Source: Cordylochernes scorpioides
Lineage: Eukaryota > Arthropoda > Arachnida > Pseudoscorpiones > Chernetidae
Reading direction: 5' to 3'
Assembly: GCA_030710605.1 (NCBI GenBank)
Contig: CP092863.1
Span: 138,106,994 to 138,170,993 of the forward strand
DNA length: 64,000 nt
The notes beneath the pieces were generated by a model. That model was not told the DNA's origin, searched no databases, and worked only from the letters and a program-made list of their open reading frames with translations. Both the position numbers and the translations under genes were made by a program. Of the stretch, positions 1-64,000 are shown piece by piece. How positions within the stretch are numbered: the stretch's first letter is position 1; every line of letters starts with the position of its first letter.

Positions 1-97
1 TGGGTCCATAAAATTCAATTAATTAAGATTTTTTTCTTTCTAATTTTAAAATAATTTTAATCAATTCTATAGAGTGTTGTTGTATCTAATATATATA

Positions 98-1516
98 CAC
101 TGCGTGACATTGAAAATGGAACACCAAGAAATAGTGGCCAGAAAATTATGCAAATTTCAGGGTAGACGCGCCTAACCGAGTTATGCAAATGATGTAAAAT
201 GCGCAGCTCTCGTGCGCACATGGAGTAAGATATAAGGTAAGGAACTTGCAGAAAGGACAGTATTCGTGTCGTTATTTCTTCAAGGAAAATCATTGTAGAA
301 ATTTTGTTCTTGTGTCAAAAGACACGTGTAATAACAGAGAATGCCAGGTCATCGTAAACGGAGGCAGTTCATGCAGACAGACACTTTTACGAGGGGCATG
401 GTGATCGGACTGAAAAGGGCAGGTTGGTCCATACGTCAAATCGCAGCTGATACACACCTTGGTGCGTCCACGGTGCACCGACTGTGGAGAAGATGGTTGG
501 AACAAGGAAATGTGGCAATTTATAGGAATGTCGGTGCAACCAGAGTGACGTCAGCACGTGTGGATCGGCGTATCCTTCGACAAGCAGTGGCGGCCCCACA
601 AGCCACTTGTACCGCCATCCTGCAACATGTGCAAGACACCCTAGATCATTCCATCTCGACCAGAACCATTTCCCGTCGATTGGTTGCTAATGGCTTGCAC
701 TCATGCCGTCCGCTAAGAAGACTGCCGTTGACCCCACCGAATAGGCGCCAACGTTTGGAATGGTGCCGGGCTAGATCGACGTGGATGACGGAATGGCACA
801 GGGTCGTGTTCTCAGATGAGTCGCGTTTCTGCTTGTCCAGTGATAGTCGCCGTGTACGCGTGTGGCGTCGACGTGGAGAAAGGTCCAATCCGGCAGCAAT
901 TGTGGAACGCCCCACCGTGCGACAACGTGGAATCATGGTTTGGGGCGCAATCGCGTATGATTCCAGGTCACCTTTACTTCGTATTCAGGGCACTATGACG
1001 GCCCAACGATACGTTGATGATGTGCTGCGACCGGTGACATTCCCCTACCTTCAGGGGGTACCCAGTGCCCTTTATCAGCAGGATAACGCCCGACCGCACA
1101 CTGCTCGCATTAGCCAACAAGCTCTGCAAGATGTACAGATGCTTCCCTGGCTACCGTACTCTCCTGATCTCTCACCAATCGAGCACATCTGGGACATCAT
1201 TGGACGCCGTTTGCATGCCTTGCCACAGCCGCGTTCAGAAGACGAACTGTGGCAAATGGTTGAGAGGGAATGGAGAGCCATCCCTCAGGACGCCATCCGT
1301 ACTCTGATTGACTCTCTACCTAGACGTGTTGCTGCGTGCATCGCCGTCCGCGGTGGTCCTACTTGCTACTAAGCCGACGCCGTTCTCGCTCTGTATTATG
1401 ACTATCATTTTGAAATAAAGATCACTTATTGTTCGTCCCTGTCTCTCTCTGTCTGCCGAGTTTCATCACTTTCTGGCCACTATTTCTTGGTGTTCCATTT
1501 TCAATGTCACGCAGTG
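98..1516 (+). mobile_element. Complete Tc1/mariner-type DNA transposon
   Basis: The element is 1419 bp. Terminal inverted repeats of about 47 bp (first bases CACTGCGTGACATTG) appear identical at the two ends when 98-144 is read against the reverse complement of 1470-1516. A TA dinucleotide lies immediately outside each end (96-97 and 1517-1518), the usual Tc1/mariner target duplication. One uninterrupted transposase gene lies inside. The element is clearly richer in G and C than the AT-rich DNA around it. Identical ends plus an open transposase indicate a recent insertion that may still be mobile. It sits inside an older dispersed repeat whose other copy begins near 2684. Confidence 0.95.
341..1372 (+). 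CDS. Tc1/mariner transposase, intact
   Basis: This 343-residue protein is the expected length for a Tc1-type transposase, which cuts and pastes its own element in the nucleus. A basic start (GHRKRR) resembles a nuclear localisation signal. Residues about 16-56 look like the first paired-type helix-turn-helix and about 70-120 the second. The catalytic triad is D159 (FSDESRF), D248 (QQDNARPH) and E281 (SPIEHIWD). By my count 32 residues separate D248 and E281, against 34 in classical Tc1. The ATG at 341 is the first in frame and leaves a 5' leader of about 240 bp inside the element. From memory the sequence is close to Tcb1/Tcb2-annotated transposases common in arthropods, which could mean horizontal transfer. 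No stops or frameshifts are seen. Confidence 0.93.
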   Translation: MPGHRKRRQFMQTDTFTRGMVIGLKRAGWSIRQIAADTHLGASTVHRLWRRWLEQGNVAIYRNVGATRVTSARVDRRILRQAVAAPQATCTAILQHVQDTLDHSISTRTISRRLVANGLHSCRPLRRLPLTPPNRRQRLEWCRARSTWMTEWHRVVFSDESRFCLSSDSRRVRVWRRRGERSNPAAIVERPTVRQRGIMVWGAIAYDSRSPLLRIQGTMTAQRYVDDVLRPVTFPYLQGVPSALYQQDNARPHTARISQQALQDVQMLPWLPYSPDLSPIEHIWDIIGRRLHALPQPRSEDELWQMVEREWRAIPQDAIRTLIDSLPRRVAACIAVRGGPTCY

Positions 1517-1668
1517 TATATATATTTCAATATATATGTACCAAAAGAGGCACCTCTCCCTTTAAAAATGCATTTTGTTTATCATTGGTAATATATAAAG
1601 AAGTCACAGCAGTATTGGAAAATACAGACAATGTTCTTTATGTAATGTTTTTTTATTATCCATAGTAC

Positions 1669-2256
1669 ACATGGTACATGCCATGATAATCGTGGTGGGA
1701 ATTAGTTAGCGACTGCTTTTACAGTAAATATACCACATATCTTACACATAAAGACACCATTTCGACTTTTGCAATTACACTCATGAACAAAACTTAAGGA
1801 AGTTGTATCTTTTAGCATGTATATCGGGATTCAGACTATAACTCTGAAAGATATTACAGTGACCTTTATTGAAAACACACTAGATAACCAAGTGTGAACA
1901 AAATTGCTTCTGTTTTTTTTTTCTAAAAAACATATTCTATATACAGTTACGAGCGTCATTCTTCATCTCCTAATCAACTCTGTCACCGTTTGCTTTTTTT
2001 TTTTGGAATGGCGCCCTCCTATTGGTTGGCTACGATCACGCCACCTTTGATAATGTCTCAAAAAATAAAAATAAAATAAATAAATAAAAGACGACCGGCG
2101 CATCATAGACTTTTCACTTCCTTAAGTTTGTCTATGAGTATACATGTGTTCTTAGTGCCGCGTTTAGTTATTTGAACTCACTGGTGTGGTTGGAATTTTG
2201 CAACAATCGGGGGGCATTGGAGCAATGATTTTCCAGATAAAAGTGGCTGTCAAATC
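1669..2256 (-). mobile_element. tRNA-derived SINE (family 1) split by a MITE
   Basis: Positions 1669-1777 and 2141-2256 match the tail and middle of the family 1 SINE described at 18795, in reverse orientation. They were separated by insertion of the element at 1778-2140. The tRNA head is missing. Confidence 0.6.
1778..2140. mobile_element. MITE with CACTCATGAACAAAACTTAAGG-like termini
   Basis: The left end CACTCATGAACAAAACTTAA pairs with the right end (AAGTTTGTCTATGAGTA) as an inverted repeat flanked by TA. It includes one unit of the 111-bp repeat that is amplified at 4360-5005 and a stretch (GGCGCCCTCCTATTGG) that recurs inverted at 15980-16020. The element has no coding capacity and is probably mobilised by a Tc1/mariner-type enzyme. 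The same ends recur at 4360, 24693, 52815, 54830, 61425 and 62170. Confidence 0.6.
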
Positions 2257-2804
2257 TCCACGCTATGAACAACCAATAAAACAAAAGAATTCAACATCTA
2301 GGAATTTCCCATATGTAGATATTGTTTTTAATGTAACGTGCCTGGGAATTCAGACAAACTTCACTATAGGCAAATTATATTGACAATTTAAGTGAAAAAT
2401 AGAAATCAAAAGACAATGATTCATTTAAGTCAACTTTATAGACCAAATATCAGCTCGACTGTGGCGCTCAAGTGGCCAAAGTTGGAACTAAAATTGGCTT
2501 TGTAATATTTACGCCGTTTTCAATTTAAAAATTTAAATAGAAACATTTTTGTAATTATATATATTTATATACATAATTATCATGATCACACACATGTCAC
2601 CTCTCTTAAAATGGGATGAAAAAATATAAAGTAAATTTTAGTTCCCATTTCTGCCACTTGAGCGCCACCGTCAAGCTGATATCGGGTCCATAAAGCTCGA
2701 TATAATTGAGAATTTATTTCTAATTTAAAAAATAATTTGCATATGTTCTATAAAGTGTTGTATGTATATAAAATACATATTTGAATATATAAATATATTT
2801 TTTG

Positions 2805-2990
2805 AAAATAGAGCAATCCATAAATAAATCTTTAAATAAAAAGGTATATATTGGATCAAAATATCATTTATTTTTCCAATATTTCAGTTGGCTTGAAAAA
2901 GGTTGGCGTTAAACCAACTGAAATATTGGTAAAATAAATGATATTATGATCCAATATATGTCTCTTTTTTAAAAATAAATATATTTATAT
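2805..2990. repeat. Fold-back repeat with GGTTGG/CCAACTGAAA hairpin
   Basis: Inverted arms contain ATATTGGATCA and its complement around a central hairpin followed by GAAATATTGG. Related copies lie at 18630-18760 and 41745-41835. The pattern of hairpin then GAAA resembles the hammerhead-like fold-backs, but the CTGANGA core is degraded to TTGAAAAA or TTGATAAA, so no active ribozyme is claimed. Confidence 0.55.
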
Positions 2991-3046
2991 TAAAAGATAC
3001 ATCTTTTATTAAAAATGTATTTCTGTTTAAAACCACATTACAGAAC

Positions 3047-3231
3047 ACAAGTTAATAAGACCAAATCCAAATAAATAGTGTATGAAGTTTCGGTAACAGC
3101 ATTGTTACCATCTGTCTGAATATTGTCTGAAGATGGTAACAACGCTGTTACCGAAACGTCATACACTATTTATTTGGAGATTTGGTCTTATTAACTTGTG
3201 TTTATAATCTATAATCCAAATTGTGCCTTAT
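3047..3231. mobile_element. Fold-back element with two hammerhead-like modules
   Basis: Inverted arms run from AATAAGACCAAATCC to the mirrored GGATTTGGTCTTATT, and the right end reads AATTGTGCCTTAT. Each arm, read outward from the centre, holds a hairpin GGTAACA-loop-TGTTACC followed by GAAAC. The right arm has CTGAAGA one base before the hairpin. Exact 13-bp direct repeats CACATTACAGAAC at 3034-3046 and 3232-3244 flank it. That length is typical of reverse-transcription insertion rather than a DNA transposon. Confidence 0.8.
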
Positions 3232-3529
3232 CACATTACAGAACGTATCGTTGGTAATAAAGAAAAAGCCATAACACCAGTTTTAGAAAATTCAGACCAT
3301 GGTCAACCTGTAACCATGGTTTCGGTATAAAATTATTGGTTTTAGTATTAATAGCAATGGCAATAATAATTCATTACCGTTTTAATATAACTTTTTTGAC
3401 CCCAAAAAAATAAGAAAATTAACTTATTTGCATAGTGGTAAAAATCATGTTCCACTAGATGGTGCTCTGCTATCTAAAATGCTCAGGTAGCGGTCAAAAT
3501 ATACCTTTTTTTTTTAAATGTAATATATA

Positions 3530-3706
3530 CAGTTAAACCTGTCTATAGCGCCTCCTCTTGGGACTCACCAAAATAGGGTGCTATAGAGAGAGGGTGCTAT
3601 AGACAGGTCACTTTTAATGTAAATAGCATCGTACTACGTATTTAAAATCGGGCTCTAAAGAGAGGAAGGCGCTATTTAGAGGGGGCGCTATAGACAGGTT
3701 TAACTG
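3530..3706. mobile_element. MITE, CAGTTAAACCTGTCTATAGCG ends (pogo/Tigger-like)
   Basis: A 177-bp near-palindrome with terminal inverted repeats starting CAGTTAAACCTGTCTATAGC, flanked by TA on both sides. CAGT termini with TA duplication are typical of pogo/Tigger-type MITEs. There is no ORF. Further copies are at 14063-14225 and 62389-62561. Confidence 0.8.
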
Positions 3707-4359
3707 TATATATATGACGTATTTTTCATAATTTTAATGCATTCTAAAAAGGAGAGCTTCTAGATTTTATTCTGATTAAAGAAAGTTACATAATAAAACT
3801 ATAGTAAGCTATTACAGATACATTTTCCCCCTATGTTCTGCTTATATGACAAATTATAGCCATAGTTATAGCCAAAGCTTCAGCATGAACATAAATAGTA
3901 AAAAAAAAAAAAAAACTTTTGATATCCTAAAGCATAATTCTTATGTACTTACCCTTTAACTTTCTTGATTCTTCTTCTTCTACTATTTTTCTTTCATATA
4001 CATAAATATATATATATATATATGCATATATGCAAAATTATGCATGTATATATGCAAAATTATATAAAGTTTTTTTTTTTTTTTTTAAGAATAAGCTTAT
4101 CAGTGTAGCATGTCTCCTGTTGATTTCACCAATTTTCCAGACAACTAATTAATTGCACAAAACTTAAGGAAGTTGTAATTTTTAGCATGTATTCTACCAT
4201 TTTTCTTTCATATATATATGTACATATATGCAAAATTATGTATGTATGTATATATGCAAAATTAGAGTTTTTTTTTTTTTTAAGAACAATCTCATCAGTG
4301 TAGCATGCTTCCTGTTGATTTCACCAATTGAATTGCACATTTTATTTCTCTTGTCTGTA

Positions 4360-5005
4360 CACTCATAGACAAAACTTAGGGAAGTTGTACCTTTTAGCAT
4401 GTATATCGGGATTCAGACAATAACTCTGGAAGATATTACAGTGACCTTTATTGAAGACATACGAGATAACCAAGTGTGAACCAAGCTTAAGGAAGTTGTA
4501 CCTTTCAGCATGTATATTGGGATTCAGACAATAACTCTGGAAGATATTACAGTGACCTTTATTGAAGACACACAAGATAACCAAGTGTGAACAAAACTTG
4601 AGGAAGTTGTAACTTTCAGCATGTATATTGGGATTGAGACAATAACTCTGAAAGATATTACAGTTACCTTTATTGAAGACACACAAGATAACCAAGTGTG
4701 AACAAAACTTGAGGAAGTTGTAACTTTCAGCATGTATATTGGGATTGAGACAATAACTCTGAAAGATATTACAGTTACCTTTATTGAAGACACACAAGAT
4801 AACCAAGTGTGAACAAAACTTGAGGAAGTTGTAACTTTCAGCATGTATATTGGGATTGAGACAATAACTCTGAAAGATATTACAGTTACCTTTATTGAAG
4901 ACACACGAGATAACCAAGTGTGAACAACCTGTCTCCTTCAGACAAAAAAATATGCAACTGGAGACATCATAGACTCTCAACTTCCTCAAGTTTTGTTCAT
5001 GAGTG
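4360..5005 (-). repeat. Array of about five 111-bp units inside a MITE
   Basis: The ends are inverted copies of CACTCATAGACAAAACTT. Between them about five 111-bp units repeat (for example 4601-4711 and 4712-4822). Because 111 is a multiple of three, one minus-strand frame stays open for 208 codons (4363-4989) as a 37-residue repeat. The frame has no recognisable domain and starts within the terminal repeat, so I read it as a by-product of the array and not a gene. Confidence 0.75.
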
Positions 5006-5341
5006 TGGATTTGAAAGTTTATTCACAAAGTGTATAGCTATATTACAAAAAAACTAATGGTTTACTTATTAACAAACCAATATATTAAAATTAGAAAAGG
5101 CATATCCTGACCATGATGGCACTCTGCCATCTAAAAAGTTCATGTGCTTGTGCTCAGGATATGCCTTTTCAAATTTTAATACCAACACCTGACCTTTTTT
5201 ATTTTAAAATTATTTATATATGGTAGATTAAACTGATGAAACCGCTGAGAGGGTTCACCACTGATGAGAGCCAGGACCTCCCATTAATTTTACCATTACA
5301 GTAAGGGTAGTTGAATTTGTTCAATTTTAAAAAAGAATCAT

Positions 5342-5508
5342 AAGGCACAATTTATATTATAGATTATAAACACAAGGTAATAACACCAAATCCAAATAAA
5401 TAAATAGTGTGTGACGTTTCGGTAACAGTGTTGTTACCATCTTCAGACAAAAGTACTGAATGTTATGGAACGCTTCACGATTTTGGGTGTTACCCTTGCG
5501 CAGGGGCC

Positions 5509-5542
<34 letters not shown>

Positions 5543-5659
5543 TTATGTACCGCCGAACAACCGAGTCATTCAGTACTTTTGTCTGAAGGTAGTAACAACA
5601 CTGTTACCGAAACATCACACACTATTTATTTATTTATTTGGTCTTATTACCTTGTGTTT
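5342..5659. mobile_element. Fold-back element with hammerhead-like arms carrying a U6 snRNA copy
   Basis: Left and right arms mirror each other (AATAACACCAAATCC and the complement, GTAACAGTGTTGTTAC hairpin, then CAAAAGTACTGAATG and CATTCAGTACTTTTG at the inner edges). The loop between the inner edges holds a U6 snRNA sequence. A 12-bp direct repeat AAAAAGAATCAT flanks the whole unit (5330-5341 and 5660-5671). Flanking sequence is an older repeat X copy, so the insertion boundaries are clear. Confidence 0.85.
5464..5565 (-). pseudogene. U6: U6 spliceosomal snRNA copy (probable retro-pseudogene)
   Basis: On the minus strand the sequence follows U6 snRNA for nearly its full length of about 102 nt. 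The spliceosome-critical ACAGAGA box and the following AGATTAGCATGGCCCCTGCG segment are intact, including the AGC triad, and GTGAAGCGTTCCATA is present near the 3' end. The 5' stem-loop has several changes, and the intramolecular stem-loop region differs (AAGGGTAACACCC). The terminal T run needed for Pol III termination is absent, since CCATA is followed directly by the element arm. It is therefore more likely an inserted cDNA copy than a working U6 gene. Confidence 0.85.
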
Positions 5660-5719
5660 AAAAAGAATCATACATGTCAATAATAGTTTTGAATTTTCAT
5701 AACAGATGGCGCTCTAATG

Positions 5720-8195
5720 CATCATAAATTATTTTTTTACAAACCAATGTATATGTTGTGATTAGGAATTTAAAAAAAAAAAGACATTTTCAACATTCGA
5801 TCAATTTTATTTTATCCAATCATCATTATATATATAAATTTTTATACATGAAATTGTCTTCAACTTTGGGCACTAAAATAGATTCTTCTCTCTTTTTTTC
5901 ATCATCTTGATTGAAAGGGTGGTTCACTATACCTCTAATCACTAGTAGCTTTGATTTTTGCCACACTACTCTCCTTTGCTAACTATTATTGGCGGGTTTA
6001 ATAATAGTTAATTTTTGTCCGGGAAATTGTCTGGAGAAATAAAACATTTGTGTTATATTTTTATACCATGCTATAGAGTAATTATGAGTAACCCTGAATA
6101 ATTGTAAATATTATAATAGTTATAATAAACATATTATATTTTTGAAAAATTCTTTTGGTCCAATATGTTAAAGGAGGCTATATGCAATTATAATTATATT
6201 TGCATATAGGATCATAATAGTGCGAATGAATATTGATAAATGCATAAGAATTAGTTTGAAAATAAAGGATTATTCCAAATATTTAGAGTTATATTAAGTA
6301 TAGTTCTTACAAATAAAAAAGATGTTGTTGTTAGACACTAGAGAAGAAAACTTACAAATAAAAATTGCACAAAAAAATTAGAGTGATTTAAAATTAGACG
6401 GTGGGGTGCGGCATCCCGGTAGGCTGGAATGAAATCTTTCAGCCCCCACAATATTTTTATAAAAATTTTCCAAATGCATTTCTATGGTAAGGGAATATCA
6501 ATGAAATTTATTCAATTATTCACTTTATTGCCTTTTAACTCAAAATTATATTTGTTGTTACAAATTTTATCTAAATATGTTTATAGATTAAAAAATATCT
6601 TCCTTTATAGAGATTTGACAACACAAAAAAAGTCTTCAAAAACAAAGATTTCAAATATCAAATTTCAGGGCAAAGAAAAAGATTAGTGGTATATAGCATG
6701 GTTTAAAAATATAATAAGAAAATACTTTTGGAGTGTGCGGTCAAAAGTAAAATATAGGATTTTTCTGTATTTAATGCTAAAAAATATACTTTTTTTTTAC
6801 ATACTATTTTCATTCTTTTACATTATATACCATCCTTCATAGCATTTTTAATACCCAATTTATCTATTCAAAGAGTATTGTATTGTTGATTTCATCCAAA
6901 ATTTTCTTAATTAAAAAAAAAAAAAAAACACTGAAAAAAAAAAAGGTAAAGTAGATGTGTAGCAAAACATCTAAAAAAAAAAAACTTTTTGTTTTTTTTT
7001 TACAAAAAAATAAATCTTTTTTTTACATATTTCCCATATTATTTTCACACACCAAAAAAAAAATTATAAGATTTTGTTTTTAAAAAAATAGATTTTTTTT
7101 TTTTTGCATTTCTGGTTTATTTATTTTGGAGCATTTTATTTTGGAAGGTAAATGGAGAAGAATATTTTCAAATTGACACAATAATAAAAAAATAATAACT
7201 AAAAAGATAGATAAGATAAAGTTGAATGTGGCACTTATATTTTTCTAATCTTTTTTTTTTAAACTTTTTTTTTTCATATAATTATAGGTTATATATATAA
7301 GAAGTAAGAGACACACACATAAAAAACATAAAAATAAAAGTGAAAAAGATTTGCGGACGGACTGTAGTTGATAATGATAATATATGATTAAAAAAGATGA
7401 TGATAAGATGATGATCCCACAACTATATTTAGAAAGAAATTAGCAAAAAAAAATGGAGAAAACAAAACAAAAAATATTTTTTTAAAGGCAAAAATACATT
7501 TGTGTTAAAATTTTACCCCAAAGTTATATACACAATGTAATTTTGGAATTTTTTTTTATATGTCTAAAAGAATAAACAATAAAAAATAAACATTATTCAT
7601 ATATGCATATATGATTTTTTTTTTTACTCCATCAAAAATATATATTCTTTTAAAATATATATTTAAAAGAAAAGTTTTCAGTTCTATTGTATTCTATAAT
7701 AGATTTGAGCTATGTTAAGTGTTTTATATCATATCAATATATTTTTTTTTAAGATGGCCACACATAAACAAATAAAGAAAAAGATGAAAAGGTTCTAAAG
7801 GCATATATATATTATCATTTTTCTTTCATTCTCTATATATAGAAATATCTATATTGATATATTACACAAGGACATAGCAATAGGCACATTTTTATATAAA
7901 TTCCAGGTCACAAAGTCTATTAAGTAAATTAATAGAATAATTGTAAAAAAGAAGAGTATTTTAGAAGAGAGAATAAGGAATACAGTTATATAGGTCATAT
8001 GTGGTTAGAATCTGTCATGGTTTCCATGTAACAGAAAGTGGACAATGTACTCAAGAGGATAAGCTATTAAGATACCGAGAAGAAGTCTCAAACGTCAATA
8101 TGTAAATAATAAACAAAATGGCTACCAATGATAAATATTGTAATCTAAGGTATAAAAAGTAAACATTCAAATGCAATATTACAGAGTTAAATGAT
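5720..8195. other. AT-rich stretch without recognisable genes
   Basis: Extremely A+T rich with long A and T runs (6900-7100 especially) and short ATATAT tracts. The only open frames are low-complexity K/I/F/N-rich ones. I see no gene or full repeat here. Confidence 0.7.
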
Positions 8196-8204
8196 AAAAG
8201 CACA

Positions 8205-8390
8205 ATTTGGATTATAGATTATAATACAAAGAAAATAAGACCTAATCCAAATAATTTGTGTGTGATATTTCGACAACAGCATTGTCATTTATTCTTTTTT
8301 TTCTGATGATGGTAACAATGCTGTTGCCGAAATGTCATACACTAATAAATTATTTGGATTAGGTCTTATTTTCTTGTATTATAGGGTTAA
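8205..8390. mobile_element. Diverged fold-back with hammerhead-like modules
   Basis: Arms AATAAGACCTAATCCAAATAA and its complement enclose paired hairpins (GGTAACAATGCTGTTGCC) followed by GAAATGTC. The right module reads CTGATGA, then T, then the stem. Flanking AGAGTTAAAT and AGGGTTAAAT look like a decayed target duplication. Confidence 0.65.
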
Positions 8391-8485
8391 ATTAAATTGG
8401 CGAAACTGCAGTTCTAAACAAAATGGCTACCAAGGATAAGTAAACTTAGTAACGGTATTAAAAGGAAAACAGTAAAATTCAATAT

Positions 8486-8600
8486 TACAATAGCATGGTA
8501 GATTAAATTGATGAAACCGCTAGAAAGGCTCACCATTGATAAGCCAAACCCTCCCATTAATTTAGCATTGCAGAATGAGCAGTAGAAAATTGTGGTAATT
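8486..8600. repeat. Repeat X fragment
   Basis: Matches the repeat X core (GATGAAACCGCTAGAAAGG, CCCTCCCATTAATTT) with several substitutions. The ends are not resolved. Confidence 0.55.
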
Positions 8601-9235
8601 GTAATCATTTTAGTTTAAAAAACAAAATAAAATTAAATTTGAAATACATAGAGAGTTGTCCACCTTAATAGAAAAATCATCCATGAAAAAAAATTAAAAA
8701 AATTATAGTAATATTAATCAGAAAAAAAGAGGGAAAAACCTACACAATTATATGGATTATAGATGAAAATTGAAAGATTATATGCAAATAAGTAATCCAA
8801 AAGATAATATTATGGTAACCATGTTGTTACTTGTCCCATATTGTTTTCTTATTGAAATCTTATTAGCATTGGAGAAATAACTCAATCATACACAGGACAA
8901 ATTGATTGAACTTATAAATGTAAACCACAAACACATATGACCTATATACCTGTACACAATTTTAAGGTTTAAAAAATTATCAAAATAACAATTTAACAGA
9001 ATTTTTGACCATTTCAATACACACAATGTTGAAATTGGAAGTGAAAAAAATCAATAATATCAAATAAATAACCAAAAGAAAAAGTGTGATAAAAAACATC
9101 TTGACTTTGCAAATTCTAACCAGGCATTCTAGCTTGAAGCAAATCTAGAAGCACATGGTATCTAGATTGTACTGAGCCTTTCTTTCCAAAACATTCTGCT
9201 AGAAACATAGGAAAAAAAAAACATCATTCAATTAA
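8600..9235. other. AT-rich gap
   Basis: No gene or complete element was recognised between the repeat X fragment and the Penelope-like fragment. Confidence 0.5.
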
Positions 9236-9526
9236 TAACCTTTGCTAAGCAGATCTAGAACTTCAATTGTGATACCTTCACCAGTTAAATTCATTATGTT
9301 ATTTTTCGGTTTAATTTCAGAGAAGAGTTTTTCGTTAATAAAATCAATTCTCAATCATGAAAAGAAAAATGAAGTACTCAACTCTGAAATTAAACCAAAA
9401 AATAACATAATGGATTTAACTGGTGAAGGTATCCCAATTGAAGTTCTAGATCTTCTTAGTAAAGGTAATAAATATGTATTGGGGGGAAAATCTGAAACAA
9501 AAAGAAAAATCATTCAATTAAAATAA
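9236..9526 (+). pseudogene. Penelope-like retroelement ORF fragment with inverted duplicate
   Basis: The plus-strand frame ending at 9526 contains NIMDLTGEGIPIEVLDLLSKG. This resembles the NLS-x-LT-x-E-x-x-LLSKGL block that precedes the reverse transcriptase in Penelope-like elements. About 85 bp (9236-9320) are an inverted copy of 9383-9466, so the fragment is a fold-back of retroelement coding sequence. A stop follows at once and no RT motifs are present, so it is a dead fragment. The assignment rests on a short motif and could be wrong, but it fits the hammerhead modules found elsewhere, since Penelope-like elements are known to carry them. Confidence 0.45.
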
Positions 9527-9529
9527 CTT

Positions 9530-10010
9530 GATTTCTCATCTTTAAAGAGAAGAAATTACGTTTTTTAGGGGCTAAAAATGATCACTTTTCTCTTTTTCAC
9601 ATAACTCTCAGTTTTCAAACTTCTTACTTTGAAAACATTTCCCTCAAACTATATTTATGGAATGAGTTTTACAATAACCAACCTCTATATATATATATAT
9701 ATACAATTACAATAATAAAAAAAAAATACAACATGTGTTTAGCATTCAATTCAGAAGATAAACAAAAAAAAACTAAAAAATGTCAAAAAGACCATAATAA
9801 TTGTAATATAGGTGTATTGAAAAATCAATATATTAAAGTATATTTATATAGACCATAAATTGCTCCATAAAGTGGTATAATAATAAAAAAAAATAGGGAT
9901 ATATGCAAATATATTCATATATGCCCACACATTCCGGTAGCTGCATATTCATTAGTATAAAAAGAAAGGATTTTGTCATATATATATTGCTGCATATATA
10001 ACTTATTAAA
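9530..10010. other. AT-rich gap
   Basis: AT-rich sequence with ATATAT tracts and no supported feature. Confidence 0.5.
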
Positions 10011-10011
10011 C

Positions 10012-10290
10012 ATGACTTCACCTTTGCCGGTCCCAAGTCTAGATGAAAAAGGAGGAGGGGGAGCAGTAACAAGCTCACTAAAAAAATGGGGTTCAGCTGG
10101 CCTGGCTGATAGTACCCTGTAAGGACTCCAGGGATACAGGATGTTTGTACTCCATGTTAGGAGCGGCTGCACATGGCGTCTGTTCCTTATGTCAGAGGCG
10201 GCCATTTCATTATGGAGCCAAGTCGGCCTGCTACTGAGTAGTGTTCCCAGTCTTAATGACAAAGATAAGACGCATTTTACTTCACCCAAT
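10012..10290 (+). repeat. LINE 3'-region fragment (family B)
   Basis: Closely similar to 18010-18330 and to the reverse strand of 41330-41560, sharing CTTTGC-GGTCCCAAG, GGAGCGGCTGCACATGGCGT and AGTCTTAATGACAAAG. In the 18-kb copy this segment leads to a GATAAGAAAGAAGAAG terminus, so it is the 3' region of a LINE. This copy lacks that end. Confidence 0.6.
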
Positions 10291-10299
10291 CATAATGGT

Positions 10300-11838
10300 A
10301 GTTACATATCAAACACAGCCCACTTATTGTTCACACATATCCCAAACTTTATAAAACCCCAAGTTATGTGAAAAAAAAGAAAAGTGATAGAAATTTAATA
10401 TGAATAGAAAGGAAAAGAGAGAAGAATTTAAATATTGAATTTCAATAAAGAAAGAGTTAAAAAAGGGTAAATTAAAGATAAGAGAGAGATAATGATATGT
10501 TGAACTAAGATCTCTTGGTCAGGTCATATATATATATATGTATTGTAAATATGTACATAGGTAGTTTACATATAGGGCTAGATTATGTAGAATAAACTAT
10601 GGAAGTCTTTAACTAGTACTAGTTAACAGGTTCTATAAACTCTACACATGGCTTCCTAGAAAGGAGCTACACTTCAATGGTTTGTTTTTCCCAACATCTA
10701 AGTCTAATCGTTTTCATGATAACCAATTATTGATTGAAAAAAAAACACAATATAGTTAAATTATTATTGCCGAGTATTTTTAAAGTATAAAGAGAGTAAT
10801 ATAAATTTACCTTTTTTTTTATCTAATCAATGTGCACACTTTATTATTATCTTTTTTTCTCTATTAAATTTTTAAGCTCGTTTTCTTTTTTTTTTTAACT
10901 TATTTTAGTGAGAGAGTGGAAAGGAAAAAAAAAAAAACACTATATGGTTTTTTTTTGTACTTTTTCTAATAATATATGTACAGGCTGATTATATATAGTT
11001 TTTTTTTTTGGAGAGGGGTGTAGGAGAGAAATTGACTGTGTATGAAGTTGTTTATGCAAATCATTTTAACAAATTATTTTTTAGCAAATTAAAAAAAAAA
11101 AAAAATTATTGAGGAAAATTTTTATCCGAGTATATTTTTCTAATAGGTTTTTCAATTTTTTAAAAAAAGAAACCACACATATTAATTTTGAATTTTGCAC
11201 ATATCTTGATGAAAAAAAAAAAAAAAAGAAGAAGAGGAAGAAAAATGATGAGCTAAAAGATTAAAAAAAAAAAAACTTTGGAAGATTGAAAGAGAGTTAT
11301 TATATTTTCGAATAAGAGAAAAGGTGATAAAAAAAAAAGAGTATTTTAAGAGATCAGTTTCTAGAGAAGGGTTATAAAAAATGCATCGTTTTTTTCCATC
11401 CAATATAAAAATGAAGAGTAAAAAATTGAAGACAAACCACAAAGTTGAAAAAAAGAAAAAGGGAAGACTTATTGGAGGTCCGGTTGACATAATTCAGTTC
11501 TAGTTGATAGCTAGCAAAAATTGCTACTACATATATATATAGCATTCACAAATAAGTTATATTAATGAAAAAACAAATATAATTCATGAAGACATTTGGA
11601 AAAAAGAGTTTAAAGTACTGAGTTGTTGTAAGTAAAGAGATATTTTAAAGTGATAAGGTACCATTTTTGGAGTTTTAGATAAAATTCAATGAGTATAGTA
11701 ATAAAGACCAAATCCAAAAGAAGTAATCTGAAAATGTTGGAAGAGAAGATATATATTTAAAAGAAAAATTGCCTCATTTATATTTGGAAGGTTCATCTCA
11801 GAAAATAAAACTAAAATTTTATTTTATATACACACATG
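10300..11838. other. AT-rich stretch, poly-A and poly-T tracts
   Basis: Long A and T runs (10800-11350) and short AT microsatellites. The open frames are low-complexity and no gene is supported. Confidence 0.6.
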
Positions 11839-12075
11839 TCATAATATATACTCTTCCAGGAATAATAAAGCAAACGTACAGTCAATCCAGAGAGAGACGG
11901 GAGGGTAAAGACCGGTCACTTTAGACATCAGCGACATTCCAAGGGGCGACAAATGGGGTCCGTCAGTTAACACCTTGGGACTTTTAAGACAGTTGGGGAT
12001 TGTGTGCGACACGAACGGCCGCTCGGCAGTGGCAGGCCCGTCTCTCTCTTCTGGTTGTCTTGGGCCCTCTTTCAA
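11839..12075 (-). other. GC-richer segment of unknown origin
   Basis: About 200 bp stand out from the AT-rich surroundings by higher G+C. A minus-strand frame of 78 codons spans it, with a plausible ATG but no recognised domain. It lies about 2.3 kb beyond the transporter stop codon, so a UTR exon, a small unrelated exon or a repeat relic are all possible. Confidence 0.25.
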
Positions 12076-12645
12076 ATTCTGATGTCCTCATTTCTCTTCC
12101 CCACCACATATTACCTCATATACATATATATGTAAATAAAAGGTAGCTTTTATTCATTCATTTATAAAAATTTGCATATTCTGCGCAAAGAATTGATGCA
12201 TTTAATGTACTTTTATATTAAAAACAAGAAGGGCCTTATTTGCATATACAGTAAAAATTTGCTGAAACAACTTCAATGGAACTGAACATTTGGTTCACTA
12301 TAGCCATATTTCAATATAACATTTTAGGTTCGTTATAAGGGTAGGTTCCCCTATTTTATTTTTGCCAGATTTTACTGTAGGTAAGCTTTATTTCTATTAG
12401 ATGAGGTACATATATTAGACCTGAATGGATTCTGTTACTTTTTTTCACAATTTAGACAGGTAATGTCAAGATACCCAGGAAGAAATATAGCTGGAAGAGA
12501 TATCTTGTGTACTGTCTAAATATCAAAAGTCAAATTCTTCAAAAAAAAAAAAAAAAAAACTTTTAAAACCCAACTTGCACTTTACAAAATAGAAAAAAAA
12601 AAGTCATTGATTACAATATTTTTAGAAAGTAACCTATATGCAAAT

Positions 12646-12791
12646 ACAAGGTAATAAGACCAAATCTAAATAAATTAATAGTGTGTGACGTTTCGGTAAC
12701 AACGCTGTTACTGAAAGGTCACACACTATTTATTTATTTGGATTTGGTCTTATTACCTTGTGTTTATAATCTATAATCCAAATTGTGCCTT
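12646..12791. mobile_element. Compact fold-back element with hammerhead-like arms
   Basis: A 146-bp copy in which the arms nearly touch: GTGTGTGACGTTTCGGTAAC then ACGCTGTTAC and CACACACTATT. It ends AATTGTGCCTT. A 14-bp perfect direct repeat ACCTATATGCAAAT flanks it (12632-12645 and 12792-12805). Confidence 0.85.
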
Positions 12792-12830
12792 ACCTATATG
12801 CAAATGTTTCCTTAAAACCATCAACAGAAT

Positions 12831-13035
12831 GATAAGGTACAATTTGGATTATAAATAAGAGGAATAAGGTAACAAGACCAAAGCCAATAAGTTGTGGACA
12901 AAGTTTTGGTAACATTCAGTACATTTATCTGAAAATGATGATAATACTGTTACCAAAAACGTTACACCAAACTTATTCCATTTTTTCTTGTTACTTTACA
13001 ATTCTAACATTGAATATTTGGATTTGGTCTAAATA
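12831..13035. mobile_element. Decayed fold-back of the same family
   Basis: GATAAGGTACAATTTGGATTA at the left, a central CTGAAAATGATGATAATACTGTTACC and GGATTTGGTCTAAATAC at the right. Both arms are substituted and the ribozyme-like core is lost. Confidence 0.55.
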
Positions 13036-13039
13036 CTTC

Positions 13040-14050
13040 TAGTAAATATATATATATAAATATATGTGTGTGCGTATTTTATAAATGCCAATATGCAAAT
13101 ATATAAGAAAGAAAAAAAAAAAAGAGGAAGGATTTTTTTTTTAAGAAGAGGCAGTGATTGAAGGAGGAGGCAGCTTTGCTTGGTTTAGTGATTTTTAAAA
13201 TTTGCATAGATGAATTCTCAACCTATTTCCATATAGAGAAACAAACCCATCTAAACTCCTACTTTACATAGGGTATTCTTCAATTGCTGGCGTACACACA
13301 ATGTAACAAAAATATACACCCAAAGTTATATATATACAGTACTTATGCTGTTGTTACATAATAATATAAAGACTTGCTGGTATCTTTTTGTTTTCTAAAA
13401 TACAAATTCATCATATTTGATTATTTGTAAAAAAAAAAAAAAAGGATACGACATATATATATATATACCTATCCCATAAAAAAAAACATCTTTTGGCTAA
13501 CTAATAAAAATATATATATTTTTTTGCCACAAGTGCATTAGAGTAATAAAAAAACTAATTACAAATATTGTTGCAAAAAAAAGGTTAAATATATATTTTT
13601 GAAAAAAATTGAAAGTTTTTTTTAAGTACAAATTACTCTATATTAGTTATTAAATTTTCACATAGCCAAAAATAACAAAAAAGAAAAATTTTATTTTTTT
13701 CACAATATTTGTGTCTTAAAAAAAAAGAAAAAAGTTATTTCTATGATTTTCATTAAATATTTTTTTTTTGCTTTGCTAATAAAAAGCAAAACATAATAAG
13801 GCAATTATGGGTATACATTTGTCTTCCATTATATATATATATATTAATGAACATAAAAAAAAAAAGAGAAATATATATATATAATAAATCATAAAAAGAA
13901 AAAAAAAAGTTTTAAAAAATAAATAATAATAATAATAATATATACTATACAAAAAAAAGTTTTAAAAAGAGATACAACTTATATACATAATGGCTTTAAA
14001 AAAAAGTTAGGAAAAACTTAATAGCTATGTAAATAAAAATAGTTGAAAAA
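13040..14050. other. AT-rich stretch with TA/AT microsatellites
   Basis: A-rich and T-rich sequence, ATATAT tracts and an ATA repeat near 13925. No gene is seen. Confidence 0.6.
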
Positions 14051-14062
14051 AATATATATATA

Positions 14063-14225
14063 CAGTTAAACCTGTCTATAGCACCCCTTCTTGGGACTCA
14101 CCAAAATAGGATGCTATGGAGAGAGGGTGCTATAGACAGGTCACTTTTAATGTAAAATGTTTAAAATCAGGCGCTATAGAGAGGAAGGTGCTATTTAGAG
14201 GGGGCGCTATAGACAGGTTTAACTG
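14063..14225. mobile_element. MITE, CAGTTAAACCTGTCTATAGC ends
   Basis: Second copy of the 3530 family, 163 bp, TA on both sides, with the two CAGTTAAACCTGTCTATAG termini inverted. Confidence 0.8.
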
Positions 14226-14381
14226 TATATTTATTTGATATTATATATATAAATAGCAAAAGAAAAAGAACAATATAGGCATTGAGGCGACTTTGTTTGT
14301 AAAGGGTGGCGTGGGATTGGACGACGACACCCAAAGAAAGTGAGAAAAAGGAAGCAGCAGGCAACAGGTGAGAAGATGAGG

Positions 14382-14616
14382 CTAGGACTTAAGATCTTCA
14401 GGATCTTCTAAGTCCCCTCCGTCAGGGTCCAGGGGGGCGTTGGCTTCAGTCCAGCCCAAGGTAGAGAGCCTGTCTAGGGAGATGATGGAAGTCACCAGTT
14501 CCCCCATGGTGAGGGCTCCTCCCCCGTCTTTCTTGTGCCGGTACGATATCAGCAGCCAGTCGAGGAAGAACAAAAGTGCAGCTGCCACTTTGAGGCCTGA
14601 ACTTACCCCGATATAT
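14382..14616 (-). CDS. OATP exon 14, terminal exon
   Basis: Encodes the last helix (LKVAAALLFFLDWLLISY) and an acidic cytoplasmic tail ending DPEDLKS before TAG at 14382-14384. Acceptor TTCCCCAG. A polyadenylation site is not assigned, although A-rich motifs follow in the AT-rich DNA downstream. Confidence 0.92.
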
Positions 14617-17600
14617 CTGGGGAACACCAGCGGTGTGTTAGAAATACAGTCCAACTTTAATAAGGTATGATAGAACCTCCATGAGAGGACACACACACTA
14701 GAGGACACCTCTCTACAAAGGACAGTTTTCAATTTTACAAAATTACCATTTTTACTATTTAGCAACTCTCCGGTAAGAGGACACCACCTCTCTCTAAAGG
14801 ACACTTTGGCCTTGCAATTAGGTGTCCTTTACAGGGAGGTTCTACTGTACAATTTTTAAAAAAATTATTTGATAATCAAACAGTCACTACTATTTCTGGA
14901 TTCGCGAAATATGGAAATTCTCAGACCTTCTTACATGTCGTAGTGGACCATGCCACACGGTACGCGTGGGCATTTCCATCTCGGTCCACCAGCATTCTCA
15001 CCTATACCCAAGTAATTAAAAAGGTGATGGAGTTTGGTTCTCGGTAAAATTTCTCATTCAGTACTTTTGTTTGAAGATGGTAACAACGCTATTACCGAAA
15101 CGTCACACACTATTTATTTATTTGGATTTGGTCTTATTACCTTGTGTTTATAATCTATAATCCAAATTGTGCCTTATTAATCAAACAGTCGTGATATTGA
15201 AATATTTGGGCCTATTACAGAGGAAACAAACAAAAAACAATGAACAAATTAGAACTTATATTAAAAAATATATATTTTTTAAATTTACATATATTATTCT
15301 ACAGAGTTCATAAAATGTATATAAACAAAGTGGTTGATGTAAGAGAGTTAAATCATTTAGATCAGGAAACAATCGATGTCTCATTTCTGCAAAGTTTGTA
15401 CGGTCATAGATAAGATGAAAAGCAGTTTGTTCAGTACAATAAGGTACAATTATCATAGAATTTGTGTAATCTTTAAAAAAGTGATAAGAAACACAAGAGA
15501 GGTAATAAGACCAAATCCAAATAAATAAATAAATAGTGTGTGACGTTTCGGTAACAGCATTGTTATCATCATTCAGTACTTTTGTCTGAAGATGATAACA
15601 ACGCTGCTACCGAAACGTCACACACTATTTATTTATTTGGATTTGGTCTTATTACCTTGTGTTTATAGTCTACTAGCCGAATGACCCGGGCAACGCCCGT
15701 GTTTTACCCGATTGAATGTTTTTATTCAAATACTATTTGTTACAATTATAAATTGGCGCCTTATATAAATGCATATATTAGTTAATAACTATAGCCTATG
15801 TGCTTTATCTGTCTATGTACTGTTGGCTTCCGTAGGCGTCTCTTACTGGGAAAGAGAAAGAGAGGATTCCATTTGGTTATTATCTAATATATGCATTTAT
15901 TTAGGGAGCGACCCGCTCCAACACAATAGTTAAAAGGCGAGTGGGGAGGGGGGGGGGGGGGGGGGGGGGGGGCAAAGGTGGCGTGACCGTAGCCAACCAA
16001 TAGGAGGGCGCCATTCCAAAAAAAAAAGCAAACGGTGACAGAGTTGGTTGATTGATTAGGAGATGAGGAATGACGCTCGTAACTGTATATAGAATAATCC
16101 AAATTGTGCTTTATCAAGTGATAAGAAAGAACAGCACAATTTGGAGTATAGATTAGAAACACAAAGTAACAAGATCACTTTCAAATTGGTAAAACCATTG
16201 TCACTCGTGTCATTCTATACCCGTAGAAGGACGTCTTACCTGAAAACTTGTACCATCATTTTCTTATAAAAAAAGTTCTTCTCCCTGACTTGTGTGTTTT
16301 CTTCTATAGGGAATAGGAAAATTATCGTCGCCTTATATAATAAGGTACAATTTGGAGTAGAGATTAGAAAAACTCGAAGGTAAAAAGATCACTTCCAAAT
16401 TAATAATAAGGTATTTTAGAGCTATAGTAAAACCTTCCTAAGAACATTTATAAGGCACAATTTGGATTATAGATTATATAAAATTGAATGTCTGTTTGTC
16501 TGTGTGTACTCTATAGATTCAAAAACCGTACATCCAATCGCCGTGAAATTTTGGGATATTATTAGGCATATCCCCGGAAAGGTTTACGAAAAATAATATC
16601 TTGAATATCTTTAATATCCTTAGAGTTATTTGCAGATTTGTAGCTCTAACTCGCAAGCAGCGCCACCTTGCGACGGAGATAGGCTTAGGTCTGCCCTCCA
16701 CCCCGCCCCCCGTCAGTCCAAGTTCCCACCGACCAATCAGAGGGATCAAGAGCCCCCACCCCCGTCCGGCCGCCGGCCAATCAGAGGGATCAAGAGGTCC
16801 TGGCGCGCGGGGGGCGGGTGACCTCCGGGAACTACGTCCATCTTCCATAAACGACCATGATTTTATTCAACTTATCGAGTATTTTTCAAGGGACCGGGAA
16901 AATATGTTCACTAGATAAAACGATGATTTTGTAATGTAGAAAATTAGGAAAGACAAAATTCAGGATGACACGGCACACAGGGACCGGGAAAAAATAATCA
17001 CTTTATCGAGAGATTCACGACCATGATTTTATTCAACTTATCGAGTATTTTTCAAGGGACCGGGAAAATATGTTCACTAGATAAAACGATGATTTTGTAA
17101 TGTAGAAAATTAGGAAAGACAAAATTCAGGATGACACGGCACACAGGGACCGGGAAAAAATAATCACTTTATCGAGAGATTCACGACCATGATTTTATTC
17201 AACTTATCGAGTATTTTTCAAGGGACCGGGAAAATATGTTCACTAGATAAAACGATGATTTTGTAATGTAGAAAATTATGAAAGACAAAATTCAGGATGA
17301 CACGGCACACAGGGACCGGGAAAAAATGTTCACTTTATCGAGAGATTCAAATTTACGAGTTTCAAATTATCAAAATATATCTTTTTTTTTTATAAGTTTA
17401 TAGAGAATTGTTTTAACAAATGTTCGTTAGACAAACCTTTACTCGGGTAAAACCTCGGGCGAAGCCGGGTACGTCCGCTAGTAGATTATAAACACAAGGT
17501 ATTAAGACCAAATCCAAATAAATAAATATTGTGTGATGTTTCGGTAACAGCGTTGTTCATTATCACAGGGTTTGCGGATTTCGATAAATTACAAAAAAGT

Positions 17601-17969
17601 ATAAGATGCCACAACTCTTTTTTATTAATTGTATAAAGTAGTTTTCAGGCAAGCCTTTTCTCAGAGAGGTATCCTCTAGAAAGAGTGTCCTCTCCTGTAG
17701 TATGTTCTACTGTATAAATGCAAACAGAGAGAGAAATACTCACTTAATACGGAAGTGCTCGATGTTGTACATGAGGCAGAAACCCCCAGGCCGGCCACAG
17801 TGGGCTTTCCACAGGATACAGGTGGAGTCTATCACATTGCCAAATAGGATTGGGGAGGGGATGTAGCCTGGACACACACCATACCGTTTAATATAGGTGA
17901 AATATATTGAACATAGGTCTCTAAAATACCATGATTTGTTGATTGTGAATGAGCATTGCTCGAAGCATG

Positions 17970-18000
<31 letters not shown>

Positions 18001-21000
18001 AGGTAATTCTAACTCCGCCTTTGCTGGTCCCAAGCCTGGATGAAAAGGAGGGGGAGCAGTAACAAGCTCGCTAAAAAAACTGGGCTCAGCTGGCTCGGCT
18101 GATAGTACCCTGTAAGGGCTCCTAATGTTAGGAGCGGCTGCACATGGCGTCTGTTCCTCATGTCAGAGACGGCCATTTCTTTTGGAGCTAAGTCGGCCTG
18201 CCATTGAGTAGTGCTTCCAGTCTTAATGACAAAGGCAGATGCAGCCTACTTCACCCAGTCATGATCTCAAGCATTACAAGCTTGATACCCTAATATGATT
18301 GAGTCGAGATAAGAAAGAAGAAGAAGAGATAGTCAGTCTTTATTTACATATTTTGGATGAACACAGTGTAATAGTATGATTTTAATTTATATAGAGAGGG
18401 AGGTCAAAAGAAGACTTACCAAAAAGTCTAAAAATGACAAACTGCATCCCAAGTGCAAAGGCTCTTTCCTCTTGATTAACTGACCTGGAACACCCACAGC
18501 ATGGATGAAACATATACAGTACAGAGTGTACTCTCACAAGTTATAATCCAAAGAGAATTACAATATTATTAATTTTCTGAAAATAAAGCAATCCATACTT
18601 AAATCATTAGATAGTAAAAAGGCATATATTGGATTGAATAAATGCGGCGCTGAGTTTGTGTATACAAAAATGTAATGCCTTGATAAAGGTTGGTGTTTAG
18701 CCAACCGAAATATTGACAAATAAATATTTTACTCAATCCAATATATGTCTTTTTACAATCTAATGTTATTAATATATATGAAATAAATATATGAGGGGTT
18801 GGTGGGAGGATGGTCTGAACCGTTGGTTTTTGACCGCTATAACCCGGGTTCGATTCCCGCATTGGGCACTTTTTTTTTTTTGTGATAAAAAGGCTCCAAT
18901 GGCTCCCGATTCTTGCAAAAGTCCAACCCCACCAGCGAGTACAAGTAACCAAACAGGGCTCTGGCATATTTGTAAGTACAAAAGTTGAACTGCTTTTCAC
19001 ATGTGTAGACACGTGGTGCATTTACAGTAAAAGCAGTTGCTAACTACCCACCATGATTTTCTTGGACTGTACCACATGTACTAGGGATAATTTAAAAAAA
19101 AGAATGTATGTATGTAGTTAGTTACCTGAGGGTGATCATCAACAGCGGCATCTGTGTGATGGACACCACCAAGGTCATGATAAATAGCAGCACCATGAAG
19201 GGCAAGATGGCGGAGCACATGTTTGGACATGGCCCCGTTGTGGCCAGAGGCACCGCTCTCACATCGGCAGCTATGCCTCGGGGATGGTGGGTTCCATTGG
19301 CCATGATGCAGGCACAGTTCCAGTAGTTTTGGACCTGGTTTACACTGGAGTTGGAACAACATCCCTTTGTAGGAGTACAGTAATACATGAGAGAACACAT
19401 TCGCTAGAGGGCACTTCTCCTTAAAGGACACTTTGGCTCTGTAACTAGTTGTTGTCCTTTACAAATAGGTAGTTCTACTGTAGCTGCTCTCTGGTAAGAG
19501 GACACCTCTCCCTAAAGGACACTTTGACTCTGCAACTAGGTGTTGTCCTTTACAAATAGGTAGTTCTACTGTAACTGCTCTCTGGTAAGAGGACACTTAT
19601 CCTTAAAGGACACTTTGGCTCTGTAACTGCTCTCTGGTAAGAGGACACCTCTCCCTAAAGGACACTTTGGCTCTGCAACTAGGTGTTGTCCTTTACAAAT
19701 AGGTAGTTCTACTGTAGCTGCTCTCTGGTAAGAGGACACCTCTCCCTAAAGGACACTTTGGCTCTGTAACTAGTTGTTGTCCTTTACAAATAGGTAGTTC
19801 TACTGTAGCTGCTCTCTGGTAAGAGGACACCTCTCCCTAAAGGACACTTTGACTCTGCAACTAGGTGTTGTCCTTTACAAATAGGTAGTTCTACTGTAAC
19901 TGCTCTCTGGTAAGAGGACACTTATCCCTAAAGGACACTTTGACTCTGCAACTAGGTGTTGTCCTTTACAAATAGGTAGTTCTACTGTAACTGCTCTCTG
20001 GTAAGAGGACACTTATCCCTAAAGGACACTTTGGCTCTGCAACTAGGTGTTGTCCTTTACAGAGAGGTTCTACTGTAGCTGCTCTCTGGTAGGAGGACAC
20101 TTCTCCCTAAAGGACACTTTGGCTCTGCAACTAAGTGTTGTCCTTTACAGAGAGGTAGTTCTACTGTAGCAATTCTCTACCTATTAGTATCTTTGTTAGA
20201 AACAGTAGAACCTCTTTAATTCAACCAACTATAATTCAACACCTACTTTAATTCAATCCAAAATTCAGATTAGATTCTTCAGGCTGGATTTATAATTATG
20301 ATTAAATATATCCACTACACATCCTTTCCTATTAGTTATTTTTGATGTTTTGGTGACCCTCTGTCACCTTTTCAAATAAATTGGCAGGAAGATAAACACT
20401 ATAAGATTGATTTTCTTCTTTATAAGATTTATTTTCCTAAAGTGTTCCTGGATCATGATGCCATGATCAACGAAAGCTACACCCCATTCCATGAGCTCAT
20501 GGAATTCGTGTAATCTTTACACAAGGGGATAAGAAACGACAACAACAGATTCATTTTCCTTGAAAAAGGTGACAGCCAGTTACTGAAAAGTTGTAAATAA
20601 ACAATTGAAAACATGTTAGGATGTATAAAATAATGATACATTCTAGATAGAGGATTGACCAAGTACTGTACCATTGGGTTGTTGGCATCCTCAGTCCTTT
20701 GACAGCCGGCATGGCAGGGGGAGAAGTAGGTGATGCCATTACGGCCACAGACAGGTTCAAGATCATTAGGACTACAGCGGCATCCCATGTTGCAGTCTGC
20801 GGTCAGGTTGACCTGAAATGTGGTGTCGAACCCCGTGCTGTAACATAACATACATAGTACACCATTGTTGATAATACAGACATTGTTGACAACATACTTA
20901 TTGTAGTAAGGCAGCGTAGCTCCGGCCATCTTGATGTTATCACAGCCCAGGAAGTAGAGAAGTGTGTAGAGCCCCATACAAATGATGTTGAAGAACATCA

Positions 21001-24000
21001 CAAACTGGATGGCACCTGCATAGAAAGTAAACACACTTGTTACAGAAAGAATTATAAATATATATATGTGGTATTTTGATGGGTTTCTGTAAATTTTTGG
21101 AGTGCTAGAATAGCTTCATTGTGGGGATTTAAGTGTAGAGTGATTCAACGTCGAAAGATACCATACGGCTATTATTAGAAATTGAAAGGTTTCTGATCGT
21201 TTTTGCAGCTACTGTAGAATTAGGGATAGTGTGGGGAAGTAATTTCTGGAGGGGAGAGATGATGGATGAAATAAATTTAGTGAGGGGGTAAAGAGGAGAA
21301 CCAGCATAGGAAACAATCGGACGTAAAGGTGTGTTTGGCTTATGTACTTTTGGGAGGCCATAGAAGTTTGGTAAATTCTTGTCCTCAGCCTTTAAATTTC
21401 AAAAGCTTTTTTGTCTAATTTATGTGAACGTATGATTTTATAATAAAATATTATAATAAAAGTATTATAATAAGTATTATAATAAAATAATATGTGGTAT
21501 TGTAAGCACTATGCAGTCATGGGGCCAAGTGGTTTCAGGCATCAATGGGTAACACAAAAGATGAAGCGTGTTGGATGTCACCTAAGAGAGAGGCATGTAG
21601 AATTAGGTATAAATACTTATATACCAGAAGAGGCACCTCTCCCTTTAAAAATGCATTCAGTTTATCACCCCAGTACAAAATGCAATAGCAATGATAAAAA
21701 AAAAAAAAGTCACTACACCAGTTTTAAAAAATTGAGACTAAAAAAACCAGTAACTTGTATATACAATGCTGCAAGTGTTATTGAAGGAGTTGAAAGCCAT
21801 TACCTTTAGGTGTGAGCTGGAACTTCTTTAGCAAGTAGCCTCCCATGAAGATACCAATACAGGCTCCAGGGATAGCAATACCACCTGTGCCACAACAATA
21901 ACACTTAATTCTACAATGGAATAATAAGTACAGTGAGAGAAGGATAAGGTGGCAATATTTGGAATAGAGATTAAGAAACATCAAGTAACAGGATCCTATC
22001 CAAATAAGAAAAAAGTGAACAGATATCTTCTTCTTCTTTCTTATCTCCAATCATATTAGGGTATCAAGCTTGTAGAGCTTGAGAATGATGTGAACAGATA
22101 TGAAGGGAAGCTGTGAAATAAGCAGAATAACTATGACAAAATAAGAAGATGTGGATCAAGAGAAGATCAAAAGAGGAGTGAAAAACTTCTTTAAAAATAA
22201 TGAATTCAAATGACTAGATTGATAGACCTCAGCAAGAGTTCCTCTCCAGAGATATGAAGGAGCTGCATTTGTATTTATGTTAAGTCAGCAGCAAAAGTGT
22301 CTGCTTCTATTTTAGGAACGGCCTCAAATTACAAGCAAAAAGTCAAATTTTCACCAAAATGTGTCTGGAACATGTGATCAAGGAAAGCTGCACCACTATA
22401 CCCCAATCCATGAGTGGACTCATGGAAACATTGTGTAATCTTTGCACAAGAAGATAAGTAACAACAACAAAGTGAAAAGTTACCAGTGAAGATATTGGCC
22501 TGGGATTTGCCGATAGAGAACTGGGTCTCCAGGTACTTGGGCAGGAAGATGACAAAGCCAGACACGATAGAGAGCTCCAGAGCGGAGCCCAGGCACGTCA
22601 GCATGTAGATAGGATTAGTGAGTAGCCTCCACATGGATAGGGGGATATCTGCTCACATGTGCATGGTTAGAATATCAGGTCAACTTCACATGGAAACACA
22701 ATCACTCCAATACAGTGGAACCAACTTCCATGAGAGGGAAACTATCACTAGAGGACACCTCTCTACAAAGAACACCTTTTTCATCTCAAAAATGACATTT
22801 TTACTAATCAGAAACTTTCTGGTAAGAGGATACCTTTCCCTAAAGGACACTTTGGCTCTGTAACTAGGTGTTGTCCTTTACAGAGAGGTAGTTCTACTGT
22901 AGCAACTCTCTGGTAAGAGGACATCTATTCCTAAAGGACACTTTGGCTCTGTAACTAGGTGTTGTCCTTTACAGAGAGGTAGTTCTACTGTAGCTGCTCT
23001 CTGGTAAGAGGACACTTCTCCCTAAAGGACACTTTGGATCTGTAACTAGGTGTTGTCCTTTACAGAGAGGTAGTTCTACTGTAGCAACTCTACAGTAAGA
23101 GGAAACCTTTCCCTAAAGAATACTTTGGCTCTGTAACTAGGTGTTGTCCTTTACATAGAGGTAGTTCTACTGTAGCTGCTCTCTGGTAAGAGGACATCTA
23201 TTCCTAAAGGACACTTTGGCTCTGTAACTAGGTGTTGTCCTTTACAGAGAGGTAGTTCTACTGTAGCTGCTCTCTGGTAAGAGGACACCTCTCCCTAAAG
23301 GACACTTTGGATCTGTAACTAGGTGTTGTCCTTTACAGAGAGGTAGTTCTACTGTAGCTGCTCTCTGGTAAGAGGACACCTCTCCCTAAAGGACACTTTG
23401 GATCTGTAACTAGGTGTTGTCCTTTACAGAGAGGTAGTTCTACTGTAGCTGCTCTCTGGTAAGAGGACACCTCTCCCTAAAGGACACTTTGGATCTGTAA
23501 CTAGGTGTTGTCCTTTACAGAGAGGTAGTTCTACTGTAGCTGCTCTCTGGTAAGAGGACACATCTCCCTAAAGGACACTTTGGATCTGTAACTAGGTGTT
23601 GTCCTTTACAGAAAGGTAGTTCTACTGTAGCAACTCTCTGGTAAGAGGACATCTCTCTTTAAAGGACACTTTGGCTATGCAACTAGGTGTTGTCCTTTAC
23701 AGAGAGGTAGCTCTACTGTACCATGAAATATTCCAATACATCAAGTAGAGATGTTCTCTTACATAACCAAGAGAAAGGGTTCAATGCCCCCACACCAGTT
23801 ACAGTCTGTATTTTGGCAGTACCTACCTTTGATATCCAAGGTAATAAGATACCAAATCCAAACAAATAAATAGTGTGTGACATTTTGGTAACAGCATTGT
23901 TAACAACATACTGATGTTAGAACCATCTGATAATAGTAACAACGCTGTTACTAAAACACCACAAACTATTTATTTATTTAGATTTGGTGTCTTATTACCT

Positions 24001-27000
24001 TGTGTTATTTTTGTTTTTCTTGATGAGGACATGGAATTTTGATCGAGACATTGAGAAAATAAAAATAATTCTCTAGCCGAAGTGGCTCTTTTATTTTAAA
24101 GAACTCTCCAGGCAACCTCTGTCTTTAAGATAATCTAAATTTCTATTAATCCTACTAAATATTGTTTTTTTTTTAGTAAGAGGAACTGCCTGTTCCTGAA
24201 TGCTTGTATATAAGTTGATGTCAAGCCCCTTTTCCCCCAATTTGATACATTGTAAATAACATTGCTGATATTGTTACTATTACTGTTATTCCTGTAAATA
24301 CCCTCTTCTACTCGGAGAATCTGTATAAGATCAAAATGTCTTAATAAAGCTTTGTTGTTGTTATACCTTGTGTTTCTAATTTATAATCCACACAGATTGT
24401 ACCATACCTTTGATATCCTTTCCATATTGGATCTGTTTCTTGGCCTGGTCTATGGAGGAAGAGCCGTGATGGTGGTGATTGTGATGGTGGTAGTCCTCGC
24501 TGGCGCTGCGCTGGTGGGTGTGTCTGCACACTGCAGTGCTGGTGGTGCCTCCTCCATAGTCTCTTTTCTCCTCCCACAGCACCTTCTCTCGGTCATGTCT
24601 CAGGTACTTGGGGAAGGCAAAGTAAGGAATGGACACCTGGTACAAACATATCTCTCTTAGTCCAATCTTCTCACAAGTATCTCCGCAAACTATACACTCA
24701 TGGACAGAACTTAAGGAATGATAAGGCACAATTTGGATTATAGATTATAAACATAAGGTAATAAGACCAAATTCAAATAAATAAATAGTGTGTGACATTT
24801 CGGTAACAATGCTGTTACTGAAACGTCACACATTATTCATTTATTTGGATTTGGTCTTATTACATTGTGTTTAGAACTTAAGGAAGTGGGAAGTCTTTAA
24901 TGTCGCCAGTCGTCTATTTTTTTGAAGGAGACAGAGGTAATTTTGTTTACACTTGGTTATCTTATGTATTTAATAAAGGTCACTGTGTATCAAATTGCTT
25001 TCATTGTTATTGTCTTAATCCTGAAATACATGCTAAAAGGTACAACTTCCTTTTGTCCACGAGTAGTTCATTTTGGAGAGAAACATTCCATCATTTAGTG
25101 CAACAAGTAAGGAAGGAATTGAGTAGCCGATGGTTTCAGACAACATAGGAAGAAGAGACTCACCAGTAGCAGCAGGATCCCAAAGATGACAAAGCCAAGC
25201 CACCAGGCTCCCACCCAGCGAGGATGTCCAGGGTAGATGCCAGTCATATGAGGGATGGATTGGAACATAGCATCCTCGTGGATAGACAATAGATAACCTC
25301 CTAGCAGGAAGCCACACACCAGACCGAAGGCCACCATACTGTAGATACAGCCTGTAGACAACACCCACATCTTAATCCTTTTTCCTCTCAACAACAACAT
25401 ACACAGATTAGCTACAGCCTGTAGATGACACTCACAACACATCTTAATCCTTTCTTCCTCTCACAACACACACATAGATTGTTAAAACAATGTTATGATT
25501 CATTATCACAGATTTACAGATTTTGAGAAATTCTAAAAAATAACCCGCAACTTTTTTATTTACTTGATTAAAGAAGCTTTCAGGCAAGCTTGTTGTCCTT
25601 CATAGAGAGGTAGTTCTACTGTAGCAACTCTCTGGTAAGAGGACACCTCTCTCTAAAGGACACTTTGGCTCTGTAACTAGGTGTTGTCCTTTACAGAGAG
25701 GTAGTTCTACTGTTGCAACTCTCTGGTAAGAGGACACCTCTCCCTAAAGGACACTTTGGCTCTGTAACTAGGTGTTGTCCTTTACAGAGAGGTAGTTTTA
25801 CTGTTCTGCTCTCTCGTGAGAGGACACCTCTCCCTAAAGGACACTTAGGTTCTGGAACTAGATGTCCTTTACATACAGGTTCTACTCTGCACCTCTTAAT
25901 GAGGACACTCAGTTGAGAATGACATCATTCTCTCAGTGAGAACAAATCACTAAAGAATGGAAATTTGCATAAATATTGGGTCATTGAGAGGCCTAACAAA
26001 ACACCCCATAATTATTTCTAACTGGGGCACTGGAGAACAATGAAGTCTTTGTGTTCTTTAAACACTTTCCCATAGGAACACTGGTGATTATATATTTTTA
26101 AAAAAGTGTAATTAAAATGAACAAAACCTTTTTTTTTTTTTAAACTAGGTAGCTACAATGGGTGTCGATTAAGAGCCAAGGTGTGTATGCTCATATAAAC
26201 AAAATCAAGGTCTGTTGTTGTTGTTTCTTATCCCCTTGTGTAAAGATTACTCAAATTCCATGAGTTCATGCTCCTCGAGCAAAAGGCGTCTACTTCCATG
26301 TTAGGAACGGCCTTAAACTACAGGCAAAGTCAGACTTTCACCAAAGTGTGCCTAGATCATGGTGCCATGATCAACGAAAGCTGCACCCCTACACCCCATT
26401 CCAAATCAAGGTCTTGCTACAGTAACACATTTTAAAAATGTTTATGACTCACAACCTAAGGACCTATGTGAAAATATTGTTGTTGTGGAGAGTTCGAAAA
26501 TGATAAAGCAAAATTTGGATTATGAACACAAGGTAATAAGACCAAATCCAAATAAATAAATAGTGTATGATGTTTCAGGTAACAGTCCATCACTTTTGTC
26601 TGAAGATGGTAACAACGCTGTTACCAAAACGATTTGACTGTATTGACTCATCCATTGATGAGCTATCTCTACTCATCCCCAGCAGACACCATCAACAAGC
26701 TCTACAAGCTTGATACCCTGATATGATTGTTGAGTGGAGATAAGAAAGATGTTTTGGGTACCACATCATTGACTGTATTGACTCATCCATTGATGAGCTA
26801 GCTCTACTCATCCCCAGCAGACACCATCAAAAAGCTCTACAAGCTTGATACCCTGATATGATTGTTGAGTGGAGATAAGAAAGAAGATGTTTTGGGTACC
26901 ACATCATTAACTGTATTGACTCATCTATTGATGAGATCTATTTATCCCCAGAAAACACCATCAACAAGCTCTACAAGCTTGATACCCTGATATGATTGTT

Positions 27001-30000
27001 GAGTGGAGATAAGAAAGTAGATGTTTTGGGTACCACATCATTGACTGTATTGACTCATCCATTGATGAGCTCTACTCATCCCCAGCACAGACACCATCAA
27101 CAAGCTCTACAAGCTTGATACCCTGATTAGATTGTTGAGTGGAGATAAGAAAGAAAAAGGGGAGGATAAGATTGACCAAATATTTGGTATATATCAATAC
27201 ATCTATCATCATTCAACAAGAATACTTCATCAATGAAGGTTTCAGCTGAATTCTAAACATAGAAGATTCCTTATTGGTCAGCATTATCTAGTTACCTTTG
27301 TACTTTACTGTCAAAATATATATTTTTTTATTCTTCAGAACTTATATACAGTAAGACCTCTCTATAAAGGACAGCTATTTGCAAAGCCAAAGTGTCCTTT
27401 AGAGACAGGTGTCTTCTTACCAGAGAGTTACTAAATGGTAAACATGGTAATTTTGTCAATGAAAGGCAGAGAGGTGTCCTCTAGTGAGAGTGTCCTTTCA
27501 TGGAGTATGTTCTACTGTAACAGGGTGAGGGTTGTGGTAAGTGCTACTCACCAATATACATGGAAGAACTGTCCTTCTTGACATGGTCGTCAATGTAGGT
27601 GGTCCCCAAGGTGAATATGGGGGATCCCCCGCAGCCAATCAGCACCTGAGCCAGCATGAACAGTAGGATGTACAGGACATTGGAGGAGGTGCCCTCGTTA
27701 CAGGCTGTAGGGTCAGCCTCCAGAGCTGGGCTGTTCATGAAGTGCCTGTCACATGTTCCAGTACCATTCAGTATGTGACGTTCAACCAACCAGCTAATAG
27801 AGATGGAAATTTTGCTGGAAGGATATTATGATATATATATATATATGTAAAAATAGCACAAATGTGATATTGTACTTGGATAAGGTGCATAAATTATGAA
27901 ACACAAAAAGGCTTCTCCTTATCGTGCAACTGAAAGTTGCTGATGGTTGCTGAAAGTTGGCCAATTCTGGAATAATTAAAAATCAACGAGAATAGTTGAT
28001 ATTTATTCCAATAGATGGCGCAAGCCATCAGCAACTTTTAGTTGCACGATAAGGAGAAGCCTTTTTGTTTTTCATTATTTATGCACCTTATCCCAGTACA
28101 ATTTCACCTTTGTACTCTTTTATTATATAGTTTTGTGTTCTCACATACTTCTGGCCTTAACTACCTGTTTCATGATTTTATAGGATGTCTGAATGACCAG
28201 TTTTTTTGGTCGTTGAGGTAAAGCTTGCACCACGCTGATGAGGGCCAACAGCCCGAAACGCGTACGTGGTTAGCTTTTCTTGATTAATCAAGAATATATA
28301 TTTCAGGAAGAGAGTGGGGAGCCGATGCAACCACACTAAAATTAACTTACACATCTCTAATTAGACCTATCCTGGAATATGGATATCAAATCTATGGTAC
28401 AGCATCTGAAACAAATCTGAAATCACTGGAAAGGATACAACTATGTGCAGCTAGAATTATTACAGGTCTTCGAAATACCTGCCCTAATGATATTGTACTT
28501 TACGAGGCAGACATTATGCCCTTAAAGGATAGAAGAAGCTACAATCTGCCAAAATATATAAACAAAATCAAGAGTTATGGAAACAAACACAGAACTTCCA
28601 AGTACATACTTAATTGGGAATCCAATTTAAGACTCAAAAAAGAAGGCCCTCTACACCTGGCCAATAGAAATGAATTTTTAAAATATAAAGTGGAAAAAAA
28701 TTATTTAGCAGAAAAAATTTCTCCATGCAAGCCACTACAAAATGTTATTTTTAATGCCACTTTAAATGAACCCACCAACAAACAATACCAAAATCCAGAA
28801 TACTTAAAACAATTATCATTAGAAATAATTAATAACATTCCTAAAAATGCAATAACTATTTATACCGATGGTAGCAGAGACGAGCTAGGACACACTGGCA
28901 GTGGCTGTCTCATCAAAACCACAAATGGCATTGAGAAAATGAACAGAAGAAACCCAGATTTTTGCTCAGTCTTCAGATCAGAACTTATAGCCATCTATGA
29001 AGCCTTAAAATCCATCAGAAATACTAATTATCAAGATATTTGGATTCTTACTGATAGTAGAAGTGCCATACAACACTTGAGTCACACAGGGGAACTCAGA
29101 GACAAAGTAAGCAGGAACATAATTGGTTATCTCCAAAAACTCTCAAAAACCTCAAAAATTCACCTTCAATGGATACCCTCACACGTTGGCATTGAAGGCA
29201 ATGAAGCTGCTGATGTGCTAGCGAAAAAAGGCACAAAAGAACTCTTGCCACAGAAAAATAAACTTACTTTTGAAGAAATAGAAACAATAGCCAAAACAAA
29301 AATAAACAAGAACTGGAGGATCCCACCTAAGCACAGTTGGTACAGTGGAGTGAACCCAGGAGGAGCTCTGAACATCAGAAATAGACAGCATCAAACAACA
29401 CTAACAAGATTTAGAACAGGCCATCTCAAGCCATTGAAGATAGAAAATAATAACAAAATTTATCCCACTTGCCCAAAATGTAGTTTGGTACCTGCAGCTC
29501 CAGAACATATTTTGGCTTGCATTAGATGCACTAAACAGGACCTTTGGGAGAGGCCGCTGCTCATCATAAAACAGCTCGAGGAGCATGAACTCATGGAATT
29601 CGTGTAATCTTTACACAAGGGGATAAGAAACAACAACAACAACAACAACAGAATTGGTATTTGGCCAATTCTGGAATAATTAAAAATCAACGAGAATAGT
29701 TGATATTTATTCCGATAGATGGCGTAAGCCATCAGCAACTTTCAGTTGCATGATAAGGAAATGTCTTTTTCTTAATATATATTTTTATTTTATCTTAATT
29801 TATTTGGAAATTTGCAGCATATGTATAATATTTAGAATCAAAGAAAACAAGATTCACTGATATATATAAAAATGAAGGGCACCATTCTTGTCAAAATAAA
29901 CACTAAAATCATAGTCGATGGACGAGTGGGTAACACCCTCGATTCCCGACAGTCATGAACCGGGATTGAAACCCACGTTAACATTTTGTTTAATATGTGA

Positions 30001-33000
30001 ATAACCTTCATATATTATTCACTGTTTCAATTATCATGAACTAGGTTGTTCTTGTTGAGGGGTACCTAATAAAGTGGTTTTTGGGGAAACACTAAAACTA
30101 AGTAACATCTATTGACCATCTCCGCAAACTAATGGACTTGAGGTGGTGACAAAGCCACAACACCAGTTTGACAAACTGAGAAATGTCCACCTGGAAACCA
30201 TGGTTTCAGGCTAATGGCCCTCATCAGTTCAGGGCACATTATTGACTGTTTTGACTCATCCATTGATGAGCTCTACTCTTTCCCGGCAGACACCATCAAA
30301 AATCTCAAGCTTTACAAGCTTGATACCTTAATATGAATGAGTGGAGATAAGATAAGAAAGAAGATCAGTTCAGGGCAAACTTTATTCCATGATATCCACA
30401 AGGGATCAAATGAAATCTTCAGAGTTTTCCAAAGAGGTGTTTAGCTGGTAAACATCTAGATGGTGCTTAGCTTTAGCTTCTTTTATATTGGGAGAGGAAC
30501 TTTTCATATTTAGATATCAATATCCTACCAGAAAAATTTCCATCTATATTTTGGTTATAGATTTGGCCTCTAGCTGATTTACCAGCTCTCTTTGACAAAT
30601 TCTGAAGATATCATTTTATCCCTTGTGGATCTCTTGAAATCAAAATCTGGCTCTGGATTAACGAGAGCAATTAGCTTAGTCTTCAAGTGAGTGCATCTCA
30701 GTTTGCCAAAAAAAAAAAAAAAAAGCTGATGTTGTGGCTTTGTCACCGACCCGAATCTACTAATTCTATGGCCAAAATATAGATGGACTGATGGGAGCAA
30801 TTAACCTGAAACTATGGTCTTCAATTGGACGCATCCCAATTCTGGTGTTGTGGCTTTGTTACTGACCTGCATCCACTAGTTTTCTGAAATGGTCAATAGA
30901 TGATACTTAGATGGAAATTTTGCTGGGAGGATATTGATCTAAAGAAACAAAGGTTGCCTCTCCCGTCAAAATAGACGTCAAAACCAGACACCATCTATTG
31001 ACCATCGCCGCAAACTAGCGGCTTCAGGTTGGTGACAAAGCCACAACCTGGTTTTGACATCTATTTTGATGGGAGAGGCGACCTTTGTCTCTTTAGGTGA
31101 TATTTAGTTTTAAGCATCTATTCTGGCAGAAGAGGCAAGCTTTATTATTATAGATCAAACAACTCTTAAAAGTCGGTGGACGAGTGGGTAACACGCTCTA
31201 TTCCCGACAGTCATGAACCGGGATTGAATCCCGCGTTAACATTTTGTTTTAGTATGTGAATATTCATTGTTGCAATTATCACAAACTAGGTTGCTCTTGT
31301 TGAGTGGTACCTAATAAAGTGATTTTGGAACCGGATCCAAGTCTCACCCTGTGTGTCTGGAGGGGAACTGTAGCTCTCCAGCTGCCGGGATGGGAGGGAC
31401 ATAGCACGTGTTCTCATCCAGGTAGTGCCTCAGGGAGCTGTTGCGATGGTCGCCCCCCAGGCGGGTGTAGACAGTATCAATGAGGTAGGGTAGGGCAAAC
31501 ACCATGGAACCAACTCCCATCACAATGATGCCTGCACAGTACAACAATCAATATCTACAGGTCTACAGTTACAAGAGTCAACAATGTAATAACACCAAAT
31601 CCAAATAAATAAATAGTGTGTGACATCGGTGTTGTTACCATCTTCAGTCAAAAGTACTGAAATGTATTTCAGTATCCAAAATCCATTTCAGTACTTTTGT
31701 CTGAAGATGGTAACAACGCTGAAATGTCACACACTATTTATTTATTTGGATTTGGTCTTATTACCTTGTGTTTATAATCTATAATTCAAATTGTGCCTTA
31801 TCACAAGAGTCAACCTACCTTTGCCAATCCAGATGGGGATATGGCGGTGAGTCCCGAGGTAGCTGACAAATATAATGGTGAGGAGGTTGCCCAGCTCGAA
31901 GGTACTGGCGATTCCCCCTGACACCCTGCTGGGGATGTCAAACCTCTTCTCTATGGTGGTGATCACACTGCACATGTTGGTAACACTTAACACAGGAAAA
32001 CATTTAAAATATTTATTGATACATTCATAATATTTACCTCAAAAATAATAATATAAACTTATCTTACTCATTATATTTCTCTTTTTTTCTTCATTATTTT
32101 TATATAACACATTCCCATATTGAAAACACTTTCTTGTAATACAAGAAAATAAGACCTAATCCAAATATTTTAATAGTGTATGACATTTCGGCAACAGCAT
32201 TGTCACCATCATAAGACAAAAGAATGAATGATTAATTTATTATATGAAAGAATAATTTATTCATTTATTCTTTTGTCTGATGATGGTGACAATGCTGTTG
32301 CCGAAACGTCACACACTATTAAATTATTTGGATTAGGTATTTTTTTTTCTTGTATCTATAATCTATAATCCAAATTGTACTTTATCACTTTCTTGTAACA
32401 AAAGGAGATGTTGTTATTATCTTCAACAGTGTTACAGAAACACACACACACAAAAACCTTTATTAAGACACACAGGTCTTACAGAGGATTCTCTTTGGGG
32501 TTACAAGACGGAGAAACCTATGAAAGTGGGAAATATACAAAGGGGTAAAAATGAAGAAAGATTATATACACATGATAAATATATACAGATTATTATTTGA
32601 ATGATCCTATGGAAAAAAAGAATATGGATTTGGAAAAAAAAATGTTTGTGTTACAGAAACATATCACAAACATTTCATTAATTTGGTCTCTTGTTACCTT
32701 AACTCTGACATTGCTTAGGCCTATTATGGAACTAACTGCCATTCTGATGAGATACTAAAGAATACTGATGTTACTATATAAAATATCACTTTATAACAAA
32801 ATTGATACAGCATATTTACGCAAGTTTGGCCTTAACTACCCATTTCTTGGTTTCTCAAGAAGCCTCTGGGACCAAAAATCTTTTTGGTTACAGTGGTACA
32901 GGCTACTCCACGCTGACGAGCACCAACAGCGCAAAACGCGTTCGTGGATGGCTTTTCTTGATTTATCAAGAAATTGGGTTGGCCAAATATCAGGGAAGAG

Positions 33001-34426
33001 GCTAAATCAATTTTTAGTTGATTTCTGTTCCACCAGATGGTGCTCTGCCTTCTGTAATACCCATTTGCTCCTGGTCAGGATATGCCATTTTTATTTTTAA
33101 AATCGATACAATTGTAAAAAAAAAAAAACATGTGATACACAAAGTACTCTGGATGTTATAAAGACAAGTTGTCCAACAAGAGTTAAGTGAAGGAGGCACA
33201 CAAACATCTCTAATCTCTTTCTTTCTTTCCCCATGTTGGTAATAAATTGTGGACTTCAAGATAAGGATGCTAGCTGCCTTGTAAGATATCTTCAGCCTTA
33301 AGCATTGTAGACATCGACATCTTGGCCTTGAGATGAACACCATCAATCTTGCAGAACATTGTATTGAAGTAAGATTCCATATATGCCCAACTAAAAAAAA
33401 GGAGGGGAGGCGAAATCTGTGGTTACAATAGGAAGAGAGAAAATTCCTTCAACAAAATTTGACACAATAAATACATTATGCTCTAAAAGTAATGAAGTTA
33501 TACAGAATATATAAATTGATAATATTGTATAATAATATATATTTATAATTGTATGTAATTCTGCTGTCCTCAAAGCTTATGTCCATAGTTCATCTAAAAT
33601 ACCCATTCCAAGAGTCTAAGCATCAGTATCACTATAAAAGGAAGATTGAAAAATGCAATATAACAGCGGTATGGTAGATTAAACTGGCGAAACCGCTGAA
33701 AGGGTTCACCACTGATGAGCCAGGCCCTCCCATTAATTTTTCTATTACAGTAAGGATAGTTGAAATTGTTTAATTTCAAAAAGAATCTTACGCGTTTAAA
33801 ATAGTTTCGAATTTTGAAAACTTAAGCATGTATATCGGGATATTCTGACAATAACTCTGGAAGATATTACAGTGACCTTTATTGAAGACACACGAGATAA
33901 CCAAGTGTGAACAAAACTTAAGGAAGTTGTACCTTTCAGCATGTATATCGGGATTCAGACAATAACTCTGAAATATATTACAGTGACCTTTATTAAAGAC
34001 ACATTAATGTAAAAGAAAAAGTTTACCATTGAAGTATTTTATTTTCTTGATGTTTTGACAAAAAAAAATATTTTTTTTTCCTAATGAGGACAAAAGATTT
34101 TTGTCGAAACGTGGTGAAAATAAAACCTTTTCTGTACAAAGTGTCTGTTATAGTTGAGAACTATGAATGGTGACCACAGACAACCACAAGATAATTGGGG
34201 TATGGTTTCATTGGAATTCTAAAGAGGGGGTAAATAGGTGCATATCTCAGCTATTGTACTGTAGTTAGTTACCTGTTGAAGTAGCCAGAGGAGAGGGCTT
34301 GCTGCAAGGTGACCAGGACACAGGAGAGGAAGACAAAGGCCTGGATGTTGGCGAACCTCTGGATACATCTGGGGCGGAAGGAGAGGATCCCACAGTCCCG
34401 GATGTCCTCTTCTTCCAGAGGCAGTA
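14382..34426 (-). CDS. Organic anion transporting polypeptide (OATP/SLCO), 14 exons, start exon not found
   Basis: OATPs are 12-helix plasma-membrane carriers for bulky organic anions such as bile salts, steroid conjugates, prostaglandins and thyroid hormone. Fourteen exons join with matching phases and GT-AG borders, giving roughly 770 residues without the start. Diagnostic parts are the superfamily signature RWVGAWWLGF at the end of exon 5, the cysteine-rich Kazal-like extracellular loop in exons 10-11 (NMGCRCS, PVCGRNGITYFSPCHAGC), and IPSPILFGNVIDSTCILW in exon 13. Odd points are a histidine-rich insert (HHHNHHHH) in the central loop, one 60-nt intron, and mobile elements pressed against two splice sites. 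The TTIEKRF segment after helix 1 is shared by several subfamilies, so I do not assign a paralogue. All exons are open, so the gene is probably functional. Confidence 0.92.
14665..14846. mobile_element. MITE of the 'AGAACCTC...GAGGTTCT' family
   Basis: Lies in the last OATP intron beside the terminal exon. Inverted ends TAGAACCTCCATGAGAGGAC and GGAGGTTCTACTG enclose CTCTCCGGTAAGAGGACACC and AAAGGACACTTTGGC. Full or partial copies elsewhere: 17640-17715, 27349-27517, 35790-35938, 39001-39267, 56811-56991. It is also the source of the 91-bp tandem arrays. Confidence 0.7.
15055..15178. repeat. Half fold-back, hammerhead-like module
   Basis: Right-hand arm only: CTTTTGTTTGAAGATGG, GTAACAACGCTATTACC, GAAACGTCACAC and GGATTTGGTCTTATTACC to GTGCCTTATT. 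Confidence 0.65.
15494..15672. mobile_element. Full fold-back with hammerhead-like arms
   Basis: Arms from ACACAAGAGAGGTAATAAG to CTTATTACCTTGTGTTTAT with a single central CATTCAGTACTTTTGTCTGA. This is the cargo-free form of the unit that holds U6 at 5342-5659. Confidence 0.75.
15948..15972 (+). repeat. Homopolymer of 25 G
   Basis: An uninterrupted run of 25 G in otherwise AT-rich DNA, within a repeat that recurs inverted near 1925-2060. It can form a G-quadruplex, and its length may be uncertain in the assembly. Confidence 0.9.
16851..17350. repeat. 166-bp direct repeat, three copies
   Basis: The starts ACGACCATGATTTTATTC fall at 16851, 17017 and 17183. The copies are nearly identical (one differs at AATTATGAAAG), so the triplication is recent. 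One unit matches reversed 42330-42500. Confidence 0.9.
17744..17867 (-). CDS. OATP exon 13
   Basis: Encodes GYIPSPILFGNVIDSTCILW, helix 11 and one of the best conserved OATP segments, then CGRPGGFCLMYN. Acceptor GTCCAG, donor GTGAGT, 124 nt, phase 2 out. Confidence 0.93.
18010..18330 (+). mobile_element. LINE 3' end (family B, GATAAGAAAGAAG tail)
   Basis: Ends GCTTGATACCCTAATATGAT then GAGATAAGAAAGAAGAAGAA. The same end occurs at 26636-27160, 30239-30364 and, reversed, at 22027-22082 and 41330-41560. 5'-truncated and without a coding domain. Confidence 0.65.
18420..18484 (-). CDS. OATP exon 12
   Basis: A 65-nt exon too short to stand out alone. It encodes SVNQEERAFALGMQFVIFRL, the conserved link between helices 10 and 11. 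Acceptor TTCCAG, donor GTAAGT, phase 1 out. Confidence 0.92.
18630..18765. repeat. Fold-back, TTGATAAAGG hairpin type
   Basis: Arms AAAAAGGCATATATTGGATT and the complement enclose a central CTTGATAAAGGTTGG with GCCAACCGAAATATTG. Related to 2805-2990 and 41745-41835. Confidence 0.6.
18795..19090 (+). mobile_element. tRNA-derived SINE, family 1
   Basis: The head GTTGGTGGGAGGATGGTCTG (box A-like) and GGGTTCGATTCCC (box B) show a tRNA-type Pol III promoter. The body is AAGTCCAACCCCACCAGCGA, and the tail includes AGTAAAAGCAGTTGC and ends ACTAGGGATAA. About 295 bp. Copies: 36168-36470 (+), 40182-40526 (+), 35473-35775 (-), 35029-35301 (-), 62600-62870 (+), plus fragments. Confidence 0.85.
19126..19334 (-). 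CDS. OATP exon 11
   Basis: Encodes the rest of extracellular loop 5 (NYWNCACIMANGT, PCPNMC), helix 10 (FMVLLFIMTLVVSI) and TQMPLLMITLR. Acceptor AACCAG, donor GTAACT, 209 nt, phase 2 out. Upstream stops exclude a longer exon. Confidence 0.9.
19378..20167. repeat. Array of 91-bp units (about eight) in an OATP intron
   Basis: The unit runs from CTGCTCTCTGGTAAGAGGAC to GGTAGTTCTACTGTAG, one arm of the 14665-type MITE. The first unit joins a MITE-like outer end (ACAGTAATACATGAGAG), so the array grew from a single inserted MITE. Confidence 0.85.
20442..20546 (+). mobile_element. LINE 3' end (family A, CAA tail)
   Basis: GAGCTCATGGAATTCGTGTA, CTTTACACAAGGGGATAAG then a short CAA-rich tail. Identical in plan to the end of the RNase H LINE at 29570-29650. 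Severely 5'-truncated. Confidence 0.7.
20672..20837 (-). CDS. OATP exon 10, Kazal-like loop
   Basis: Encodes TADCNMGCRCS, LEPVCGRNGITYFSPCHAGC and TEDANNPM. This is the cysteine-rich extracellular loop 5 between helices 9 and 10 that resembles a Kazal protease-inhibitor domain and is needed for OATP surface expression. Donor GTACAG, phase 0 out. Confidence 0.93.
20898..21015 (-). CDS. OATP exon 9
   Basis: Encodes helix 9 (AIQFVMFFNIICMGLYTLLY), FLGCDNIKMAG and LPYYN. The proposed donor GTATGT at 20897 is followed 60 nt later by an acceptor. If that intron is real, the spliced protein reads YYNNTGFD with a new sequon. If it is retained, 20 extra residues follow in frame. Confidence 0.85.
21804..21884 (-). 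CDS. OATP exon 8
   Basis: An 81-nt exon encoding GGIAIPGACIGIFMGGYLLK, helix 8. Acceptor GGCACAG, donor GTAATG, phase 1 out. Confidence 0.9.
22330..22470 (+). mobile_element. LINE 3' end (family A-like, CAA tail)
   Basis: GGACTCATGGAAACATTGTG then CTTTGCACAAGAAGATAAG and ACAACAACAA. The upstream part (ACCAAAATGTGTCTGGA) matches 26330-26400 reversed. It ends 14 bp before the donor of OATP exon 7. Confidence 0.6.
22484..22648 (-). CDS. OATP exon 7
   Basis: Encodes WRLLTNPIYMLTCLGSALEL, helix 7, and FLPKYLETQFSIGKSQANIF, both standard OATP landmarks. Acceptor GAGCAG, donor GTAACT, 165 nt, phase 1 out. Confidence 0.93.
22713..23718. repeat. Array of 91-bp units (about ten) in an OATP intron
   Basis: Starts with a MITE outer end (CAGTGGAACCAACTTCCATG) and continues as 91-bp units ending GGTAGTTCTACTGTAG. 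Several neighbouring units are identical. Confidence 0.88.
23836..24006. mobile_element. Fold-back with hammerhead-like remnants
   Basis: Arms CCAAGGTAATAAGATACC and GGTGTCTTATTACCTTG around GGTAACAGCATTGTTA and AACGCTGTTACTAAAAC. GAAA has changed to AAAA on one arm, so it is probably inactive. Confidence 0.65.
24180..24362 (+). mobile_element. LINE 3' end with TTG tail
   Basis: The end AATGTCTTAATAAAGC followed by TTTGTTGTTGTT, a polyadenylation-like signal before a simple tail. Similar ends are at 37400-37430 and 56125-56150. Confidence 0.5.
24408..24636 (-). CDS. OATP exon 6, central loop with histidine-rich insert
   Basis: Begins IPYFAFPKYL, the conserved end of helix 6, then a long hydrophilic cytoplasmic loop with CRHTHQRS and HHHNHHHH before GKDIK. 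The histidine-rich run is not part of the family core. Acceptor TACCAG, donor GTATGG, 229 nt, phase 1 out. Confidence 0.92.
24719..24872. mobile_element. Fold-back with hammerhead-like arms
   Basis: Begins TGATAAGGCACAATTTGG and ends ATTACATTGTGTTT. A perfect 13-bp duplication AGAACTTAAGGAA flanks it at 24706-24718 and 24873-24885, inside a copy of the CACTCATGGACA MITE. Confidence 0.85.
25164..25351 (-). CDS. OATP exon 5, family signature
   Basis: Encodes helix 5 (YSMVAFGLVCGFLLGGYLL), an extracellular loop, and the OATP signature RWVGAWWLGF leading into helix 6 (VIFGILLLL). Acceptor CTACAG, donor GTGAGT, 188 nt, phase 0 out. Confidence 0.95.
25589..25887. repeat. Array of 91-bp units (about three) in an OATP intron
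   Basis: Three tandem units of the same MITE-derived repeat as at 19378 and 22713, with more substitutions in the last. Confidence 0.82.
26214..26425 (-). mobile_element. LINE 3' end (family A), reversed
   Basis: TTGTTGTTGTTTCTTATCCC at the left is the reversed CAA tail. The body reads reversed GATCATGGTGCCATGATC and CCTTAAACTACAGGC as in 22330. Confidence 0.65.
26636..27160 (+). repeat. Four tandem LINE family B 3' ends, about 135 bp each
   Basis: Units start GACTGTATTGACTCATC at 26636, 26772, about 26911 and 27042. Each carries the end of an ORF (CIDSSIDELYSSPADTIN then KLYKLDTLI and stop) and GGAGATAAGAAAG, joined by GATGTTTTGGGTACC. Confidence 0.85.
27349..27517. mobile_element. Full MITE of the 14665 type
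   Basis: CAGTAAGACCTCTCTATAAA at the left and GGAGTATGTTCTACTG at the right with TA outside. Single copy between OATP exon 4 and the tandem array. Confidence 0.75.
27552..27793 (-). CDS. OATP exon 4
   Basis: Encodes the end of the first large extracellular loop with sequon NGT and several cysteines, then helix 4 (VLYILLFMLAQVLIGCGGSP) and TLGTTYIDDHV, a strongly conserved OATP segment. Acceptor CTATTAG, donor GTGAGT, 242 nt, phase 1 out. Confidence 0.93.
27878..28295 (+). mobile_element. Hammerhead-bearing element, 5' portion
   Basis: Starts with a fold-back (GATAAGGTGCATAAATTATG to CATTATTTATGCACCTTATC, stem AAGGCTTCTCCTTATCGTGC), then about 130 bp of unique sequence and the hammerhead at 28230. 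A LINE at about 28296-29650 interrupts it. The element resumes at 29651-29770 with GGTATTTGGCCAATTCTGGA and AGATGGCGTAAGCCATC. Related pieces: 35995-36080, 37730-37880, 41855-42050 and 63976-64000. Confidence 0.7.
28230..28269 (+). ncRNA. Hammerhead ribozyme, minimal type I
   Basis: Stem I is CCACG (28230-28234) with CGTGG (28265-28269). The core CTGATGA is 28235-28241. Stem II is GGGC (28242-28245), loop CAACA, GCCC (28251-28254). GAAA is 28255-28258. Stem III is the self-complementary ACGCGT (28258-28263) with no loop. The cleavable nucleotide is A at 28264 after T at 28263. All invariant core positions are met. A very short stem III is what is reported for hammerheads in Penelope-like elements and retrozymes, which often work as dimers. 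Confidence 0.88.
28296..29650 (+). mobile_element. 5'-truncated LINE with RNase H domain and CAA tail (family A)
   Basis: About 1.35 kb of a non-LTR retrotransposon lying inside the hammerhead element. The 3' end is CTTTACACAAGGGGATAAG plus about seven CAA units. A short AGAAT at both junctions may be the target duplication. An RNase H domain downstream of RT is found in I-group, LOA, Ingi and related clades. Confidence 0.85.
28312..29607 (+). CDS. LINE ORF2 C-terminal part: RT tail, RNase H, zinc-knuckle-like end
   Basis: Open from the truncation point through 431 codons to TAA at 29605. The first part (ADATTLKLTYTSLIRPILEYG, AARIITGLRNTCP) is the region after the RT thumb. The RNase H domain follows with all four acidic residues. 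Numbered from the ATG at 28516 they are D118 (YTDGS), E156 (FRSELIAI), D180 (LTDSRSA) and D233 (NEAADVLAKKG), with H223 (PSHVGIEGN) also present. The end has CPKCSLVPAAPEHILAC, a CCHC-type motif. The RT and endonuclease are missing, so it cannot move alone. The intact reading frame suggests recent insertion. Confidence 0.88.
   Translation, partial: EWGADATTLKLTYTSLIRPILEYGYQIYGTASETNLKSLERIQLCAARIITGLRNTCPNDIVLYEADIMPLKDRRSYNLPKYINKIKSYGNKHRTSKYILNWESNLRLKKEGPLHLANRNEFLKYKVEKNYLAEKISPCKPLQNVIFNATLNEPTNKQYQNPEYLKQLSLEIINNIPKNAITIYTDGSRDELGHTGSGCLIKTTNGIEKMNRRNPDFCSVFRSELIAIYEALKSIRNTNYQDIWILTDSRSAIQHLSHTGELRDKVSRNIIGYLQKLSKTSKIHLQWIPSHVGIEGNEAADVLAKKGTKELLPQKNKLTFEEIETIAKTKINKNWRIPPKHSWYSGVNPGGALNIRNRQHQTTLTRFRTGHLKPLKIENNNKIYPTCPKCSLVPAAPEHILACIRCTKQDLWERPLLIIKQLEEHELMEFV
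29905..29995 (+). mobile_element. tRNA-derived SINE, family 2
   Basis: GTCGATGGACGAGTGGGTAA (box A-like) and CCGGGATTGAAACCC (box B-like) about 50 bp apart, a Ser/Leu-type tRNA layout. It is followed by GTTAACATTTTGTTT. A second copy is at 31168-31250. Confidence 0.6.
30100..31130. repeat. Cluster of a 'CACCATCTATTGACC ... GGTGACAAAGCCACAAC' repeat
   Basis: Several direct and inverted pieces share ATCTATTGACCATC, GGTGACAAAGCCACAAC and CAAAATAGACGTC around 30105-30200, 30690-30900 and 30940-31100. One more copy is at 61440-61610. A LINE family B end sits at 30239-30364. No coding sequence. Confidence 0.6.
31168..31250 (+). mobile_element. tRNA-derived SINE, family 2
   Basis: GTCGGTGGACGAGTGGGTAA and CCGGGATTGAATCCC, as at 29905. 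It lies about 100 bp downstream of the exon 3 donor on the other strand. Confidence 0.6.
31348..31531 (-). CDS. OATP exon 3
   Basis: Encodes helix 3 (GIIVMGVGSMVFALPYLI) and the first part of the extracellular loop with a glycosylation-type sequon (RNSS). Acceptor TGCAG, donor GTGAGA, 184 nt, phase 2 out. Confidence 0.92.
31583..31802. mobile_element. Fold-back with hammerhead-like arms, next to a splice donor
   Basis: Two inner arms CAAAAGTACTGAAATG and CATTTCAGTACTTTTGTC flank a short loop. Outer arms are as in other family members, ending TTGTGCCTTATC. A perfect 12-bp duplication ACAAGAGTCAAC flanks it (31571-31582 and 31803-31814). The right duplicate overlaps the donor region of OATP exon 2. 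Confidence 0.85.
31819..31985 (-). CDS. OATP exon 2
   Basis: Completes the split serine codon and reads VLTNMCSVITTIEKRFDIPS then helix 2 (NLLTIIFVSYLG) and RHIPIWIGK. The acceptor is TTAAG and the donor GTAGGT. Length 167 nt, phase 1 out. The donor lies next to the target duplication of the fold-back at 31583-31802. Confidence 0.9.
32140..32385. mobile_element. Fold-back with the best conserved hammerhead-like module of its family
   Basis: Perfect 13-bp duplication CACTTTCTTGTAA at 32127-32139 and 32386-32398. The right module reads CTGATGA (32277-32283), one extra T, stem GGTGACA-ATGC-TGTTGCC (two wobble pairs), GAAA (32303-32306), ACGT, then C. The extra base between CTGATGA and stem II departs from the consensus. 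Confidence 0.85.
32443..32648 (-). mobile_element. LINE 3' end (family C, TGTG tail), reversed
   Basis: Reversed AATAAAGGTTTTTGTGTGTG preceded by AGACCTGTGTGTCTT, matching the end of the LINE at 45886-46806. A 13-bp duplication TGTTACAGAAACA flanks it at 32430-32442 and 32649-32661. Confidence 0.75.
32815..33085 (+). mobile_element. Hammerhead-bearing element, family 2
   Basis: About 270 bp from TTACGCAAGTTTGGCCTTAA through a hammerhead-like centre, TTCTTGATTTATCAAGAAAT, to GGATATGCC. The minus-strand copy at 61675-61955 is nearly full length. The module at 32908-32947 has CTGACGA and CCACG/CGTGG stem I, but GAAA has become AAAA (G to A at 32933), so it should not cleave. Confidence 0.7.
33640..34000. 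repeat. Repeat X fragment followed by 111-bp repeat units
   Basis: GGCGAAACCGCTGAAAGGG, TTCACCACTGATGAGCCAGG and CTCCCATTAAT to about 33815, then two 111-bp-type units (AGCATGTATATCGGGATT) to 34000. Confidence 0.65.
34273..34426 (-). CDS. OATP exon 1 of those visible (N-terminal side, helix 1)
   Basis: Encodes EEEDIRDCGILSFRP then a hydrophobic helix (FVFLSCVLVTLQQAL) ending SSGYFN. The CG-x-x-x-FRPRC motif before helix 1 is typical of OATPs. The donor is GTAACT after AG at 34273, phase 2. The acceptor chosen is TGTTCCAG ending at 34427, leaving phase 1. A GAG acceptor a few bases upstream is an alternative. A LINE fragment begins about 45 bp upstream of the acceptor. No ATG is in frame here, so the start codon lies in an earlier exon at a higher coordinate. 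Confidence 0.85.
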
Positions 34427-34472
34427 CTGGAACATTCCCCTCAGTCAGGTTACAATGTCCTTATGGTTCAAG

Positions 34473-34625
34473 CCTGCAGCTCCAGAACACATTTTGGCTT
34501 GCATTAGATGCACTAAACAGGACGACCTTTGGGAGAGGCCGCTGCTTATTATAAAATAGCTCGAGGAGCATGAACTCATGGAATTTGTGTAATCTTTACA
34601 CAAGGAGATAAGAAACAACAACAAC
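34473..34625 (+). mobile_element. LINE 3' end (family A) next to OATP exon 1
   Basis: Matches 29493-29640 of the RNase H LINE from CCTGCAGCTCCAGAACA to the CAA tail, with a 3-bp duplication (GACGACC) and an earlier stop (AAATAG). It is truncated to about 150 bp and abuts the 5' side of the first visible OATP exon. Confidence 0.85.
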
Positions 34626-34768
34626 ATTGTCTTTCTGGTGGCTGTGGAGTTTTACACACAGGATACCAAGATCCTAAAACTAAGCTGAGTAATCTACAAA
34701 TGAAAAATCGATTTTTAACATTTTCGTTTTTGTGCTTTTTTAAAAAGAAGTTCAGATGCAAGAAAATA

Positions 34769-34858
34769 AGACCAAATCCAAATAAATTAATAAAATAATA
34801 AATTGTATTTGGTCTAATTTTCTTGTATCTATAAATCCAAATTGTGATTTATCATTTA
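34769..34858. repeat. Fold-back remnant
   Basis: ATAAGACCAAATCCAAATAA and TATTTGGTCTAATTTTCTTG arms with the whole ribozyme-like centre deleted. Confidence 0.55.
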
Positions 34859-34910
34859 AAGAAGTTTTATTACCATTATTTAAAAAAAAAAAAATTATTA
34901 TCCCACATAC

Positions 34911-35301
34911 CTGGCAAATTTTTAAGTGCAAAAAGTCAAATTGCTTTCTACATGCCTAGACATGTAGTGAACTTACAGTAAAAACAGTAACTAACTACGA
35001 TTTTCATTGTCTGTACCACGTGTACTAACGTGGTATAGGCCATAATAATCATAGTATGCCACTGCTTTTACTGTAAGAGTACACCAATGTCTACACATGT
35101 AGAAAGAAGATCGACTTTTGCCCTTACAAACGTGCAAGAGCCCCGTTGATTACTTGCACTCACTGGTGGGGTTGGATTTTGGCAAGAATCGGGGGCTATT
35201 GGAGCAATTTTTATTCAGAGAAAAAAAGTATCCAATGTGGGATTCGATCCTGATCGTGGCTGTCGGAAATCGACAGTTTATACGACTCCTCCACGGACCC
35301 C
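34911..35301. mobile_element. Two SINE family 1 copies joined tail to tail
   Basis: 34911-35028 is the tail half in plus orientation. 35029-35301 is a nearly full copy in minus orientation, with reversed box B (GGGATTCGATCCTG). Confidence 0.65.
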
Positions 35302-35472
35302 GTTATCACCATTATTAAATAGATAGAGCCTTCAATGTGGCAAATGGACGAAACTGGTAGATCAGTAAGTAATGAATGAGCTGAGAGACTTAAAAGTTTC
35401 AGAATCTCGGTATGATATATTCATTTATAAATTTTATTTTTTTGAAGACGTTCTTTTTTTCTTTTTTTTTTG

Positions 35473-35775
35473 CTTATCCCTAGTACACGAGGTACAGGTC
35501 ATGATAATCATGGTGGGTAAGTAGGCGAATGTTTTTTACTGTAAGTGCACCACATGTCTACACATGTGAAAAGCAGTTCGACTTTGCCCTCACAAATATA
35601 CCAGAGTCCCGTTTGGTTACATGCACTCGCTGGTGGGGTTTGGACTTTTGTAAGAATCGGGGGCCATTGGAGCATTTTTTTTTATCAGAAAAAAAAAGTA
35701 CCCAATGCGGGAATCGAACCCGGGTCGTACCAGTCGAAAACCAACGGTTTAGACCACCCTTCCACCGACCCCCCC
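35473..35775 (-). mobile_element. tRNA-derived SINE, family 1
   Basis: Reversed copy: CTTATCCCTAGTACACG at the left, GCGGGAATCGAACCCGGG (box B reversed) and CCTTCCACCGACCCCCC at the right. Good Pol III boxes. Confidence 0.82.
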
Positions 35776-35789
35776 GAAGACGTTCTGTT

Positions 35790-35938
35790 ACAATAGAACC
35801 TCCATAAGAAGACATTCTTGCATGAAAACATCTCTCTACAAACGACAATTTTAATCACTAAAATTACCATTTGTTCTAAATAGAAGTTTTCCACTAACAG
35901 AACTAAGTGTCCTTTAGAGAGAGGGATAGGTTCTACTG
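35790..35938. mobile_element. MITE of the 14665 type
   Basis: AATAGAACCTCCATAAGAAG at the left and GATAGGTTCTACTGTA at the right. Short internal deletion. Confidence 0.65.
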
Positions 35939-36167
35939 TATCACAATATCGCACCAGCATATATTATTTATATCAAAATACGGATTCTCCTCATTGTGAA
36001 ATTAAACCTTGCTGATGGCTTGCGCCATCTATCGGAATAAATATCAACTAATCGTTGATTTAAAAACAAAAATTCCAGAATAGACAGATATTTATATAAC
36101 CCAGGTTCATGGATAATATATATTTTAAGATACCTTCTATTGCAACATATGTTTTACTATATATATA

Positions 36168-36470
36168 GGGGGTCGATGGAAGGCTGGTATAAACCGTTGG
36201 TTTACGACCGATACGACCCGGGTTCGATTCCCTGATTGGCCACTTTTTTCTGATAAAAAAAGAAGCTCCAATGTCCCCCTATTCTTGCAAAAGACCAACC
36301 CCACCAGCGAGTGCAAGTAACCAAACGGGGGGCTCTGGCATATTAATTTGTAAGTGCAAAGTCGAACTGCTTTTCACGTGTATAGTAGACATGTGGTGCA
36401 CTTACAGTAAAAGCAGTCGCCTTCTACCTACCATGGTTATCATGGCCTGTACCACGTGTACTAGGGATAA
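36168..36470 (+). mobile_element. tRNA-derived SINE, family 1
   Basis: GGTCGATGGAAGGCTGGTAT and CCCGGGTTCGATTCCC at the head. It ends ACTAGGGATAA followed by an A-rich tail. Confidence 0.82.
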
Positions 36471-37050
36471 CGAAAAAAAAAAAACTATATATATGATCTT
36501 GGTAAGTTATGACTAGGGTTAAAATGGTAAATATTCAAATTAACAATCTTAGGTGAATAGACATTTTATTTATTCGTTTTATTAAAAAAAATGAATAAAT
36601 ATAAAGGATGAATAAAAATTGCTATTAGAGAATATAAGCCAAGGCCATTGCACACATTGGTAATCCCAGTTTTAATATACAAACAAAAAAAATTGTTTAA
36701 AAAAAGTTGACGACAAAAAGTTTCCAAATTAAATAAGTAAAAGAAAGAAAAAGGAAACGTAGGAAAAGTTGATGGGAAGAGAAAACTAAACACTAATTAG
36801 TTGTAAATGGCTTTTAACGTCAGCTAAAATTAGCTTAAAACATCAATTAAGTCACTATTAAAAAAGTTAGAAAAACGTGTCATAAAAAAATAAAATAAAA
36901 AACATAGCAGATCAAACTAGGGAATGTTACAAAGTTCAGATGAAACTATAGAAATAGTAGTAGAGAGAAATAGAGATTGAATCAACTTTTATTACATCGT
37001 TCATAAAAATTTATGGTGATAGATGAAAACTAATAATAATAATAACAAGG

Positions 37051-37430
37051 ATGAATATACATAATGATACCTATACAGGCTTCATTGGTTTAGATCAAGG
37101 GCTACAAGATATTCTGAATTCGGCCCTTGGTTATAAATGGGTCTTTGTTCCCAACCTGCTCAATTGCCATGTTGAGGAAATCTCACAGAATGATCTTGTT
37201 TTCTGTCGAGAGTGTCTCGAAGAGTACCTCCCTCACAAAACGGGGCAACTTTGTCCTCCATTTCCGGCACTAATTAATGAAATATCAAAGAATAGGTATA
37301 TAGCGGTGGCGATATTTGGATTCCACAGGATTATATCCCGGAAAAAGGCCACACAGTGTTCTCCCCATCCCTTGTGAACTGGCGAATCCTGTATAGGGCG
37401 AGAGGCCCTAAATAAAGGCTTTGTTGTTGT
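37051..37430 (+). mobile_element. Unrecognised ORF with LINE-like 3' end
   Basis: An open frame of 108 codons (37051-37377) runs to a stop, then GAGGCCCTAAATAAAGGC and TTTGTTGTTGTTG. The AATAAA plus TTG tail matches other LINE ends in the window. The protein has a cysteine pair (FCRECLEEYLP) but no domain I can name. Probably the end of a LINE ORF or a retrocopy. Confidence 0.4.
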
Positions 37431-37687
37431 TGAGTACCTCCCTCACATGATGGTATAGGACCGCGTGCACTACCTCAAACCTACAAACCTCCTCATAGAG
37501 GGGATATAGGAATGAATCAGCGTTCATTTGTTCAAAAATTCCCTCCACGCGCCCTATGAGGATCTCTTGAAAGAAATAGAGAGGGAGAGCAGTAGTTTTA
37601 GTATAAGCTCAAATAAACAAGACGTTATGTTCTGCCGAAGAGAAATCCATTTAGTTATCATTAAACTAATTAAACATTAATTACATT

Positions 37688-37877
37688 GTGAAAAAATAAT
37701 ACAAATGTGATATTGTACTGCGATAAGGTGCATAAATTATGAAAAAGGCATCTCCTTATTGTGTAAAAAAAAAGTAGGGGGCACGCGGAGTTGAACCACG
37801 GACCTCTCGATCTGCAGTCGAATGCTCTACCACTGAGCTATACCCCCTTGCACGGTAAGGAGATACCTTTTTCATAA
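37688..37877. mobile_element. Retroposed cassette carrying tRNA-Cys
   Basis: Short inverted arms AAGGCATCTCCTTATTGTG and CACGGTAAGGAGATACCTT, the same arms as in the hammerhead element at 27878, enclose the tRNA gene. A perfect 11-bp duplication TTAATTACATT flanks the unit (37677-37687 and 37878-37888). Confidence 0.75.
37776..37847 (-). tRNA. tRNA-Cys (GCA)
   Basis: The minus strand reads GGGGGTATAGCTCAGTGG at the 5' end and TGCCCCC at the 3' acceptor strand, seven paired bases. Box A is TAGCTCAGTGGTAG, the anticodon loop contains CTGCAGA with GCA, and box B is GGTTCAACTCC. The T stem CGTGG/CCGCG pairs with one G-T wobble. A run of nine T follows the discriminator within a few bases, a proper Pol III terminator. 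The 72-nt gene looks intact and should be transcribed. The CCA is not encoded, as usual in eukaryotes. Confidence 0.95.
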
Positions 37878-37914
37878 TTAATTACATTATCAATAGATTT
37901 AAATCTCCTGGATA

Positions 37915-38625
37915 TTAATCAAACAAATACCGCAGATTTCTGTGGAGATGAGTTTATTTTATCTTTATTAAATGTAATCTTGAGCTTTCGGGCATTTCTC
38001 TCTCTCTCTCTCTGCCCTTCTACGGGAATACATAAAAATATATTGTAACGTAGAAAACCAGGAAAGACAAACTTCAGGATGACACAACAATTTATTTAAG
38101 GCACAGACACAATTCAACGTTTATAGGATACAAGATAAGCAATGAGGCAAGTTTTCAGAGTAGCAAAATATAAACAATATAAATATATATCGTAAGGTGG
38201 AATCCTCTGGTGTATAATTAGCAGCAACACATAAAATTCCGAGGATAAGTTTCTTTTATTTCAAAAATAATATCTTGAGCTTTCGGGCGTAAACAGCCCT
38301 TCTTCAGGAATATTGGAAACAATTTCAAGTAGAATGTTTCCAATATTCCTGAAGAAGGGCTGTTTACGCCCGAAAGCTCAAGATATTATTTTTGAAATAA
38401 AAGAAACTTATCCTCGGAATTTTATGTGTTGCTGCTAAATAAATATATATAAAAAAGTAATAATCTGTACATAAAATATAATGAATACTTTGCTACAATA
38501 TGAAATATATGTTTCTATGTACTCCCATAGAAGGGCAGAGATGCCCAAAAGCTCGAGATTACGTTAAATAAAGATAAAATAAACTCATCACCAGAAATCT
38601 GTAGCATTTGTTTGATTAATATCAT
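37915..38625. mobile_element. Large fold-back with a second fold-back nested inside
   Basis: Outer arms: ATTAATCAAACAAATACC, GAGATGAGTTTATTTTATC and CTTGAGCTTTCGGGCA at the left, mirrored at 38535-38620. The inner unit is 38220-38436. Both end in a CCCGAAAGCTC motif after a hairpin. Confidence 0.75.
38220..38436. mobile_element. Near-perfect 217-bp palindrome with hammerhead-like motifs
   Basis: Arms of about 100 bp (AGCAGCAACACATAAAATTC and its mirror) with a spacer of about 17 bp. Read outward, the right arm has CTGAAGA, one A, GGGC-TGTTTAC-GCCC, GAAAGCTC, again a CTGANGA plus hairpin plus GAAA layout. Confidence 0.85.
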
Positions 38626-38649
38626 TAAACAAATGAATTTATAACGCCT

Positions 38650-38730
38650 TTCAAATGCTTTCTTTTTTATTTCCTAACGAGGACAAAAGATTTTTGTCGA
38701 AACGTCGAGATAATAAAAACCTTTTCTGGT
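38650..38730 (+). repeat. Hammerhead-like relic
   Basis: CCTAACGAG, GACAAAAGATTTTTGTC hairpin and GAAACGTCGAG. Similar relics at 34078-34135 and 24020-24060. Core G5 is A here. Confidence 0.45.
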
Positions 38731-39000
38731 TCTATTATTTCAAGAACTATGAATGCCAACCAGAGAGGCAACCTTTATCTTCAAGATTGAAAAATTCTAA
38801 ACTTTTTTTTTTTTTACAATATGAGTATCCTTTTTTATATTTTAAATGCAAGCTTTCAAACGAAATTCGCTCTTCAACTGTATCTTAAAGAGATATCGAG
38901 GGATATCAAGGAATATTTGCATAAGCATTCGTCAATATTTCTTTGAGATAAACCTAGTTATTTTTGCTTGAAAGTTTACATTTCAAATAAAAAAATGATA

Positions 39001-39267
39001 CAGTAGAACTACCTCTCTTTTAAGGACACCTAGTTACTGAACCAAAGTGTCCTTTAGGGAGGGGTGTCCTTTTACTAGAGAGCAGCTACAGTAGAACTAC
39101 CTCTCTGTAAAGGACACCTAGTTGCAGAGCTAAAGTGTTCTTTAGGGAGAGGTGTCCTCTTACCGGAGAGTTGCTGAATAGTAAAAAATAGTAATTTTGT
39201 AAATGAAAACTGTCCTTTATAGAGAGGTGTCTGCTAGCGTGAGTGTCCTCTCATGGAGGTTCTACTG
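39001..39267. mobile_element. MITE of the 14665 type, partly duplicated
   Basis: CAGTAGAACTACCTCTCTTT at the left and TGGAGGTTCTACTGTA at the right, with one extra 91-bp unit, oriented opposite to 39619. Confidence 0.75.
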
Positions 39268-39618
39268 TACATATATCAGAACATAGAAAACAGAAAGACA
39301 ATTTTAGATGCCTTCATACCATATCAATACTATAGTACCAACAGGAAAAATCGACCTCGCAGTTTACCCATATTACAAGACAAGGAAATAAACGATTAGC
39401 ACATATTTAAACACAATACTGATGATATCAACAAAATATTAGGCATCAAAATAACAGTGAATATTTTAATTACCAGCGAAATCAAAGACTTAGCACAAGT
39501 TTTATACATGAGTGTAAACCTATTTGTAGATTGGGTTAATGTTTTCTCTCTTTCTCTCTCTAGTCGTTGGACTTTACCTAACTGTAAATGGTTTCCTCTT
39601 TACCTCTCTTTTTATATA

Positions 39619-40067
39619 CAGTATAACTTCCATGACATTCACGCTAGAGGAAACCTCTCAACAAAGGATAGTTTTCATTTGCAAAATTACCATTTTTACT
39701 ATTTTGTAACTCTCCGGTAAGAAGACACCTCTCCCTAAAGGACAGTTTGGCTCTGTAACTAGGTCTTGTCCTTTACAGAGAGGTATTTCTACTCTAGCAA
39801 ATCTCTGGTGAGAGGACACCTCTCTCTAAAGGACACTTTGGCTCTGTAACTAGGTGCTGTCCTTTACAGAGAGGTAGTTCTACTGTAGCTGCTCTCTGGT
39901 AAGAGGACACCTCTCCCTAAAGGACACTTTGGCTCTGCAACTAGGTGCTGTCCTTTACAGAGAGGTAGTTCTACTGTAGCTGTTCTCTGGTAAGAGGACA
40001 CCTCTCCCTAAAGGACAGTTTGGCTCTGTAATTAGGTGTTGTCCTTTACAGAGAGGTAGTTCTACTG
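39619..40067. repeat. MITE with about four 91-bp units
   Basis: Outer end CAGTATAACTTCCATGACAT then tandem 91-bp units to GGTAGTTCTACTGTA. The same growth pattern as the OATP intron arrays. Confidence 0.82.
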
Positions 40068-40181
40068 TATATTTTATCTATGCTACCACCCATTGACTTG
40101 TGTGATGTCAAAACAATATTTAATATCTCAATCTCTCTATAGTAGTATATATGATTTCAATACACATTTCACAAATTTTAT

Positions 40182-40526
40182 CTCGGTTGTTGGAAGGATG
40201 GTCTAAACCGTTGGTTTTCGACCGCTACGATCCAGGATCGAATCCCGAATTGGGCACTTTTTAAAATAATAAAATGCTTCAATTGCCCCCGATTCTTGCA
40301 AAAGTCCAACCCGACCAGCTAGTGCAAGTAAACAAACGGGGGGCTCAGGCACATTTGTAAGTGCAAAAGTCGAACTGCTTTTTACATGTGTAGACATGTG
40401 GTGTACTTATAATAAAAAGCAGTTGCCAACTTCTATCCACCATGATTATCATGGCCTGTACTACCTCTGAGGTAACCCGGATTCCTGGAGCGTACTAATG
40501 GCATGTACCACGTGTACTAGGGATAA
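40182..40526 (+). mobile_element. tRNA-derived SINE, family 1, with internal insertion
   Basis: Head TCGGTTGTTGGAAGGATGG and GGATCGAATCCCG, with a small insertion (CTCTGAGGTAACCCGGATTC) near the tail before ACTAGGGATAA. Confidence 0.78.
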
Positions 40527-40556
40527 TAATACAATTTTATAAAGTAATTTATAATA

Positions 40557-40902
40557 CAGTATAATGCGGCTTATGATTGTATAACGACATTTGAAAATTA
40601 TACCGCATGTGTTTATTTGAACGAAAAATCGAAATTTATTTTAAGGAGAAATAACAATTATTTCTAACCTTAGGGATGAAGTATGAAAGGATGAATTGTG
40701 AAGAGTAATGATAAACGAAAAAATAAAAGTGTCCAGGGATGGAAATTTTCCGTTTATCATTACTCTTCACAATCCATCCTTTCATACTTCATCCCTAAGG
40801 TTAGAAATAATTGTTATTTCTCCTTAAAATAAATTTAGATTTTTCGTTCAAAAGAAACACATGCAGTATAATTTTCAAATGTCATTATACAATTGTATCT
40901 TA
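40557..40902. mobile_element. Long palindromic element, arms about 160 bp
   Basis: The left arm starts CAGTATAATGCGGCTTATG. The right arm mirrors it from CGTTTATCATTACTC to ATTATACAATTG. Central spacer about 30 bp. CAGT end next to TA suggests a pogo-type MITE. The last 14 bases of the right end are lost. Confidence 0.8.
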
Positions 40903-41329
40903 AAAATCAGGAAAAAGCCATTATCATTGTTGGCCGCAATGTGTTCGCTTTCCCAGGAGTTACCGGAGACCGTGTTTTAATTAAAGTATGGGAGAGTGGG
41001 GGCGAAGGGAGGAAGGGTTGAAAGAAGGGACAGAGTATTACAGTTGGATCTGGGAAATTGTACAAATTGATTCCTCAGAGAGGATGATGATCTAAGAATA
41101 GCAAAGATCGGTCAACAGACTGAAGCTAAATAAAGAGATTGATTGAGGTCGCGTTCGAATAAAAAAAATCTCCACATTTATATTATCTTCATTATTATTT
41201 TCATCAATAAAACTATCAATAGTGTTTTCTATCTAAAGAAGTTGAGGAATATTTGTAAATTTCTCCTTCTCTCAATAGAATTTTGAAGGTATTAGTAATG
41301 GAAATTATAAATATGCTTCTTCTTCTTTC

Positions 41330-41560
41330 TTATCTCCACTCAAACATATTAGGGTATCAAGTTGAGACCCTTGATGGTTTTTGTTTGACAACCATCATGA
41401 CTGGGTGAAGTAGTCTGCCTTTGTCATTAAGACTGGAAGCACTACTCAGTGGCAGGCCGACTTAGCTCCAAAAGAAATGGCCGCCTCTGACATGAGGAAC
41501 AGACGCCATGTGCAGCCGCTCCTAACATGGAGTACAAACGCTGATAAAGATGCTATTTAA
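41330..41560 (-). mobile_element. LINE 3' end (family B), reversed
   Basis: Reversed GAAAGAAGAAG tail, then TATTAGGGTATCAAG and CCTTTGTCATTAAGACTGG, ACGCCATGTGCAGCCGCTCC, matching 18100-18330. Confidence 0.65.
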
Positions 41561-41744
41561 AAGAATGAAAAATCAGTTGTAAAGGAAATTACGTAAAAAT
41601 ACTTGCTTCCAGATACTGTATGAATCTCGTTTTTTAAACCTTATTTCGGAAAAAGCAATAAATCCAAAGAACAAATATATATATATATATTTGATTATAA
41701 AATATTGATATATTGATATTAGATCATAAAAAGGCAAATACTGG

Positions 41745-42050
41745 ATTAAATAAAAAGATTTATTTTCTTATATTTCGGTTGGCTGAACGCCGACCTTTAT
41801 CAAGGCATTACATTTTGTATATATAAACAAACTATATAATTAAGAAAAAAGGTATCTACTTATCGTACAACTAAAAGTTGGCTTGCGCCATTTATCGGAA
41901 TAAAAAATCAAATATTCGTTGATTTATAATTATTCCAGAATTGGCCAAATACCCATTCTTGATTAATCAAGAGGAGCTAACCACGTACGCGTTTCGATGC
42001 ATTTTTCTTAATTGATCCACCTTATTCCAATAAAATTTTACATTTGTACT
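41745..42050 (-). repeat. Fold-back half and truncated hammerhead element
   Basis: 41745-41835 has TTCGGTTGGCTGAACGCC. 41855-42050 is the hammerhead element reversed: on the minus strand GAAACGCGTACGTGG is kept but CTGATGA and stem II are lost. Confidence 0.6.
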
Positions 42051-42096
42051 ATTTTTTCAAAATATATAATATTATATTATACTTTTATAGATTACA

Positions 42097-42920
42097 CTAG
42101 CGGATGTACCCGGCTTCGCCCGTGTTTTACCCGAGTAAAGGTTTGTCTAACGAATCTCTCGATAAAGTGAACATTTTTTCCCGGTCACTTGAAAAATACT
42201 CGATAAGTTGAATAAAATCAATATTAATCGGTACCCGAGTAAAGGTTTGTCTAACGAACATTTGTTAAAACAATTCTCTATAAACTTATTTAAAAAAAAA
42301 TAGATATATTTTGATAATTTGAAACTCGTAAATTTGAATCTCTCGATAAAGTGATCATTTTTTCCCGGTCCCTGTGTGCCGTGTCATTCTGAATTTTGTC
42401 TTTCCTAATTTTCTACATTACAAAATCATCGTTTTATCTAGTAAACATTTTTTCCCGGTCCCTTGAAAAATACTCGATAAGTTGAATAAAATCATGGTCG
42501 TTTATGGAAGATGGACGAAGTTCCCGGAGGTCAACTTGGGCAAGCTCCCGCGAGGCTTTTTTTCTTGTCTACTTGGCACAGCTGTGTCACCAACTCTGCC
42601 CTGTTTGGTTGGTGGGTACTTGGACTGTCCATCCGGCCGGCGGCCGGACGATTCCATTCTCTCGACGGGGTGGGGCAGACCTAAGCCTATCTCCGTCGCA
42701 AGGTGGCGCTGCTTGCGAGTTAAAGTTACAAATCTGCAAATAACTCTGAGGATATTCAAGATATTCAAGAAATTATTTTTCAGAAACCTTCCCAGTACTA
42801 TACTAAATAATTTACCAAAGTTTCATGGCGTTCCAATGAGTGGTTTGGTCAGGCATAAAGGACAGACAGACACACACACACATACATTCATTTATATATA
42901 TATAGATATTACTATTATAT
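42097..42920. mobile_element. Second copy of the ACTAGC...CCCGG element
   Basis: Starts ACTAGCGGATGTACCCGGC and GTTTTACCCGAGTAAAGG. Includes one 166-bp-type unit and the GC-rich block (CCTAAGCCTATCTCCGTCGC). It ends near AAAGGACAGACAGAC with a CA microsatellite. The open frame across the GC-rich block has no recognised domain. Confidence 0.6.
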
Positions 42921-43199
42921 AGTATAAAATTACTACCATGGATTACTGCCATAATCTAATCTCTGAAAATTCCGTCATATCCCGAATACTTATGCAAGCT
43001 GCTATTTGTGTTGGGAGCTGTGATCACTTATGGATGTAAGAGATTGACCCTCAGAAGAAAAAAAAAGGAAAAATATTGGAGCTTTTATAAATATGGACAT
43101 GTAGGAAGCTACAGAGTGGCATTGGCAGATAAATTTCAACATTTCAATATTAAATGAAATTAATCCTGGTATAGATCCCTTGAAACCCAAATAGGTAAA

Positions 43200-44200
43200 C
43201 AAAGACATACCTATTTCGGACATACAATTGTTTTTTACAGAGAGGTAGTTCAACTGTAGTTCTATTGGCGACGAATTATAATCGATACAGATGCGGGGGA
43301 GAATGATGTATTATATCAATAAACTTACAAAATCCAAATTGGAGGGAGAAACCGCTACTAACCTACAATTTATTCTTACAGATGGATAGTTCGGCGGGAA
43401 AATATTAATCTATAATAAAAAACAACGAGGTGACCTATCTTTTTGACGTGACAACGTCTTAAATTAGGTTGCGGCTGGGAGTCACTTATGAAAAAGTGTA
43501 ACGCCCGGTAACGTTACGATGAGTCATCGAACGAGAGTGCTGCGCGCGCAGCTGCGCGCGCAGCGCTAGAGAATTAGGCGCATTGAATCGGCGCATGCTT
43601 GTCTCTGTCTTTGTCTTTCTCGAACGTTCTTGGCGTTGGAAAAACAAGAAAGCGTCATAATACAAGTTCACACGTGTGGTTAAAGTATCGTCAGCTGTGT
43701 CTGTAGTGAAAATGTGGAGTGCTTAGATTCGTCATTTACAACAACTACAACAATAAAGGTAAATAATTGTACACTGATATTTCATTATCGTAAACTATGA
43801 TTGATTGATTAATTGTTAGATTGACACAAAAGTTGAGAAACTGAGTTTATAGGTTATGTCATACTATTGATAAATGTTGATAGTGTTAAGTAAATTATTA
43901 GTTTAAAATTAATTAATTAATTAATTATTATTTTACAAATTTTAAATAGTTTCAAATTTATTTAGCAAAAATTTGAACCTTCGATCTGAATAAATGTTTT
44001 GATTTTCGAATTGATTCTTTAAAATTACAAATATTAAGAAAAAGTGGCAGATATAAGAAAACTTTATTTAAACTGTGTTGAGCAAGAATTTTAACATCTA
44101 ATTTAAGTAAATGTTTTAATTTTCAACTTCATCATTTACAATTACAAATTTTATTTAATTACAAATTTATTTAGCAAAAATTTGAACCTTCGATCTGAAT
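43200..44200. other. Non-coding stretch before the endonuclease fragment
   Basis: Contains a CpG-rich palindrome (43539-43564) and two direct copies of AGCAAAAATTTGAACCTTCG (near 43965 and 44176). No gene is supported. Confidence 0.5.
43539..43564. repeat. 26-bp perfect GC palindrome
   Basis: GCTGCGCGCGCAG followed by its mirror, a perfect inverted repeat without spacer in AT-rich DNA. Alternating CG can adopt Z-DNA or a cruciform. Confidence 0.9.
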
Positions 44201-44755
44201 AAGTGTTTTGATTTTCAAATACCAACGCGGCTGGTGGAGTGGCGATCTATCGTAAATTATCATCGACATCTACGGCGGAAGTGTTCCAAGTTGCGATTAC
44301 AGACGTAACTCGTGTCATTAAAACCAAGGGTGACATGTGCATGACTGAAGTTACTTGCTTCGCCGCTAATACTAGCTTCAAGTTTATACTCGGTGCTGTA
44401 TATATTCATCCAGGAGCTAGTATGCAGGATATTGGAATGTTACTATGGCAAGGACTCGGTCCGTACATTCACAACAGCCAGTACGTGCCACCGTTCGTGC
44501 AAGTTAATTCTAGTATACCGATTCTTCTGTGTGGTGATTTTAACAAAAACGTAAAGCCTGACAACTCGTTTCTTAAATTCATGAAAAATACGCATAATCT
44601 TGATTGCGTATCAAACGTTTCTAAGTCAACTACGTTAAAAGGAACAACTATCGACTTGACTTTCGCAAGACACATTTTACAGCAGAAACACTTCCTTTCA
44701 TTTCATATTTCTCCTATCATCGTCCTATCCTCAACAAAATCACTCAAATAGGAAT
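44200..44755 (+). pseudogene. Endonuclease-domain fragment, Helentron-like
   Basis: The frame contains NAAGGVAIYRKL, FILGAVYIHPGAS, ILLCGDFN and GTTIDLTFARHI, which fit an endonuclease/exonuclease/phosphatase fold. From memory the closest relatives are the endonuclease parts of Helentron-type Helitron proteins in invertebrates. The expected final motif SYHRPI occurs at 44712-44729 but in another frame, so a frameshift lies just before it. No Rep or helicase part is nearby and no ATG precedes the open frame, so this is a decayed fragment. A LINE endonuclease is an alternative. Confidence 0.5.
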
Positions 44756-45279
44756 TAGTTAAGTTTTAGTTTACATGTACAATGTTTTAGTAAACAAAAT
44801 ATATTTCTATAGTTAAAATTTGTGCAATTCTTATTTTCATTCAATTCCTTGTTCCTATTGTGCAATTTAATTATATTCATATCAATAAATATTCTACCGT
44901 TGTCACGTAAAATCTTCGCCCGTAAAACCGACTTTACAGGCAACCATTTTTTTTTTTTTTATAAATGTATTCTTAATAATAGTTTTGTGAAATATGAAGG
45001 TTATGATTGAAGATTTCTTCAGTGAATTGAGGTGAGATCGTGAAGTGGAACGTTTCTTATTGTTGAGAAAACTCGAGCTTTCGAATACGGTGCTTTTCAA
45101 TTGGCTAGAAAGTTTAAACAGTTTCAATATTCGAGCTTGAAAGCTCGATTTTTATTCGTAGATAAACGAAGCGTTTCAGCGTCTCGAGACCTACCCATTT
45201 CAATATAAATATAGCTAATTGAAACTATTTTAGACTCGTATGATTTTTTTTATAATTAAACAAAATTTCCTACTGCCCT

Positions 45280-45550
45280 TTACTGTAATGATAAATTAAT
45301 TGGGAGGGCCTGGCTCATCAGTTGTGAACCTTCCTAGAATTTTCGCCAGTTTAATCTACCATACTGCTGTAATATTGCTTTTGGCTGTTTTCCTTGAATA
45401 CTAATATTGAAGTTGACTTCTTGGAAAGGTATTTAAAATGAACTATATGGATATTTTTAGTAAGGACGCAGTAGAAAATTGTTTAATTTTTAAAAGAATC
45501 CTACGACTCTAAAATAGTTTCAATTTTTTATAACAGATGGCGCCCTAAAT
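45280..45550 (-). repeat. Repeat X copy
   Basis: Reversed core: GGGAGGGCCTGGCTCATCAG, GTGAACC and GTTTAATCTACCATAC, ending at AACAGATGGCGCCC near 45545. Confidence 0.65.
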
Positions 45551-45885
45551 GCATTATAACTATAGGTGGCGATACACTTCTGTGTATCAAGCACTGAAAA
45601 TAGACACTTACAATATTGTAACAAAGTATTTATTATTTTATTAGCAGAGTATTATTTTTTATGTTTATATTCTGCTATACTCTGTACACTTCCCTCTTTT
45701 GCTTATCTTTTGTTTATCACTCATAGTTTGTTCTGACCTGAAATAAAATTGTTACTCATCCCGAAGTTGGTCTTCCCTAATTTTCCACGTGGCATTTTGG
45801 TTGGGATAAACAAAAGATAAGCAAAAGAGGGAAGTGTACAGAGTATAGCAATATATAAACATAAACAATAATACTCTGCTAATAA

Positions 45886-46361
45886 TACCTCAAATTATCA
45901 GAATCACTATAGAACAGTCTATCCAAACCGATCAATCAAGAATAACCAATTCGAAGCTACACACACACTACAAATATTTACATAAAACATTCGCAGCAGA
46001 GAACTATTTACTAAGTGAACTCCCACTGCCGACTAAACGCCTCATTGCGCAATTGAGAATTCTATTTGTTTTATATCGAGAAGACCATATAAAATATCTA
46101 AGGACAGAAGACTTGTATTGCCAACTATGCAAAAATAGAACCGAAAATGAATTAGAACATTATATATTTGAATGCAAGCCTCTTGACACGGAAAGAAAAA
46201 TACTCTTTTCTAAGATAGGCCATACACACTTCACATTATATTCTTTATTATCCAACTTTATAGACAATAGTTCAGTAGCTCTGAATCTATATAACTTCCA
46301 TAAAAATGCTGAAAAAAAGAAAGACTTAACCGAACATCCAAACATACCAAAAAATTCTATT
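45886..46361 (+). CDS. LINE ORF2 C-terminal fragment with CCHC motif
   Basis: Open from the truncation point to the stop after PNIPKNSI. LPLPTKRLIAQLRILF precedes CQLCKNRTENELEHYIFEC, a CX2C-H-C motif typical of the C-terminus of many LINE proteins. No RT or endonuclease remains. No intact start, since the copy is truncated. Confidence 0.75.
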
Positions 46362-46806
46362 TGATGAGAAGGACAGAACCAACATCCAATTATTTGTTTA
46401 GGCAGATACGATAAGTTAACCCCCACACTGATAAAACGGTGTTTACCTTACAACCCTGAACACTCGGATTTTCCTGGAAAATCTCTTGAAGATTTCTTGA
46501 AAAAGCCATGGTCCACTGCAGAAGAACTTAAATTGACTTGTTCCATATGTAAATACCTGCTTTCTTTCCTCTTTTCGCTCTCCACTTCTCCCATCCATAT
46601 TTCCAAATTTTTTTTATTTTTTATTTTATTTTATTTTTGTTTATTTTTAAAATTCTTCTTATTTCTTTATTCTTTCTTATAATCTGTATATATTTACCAT
46701 ATGTATATATTCTTTCACCATTTTTATTTCCCACTTTCTCCGTTTTGTAACCCCAAGGAGAATCCTCTGTAAGACCTGTGTGTCTTAATAAAGGCTTTTG
46801 TGTGTG
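45886..46806 (+). mobile_element. 5'-truncated LINE (family C) with 16-bp target duplication
   Basis: Perfect direct repeats AATACTCTGCTAATAA at 45870-45885 and 46807-46822. The 3' end is AGACCTGTGTGTCTTAATAA with AAGGCTTTTGTGTGTG. 921 bp. Confidence 0.85.
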
Positions 46807-47197
46807 AATACTCTGCTAATAAAATAATAAATACATTGTTACAATATCGCTTTGTATGTTTGTGTTTCGATTCTATAAATATATTACATAAAACATTTTG
46901 TGTGATAAAACAACTAATGGAAAACCATTGGAACGATACTTGTTTGTGTGAACGTTCCCCAGGTTTAACACTCGAACGTCAGGAAAAGCTGGAAGTCCAA
47001 CAAACAGCCAGTAACACGGAGTAGCGGAGGTATATGTATGCAAATGAGGAATGTTTTATATGCATATGCAGGGTAGGTGGGGAGAGATAGATGCAAGTGT
47101 CGCACGGCATCATCTTCCCTTTATGTCAACCTTCCTCGATGGTCCTTGCGTGTTGTGAGGCGGAGGAGTTGAATTATTCAGGACTTGGGAATACACG

Positions 47198-50100
47198 TCT
47201 TCCTGGCCTGGCCACCGTGGACTTTACCTTCCTGGCATTACTCTCTGGGACTTTACCTTCCTGGCCGCGTAGAGGTTTCTTTCTGGCCTGGCCACCATGG
47301 ACTTTACCTTCCTGGCCAGGTTGAGATTTCTTTCTGACCTGGCCACTGTGGACTTTACCTTCCTGGCCACGTAGAGATTTCTTTCTGGCCTGGCCACTGT
47401 GGACTTTACATTCCTGGCCAGGTTGAGATTTCTTTCTGACCTGGCCACTGTGGACTTTACCTTCCTGGCCACGTAGAGATTTCTTTCTGGCCTGGCCACT
47501 GTGGACTTTACCTTCCTGGCCACGTAGAGGTTTCTTTCTGGCCTGGCCACTGTGGACTTTACCTTCCTGGGCACGTAGAGGTTTCTTTCTGGCCTGGCCA
47601 CCATGGACTTTACCTTCCTGGCCACGTAGAGGTTTCTTTCTGGCCTGGCCACCATGGACTTTACCTTCCTGGCCAGGTTGAGATTTCTTTCTGACCTGGC
47701 CACTGTGGACTTTACCTTCCTGGCCACGTAGAGATTTCTTTCTGGCCTGGCCACTGTGGACTTTACCTTCCTGGCCACGTAGAGGTTTCTTTCTGGCCTG
47801 GCCACTGAGGAATTTACCTTCCTGGCCACGTAGAGGTTTCTTTCTGGCCTGGCCACCATGGACTTTACCTTCCTGGCCAGGTTGAGATTTCTTTCTGACC
47901 TGGCCACAGAGGACTTTACCTTTCTGGCCACGTAGAGATTTCTTTCTGGCCTGGCCACTGTGGACTTTACCTTCCTGGCCATGTAGAGATTTCTTTCTGG
48001 CATGGCCACTGAAGAATTTACCTTCCTGGCCACGAAGAGATTTCTTTCTGGCCTGGCCACTGAGGAATTTACCTTCCTGGCCACGTAGAGATTTCTTTCT
48101 GGCCTGGCCACTGTGGACTTTACCTTCCTGGCCACGTAGAGATTTCTTTCTGGTTTGGCCACTGTGGACTTTACCTTCCTGGCCACGTAGAGATTTCTTT
48201 CTGGCCTGGCCACTGTGGACTTTACCTTTCTGGCCACGTAGAGATTTCTTTCTGGCCTGGCCACTGTGGACTTTACCTTTCTGGCCACGTAGAGATTTCT
48301 TTCTGGCCTGGCCACTGTGGACTTTACCTTTCTGGTCACGTAGAGATTTCTTTCTGGCCTGGCCACTGTGGACTTTACCTTTCTGGCCACGTAGAGATTT
48401 CTTTCTGGCCTGGCCACTGTGGACTTTACCTTCCTGGCCACGTAGAGATTTCTTTCTGGCCTGGCCACTGTGGCCTTTACCTTCCTGGGCACGTAGAGAT
48501 TTCTTTCTGGCCTGGCCACTGAGGAATTTACCTTCCTGGCCACGTAGAGATTTCTTTCTGGCCTGGCCACTGAGGAATTTACCTTCCTGGCCACGTAGAG
48601 ATTTCTTTCTGGCCTGGCCACTGAGGAATTTACCTTCCTGGCCACGTAGAGATTTCTTTCTGGCCTGGCCACTGTGGACTTTACCTTCCTGGCCACGTAG
48701 AGATTTCTTTCTGGCCTGGCCACTGAGGAATTTACCTTCCTGGCCACGTAGAGATTTCTTTCTGGCCTGGCCACTGAGGAATTTACCTTCCTGGCCACGT
48801 AGAGATTTCTTTCTGGTTTGGCCACTGTGGACTTTACCTTCCTGGCCACGTAGAGATTTCTTTCTGGCCTGGCCACTGTGGACTTTACCTTTCTGGCCAC
48901 GTAGAGATTTCTTTCTGGCCTGGCCACTGTGGACTTTACCTTTCTGGCCACGTAGAGATTTCTTTCTGGCCTGGCCACTGTGGACTTTACCTTCCTGGCC
49001 ACGTAGAGATTTCTTTCTGGCCTGGCCACTGTGGACTTTACCTTTCTGGCCACGTAGAGATTTCTTTCTGGCCTGGCCACTGTGGACTTTACCTTCCTGG
49101 CCACGTAGAGATTTCTTTCTGGTTTGGCCACTGTGGACTTTACCTTTCTGGCCACGTAGAGGTTTCTTTCTGGCCTGGCCACTGAGGAATTTACCTTCCT
49201 GGCCACGTAGAGGTTTCTTTCTGGCCTGGCCACTGTGGACTTTACCTTCCTGGCCACGTAGAGATTTCTTTCTGGTTTGGCCACTGTGGACTTTACCTTT
49301 CTGGCCACGTAGAGATTTCTTCTGGTTTGGCCACTGAGGAATTTACCTTCCTGGCCACGTAGAGGTTTCTTTCTGGCCTGGCCACTGTGGACTTTACCTT
49401 CCTGGCCACGTAGAGATTTCTTTCTGGTTTGGCCACTGAGGAATTTACCTTCCTGGCCACGTAGAGGTTTCTTTCTGGCCTGGCCACTGTGACCTTTACC
49501 TTCCTGGCCACGTAGAGATTTCTTTCTGGCCTGGCCACTGAGGAATTTACCTTCCTGGCCACGTAGAGGTTTCTTTCTGGCCTGGCCACTGTGGACTTTA
49601 CCTTCCTGGCCACGTAGAGGTTTCTTTCTGGCCTGGCCACTGTGGACTTTACCTTCCTGGCCACGTAGAGATTTCTTTCTGGTTTGGCCACTCTGGACTT
49701 TACCTTCCTGGCCACGTAGAGATTTCTTTTCTGGCCTGGCCACTGTGGACTTTACCTTCCTGGCCACGTAGAGGTTTCTTTCTGGCCTGGCCACTGTGGA
49801 CTTTACCTTCCTGGCCACGTAGAGATTTCTTTCTGGCCTGGCCACTGTGGCCTTTACCTTCCTGGGCACGTAGAGATTTCTTTCTGGTTTGGCCACTGTG
49901 GACTTTACCTTCCTGGCCACGTAGAGATTTCTTTCTGGCCTGGCCACTGAGGAATTTACCTTCCTGGCCACGTAGAGCTTTATTTCTGGCCTGGCCACTG
50001 TGGACTTTACCTTCCTGGCCACGTAGAGCTTTATTTCTGGCCTGGCCACTGTGGACTTTACCTTCCTGGCCACGTAGAGATTTCTTTCTGGCCTGGCCAC

Positions 50101-52013
50101 TGAGGAATTTACCTTCCTGGCCACGTAGAGATTTCTTTCTGGCCTGGCCACTGTGGACTTTACCTTCCTGGCCACGTAGAGATTTCTTTCTGGTTTGGCC
50201 ACTGTGGACTTTACCTTCCTGGCCACGTAGAGGTTTCTTTCTGGCCTGGCCACTGTGGACTTTACCTTCCTGGCCACGTAGAGATTTCTTTCTGGTTTGG
50301 CCACTCTGGACTTTACCTTCCTGGCCACGTAGAGATTTCTTTCTGGCCTGGCCACTGTGGACTTTACCTTCCTGGCCACGTAGAGGTTTCTTTCTGGCCT
50401 GGCCACTGTGGACTTTACCTTCCTGGCCACGTAGAGATTTCTTTCTGGCCTGGCCACTGTGGCCTTTACCTTCCTGGGCACGTAGAGATTTCTTTCTGGT
50501 TTGGCCACTGTGGACTTTACCTTCCTGGCCACGTAGAGATTTCTTTCTGGCCTGGCCACTGAGGAATTTACCTTCCTGGCCACGTAGAGCTTTATTTCTG
50601 GCCTGGCCACTGTGGACTTTACCTTCCTGGCCACGTAGAGATTTCTTTCTGGTTTGGCCACTGTGGACTTTACCTTTCTGGCCACGTAGAGATTTCTTTC
50701 TGGCCTGGCCACTGAGGAATTTACCTTCCTGGCCACGTAGAGCTTTATTTCTGGCCTGGCCACTGTGGACTTTACCTTCCTGGCCACGTAGAGATTTCTT
50801 TCTGGTTTGGCCACTGTGGACTTTACCTTTCTGGCCACGTAGAGATTTCTTTCTGGCCTGGCCACTGAGGAATTTACCTTCCTGGCCACGTAGAGATTTC
50901 TTTCTGGCCTGGCCACTGAGGAATTTACCTTCCTGGCCACGTAGAGATTTCTTTCTGGCCTGGCCACTGTGGACTTTACCTTCCTGGCCACGTAGAGATT
51001 TCTTTCTGGCCTGGCCACTGTGGACTTTACCTTCCTGGCCACGTAGAGATTTCTTTCTGGCCTGGCCACTGTGGACTTTACCTTCCTGGCCACGTAGAGA
51101 TTTCTTTCTGGCCTGGCCACTGAGGAATTTACCTTCCTGGCCACGTAGAGGTTTCTTTCTGGCCTGGCCACTGTGGACTTTACCTTCCTGGCCACGTAGA
51201 GATTTCTTTCTGGCCTGGCCACTGTGGACTTTACCTTCCTGGCCACGTAGAGATTTCTTTCTGGTTTGGCCACTGTGGACTTTACCTTTCTGGTCATGTA
51301 GAGATTTCTTTCTGGCCTGGCCACTGAGGAATTTACCTTCCTGGCCACGTAGAGATTTCTTTCTGGCCTGGCCACTGTGGACTTTACCTTCCTGGCCACG
51401 TAGAGGTTTCTTTCTGGCCTGGCCACTGTGGACTTTACCTTCCTGGCCACGTAGAGATTTCTTTCTGGCCTGGCCACTGAGGAATTTACCTTCCTGGCCA
51501 CGTAGAGATTTCTTTCTGGCCTGGCCACTGTGGACTTTACCTTCCTGGCCACGTAGAGATTTCTTTCTGGTTTGGCCACTGTGGACTTTACCTTCCTGGC
51601 CACGTAGAGATTTCTTTCTGGCCTGGCCACTGTGGACTTTACCTTCCTGGCCACGTAGAGATTTCTTTCTGGCCTGGCCACTGTGGACTTTACCTTCCTG
51701 GCCACGTAGAGATTTCTTTCTGGTTTGGCCACTGTGGACTTTACCTTCCTGGCCACGTAGAGATTTCTTTCTGGCCTGGCCACTGTGGACTTTACCTTCC
51801 TGGCCACGTAGAGATTTCTTTCTGGCCTGGCCACTGAGGAATTTACCTTCCTGGCCACGTAGAGATTTCTTTCTGGCCTGGCCACTGTGGACTTTACCTT
51901 CCTGGCCACGTAGAGATTTATTTCTGGCCTGGCCACTGTGGACTTTACCTTCCTGGTCACGTAGAGATTTCTTTCTGGCCTGACCACCGAAGAAATTATC
52001 TTCTTGGCCTGGC
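47198..52013. repeat. Minisatellite: 51-bp unit, about 94 copies
   Basis: The unit on the plus strand contains TTTACCTTCCTGGCCACGTA, GAGATTTCTTTCTGGCCTGG and CCACTGTGGAC. Variants alternate at a few sites (GTGGACTTT or GAGGAATTT, GAGATTT or GAGGTTT, GGCCTGG or GGTTTGG) and blocks of units recur, which points to unequal exchange. The unit itself looks like two related halves of about 25 bp, each with CTGGCCA. Because 51 is divisible by three, a minus-strand frame stays open for 1587 codons (47224-51987) as a 17-residue repeat (RNLYVARKVKSTVARPE). It has no ATG start: a TGA lies upstream. It also contains a one-base insertion near 49728 and a one-base deletion near 49320, so I do not call it a gene. 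Confidence 0.93.
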
Positions 52014-52399
52014 TATCACCACCTCACTACCTGTACGTAAGTTTGGTAATGTTGGGTCTCCCAATTACCTCGCTAAAATTGAAAATAGCGAGCGTGGAGC
52101 ACTTTTTACTCCAAAGAAAGGGAAGTAAAAAAAAAAAAAAAAAAAGGAGAAAAGGGAAAGAAAAAGCTCAATTATCAAGGAAGAAAAATACGTTTTTAAA
52201 AACACGCCCTTTGAAAAGAGAGAGAGTAAAAGAAAGAAAGAAGTGGTGCGCAACACTTTGAAGAAAACAATGCTAATGGCGTCGAGGAAAGGAAAAATTC
52301 AAAATTGCTTTCCACTCGACGGTAAGGTTTATTTTTAGAGGGCCAAGTGGATGGAGGGGGACCTAGATAAGATGGAGGGAAATAATGGCACCTTCCCTG

Positions 52400-52812
52400 T
52401 GGGGTTTGGCAACTTATTGATGCGTGGGGAAGACCCTACAGGTGTTAATTGGAGGTATGTGGGACATTTCATTCTTCTATATAGACTTTGATGACTTATA
52501 GATATGAAGGGAATATCCTAGGAGAGACTATACAGGTGTTAATTGGAGGTATGTGGGACACTTCATTCTTCTATATAGACTTTGATGACTTATAGATGCG
52601 AGGGGAAGATTCTAGGAGAGACTATACAGGTGTTGCTTGGAACGGTATGTGTGGGATAGGTCAATCTTCCCTGTAGGGTTTGGAAGTTTATTTATGTGTG
52701 AGAAAGATCGCTGAAAGACCTTTCAGGTATTAGTTGAAGGTATGTGGAATAGATAGATCTTCAATGTAATCCTAGGAGATCCTACAGGTGTTAGTTGGAG
52801 GGGTATGTGGAA
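52400..52812. repeat. Diverged tandem repeat, about 93 bp
   Basis: CAGGTGTTAATTGGAGG recurs at about 52439, 52532, 52625, 52726 and 52788, with ATAGACTTTGATGACTTATA between the first copies. The later copies are diverged. Confidence 0.7.
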
Positions 52813-52814
52813 TA

Positions 52815-53050
52815 GATACACTCATGGACAAAACTTAAACAAGTGGAAATATGTGCAGCATATAAAAGCAGAATGATACAATACAGTATTGGAGCTCTAA
52901 AAAGGCGGTCTGGTAGATTGAATTGGCGAAACCGCTGGGAAGGTTCACCACTAATGCCAAGCCCTCCCAATATTTTTCATCGCAGTAAGGACAGTAGAAG
53001 TTTGATTTATTTGTGAAAAGAAACATTCGCGTCTTAATGTCTTCATTCGT
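52815..53050. repeat. MITE end and repeat X, interrupted by the Tc1 element
   Basis: CACTCATGGACAAAACTTAAAC then repeat X (GGCGAAACCGCTGGGAAGG). The other side resumes at 54549 with AGATGGCGCATTATTG, so the transposon entered an existing repeat X copy. Confidence 0.6.
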
Positions 53051-53054
53051 TATA

Positions 53055-54546
53055 CACTGGTGTCCAAAAAATAAGAAACCTTTGTTTTTTAATGATATGT
53101 TTTAAAATATACAACGCTAAAAGCTAAAAAGTAATTTAATTAGGTATTTTAAGTCGTAGAATTTATTTATCGCAACCATTCGATTCGGTAAAATTGAAAA
53201 TATGCACATTTTTGCTCGTCTTTATAAGTATGCTATTTGGCGTGTCGTTTACCCCATCTAAGAATGGTCCAATTATAATTTTATTTAATCCTTAGTTAAT
53301 TATGAGTATACGAAATATTTTAGCAGATGATTTAAAATGGAGAGCTGTTGAAAGAATGGAGGCAGGGCAATCACAAGTTGAAGTAGCAAAATGGCTAAAT
53401 GTGAATAAATCTGTGGTCAGCAAAATATGGAAACAGTTCATTGAGACAGGAACCATCAAAAGAAAAGAAGGTTCTGGTAGAAAAAGAAAAACAGCTACCT
53501 CTGAAGACCGTTATCTGGTCGTAACTGCCAAGCGCCATAGGGAGATGACAGCTATTCAACTCTCTAATGAACTCTCAAGTGCTACTGGAACGAGAATTTC
53601 AAGACAAACTGTTTACCGAAGGCTTCACGAAGGTGCTCTTTATGCAAGATGACCAATGGTCTGTATCCCTTTAACCTCTGCTCACAGGAGAGCCTGCTTG
53701 AATTGGTGCTTGGAACATCACGCCTGGACTCATGATCAGTGGGCCAATGTTCTCTTCAGTGACGAGTCAAGATTTAGTTTAAACACAGATTCTCGACGAG
53801 TTTTCATCTGGAGGGAGCCTGGAACCCGCTATCATCCCAGTAACATCAGGGAAATAGACAGTTTTAGAGGGGGCAGTCTCTTAGTCTGGGCTGGCATCAG
53901 TTCTAGCAGACGCACACCCCTCCACATTTTTTCTGGGGGCACATTAACTGCCCAAAGGTACAGGGACGAGATCCTTGAGCCCTATCTAAGACCTTATAGA
54001 GATCAAATTGGTCACAATTTAATTTTAATGGACGATAATGCTCGTCCGCATAGGGCTAGGCTAGTCAATGAATATCTCCAGAGTGAAAATATTCGAAGGA
54101 TGGATTGGCCAGCCAGATCTCCGGACCTGAATCCAATAGAGCATGTGTGGGATGCTCTAGGGAGGCGTATTGGAGCTCGTCACCCCTCTCCCAGAACCCT
54201 CGTTGAGCTAAGAACTGTTCTATTGGAGGAGTGGGGTTTACTACCCCTGGACCTCCTCCAAAGCCTGGTAAACAGTATGAGGGCTCGCTGGGAGACCTTG
54301 ATAGCTGTTAGAGGTGATCATACTCCCTATTGATATCTTATTTCTTTAAGATCTGGAACCTTAGCTTTGGGTATGTTGGTAATAATTTGCATATTTCATA
54401 ATTTCAAATATTTTTTAAATTTTCATATAGCTAGTCAAATTCTCCATAGTTTAAACTATTTGTATACCAAATTTTATATTTGTTAATAAATTAGCTTTTG
54501 AGATATTTCAATATTGGTTAAGTTTCTTATTTTTTGGACACCAGTG
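53055..54546 (+). mobile_element. Tc1/mariner transposon, nearly intact
   Basis: 1492 bp with inverted ends CACTGGTGTCCAAAAAATAA that appear identical for about 25 bp, and TA at 53053-53054 and 54547-54548. It carries a transposase with one nonsense codon. Distinct in sequence from the element at 98-1516. Confidence 0.93.
53302..54333 (+). pseudogene. Tc1/mariner transposase with a single in-frame stop
   Basis: The frame from ATG 53302 to TGA 54331 is 343 codons long and interrupted once, by TGA at 53650-53652 between YAR and PMVC, probably a C to T change in an arginine codon (CGA). The N-terminal helix-turn-helix (VEVAKWLNVNKSVVSKIWKQ) and basic linker (RKRKT) are present. Catalytic residues D154 (FSDESRF), D245 (MDDNARPH) and E280 (NPIEHVWD) are kept, with 34 residues between the last two, the classical Tc1 spacing. 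It could not make a full protein without readthrough. Its ends may still be mobilised by a related enzyme. Confidence 0.92.
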
Positions 54547-54574
54547 TATATAGATGGCGCATTATTGCTTTGTA

Positions 54575-54835
54575 TTAGAAGTAATTTTGTTCACACTTGG
54601 TTATCTCGTGTGACTTCACTAAAGACCACCGTGTATCAAATATCTTACATAGTTATTGTCTGAATCCCGATATACATACTAAAAGGTACAACTTCCTTAA
54701 GTTTTGTTCACACTTGGTTATCTCGTGTGTCTTCACTAAAGGCCACGGTAATATCTTTCAGAGTCATTGTCTGAATCCCGATATACATGCTGAAAGGTAC
54801 AACTTCCTTAAGTTTTGTCTCTATGAGTGTATATG
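54575..54835 (-). repeat. Two reversed units of the 111-bp repeat
   Basis: GTTCACACTTGGTTATCTCG recurs at 54588 and 54705, with GTCTGAATCCCGATATACAT. It ends at CTATGAGTGTA, the MITE end. Confidence 0.7.
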
Positions 54836-54881
54836 TTTTTTCTGAAAAAAAAAAATGAAAAATGCTTGTATCGAAACGTCG

Positions 54882-54948
54882 ATATGGTCAAAAGTGCCAT
54901 TTTTGTATATATATATATATATACAAAAATGGCACTTTTGACCATTGA
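54882..54948. repeat. Perfect hairpin with TATATA loop
   Basis: ATGGTCAAAAGTGCCATTTT and its mirror around an alternating TA tract, preceded by ATCGAAACGTCGAT, possibly a ribozyme-like relic. Confidence 0.75.
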
Positions 54949-54999
54949 CCTTTATATATATATATAAAGTCACTGACCGACAAGACCTGCTGTTTGGAA

Positions 55000-55660
55000 G
55001 ATAATCAAAGAACGGTTTTGTTCACTGATAAGTATACTTAAAATGGCGTACAACTAAAAAACCTGAAGTTGAATATATACAAGTACGTAATACTATTTAT
55101 TCTTTTAAAAATAATTTTCCTTTTTTTTTTAAATAAATGGCGGGCTATTGTCTTGTGCGCCTTTACTTTTTTAATTCTGAGGCTAGGATTTAGGCTGTTT
55201 GGTATGACTCCAGGAAAGCAAGGGTTTCTTTGAATGATACGTTGGTTTACAAACACCTTTACGTTTGTGGCAAACTAAAGTGAGTATCTACATGCCATTC
55301 TGATTGGGTCAACGGACACTACAGCCAAACCAGAGCATGAACACCACCATATTAAGGACATAAAAAAAGTAGGTTATACGTCTAAAATTCAAACGGCAGC
55401 CAAATCCGCCCAATCATTTTTTGAAGTTATCACTGCTTACTTTTCCTCATTTCAGTATAATTGCAAGGTTACGTGACAAATTAACTTGTGATCAATCCCT
55501 CTTTGCATTTATTCAGCTAATACTGGCCGATTTAAACCGAATTATATCAAGGAAGTCAGCGTAGATACTAATGTCGACCTAGTATTAATATTAAATATAT
55601 ATATGTAGTAACCCAGGCTCCTGGAGCGTATCCATAGATCACCAACTATCCGGGCTATCC
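55000..55660. other. No supported feature
   Basis: Mixed-composition sequence with short unrelated open frames and no recognised repeat. Confidence 0.4.
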
Positions 55661-55666
55661 TGCGGT

Positions 55667-55922
55667 TTAGAGTCTGTCTTCCTTAGTGAACAAGTCCATC
55701 AAGTGTCTCCAGGCCAGTCTTGGTAGGTTCAAGAGGGCAGTGCTGTTGAAAGAAGACAGTCCAAGAAGTGTCTGGAATCGCTGTAGTTGGAATGCTGGGA
55801 CATGCTCCACGGTTTGCTCTTACACTTGACAATGTGAACATGTTGGATCAGGGAGATGTTTTATTCTGGCCATATCGGCTTGGATATATCTATGTCCTGA
55901 TAGTAGGGTTGTGATTGATGCT
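55667..55922 (-). pseudogene. LINE ORF2 C-terminal remnant
   Basis: On the minus strand LLSGHRYIQADMARIKHLPD, CSHCQV, stop, EQTVEHVPAFQLQRFQTLLG then LNLPRLAWRHLMDLF. This is the CX2C...H motif region after RT in LINEs such as the jockey/R1/CR1-like groups. The zinc motif is broken by an in-frame TAA. Old copy. Confidence 0.65.
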
Positions 55923-56810
55923 AATATATATGGGCGGTGATATTATACTGGCGTGCAAAACACAATAAAACGATGATTTTTCAAATTAAAGAAGAATTAT
56001 TAAAATAAATTAACTATATCTATATATATGTACATATCTCCAATATAACTTTGTAAATTCTCATTTCTCTAGCCCCTTCTTTTCCACCCATATGCTGTAT
56101 CTGCCAGGAGAATATGTATATAGGACTAAAGGTCTTAATAAAGGCATTGAGAGTGAGATTGATTGGAAAAATATTAATATAAAAATTTGCATATATATTG
56201 ATATTACATATTGGGTTGGTAATATGTAAATAGGAGAGCCCAGATTCTCACACGATGGAGAAACGGGGGAGTGGAAGAATGTCAACAACAACAACAGGAA
56301 GAATGAGGCGGAGACACAAAGACGCTAGCCAGGGCCAAGGCCGCTCCAAGGACCATGGAAGGAGGGGGAGGAGTTACATAAAGGAAGGACAGGCGCTCAA
56401 TTCAAGGCGACGTGCTTGGGAAGCTAACTTCATCTCTCCGCTGCTTCCTTCACACCAGCTCCCCAGATTATTCCCATAAAAGACGTCCTTGCGATACTGG
56501 TGCTCGGCGGTACACTACATTTGGAAGGTTACAGAGAGGAATAGCATTGTCAGTGTTAGATGGTACTACAGTATGTATTACGGGGGGGAAAGACAGAAGG
56601 CGATTTTTTGGTACAGTAGAACCTACACGAGAGGACACCTCTCTACACAGGACTGCTCAGAGATACAATGTCACTACAATAGGAAAACTAAAGAGCATGC
56701 GATACTTGTGCTTGGAGATACAATGTCACTACAATAGGAATGATAACAGAACATGCGATACTTTTTTAAGGAGGGAAAGACAGAAAGCGAAAATTTTCTT
56801 TTATATGGTA

Positions 56811-56991
56811 CAGTAGAACTTTCACGAGAGGACACTCCCACTAGAGGACACATCTCTACAAAGGACAGTTTTCATTTACAAAATTACCATTTTTACTATT
56901 TTAATACTCTCCGGTAAGAGGACATCTCTCCCTAAAGGACATTTTGGCTCTGTAATTAGGTGTTGTCTTTTACAGAGAGGTAGTTTTACTG
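56811..56991. mobile_element. MITE of the 14665 type
   Basis: CAGTAGAACTTTCACGAGAG at the left and GGTAGTTTTACTG at the right. A partial copy lies just upstream at 56614-56655. Confidence 0.72.
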
Positions 56992-57369
56992 TGTATCGTT
57001 TCACGAGCTTTCAAGCGCCATGGTCCTTCGACTAGTGAAAACTTTCAAAAAGGTTAAATTTACATCAGTTGAAGAACTGGAGGTTTGAAAGTTCCGTGAA
57101 ACGGTCGGCCAATAAAAGAAACGTTTCGGCTTCGGCTTTTTCCCGTAATTGAGCTTTTCTCGGCGGTTATTCCTCGCAACTACTACAGTATGTGGTGGAT
57201 ATAAAGTTTACTAGCATGAGCTTGTAGGTACAATAGGAAGGCTACAGATTATATATGCTATTCTTGTTTGACGGTACAATCAATACTCCTGCAATAAGAA
57301 AACTCACGAACAGCTGCTCCCGTATCAATATATCTACAGAGAACAAGAACAAAACGACCCATATACGCT

Positions 57370-57617
57370 AGCTGATAAAGTTAATAAAATAACGAAAACT
57401 GACGTTTGCTGGACATGTGATGCAAGGATCAGCAGGAGAGACATTGCTGAGAGTGTTGGAGGGAAAGTTCCGGGGGAAGAGATCGAGGGGAAGGAGACGA
57501 CAGGGATACACAGACGATCTAAAACAATGGACTGGACGACACGAGGAGATGAAGAAATGGCGGAGGAAGTATGGAGAGACCATGTGGCCCACCCTCAGTA
57601 GAGGAAGATACTGAAGG
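57370..57617 (+). pseudogene. LINE ORF C-terminal fragment
   Basis: KLTFAGHVMQGSAGETLLRV followed by LEGKFRGKRSRGRRRQGYTD and LKQWTG. The GH-V-MRG-S and GKR-RGR-R blocks mark the tail after RT in many LINEs. The stop at 57615 falls in a short tandem repeat. Confidence 0.65.
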
Positions 57618-57735
57618 AGGGAGATATGGAGAGACCATGTGTCCCACCCTCAATAGAGGAAGACACTGAAGGGGAGAGATATGGAGAGACCATGTGGCCC
57701 ACCCTCAGTAGAGGAAGGCACTGAAGGAAGGAAGG
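57560..57735. repeat. Tandem repeat of about 63 bp, three copies
   Basis: TATGGAGAGACCATGTG, CCCACCCTCA and TAGAGGAAG recur three times across the end of the LINE fragment. Confidence 0.8.
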
Positions 57736-58296
57736 AATATCCCACAGAATCCACGACAACGCCGGCTGGAACCAAGGAAGACTACATGTGATGATGAGGG
57801 AGGAGACCAGCAATTACCTTCTGGGGCGGATGATTAATTACCCCGAGAATTTTCTTCCAATAGATCTGAAAGGTGAAAGTGTATCGACCGAAAGGGGCCA
57901 GAAATTACAATTCCAACGTTTTCCCCATCTTACTTCCGTCTTGACGGCGCGGGGTACCGTTTGCAACTAAATCTAAACTTTTGTGATCTTCTTCAGTAGT
58001 TGTGTTTTAAAAATAAAAGGATTAAGTTTAAAATGATCTTTATATTATTGTAAATGTTCTAATATCGGGGTTATATAGGTTGGTGATCTCTCTAAATAAC
58101 GATGATAATTGAAGTTTAAACTATTTTTAATCCACGTAGATAAATAACAAGAAGTTTTGAGTGAAGGAGAGAAATGTTTCTTTTATTATGGGAATAGAAA
58201 AACACACAAGCTTCAAACCTCGCTGTTCTTCTATAGATGTACCTGCAGTCCTGGATCTTTCCAGTTGGTCTCGAGGACCACGCCATCACCATCTCC

Positions 58297-58410
58297 TCAG
58301 CGGTGAAGTACGCTATCTACGTTTTCTTCGTAGATCACGAAATACGTGGTGTCGCTGGAGACCCGCTGGTGATTCTCCACCAAACTCTGTAGCGCTGTCA
58401 GAGGCGCCAT
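58297..58410 (-). CDS. Possible small exon or ORF
   Basis: A GC-richer island of about 170 bp in AT-rich DNA. On the minus strand ATG at 58410 opens a 37-codon frame (MAPLTALQSLVENHQRVSSD at the start) ending at TGA 58297. Several GT dinucleotides inside could be donors. A TATTTAAA motif lies about 65 bp upstream. It might be a first exon of a minus-strand gene, conceivably the missing OATP start, but nothing proves this. Confidence 0.2.
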   Translation of the reverse strand: MAPLTALQSLVENHQRVSSDTTYFVIYEENVDSVLHR

Positions 58411-58419
58411 GTTCTTTGT

Positions 58420-59440
58420 ACATAGTATGATGCATATATGTATAATTATCTTTTTTTTTTAAATAGTGAAGACTGTGCACTTTGCATATATTGACAAGAT
58501 GTCAATAAAATTATTTTAATTGTCAAATTGTCTATAGATGTACCTTCTAATGATTGGAATTACACATGTAGACGAGAACCACGTGATTTGTAAGCTTGAG
58601 AGTTTTACCGTTACAATATTTTTTTTTTTAAAGAAACATTTCTCCATTAAAGGTTTGGTTATAAGTGAAGTTGATCGCTGGCGGTGTTCTAGCTAGGTGA
58701 GATAACCACGGTGGGAATAAGAGGAATGCTAAAAGAGACTAAAGATAAACGTGATGAGTTTCTTTATTAAAATTAAGATGACATTTCCACATGGATAATT
58801 GGAGGGATTTCTTACATATAAGTTTCTTGTATCGTTCCAAATATTGAAAGTTTTGATACAAAAGGATAAGAGTATGTAAATGCTTATACTGTAAGTGCTT
58901 ATCATGTGGAGGTAGTTCTATCGTTTGTACTTAAAATTATAAACCCAATCCTATTTGGTTACTTACACTTACTGGTAGGTTTGGACTTATGCGAGAATCA
59001 GGAAGATTGAAACCATTATATTATGTGATGTAAATGGACTTAGAGTTACGCAGACGTATAAAAATAATTAAATTGTGTATATATTTATTTATTGGGTTTT
59101 GACTAGAGACTAGAGTAAATATATTCTGTCGAGAGATATGTAAATCAAAATTGTTTAATTTTGAGATTAAATTTGTTTTGTTAAATTGCTTCTATGTAAA
59201 TATTTTTAAAGAAGGAAAAAAACATCTTTTTTTTTATAAGTTCTGATAATTTTTATAGCTAGAGGGATACATCTTCAAGAAAATAACAATATGGAAGCAA
59301 AAACGGCTTAATACGAGTTTCGAAATCGGATCTTATTTGCATAAAATCGATCATTTATATCAGCAGGCCACTAATCTTCTTCATAGCTCAATGAATATAG
59401 AACTTGCATTGCCTCTATATTTCATCTAAACAAACACAAC
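58420..59440. other. No gene; SINE fragment near 58870-59010
   Basis: AT-rich. Positions 58870-59010 weakly match the reversed SINE family 1 middle (CCTATTTGGTTACTTACACT, GAGAATCAGGA). Confidence 0.45.
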
Positions 59441-59469
59441 GTATATCTCTCACCATACAGCCATCTTTA

Positions 59470-60560
59470 TATATGGCATAATGGCAAGTCTTGGTGCTCT
59501 ATCTCACAGCTCCCATAATAACAGCTAACTTGAACTGATGGTAGAATATTCCATGATGGTCATCTAAAAGGTCATCAAAACTTAAAACCTAGGCTTAGGT
59601 CAACATAGAAGTTCCCTCTTTTCTATAATTCGCTTTGAAAATTAGAAACTATTTCAGACGCGTTTGATTCTTTTTTAAAATAAACAATTTCTACTGCCCT
59701 TACTGCAATGGAAAAGATTAATGGGAGGGCCTGGCTCATCAGTGGTGAACCCTCCCAGCGGTTTCGCTAGTTTAATCTACCATACCGCTGTTATATTGCA
59801 TTTTTCGATCTTCCTTTTATAGTGATACTGTTGCTAGACTCTTGGAATGGGTATTTTAGATGAACTATGGACATAAGCTTTGAGGACAGTAGAATTTCAT
59901 ACATTTATATAAATATATAATATGCATCGAGCAATCGCTCTTCCGCAGATATAGAAATTGTTTAATTTCAAAAATAATCTTACGCGTCTAAAATAGTTTC
60001 TAATTTTCATAACAGATGGCGCGCTAGTGCATCATAATATAATTCGCTTTAACAAGCAGCTTACACCTCATTACACAGTCTTCGTGATAACAGCAAACTT
60101 AAATTTCCTGATGGTAGAATAATCCATGAACGATGATCATCTAAAGGTCACCAAGATCTAGACGAACTTTCGGTCAACATAGAAGTTCCCATTACTCTAT
60201 AATTCGCTTTAAAAAGCAGCTTACAACTCATCACACAGTCTCCGTTATGACAGTAAATTTAACCTTCTTTAGTAGGAGAATTTTGGCGTGATGGTCATTT
60301 AAAGGTCATTAATACTTATGACCTAACCTTCGGTCAACATAGAAGTTCCATTTTCTTCTATAATTCGGTTTATCAAGCAGCTACACGACATCACACAGTC
60401 TCCGTGATAACAGCAAACTTAACCTTCCTTAATAGGAGAATCTTGGCGTGATGGTCATTTAAAGGTAATTAATACTTAAGACCTAACTTTCGGTCAACAT
60501 AGAAGTTCCATTTTCTTCTATAATTCGCTTTATCAAGCAGCTTACAACTCATCATACACT
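59470..60560. repeat. 160-bp tandem repeat (about five units), split by repeat X
   Basis: The landmark TATAATTCGCTTT falls at about 60041, 60201, 60361 and 60521, exact 160-bp spacing. Each unit contains CGGTCAACATAGAAGTTCC and CATCACACAGTCTCCGT. An earlier unit (59490-59640) is separated by the repeat X copy at 59636-60035. Confidence 0.85.
59636..60035 (-). mobile_element. Repeat X, full copy with inverted ends
   Basis: Ends GAAAATTAGAAACTATTTCA and, reversed, GAAAATTAGAAACTATTTTA form inverted repeats of about 50 bp ending near GACGCGT. The core GAGGGCCTGGCTCATCAGTG lies between. About 400 bp, inserted in a unit of the 160-bp array. Confidence 0.72.
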
Positions 60561-60579
60561 CTTCGTAATAACATCCTAG

Positions 60580-61430
60580 AAGCAAATGGCCTTCCAGGCT
60601 TTTCTGCCAATAAGCCACTATGCAAAGCATATGTCCTTCGCTGCTGTCCTGCTCATTAGCCAAGTAACGATATCTAAATTGGAGTTCGGATTTGGTACTC
60701 GGAAAAACCACCTTCCAGATTTGCCGAAGGATACATTCTAGAAGGAATCCTTAGTAAAAGAATATTGATGATCTAGTCAGCAAAAGGTCGCCACCTAACC
60801 AAATCTCACCACGCCAACTTACATTAAGACGGAGAGATGTTAATGAAATGGAAGGAGAAAATGACGGAAGCTATCTAGAGGTAAAGAGAACGGCAGATAA
60901 AAAAGTTGGAAAGAACCTTTCCCTTGGGCTGTATCCAAGTAAAAAAATCCATTAGTCTTCCTTTCCTCTAGTGACGGACTAAGTCCATCATTGAGCTGCT
61001 ATTTCTGTCTTCGAGCGGCGCTGTGTCAATTCCATATTTTGTGGTGGATGGACAAAGTGGGTGAAGGAATTCTTCAATCACTTTACTTCAGATTGATTTG
61101 TGGTTGGCAATGTTCACTAAAAATAACTCAAACGGTTGTTTTTTGGTAATGTTTATCGTTGTTTTCTCATATAATGCCCTCAAGGTCGAAGAGTTATGAC
61201 AAAAAAATGGCTTTAAATTATATAGAATCTTAAAAAAAAATCCTGTTTCCATTCTTTTAATAAGTGAGATAATAGAATGATCATTAATTGTATTTTACCT
61301 CTATTGACAGGTGTTACATTCTAGCACAGTTCGTGATTCGTCACCATCTCTTTTGTCTTGGCTATTTAGACATGAAGAGTCGAGTAGAAGTGGTTCACCC
61401 AAACATAGCAGAAAAGCGACTGTACACTCA
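60580..61430. other. No supported feature
   Basis: Mixed-composition sequence. Short frames without domains. Confidence 0.4.
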
Positions 61431-61674
61431 TGAACAAAACATAAGGAATATAGATGAAAATTTTGCCGGGAGGAAATTGATCTAAAGAGACAAGGGTCGC
61501 CTCTCCCGTCAAAATAGACGTCTAAAACCAGACGCCATCTATTGACCGTCGCCGCAACTAGCTGCCTCGGGTCGGTGACAAAGCCACAACACCAGCTTTA
61601 AAACATAAGGAAGTAGAGAGTATTTGATTTCGCCGGTCGTCTATATATATATATATATATATTAAAAATAAAAA

Positions 61675-61955
61675 AGGCATATCTTGTCCAGGAGCACATG
61701 TGCTTTACAGAAGGCAGAGCGCCATCTGGTGGAACAGAAATCAGCTAAACATTGATTTAACCTGTTCCCTGATATTTGGCCAACCCAATTTCTTGATAAA
61801 TCAAGAAAAGCCATCCACGAACGCGTTTCGTGCTGTTGGCGCTCGTCAGCGTGGAGTAGGCTGTAACCACTGCGACCAAAAAGATGTTTGGTCCCAGTGG
61901 CTTCTTGAGAAACCAAGAAATGGGTATTTAAGGCCAAACTTGCGTAAATACGCTT
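61675..61955 (-). mobile_element. Hammerhead-bearing element family 2, near-complete copy
   Basis: Reversed relative of 32815-33085, from GGCATATCTTGTCCAGGAGC to GGCCAAACTTGCGTAAATAC. It has an active-looking hammerhead in the middle. Confidence 0.75.
61815..61854 (-). ncRNA. Hammerhead ribozyme, minimal type I
   Basis: On the minus strand: stem I CCACG (61854-61850) with CGTGG (61819-61815); core CTGACGA (61849-61843), where the variable position 7 is C; stem II GCGC-CAACA-GCAC with one C-A mismatch; GAAA (61829-61826); stem III ACGCGT without a loop; cleavable T at 61820. All invariant core bases are present. Confidence 0.8.
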
Positions 61956-62029
61956 AACATGTGAAAAAACAATAGAAAAAAAATAATAAAAAGGTCAGGT
62001 GCTGAAAAAAAAAATTTTTTTTTTTTAAG

Positions 62030-62170
62030 GAGACAAGAGGCAATTTGGTTCAAACTTGGTTATCTTGTGTGTCTTCCTAAAAGGTCACTGTGTATCAAAT
62101 ATCTTTCGGGGTTATTGTCCGATATACATGCTGAAAGATACAACTTCCTTAAGTTTTATCCATGAGTGTA
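62030..62170 (-). repeat. 111-bp repeat unit, reversed
   Basis: GGTTCAAACTTGGTTATC, GTCACTGTGTATCAAAT and ACATGCTGAAAGATACAAC, closed by CCATGAGTGTA. Confidence 0.65.
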
Positions 62171-62388
62171 GATTCCAGAAAATCCTAATGGGTAAAAACT
62201 GTCAATAACTATTACTATGAAAATTACGTATTTTGATAAATCAATTGAAGATATCGCAGAAGATGTTAGCGGCTGAAAATGTGGAATCCTTGTTGCATAC
62301 TCTGCGCTGTATCAATAAGGAAAATTAAGCGCTAAACACACTTATATAAATTCTCTATTCTCTTTTATAATATAACTTTAAAAAGGTA

Positions 62389-62561
62389 CAGTTAAACCTG
62401 TCTATAGCGCCCCCTCTAAATATCACCTCCCTCTCTATAGTGCCTGATTTTAAATACGTAGTACGATGCGATTTACATTAAAAGTGACCTGTCTATAGCA
62501 CCTCCTCTCTATAGCACCCTATTTTGGTGAGTCCCAAGAGGGGGCGCTATAGACAGGACTG
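62389..62561. mobile_element. MITE, CAGTTAAACCTGTCTATAGC ends
   Basis: Third copy of the 3530 family, 173 bp. CAGTTAAACCTGTCTATAG at the left, CTATAGACAGGACTG at the right, TA on both sides. Confidence 0.8.
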
Positions 62562-62599
62562 TATTGCACGTTATAAAGTTTTTTCTTATTTTTTAAAGC

Positions 62600-62870
62600 G
62601 AATTTTTACTGGTGGAGGAGTGATATATACACCGTCTATTTTCGACATTCACTACTCAGGATCGAATCCCGCTTTGAAAACTTTTTTTTTTTAAGAATAA
62701 TTTCTTTAATGGTATCCTATTCCTGCAATAAATCTAACCCCACTAGTGAGTGCAAGTAACCAAAACGGTGCTCAATCACACTTGTAAATACAAAAGTCGA
62801 ACTGCGCTTTCTACGTGTGTAAACATATGATGCACTTCGAGTAAAAAGCAGTTGCTAACTACCCACAATG
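62600..62870 (+). mobile_element. tRNA-derived SINE, family 1, diverged
   Basis: GGTGGAGGAGTGATATATAC and GGATCGAATCCCG at the head, AAGTCGAACTGCGCTTTC and AAAAAGCAGTTGC in the tail. A tail fragment repeats at 63225-63305 and begins a diverged duplication of 63080-63220. Confidence 0.65.
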
Positions 62871-62919
62871 AATATTATAAAATAAATGAAGCTTCCAGGG
62901 TTAAGTTTCTTGTGCAACT

Positions 62920-62975
62920 TTTTTTATTTTCAAGCTTTCGGACTTGTCAGTCCTTCAACAGGATTATCAACTTAA
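62920..62975 (-). repeat. Hammerhead-like relic
   Basis: On the minus strand CCTGTTGAAGGACTGACAAG, TCC and GAAAGCTTG, the same plan as 38220-38436 with a changed core. Confidence 0.4.
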
Positions 62976-63975
62976 TAATAAATACAATTTATATATATAT
63001 ATATATATGTTATTATATACATATTTTAAATTACTTATTATATATTGAGAGAAAACAATATTACATTATTTCAGTTTGACAATGAATACCATGATTTACT
63101 TAGGATCATCACCACGATAAAAATTGTTTAAAATACGTTGACCTATTTGAGACGAGACGTTAAAGAAGAATGTCACGTGTTTGTATTGAGCAACAATATC
63201 CCATCCATCTATTATCCAACAATACAAAAGTCGAACTGCTTTCTACAAGTGTAAGAGACATGTGACGCACTTAGTGTAAAAAGCAGTTGCTAACTAACCA
63301 CAATGAATATCATGATTATATGGTATCATCACGATATTGTTCAAAATACGTTGACCTATTTGAGACGAGACGTTCAAGAATTTCACGTGTTTGTATTGAA
63401 CACAAAAACACACCATCCCATCTGTAACGGCAGCTGGCATGCCTATATAGTAAATTATCAGTGAGCACATTATTATCACTGATGATACTCTGTGCAGTTG
63501 CCTTTTGACTTATTGTAATATATATCCACATGTAAACTTATGTCTGATATAATTTATATGATGTCTGATGTCAGCCAAAAAGAAATAAAGACTTTCTTTT
63601 TTAACATCCAAATACTTCTTGCTGATCAAACGTCAACCAACAAACACGAGGACGTTACACCATCCATCTATCATCCAACAATAAGATTAATCAACTGTCA
63701 CAAAAATCTAAGAAAGAGAGAGAGAGAGAGAATGAAAGATTACATTTCTCAACACAACAAACAAACGAAATGTTCCAGATAACAACCCAGGTGACCTTGA
63801 CACCACATCTCTCACCGTCCTTCATTTCAAATGGTCAAAAAATGATTAAAGAAAATAGTGAAGAAGAACAAACCACAAAGGAATTCCATGTTTCTTACAA
63901 ATATGGAATAAATACATCAACATCACACTATTCTTTTCACAACTATATTGTTATCATAATTTAAAGAGAGAGAAA

Positions 63976-64000
63976 AAGGCATCTCCTGATGGTACAACTA
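63976..64000. repeat. Start of a hammerhead-element arm, cut by the window end
   Basis: AAAGGCATCTCCTGATGG and TACAACTA match the arm at 37744-37762 and 27905-27925. Confidence 0.5.

Follow-up and report, generated by a model that had tools for sequence, protein, structure and literature searches.

What class of mobile element produces the short repeats with inverted arms that recur in the genome of the pseudoscorpion Cordylochernes scorpioides? The window analyzed here is a 64,000-nt stretch of contig CP092863.1 (assembly GCA_030710605.1, forward strand, 138,106,994 to 138,170,993). A preliminary description of this DNA noted that the arms resemble those of a MITE, proposed insertion through reverse transcription, and placed the repeats outside the standard classes. 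Their sequence is best explained by insertion of the leader alone from a Penelope-like retrotransposon (PLE), a reading given a probability of about 0.85. Each arm would be a pseudo-LTR (pLTR), the leader located ahead of the PLE frame. The repeats would then belong neither to the MITEs nor to a new class, as a partner with the same arms and with RT and GIY-YIG domains is present in the same genome. The element class is already known, and it is the insertion record in these copies that is unusually clear.

Copies in the window

The window holds 17 candidate copies or fragments. Seven of these, including a copy at 15492-16115 that is split by a nested repeat, have an exact target-site duplication (TSD) of 12-14 bp, and an eighth TSD of 13 bp flanks 14886-15177. 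The six duplications first described are exact at 13, 12, 14, 13, 12, and 13 bp. The features are as follows.

3034-3244, plus strand: inverted pLTR pair 3047-3231, tail on the right; 13-bp TSD at 3034-3046 and 3232-3244, CACATTACAGAAC
3127-3160, plus strand: hammerhead-like module, CTGAAGA T GGTAACAACGCTGTTACC GAAACGTC
5330-5671, minus strand: inverted pLTR pair 5342-5659, tail at the low end; 12-bp TSD at 5330-5341 and 5660-5671, also readable as 13 bp
5459-5561, minus strand: near-complete U6 snRNA in the center of pair 5342-5659; Rfam RF00026, 89.5 bits, E 1.4e-21
8193-8376, minus strand: inverted pLTR pair from the divergent subfamily B; TSD degraded (16 bp, 2 mismatches)
12632-12805, plus strand: short pair 12646-12791, center a single stem II hairpin; 14-bp TSD
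14873-15190, plus strand: insertion 14886-15177, in which other sequence (about 168 bp) precedes one tailed pLTR; 13-bp TSD TAATCAAACAGTC
15479-16128, plus strand: pair 15492-16115, split by another repeat at about 15673-16089; 13-bp TSD AAGTGATAAGAAA
16450-17557, minus strand: copy with one arm, interrupted by a nested element (8-bp TSD AGATTATA); own TSD not found
23837-24006, plus strand: inverted pair, tail absent on both sides; TSD searched for and not found
24706-24885, minus strand: short pair 24719-24872, center stem II; 13-bp TSD
26501-26631, minus strand: truncated pair; TSD searched for and not found
31571-31814, plus strand: inverted pLTR pair 31583-31802; 12-bp TSD
32127-32398, plus strand: inverted pLTR pair of subfamily B at 32140-32385; TSD of 13 bp; the module, with CTGATGA, occupies 32277-32310
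34754-34852, plus strand: truncated pair, subfamily B; a 9-bp repeat only near its ends

The U6 snRNA runs in the direction of the tail-bearing arm of its pair. An exact search of the genome for the U6-pLTR junction pattern, which misses diverged copies, returned one match, the window copy itself. The filler of 14886-15177 is weakly integrase-like (Pfam rve, E 0.18). Eight other copies or fragments in the window have no TSD of at least 11 bp, and control probes gave such matches in 21 of 150 cases. An 11-bp exact match near 16340 lies inside a copy and was left out of the TSD count.

Target-site duplications

In the window control, which excluded the 51-bp satellite and kept other tandem arrays, random position pairs with a 3-bp jitter gave exact matches of at least 12 bp in 22 of 2,752 trials. 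Across the sampled loci, exact TSDs of at least 12 bp flank 27 of 90 clusters versus 1 of 502 mismatched end pairs; the loci were picked by similarity to two window copies and form a biased sample. The remaining 63 clusters have no TSD of that length, and likely causes are decay, truncation, and wrongly merged neighbors such as 12642-12967. Two loci, L002 and L006, have a common TSD and therefore probably represent one event counted twice. The duplications are long, as first described, but less variable than that account implied: of the 32 found with a threshold of at least 9 bp, 17 are 13 bp long. A majority of 2-3, 8, or 9 bp, which the same account held would speak against it, was not seen among the sampled loci.

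Arm architecture

The element is asymmetric. Its two arms point outward, and one outer end extends about 30 nt beyond the other; this extension is a tail, TATAATCTATAATCCAAATTGTGCCTTATCA, which is present on one end only and was missed in the preliminary description. The arms lie head to head in 49 of 55 two-arm clusters, and exactly one side is tailed in 40 of the 45 clusters with classable ends (the exceptions being three tail-less and two two-tailed clusters). The split copy at 15483 is one of the three tail-less clusters. In the classed clusters, tail-less arms have their outer ends at arm positions 82-104. The exact tail pattern has no match in viral_contigs or in genome_contigs, a search from which the window's own genome was possibly left out.

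Whole short insertions span 150-320 bp, and their inner ends and filler vary from copy to copy. There are 37 distinct junctions among 44 one-tail clusters; one junction (25, 26, -17) recurs four times, and both arms end within 4 nt of CATTCAG in 18 of the 44. Some pairs have both arms ending at CATTCAG and unrelated bases in the middle. Across seven copies, nine deviations from the consensus are common to both arms of one copy versus a permutation mean of 3.6, and 53 of 5,040 permutations reach nine.

A stem in the tail region was seen by eye in 10 of 14 minimum-energy folds. Its pairing is kept in 90.5% of cells, which does not exceed that of shuffles (89.5%, 61 of 500). Neither covariation in stem II and the tail stem nor folding of the leader (z -0.08) gave a signal.

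Hammerhead-like module

The arm module, recognized in the preliminary description, consists of CTGANGA, one T, a 7-bp hairpin, and GAAA, and is located at 3127, 8303, and 32277 on the plus strand and at 5446 on the minus strand. The base after GAAA is T rather than C at 8303. A looser scan (stem of at least 4 bp) found nine sites in the window, whereas a Markov control gave 0.65 per 64 kb. At RT loci, 40 of 43 arms retain the core CTGANGA/GAAA/TH, and the arms vary at N7, a free position. Rfam covariance models gave no hammerhead match in the arms at E up to 10, and no stem I longer than 3 bp was found by eye in these leaders. The module is hammerhead-like, a candidate ribozyme.

Penelope-like partner loci

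The search for a Penelope-like partner, which the preliminary description had called for, was run in the same 2.6-Gb assembly and identified three loci that share the arms (L071, L069, and L070). In L071, an open frame at 2898-5465 encodes RT and GIY-YIG domains. This frame is 846-855 aa long and sits between direct pLTRs, a tailed arm copy at 2780-2908 and a second arm copy at 5604-5708. When the regions were scanned alone, RVT_1 matched L071:3900-4859 at 35.0 bits (cut-off 29.6), and GIY-YIG matched L071:5115-5420, after the RT, at 25.7 bits (cut-off 22.6). Scanned as a whole, the frame of L071 matched neither RVT_1 nor GIY-YIG at E up to 1, and the GIY-YIG of an L070 copy scored 21.0 bits, under the cut-off of 22.6. 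The top PDB profile match of the PLE-like RT is a retron-type RT (E 0.053). An arm match is present at 27 of the 30 RT loci L039-L068, two of these matches being only 26-27 nt long. The insertion through reverse transcription that the preliminary description proposed is supported.

L070 contains two entire PLEs with 846-aa frames, head to head and 99.8% identical over 3,090 bp, which form a 3.1-kb palindrome with a center of about 12 nt. It has a 13-bp TSD and a one-sided tail, and thereby repeats the design of the short copies at 6.2 kb. Within the window, an RT-like fragment at 21129-21398 aligns with L071 at 43%; it has no Pfam match at E up to 1 and no RT match in PDB.

A PLE frame starting at the stem II ATG (M V T T L L P K R) was considered and rejected: it meets a stop within the tail in window copies, and the long frame of L071 begins past the tail. 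The frame of Poseidon PAc from Anolis carolinensis begins at stem II (PMC11167929), whereas the first ATG of the L071 long frame lies about 17 nt beyond the tail.

Proposed insertion mechanism and alternative explanations

In the proposed mechanism, the GIY-YIG enzyme would cut the target with a stagger of about 13 bp. Of the two target strands, one would prime reverse transcription of the leader RNA from the tail site, and the other about 30 nt upstream of it. Both cDNAs would extend toward the RNA 5′ end, often halting at CATTCAG, and would be connected head to head through microhomology, the self-complementary stem II, or filler (U6 snRNA in one case). Only short leader copies would arise from this initiation because the start sites sit in the 5′ leader.

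The chances that both strands prime, rather than one strand followed by snap-back, are put at even. In snap-back, one strand primes copying of the leader, and the cDNA end folds back, for instance at stem II, and copies itself into an inverted arm. This is a possible but less favored route. It is consistent with the near-perfect L070 palindrome and the fourfold recurrence of the stem II junction, and, in PMC3846280, a palindrome argument favors self-priming for Adineta vaga. However, self-copying should reach the tail end or the target DNA, whereas the second arm usually stops about 30 nt short, and the tail-less outer ends cluster close to a second start site. Pairs with the U6 filler, or with CATTCAG ends around an unrelated center, are not simple fold-backs.

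A retrozyme route, in which hammerhead-cleaved tandem leader RNA forms small circles that are reverse transcribed and the PLE supplies the enzyme only, is improbable. One locus, L014, does contain leader units of 118-119 bp in direct tandem within a 15-bp TSD, but tandem units are found at that locus only. Furthermore, units end at CATTCAG and the tail rather than at the predicted cut after GTC, and a complete stem I or III is absent.

A SINE mobilized by a LINE through a common 3′ tail would explain a conserved 3′ tail, variable 5′ ends, and a TSD length within the LINE range. This reading was rejected as very improbable: the tail belongs to the leader of the PLE frame, and the sole LINE fragment examined (28288-29607) lacks the tail at its end.

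Mobilization of a MITE or fold-back DNA transposon by a transposase fits the inverted arms, small size, and high copy number, but was rejected as scarcely credible given the one-sided tail, variable centers, mostly 13-bp TSD, absence of an arm match near the window's transposase frame (335-1372) or DDE_3 fragment (53653-54333), and the finding that the sampled relative sharing the arms, which the preliminary description allowed might bear a transposase, encodes RT and GIY-YIG.

Twin priming of L1, in which both cut strands prime on the RNA, also gives rise to inverted copies. The PLE insertions differ from it in enzyme class, in having no poly-A, and in their two recurrent start regions.

Comparison with known elements

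The claim that such a retroposon is not a standard class is overstated. According to PMC3846280, Penelope elements have inverted pLTRs, one of which bears a 31-bp tail, as well as TSDs, junction palindromes, and captured inter-pLTR sequence, and PMC11167929 reports that PLEs contain a hammerhead motif. An optional tail of 30-40 bp on one pLTR is a feature of the GIY-YIG clade of PLEs. The Adineta vaga elements of PMC3846280 resemble those described here in their head-to-head pLTRs, optional one-pLTR tail, partial tandems, frames about 840 aa long, TSDs, junction palindromes, and captured sequence. They differ in TSD length (8-10 bp versus mostly 13 bp here), pLTR length (181-218 bp versus arms of about 95-125 bp), and abundance, with few copies in A. 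vaga and ORF-less pairs common here. The text of PMC3846280 does not use the word hammerhead, whereas a hammerhead-like module is present in these arms. Three features are apparently new: the duplication of mostly 13 bp, the frequency of ORF-less pairs, and the capture of U6.

Poseidon PAc likewise combines RT with GIY-YIG, has a tail between two RT start sites, and contains a hammerhead whose stems I and II lie close to the border of pLTR and ORF (PMC11167929). The PLE protein extends both target strands in vitro. Hammerhead cleavage was shown for Poseidon PAc (PMC11167929), whereas the module here is a candidate ribozyme. According to PMC7229834, animal retrozymes are similarly non-autonomous repeats with type I hammerheads and TSDs longer than those of plant retrozymes; in contrast, the copies here are mostly inverted pairs, and their module matches no Rfam hammerhead model.

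Implications

The insertion mode of PLEs, including their inverted pLTRs and optional tail, is unsettled between self-priming, favored in PMC3846280, and the both-strand extension seen in vitro (PMC11167929). The short insertions are frequent and have clean TSDs; start sites, stagger, joins, and template jumps can therefore be counted from sequence, and the self-priming and both-strand models thereby become testable. Tentatively, and at somewhat less than even odds, the short pairs may be a genome-scale footprint of both-strand priming, in which a 13-bp stagger (approximately) would leave two 3′ ends, strand-specific start sites on one leader would make the one-sided tail a rule instead of an option, and fillers including U6 would record copying past the RNA end. 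Such fold-back repeats are readily classified as MITEs, yet can arise as by-products of PLEs.

A Penelope-like partner

The arms of the short fold-back copies are best read as pseudo-LTRs (pLTRs), the leader of a Penelope-like element (PLE). This kind of element is already known; in the open-access literature searched, whose coverage leaves most subscription journals outside, neither abundant ORF-less inverted pLTR pairs nor U6 capture by a PLE is reported.

PLE-like frames adjoin an arm at two genomic loci, L016 and L020. With the reverse transcriptase (RT) piece of L016 as query there were 12,024 candidates, and all 150 scored lay at E 1e-61 or better. An arm match occurs within about 3.3 kb at 27 of the 30 RT loci returned (only 26-27 nt long at L040 and L068), and none was found within that distance at L047, L058 and L059. 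At locus L071, a frame between two direct arms is 855 aa as listed, starting at a GTG in the tail, the extension of about 30 nt at the outer end of one arm; from its first ATG, about 17 nt past the tail, it is 846 aa. Scanned alone, its RT region matches RVT_1 (35.0 bits) and its C-terminal region GIY-YIG (25.7 bits), both above cut-off, and a scan of the whole frame gave neither at E up to 1.

Copies and duplications in the window

The preliminary description assigned exact duplications to six copies, and all six proved exact. BLAST of these six elements against the window revealed further copies; of 17 candidate copies or fragments, the six included, seven have an exact duplication of 12-14 bp. 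For the one-armed copy at 15054, looking further upstream gave an eighth duplication, TAATCAAACAGTC (14873-14885 and 15178-15190). Random position pairs in the window had duplications of at least 12 bp in 22 of 2,752 cases, a figure inflated by tandem arrays; the locus control is cleaner, with target-site duplications (TSDs) of at least 12 bp in 27 of 90 clusters versus 1 of 502 control pairs.

Other features of the window are as follows.
335-1372 (+): open Tc1-type transposase frame (HTH_Tnp_Tc3_2, DDE_3)
2850-2960, 5090-5175 and 27863-28108: further inverted-repeat families
about 16480-17481: element ending in CTAGT, lodged in a pLTR copy and apparently flanked by an 8-bp duplication, AGATTATA; a relative lies at 42096-42900
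20477-32038: organic anion transporter gene exons (OATP and Kazal domains), with several pLTR copies between them by eye
21129-21398 (-): piece of another, diverged Penelope-like RT that shares 43% identity with the L071 protein across 88 aa
47248-51987: tandem array with a 51-bp unit in about 93 copies; both strands contain long open frames
56500-56547: degenerate U6-like sequence, not within any arm pair

Abundance and structure of pairs

The assembly containing the window comprises 2.62 Gb in 24 contigs. First-look searches gave 569 candidates for copy 12646-12791 and 1,970 for copy 5342-5659, 40 of each being scored. Arms were present at three places, in two of five arbitrary 6-kb stretches, or roughly one per 10 kb with a very wide error.

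The cluster tally covers 34 loci plus the window, leaving out the window's own entries, L001 and L009, and two apparent duplicates, L011 (of L010) and L032 (of L031). It contains 90 clusters, 23 with one arm, 55 with two and 12 larger. Of those with two arms, 49 are arranged head to head. Among 45 clusters with both ends classable, 40 have one tail, three none and two both. Duplication length is 13 bp in 17 and 12 bp in five of the 32 that reach at least 9 bp. At L014:1497-2008, a 15-bp duplication encloses several leader units of 118-119 bp in direct tandem, with an inverted unit next to them.

A hammerhead-like module

The arms carry CTGANGA, one extra base, a 7-bp hairpin and GAAA, a module termed hammerhead-like here. 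CTGANGA, GAAA and TH are intact in 40 of the 43 arms spanning the core at RT loci. All 43 agree at the first four core bases and at G8 and A9; N7, which is left free in hammerhead ribozymes, reads A in 38 of them and T in the other five. G-U pairs preserve stem II of subfamily B, an arm variant. The same type of extra base always separates A9 from stem II, and a viroid hammerhead is known with an extra residue at this position. Rfam hammerhead models gave no match to the arms, and covariation was no higher than in shuffles.

Two other sequences in the window bear similar motifs.
28219-28284 (+): fuller hammerhead-like sequence, CCACG CTGATGA GGGC..GCCC GAAAC GCGTA CGTGG, immediately ahead of a LINE fragment (24.6 bits with the Rfam model Hammerhead_HH9, below its gathering threshold of 52)
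30190-30240 (-): CTGATGA, short stem and GAAAC

Arm ends and insertion

Against a 125-nt arm reference (CATTCAG at position 1, tail end at position 125), one arm of the window copies has its outer end at about 88-95 and the other at about 118-125, so the tail is one-sided; inner ends vary. For Poseidon PAc, a PLE of Anolis carolinensis, the protein is shown to extend both target strands in vitro, and the tail is described as the stretch separating two RT start sites (PMC11167929). The two outer-end classes match this published two-start-site account.

In 18 of the 44 pairs with one tail, neither arm stops more than 4 nt from CATTCAG; inner ends of the tail-bearing arm are biased by query choice. 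CATTCAG is read as a probable RNA 5' end, and not the sole one, because some copies (L010, L016, L020, L028) include sequence further upstream.

Consensus departures common to both arms of one copy number 9, versus a mean of 3.6 for re-paired arms (seven A-subfamily copies; 53 of 5,040 permutations equally high), as expected if one source was copied into both arms at insertion. Mean arm identity in this subfamily is 0.91 within copies, slightly above the 0.89-0.90 between copies.

Pair centres contain short filler, upstream leader or, in copy 5342-5659, U6 snRNA. In copy 14886-15177, the leader is preceded by unrelated sequence of about 168 bp that weakly resembles an integrase (Pfam rve, E 0.18). 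Penelope elements of Adineta vaga likewise have sequence captured between their pLTRs (PMC3846280).

At locus L070, an insertion of about 6.2 kb holds two 846-aa frames head to head; it is flanked by the TSD TTCCTTATGTTTT, and one of its sides bears a tail. This design links the short copies with the way in which the PLE itself inserts.
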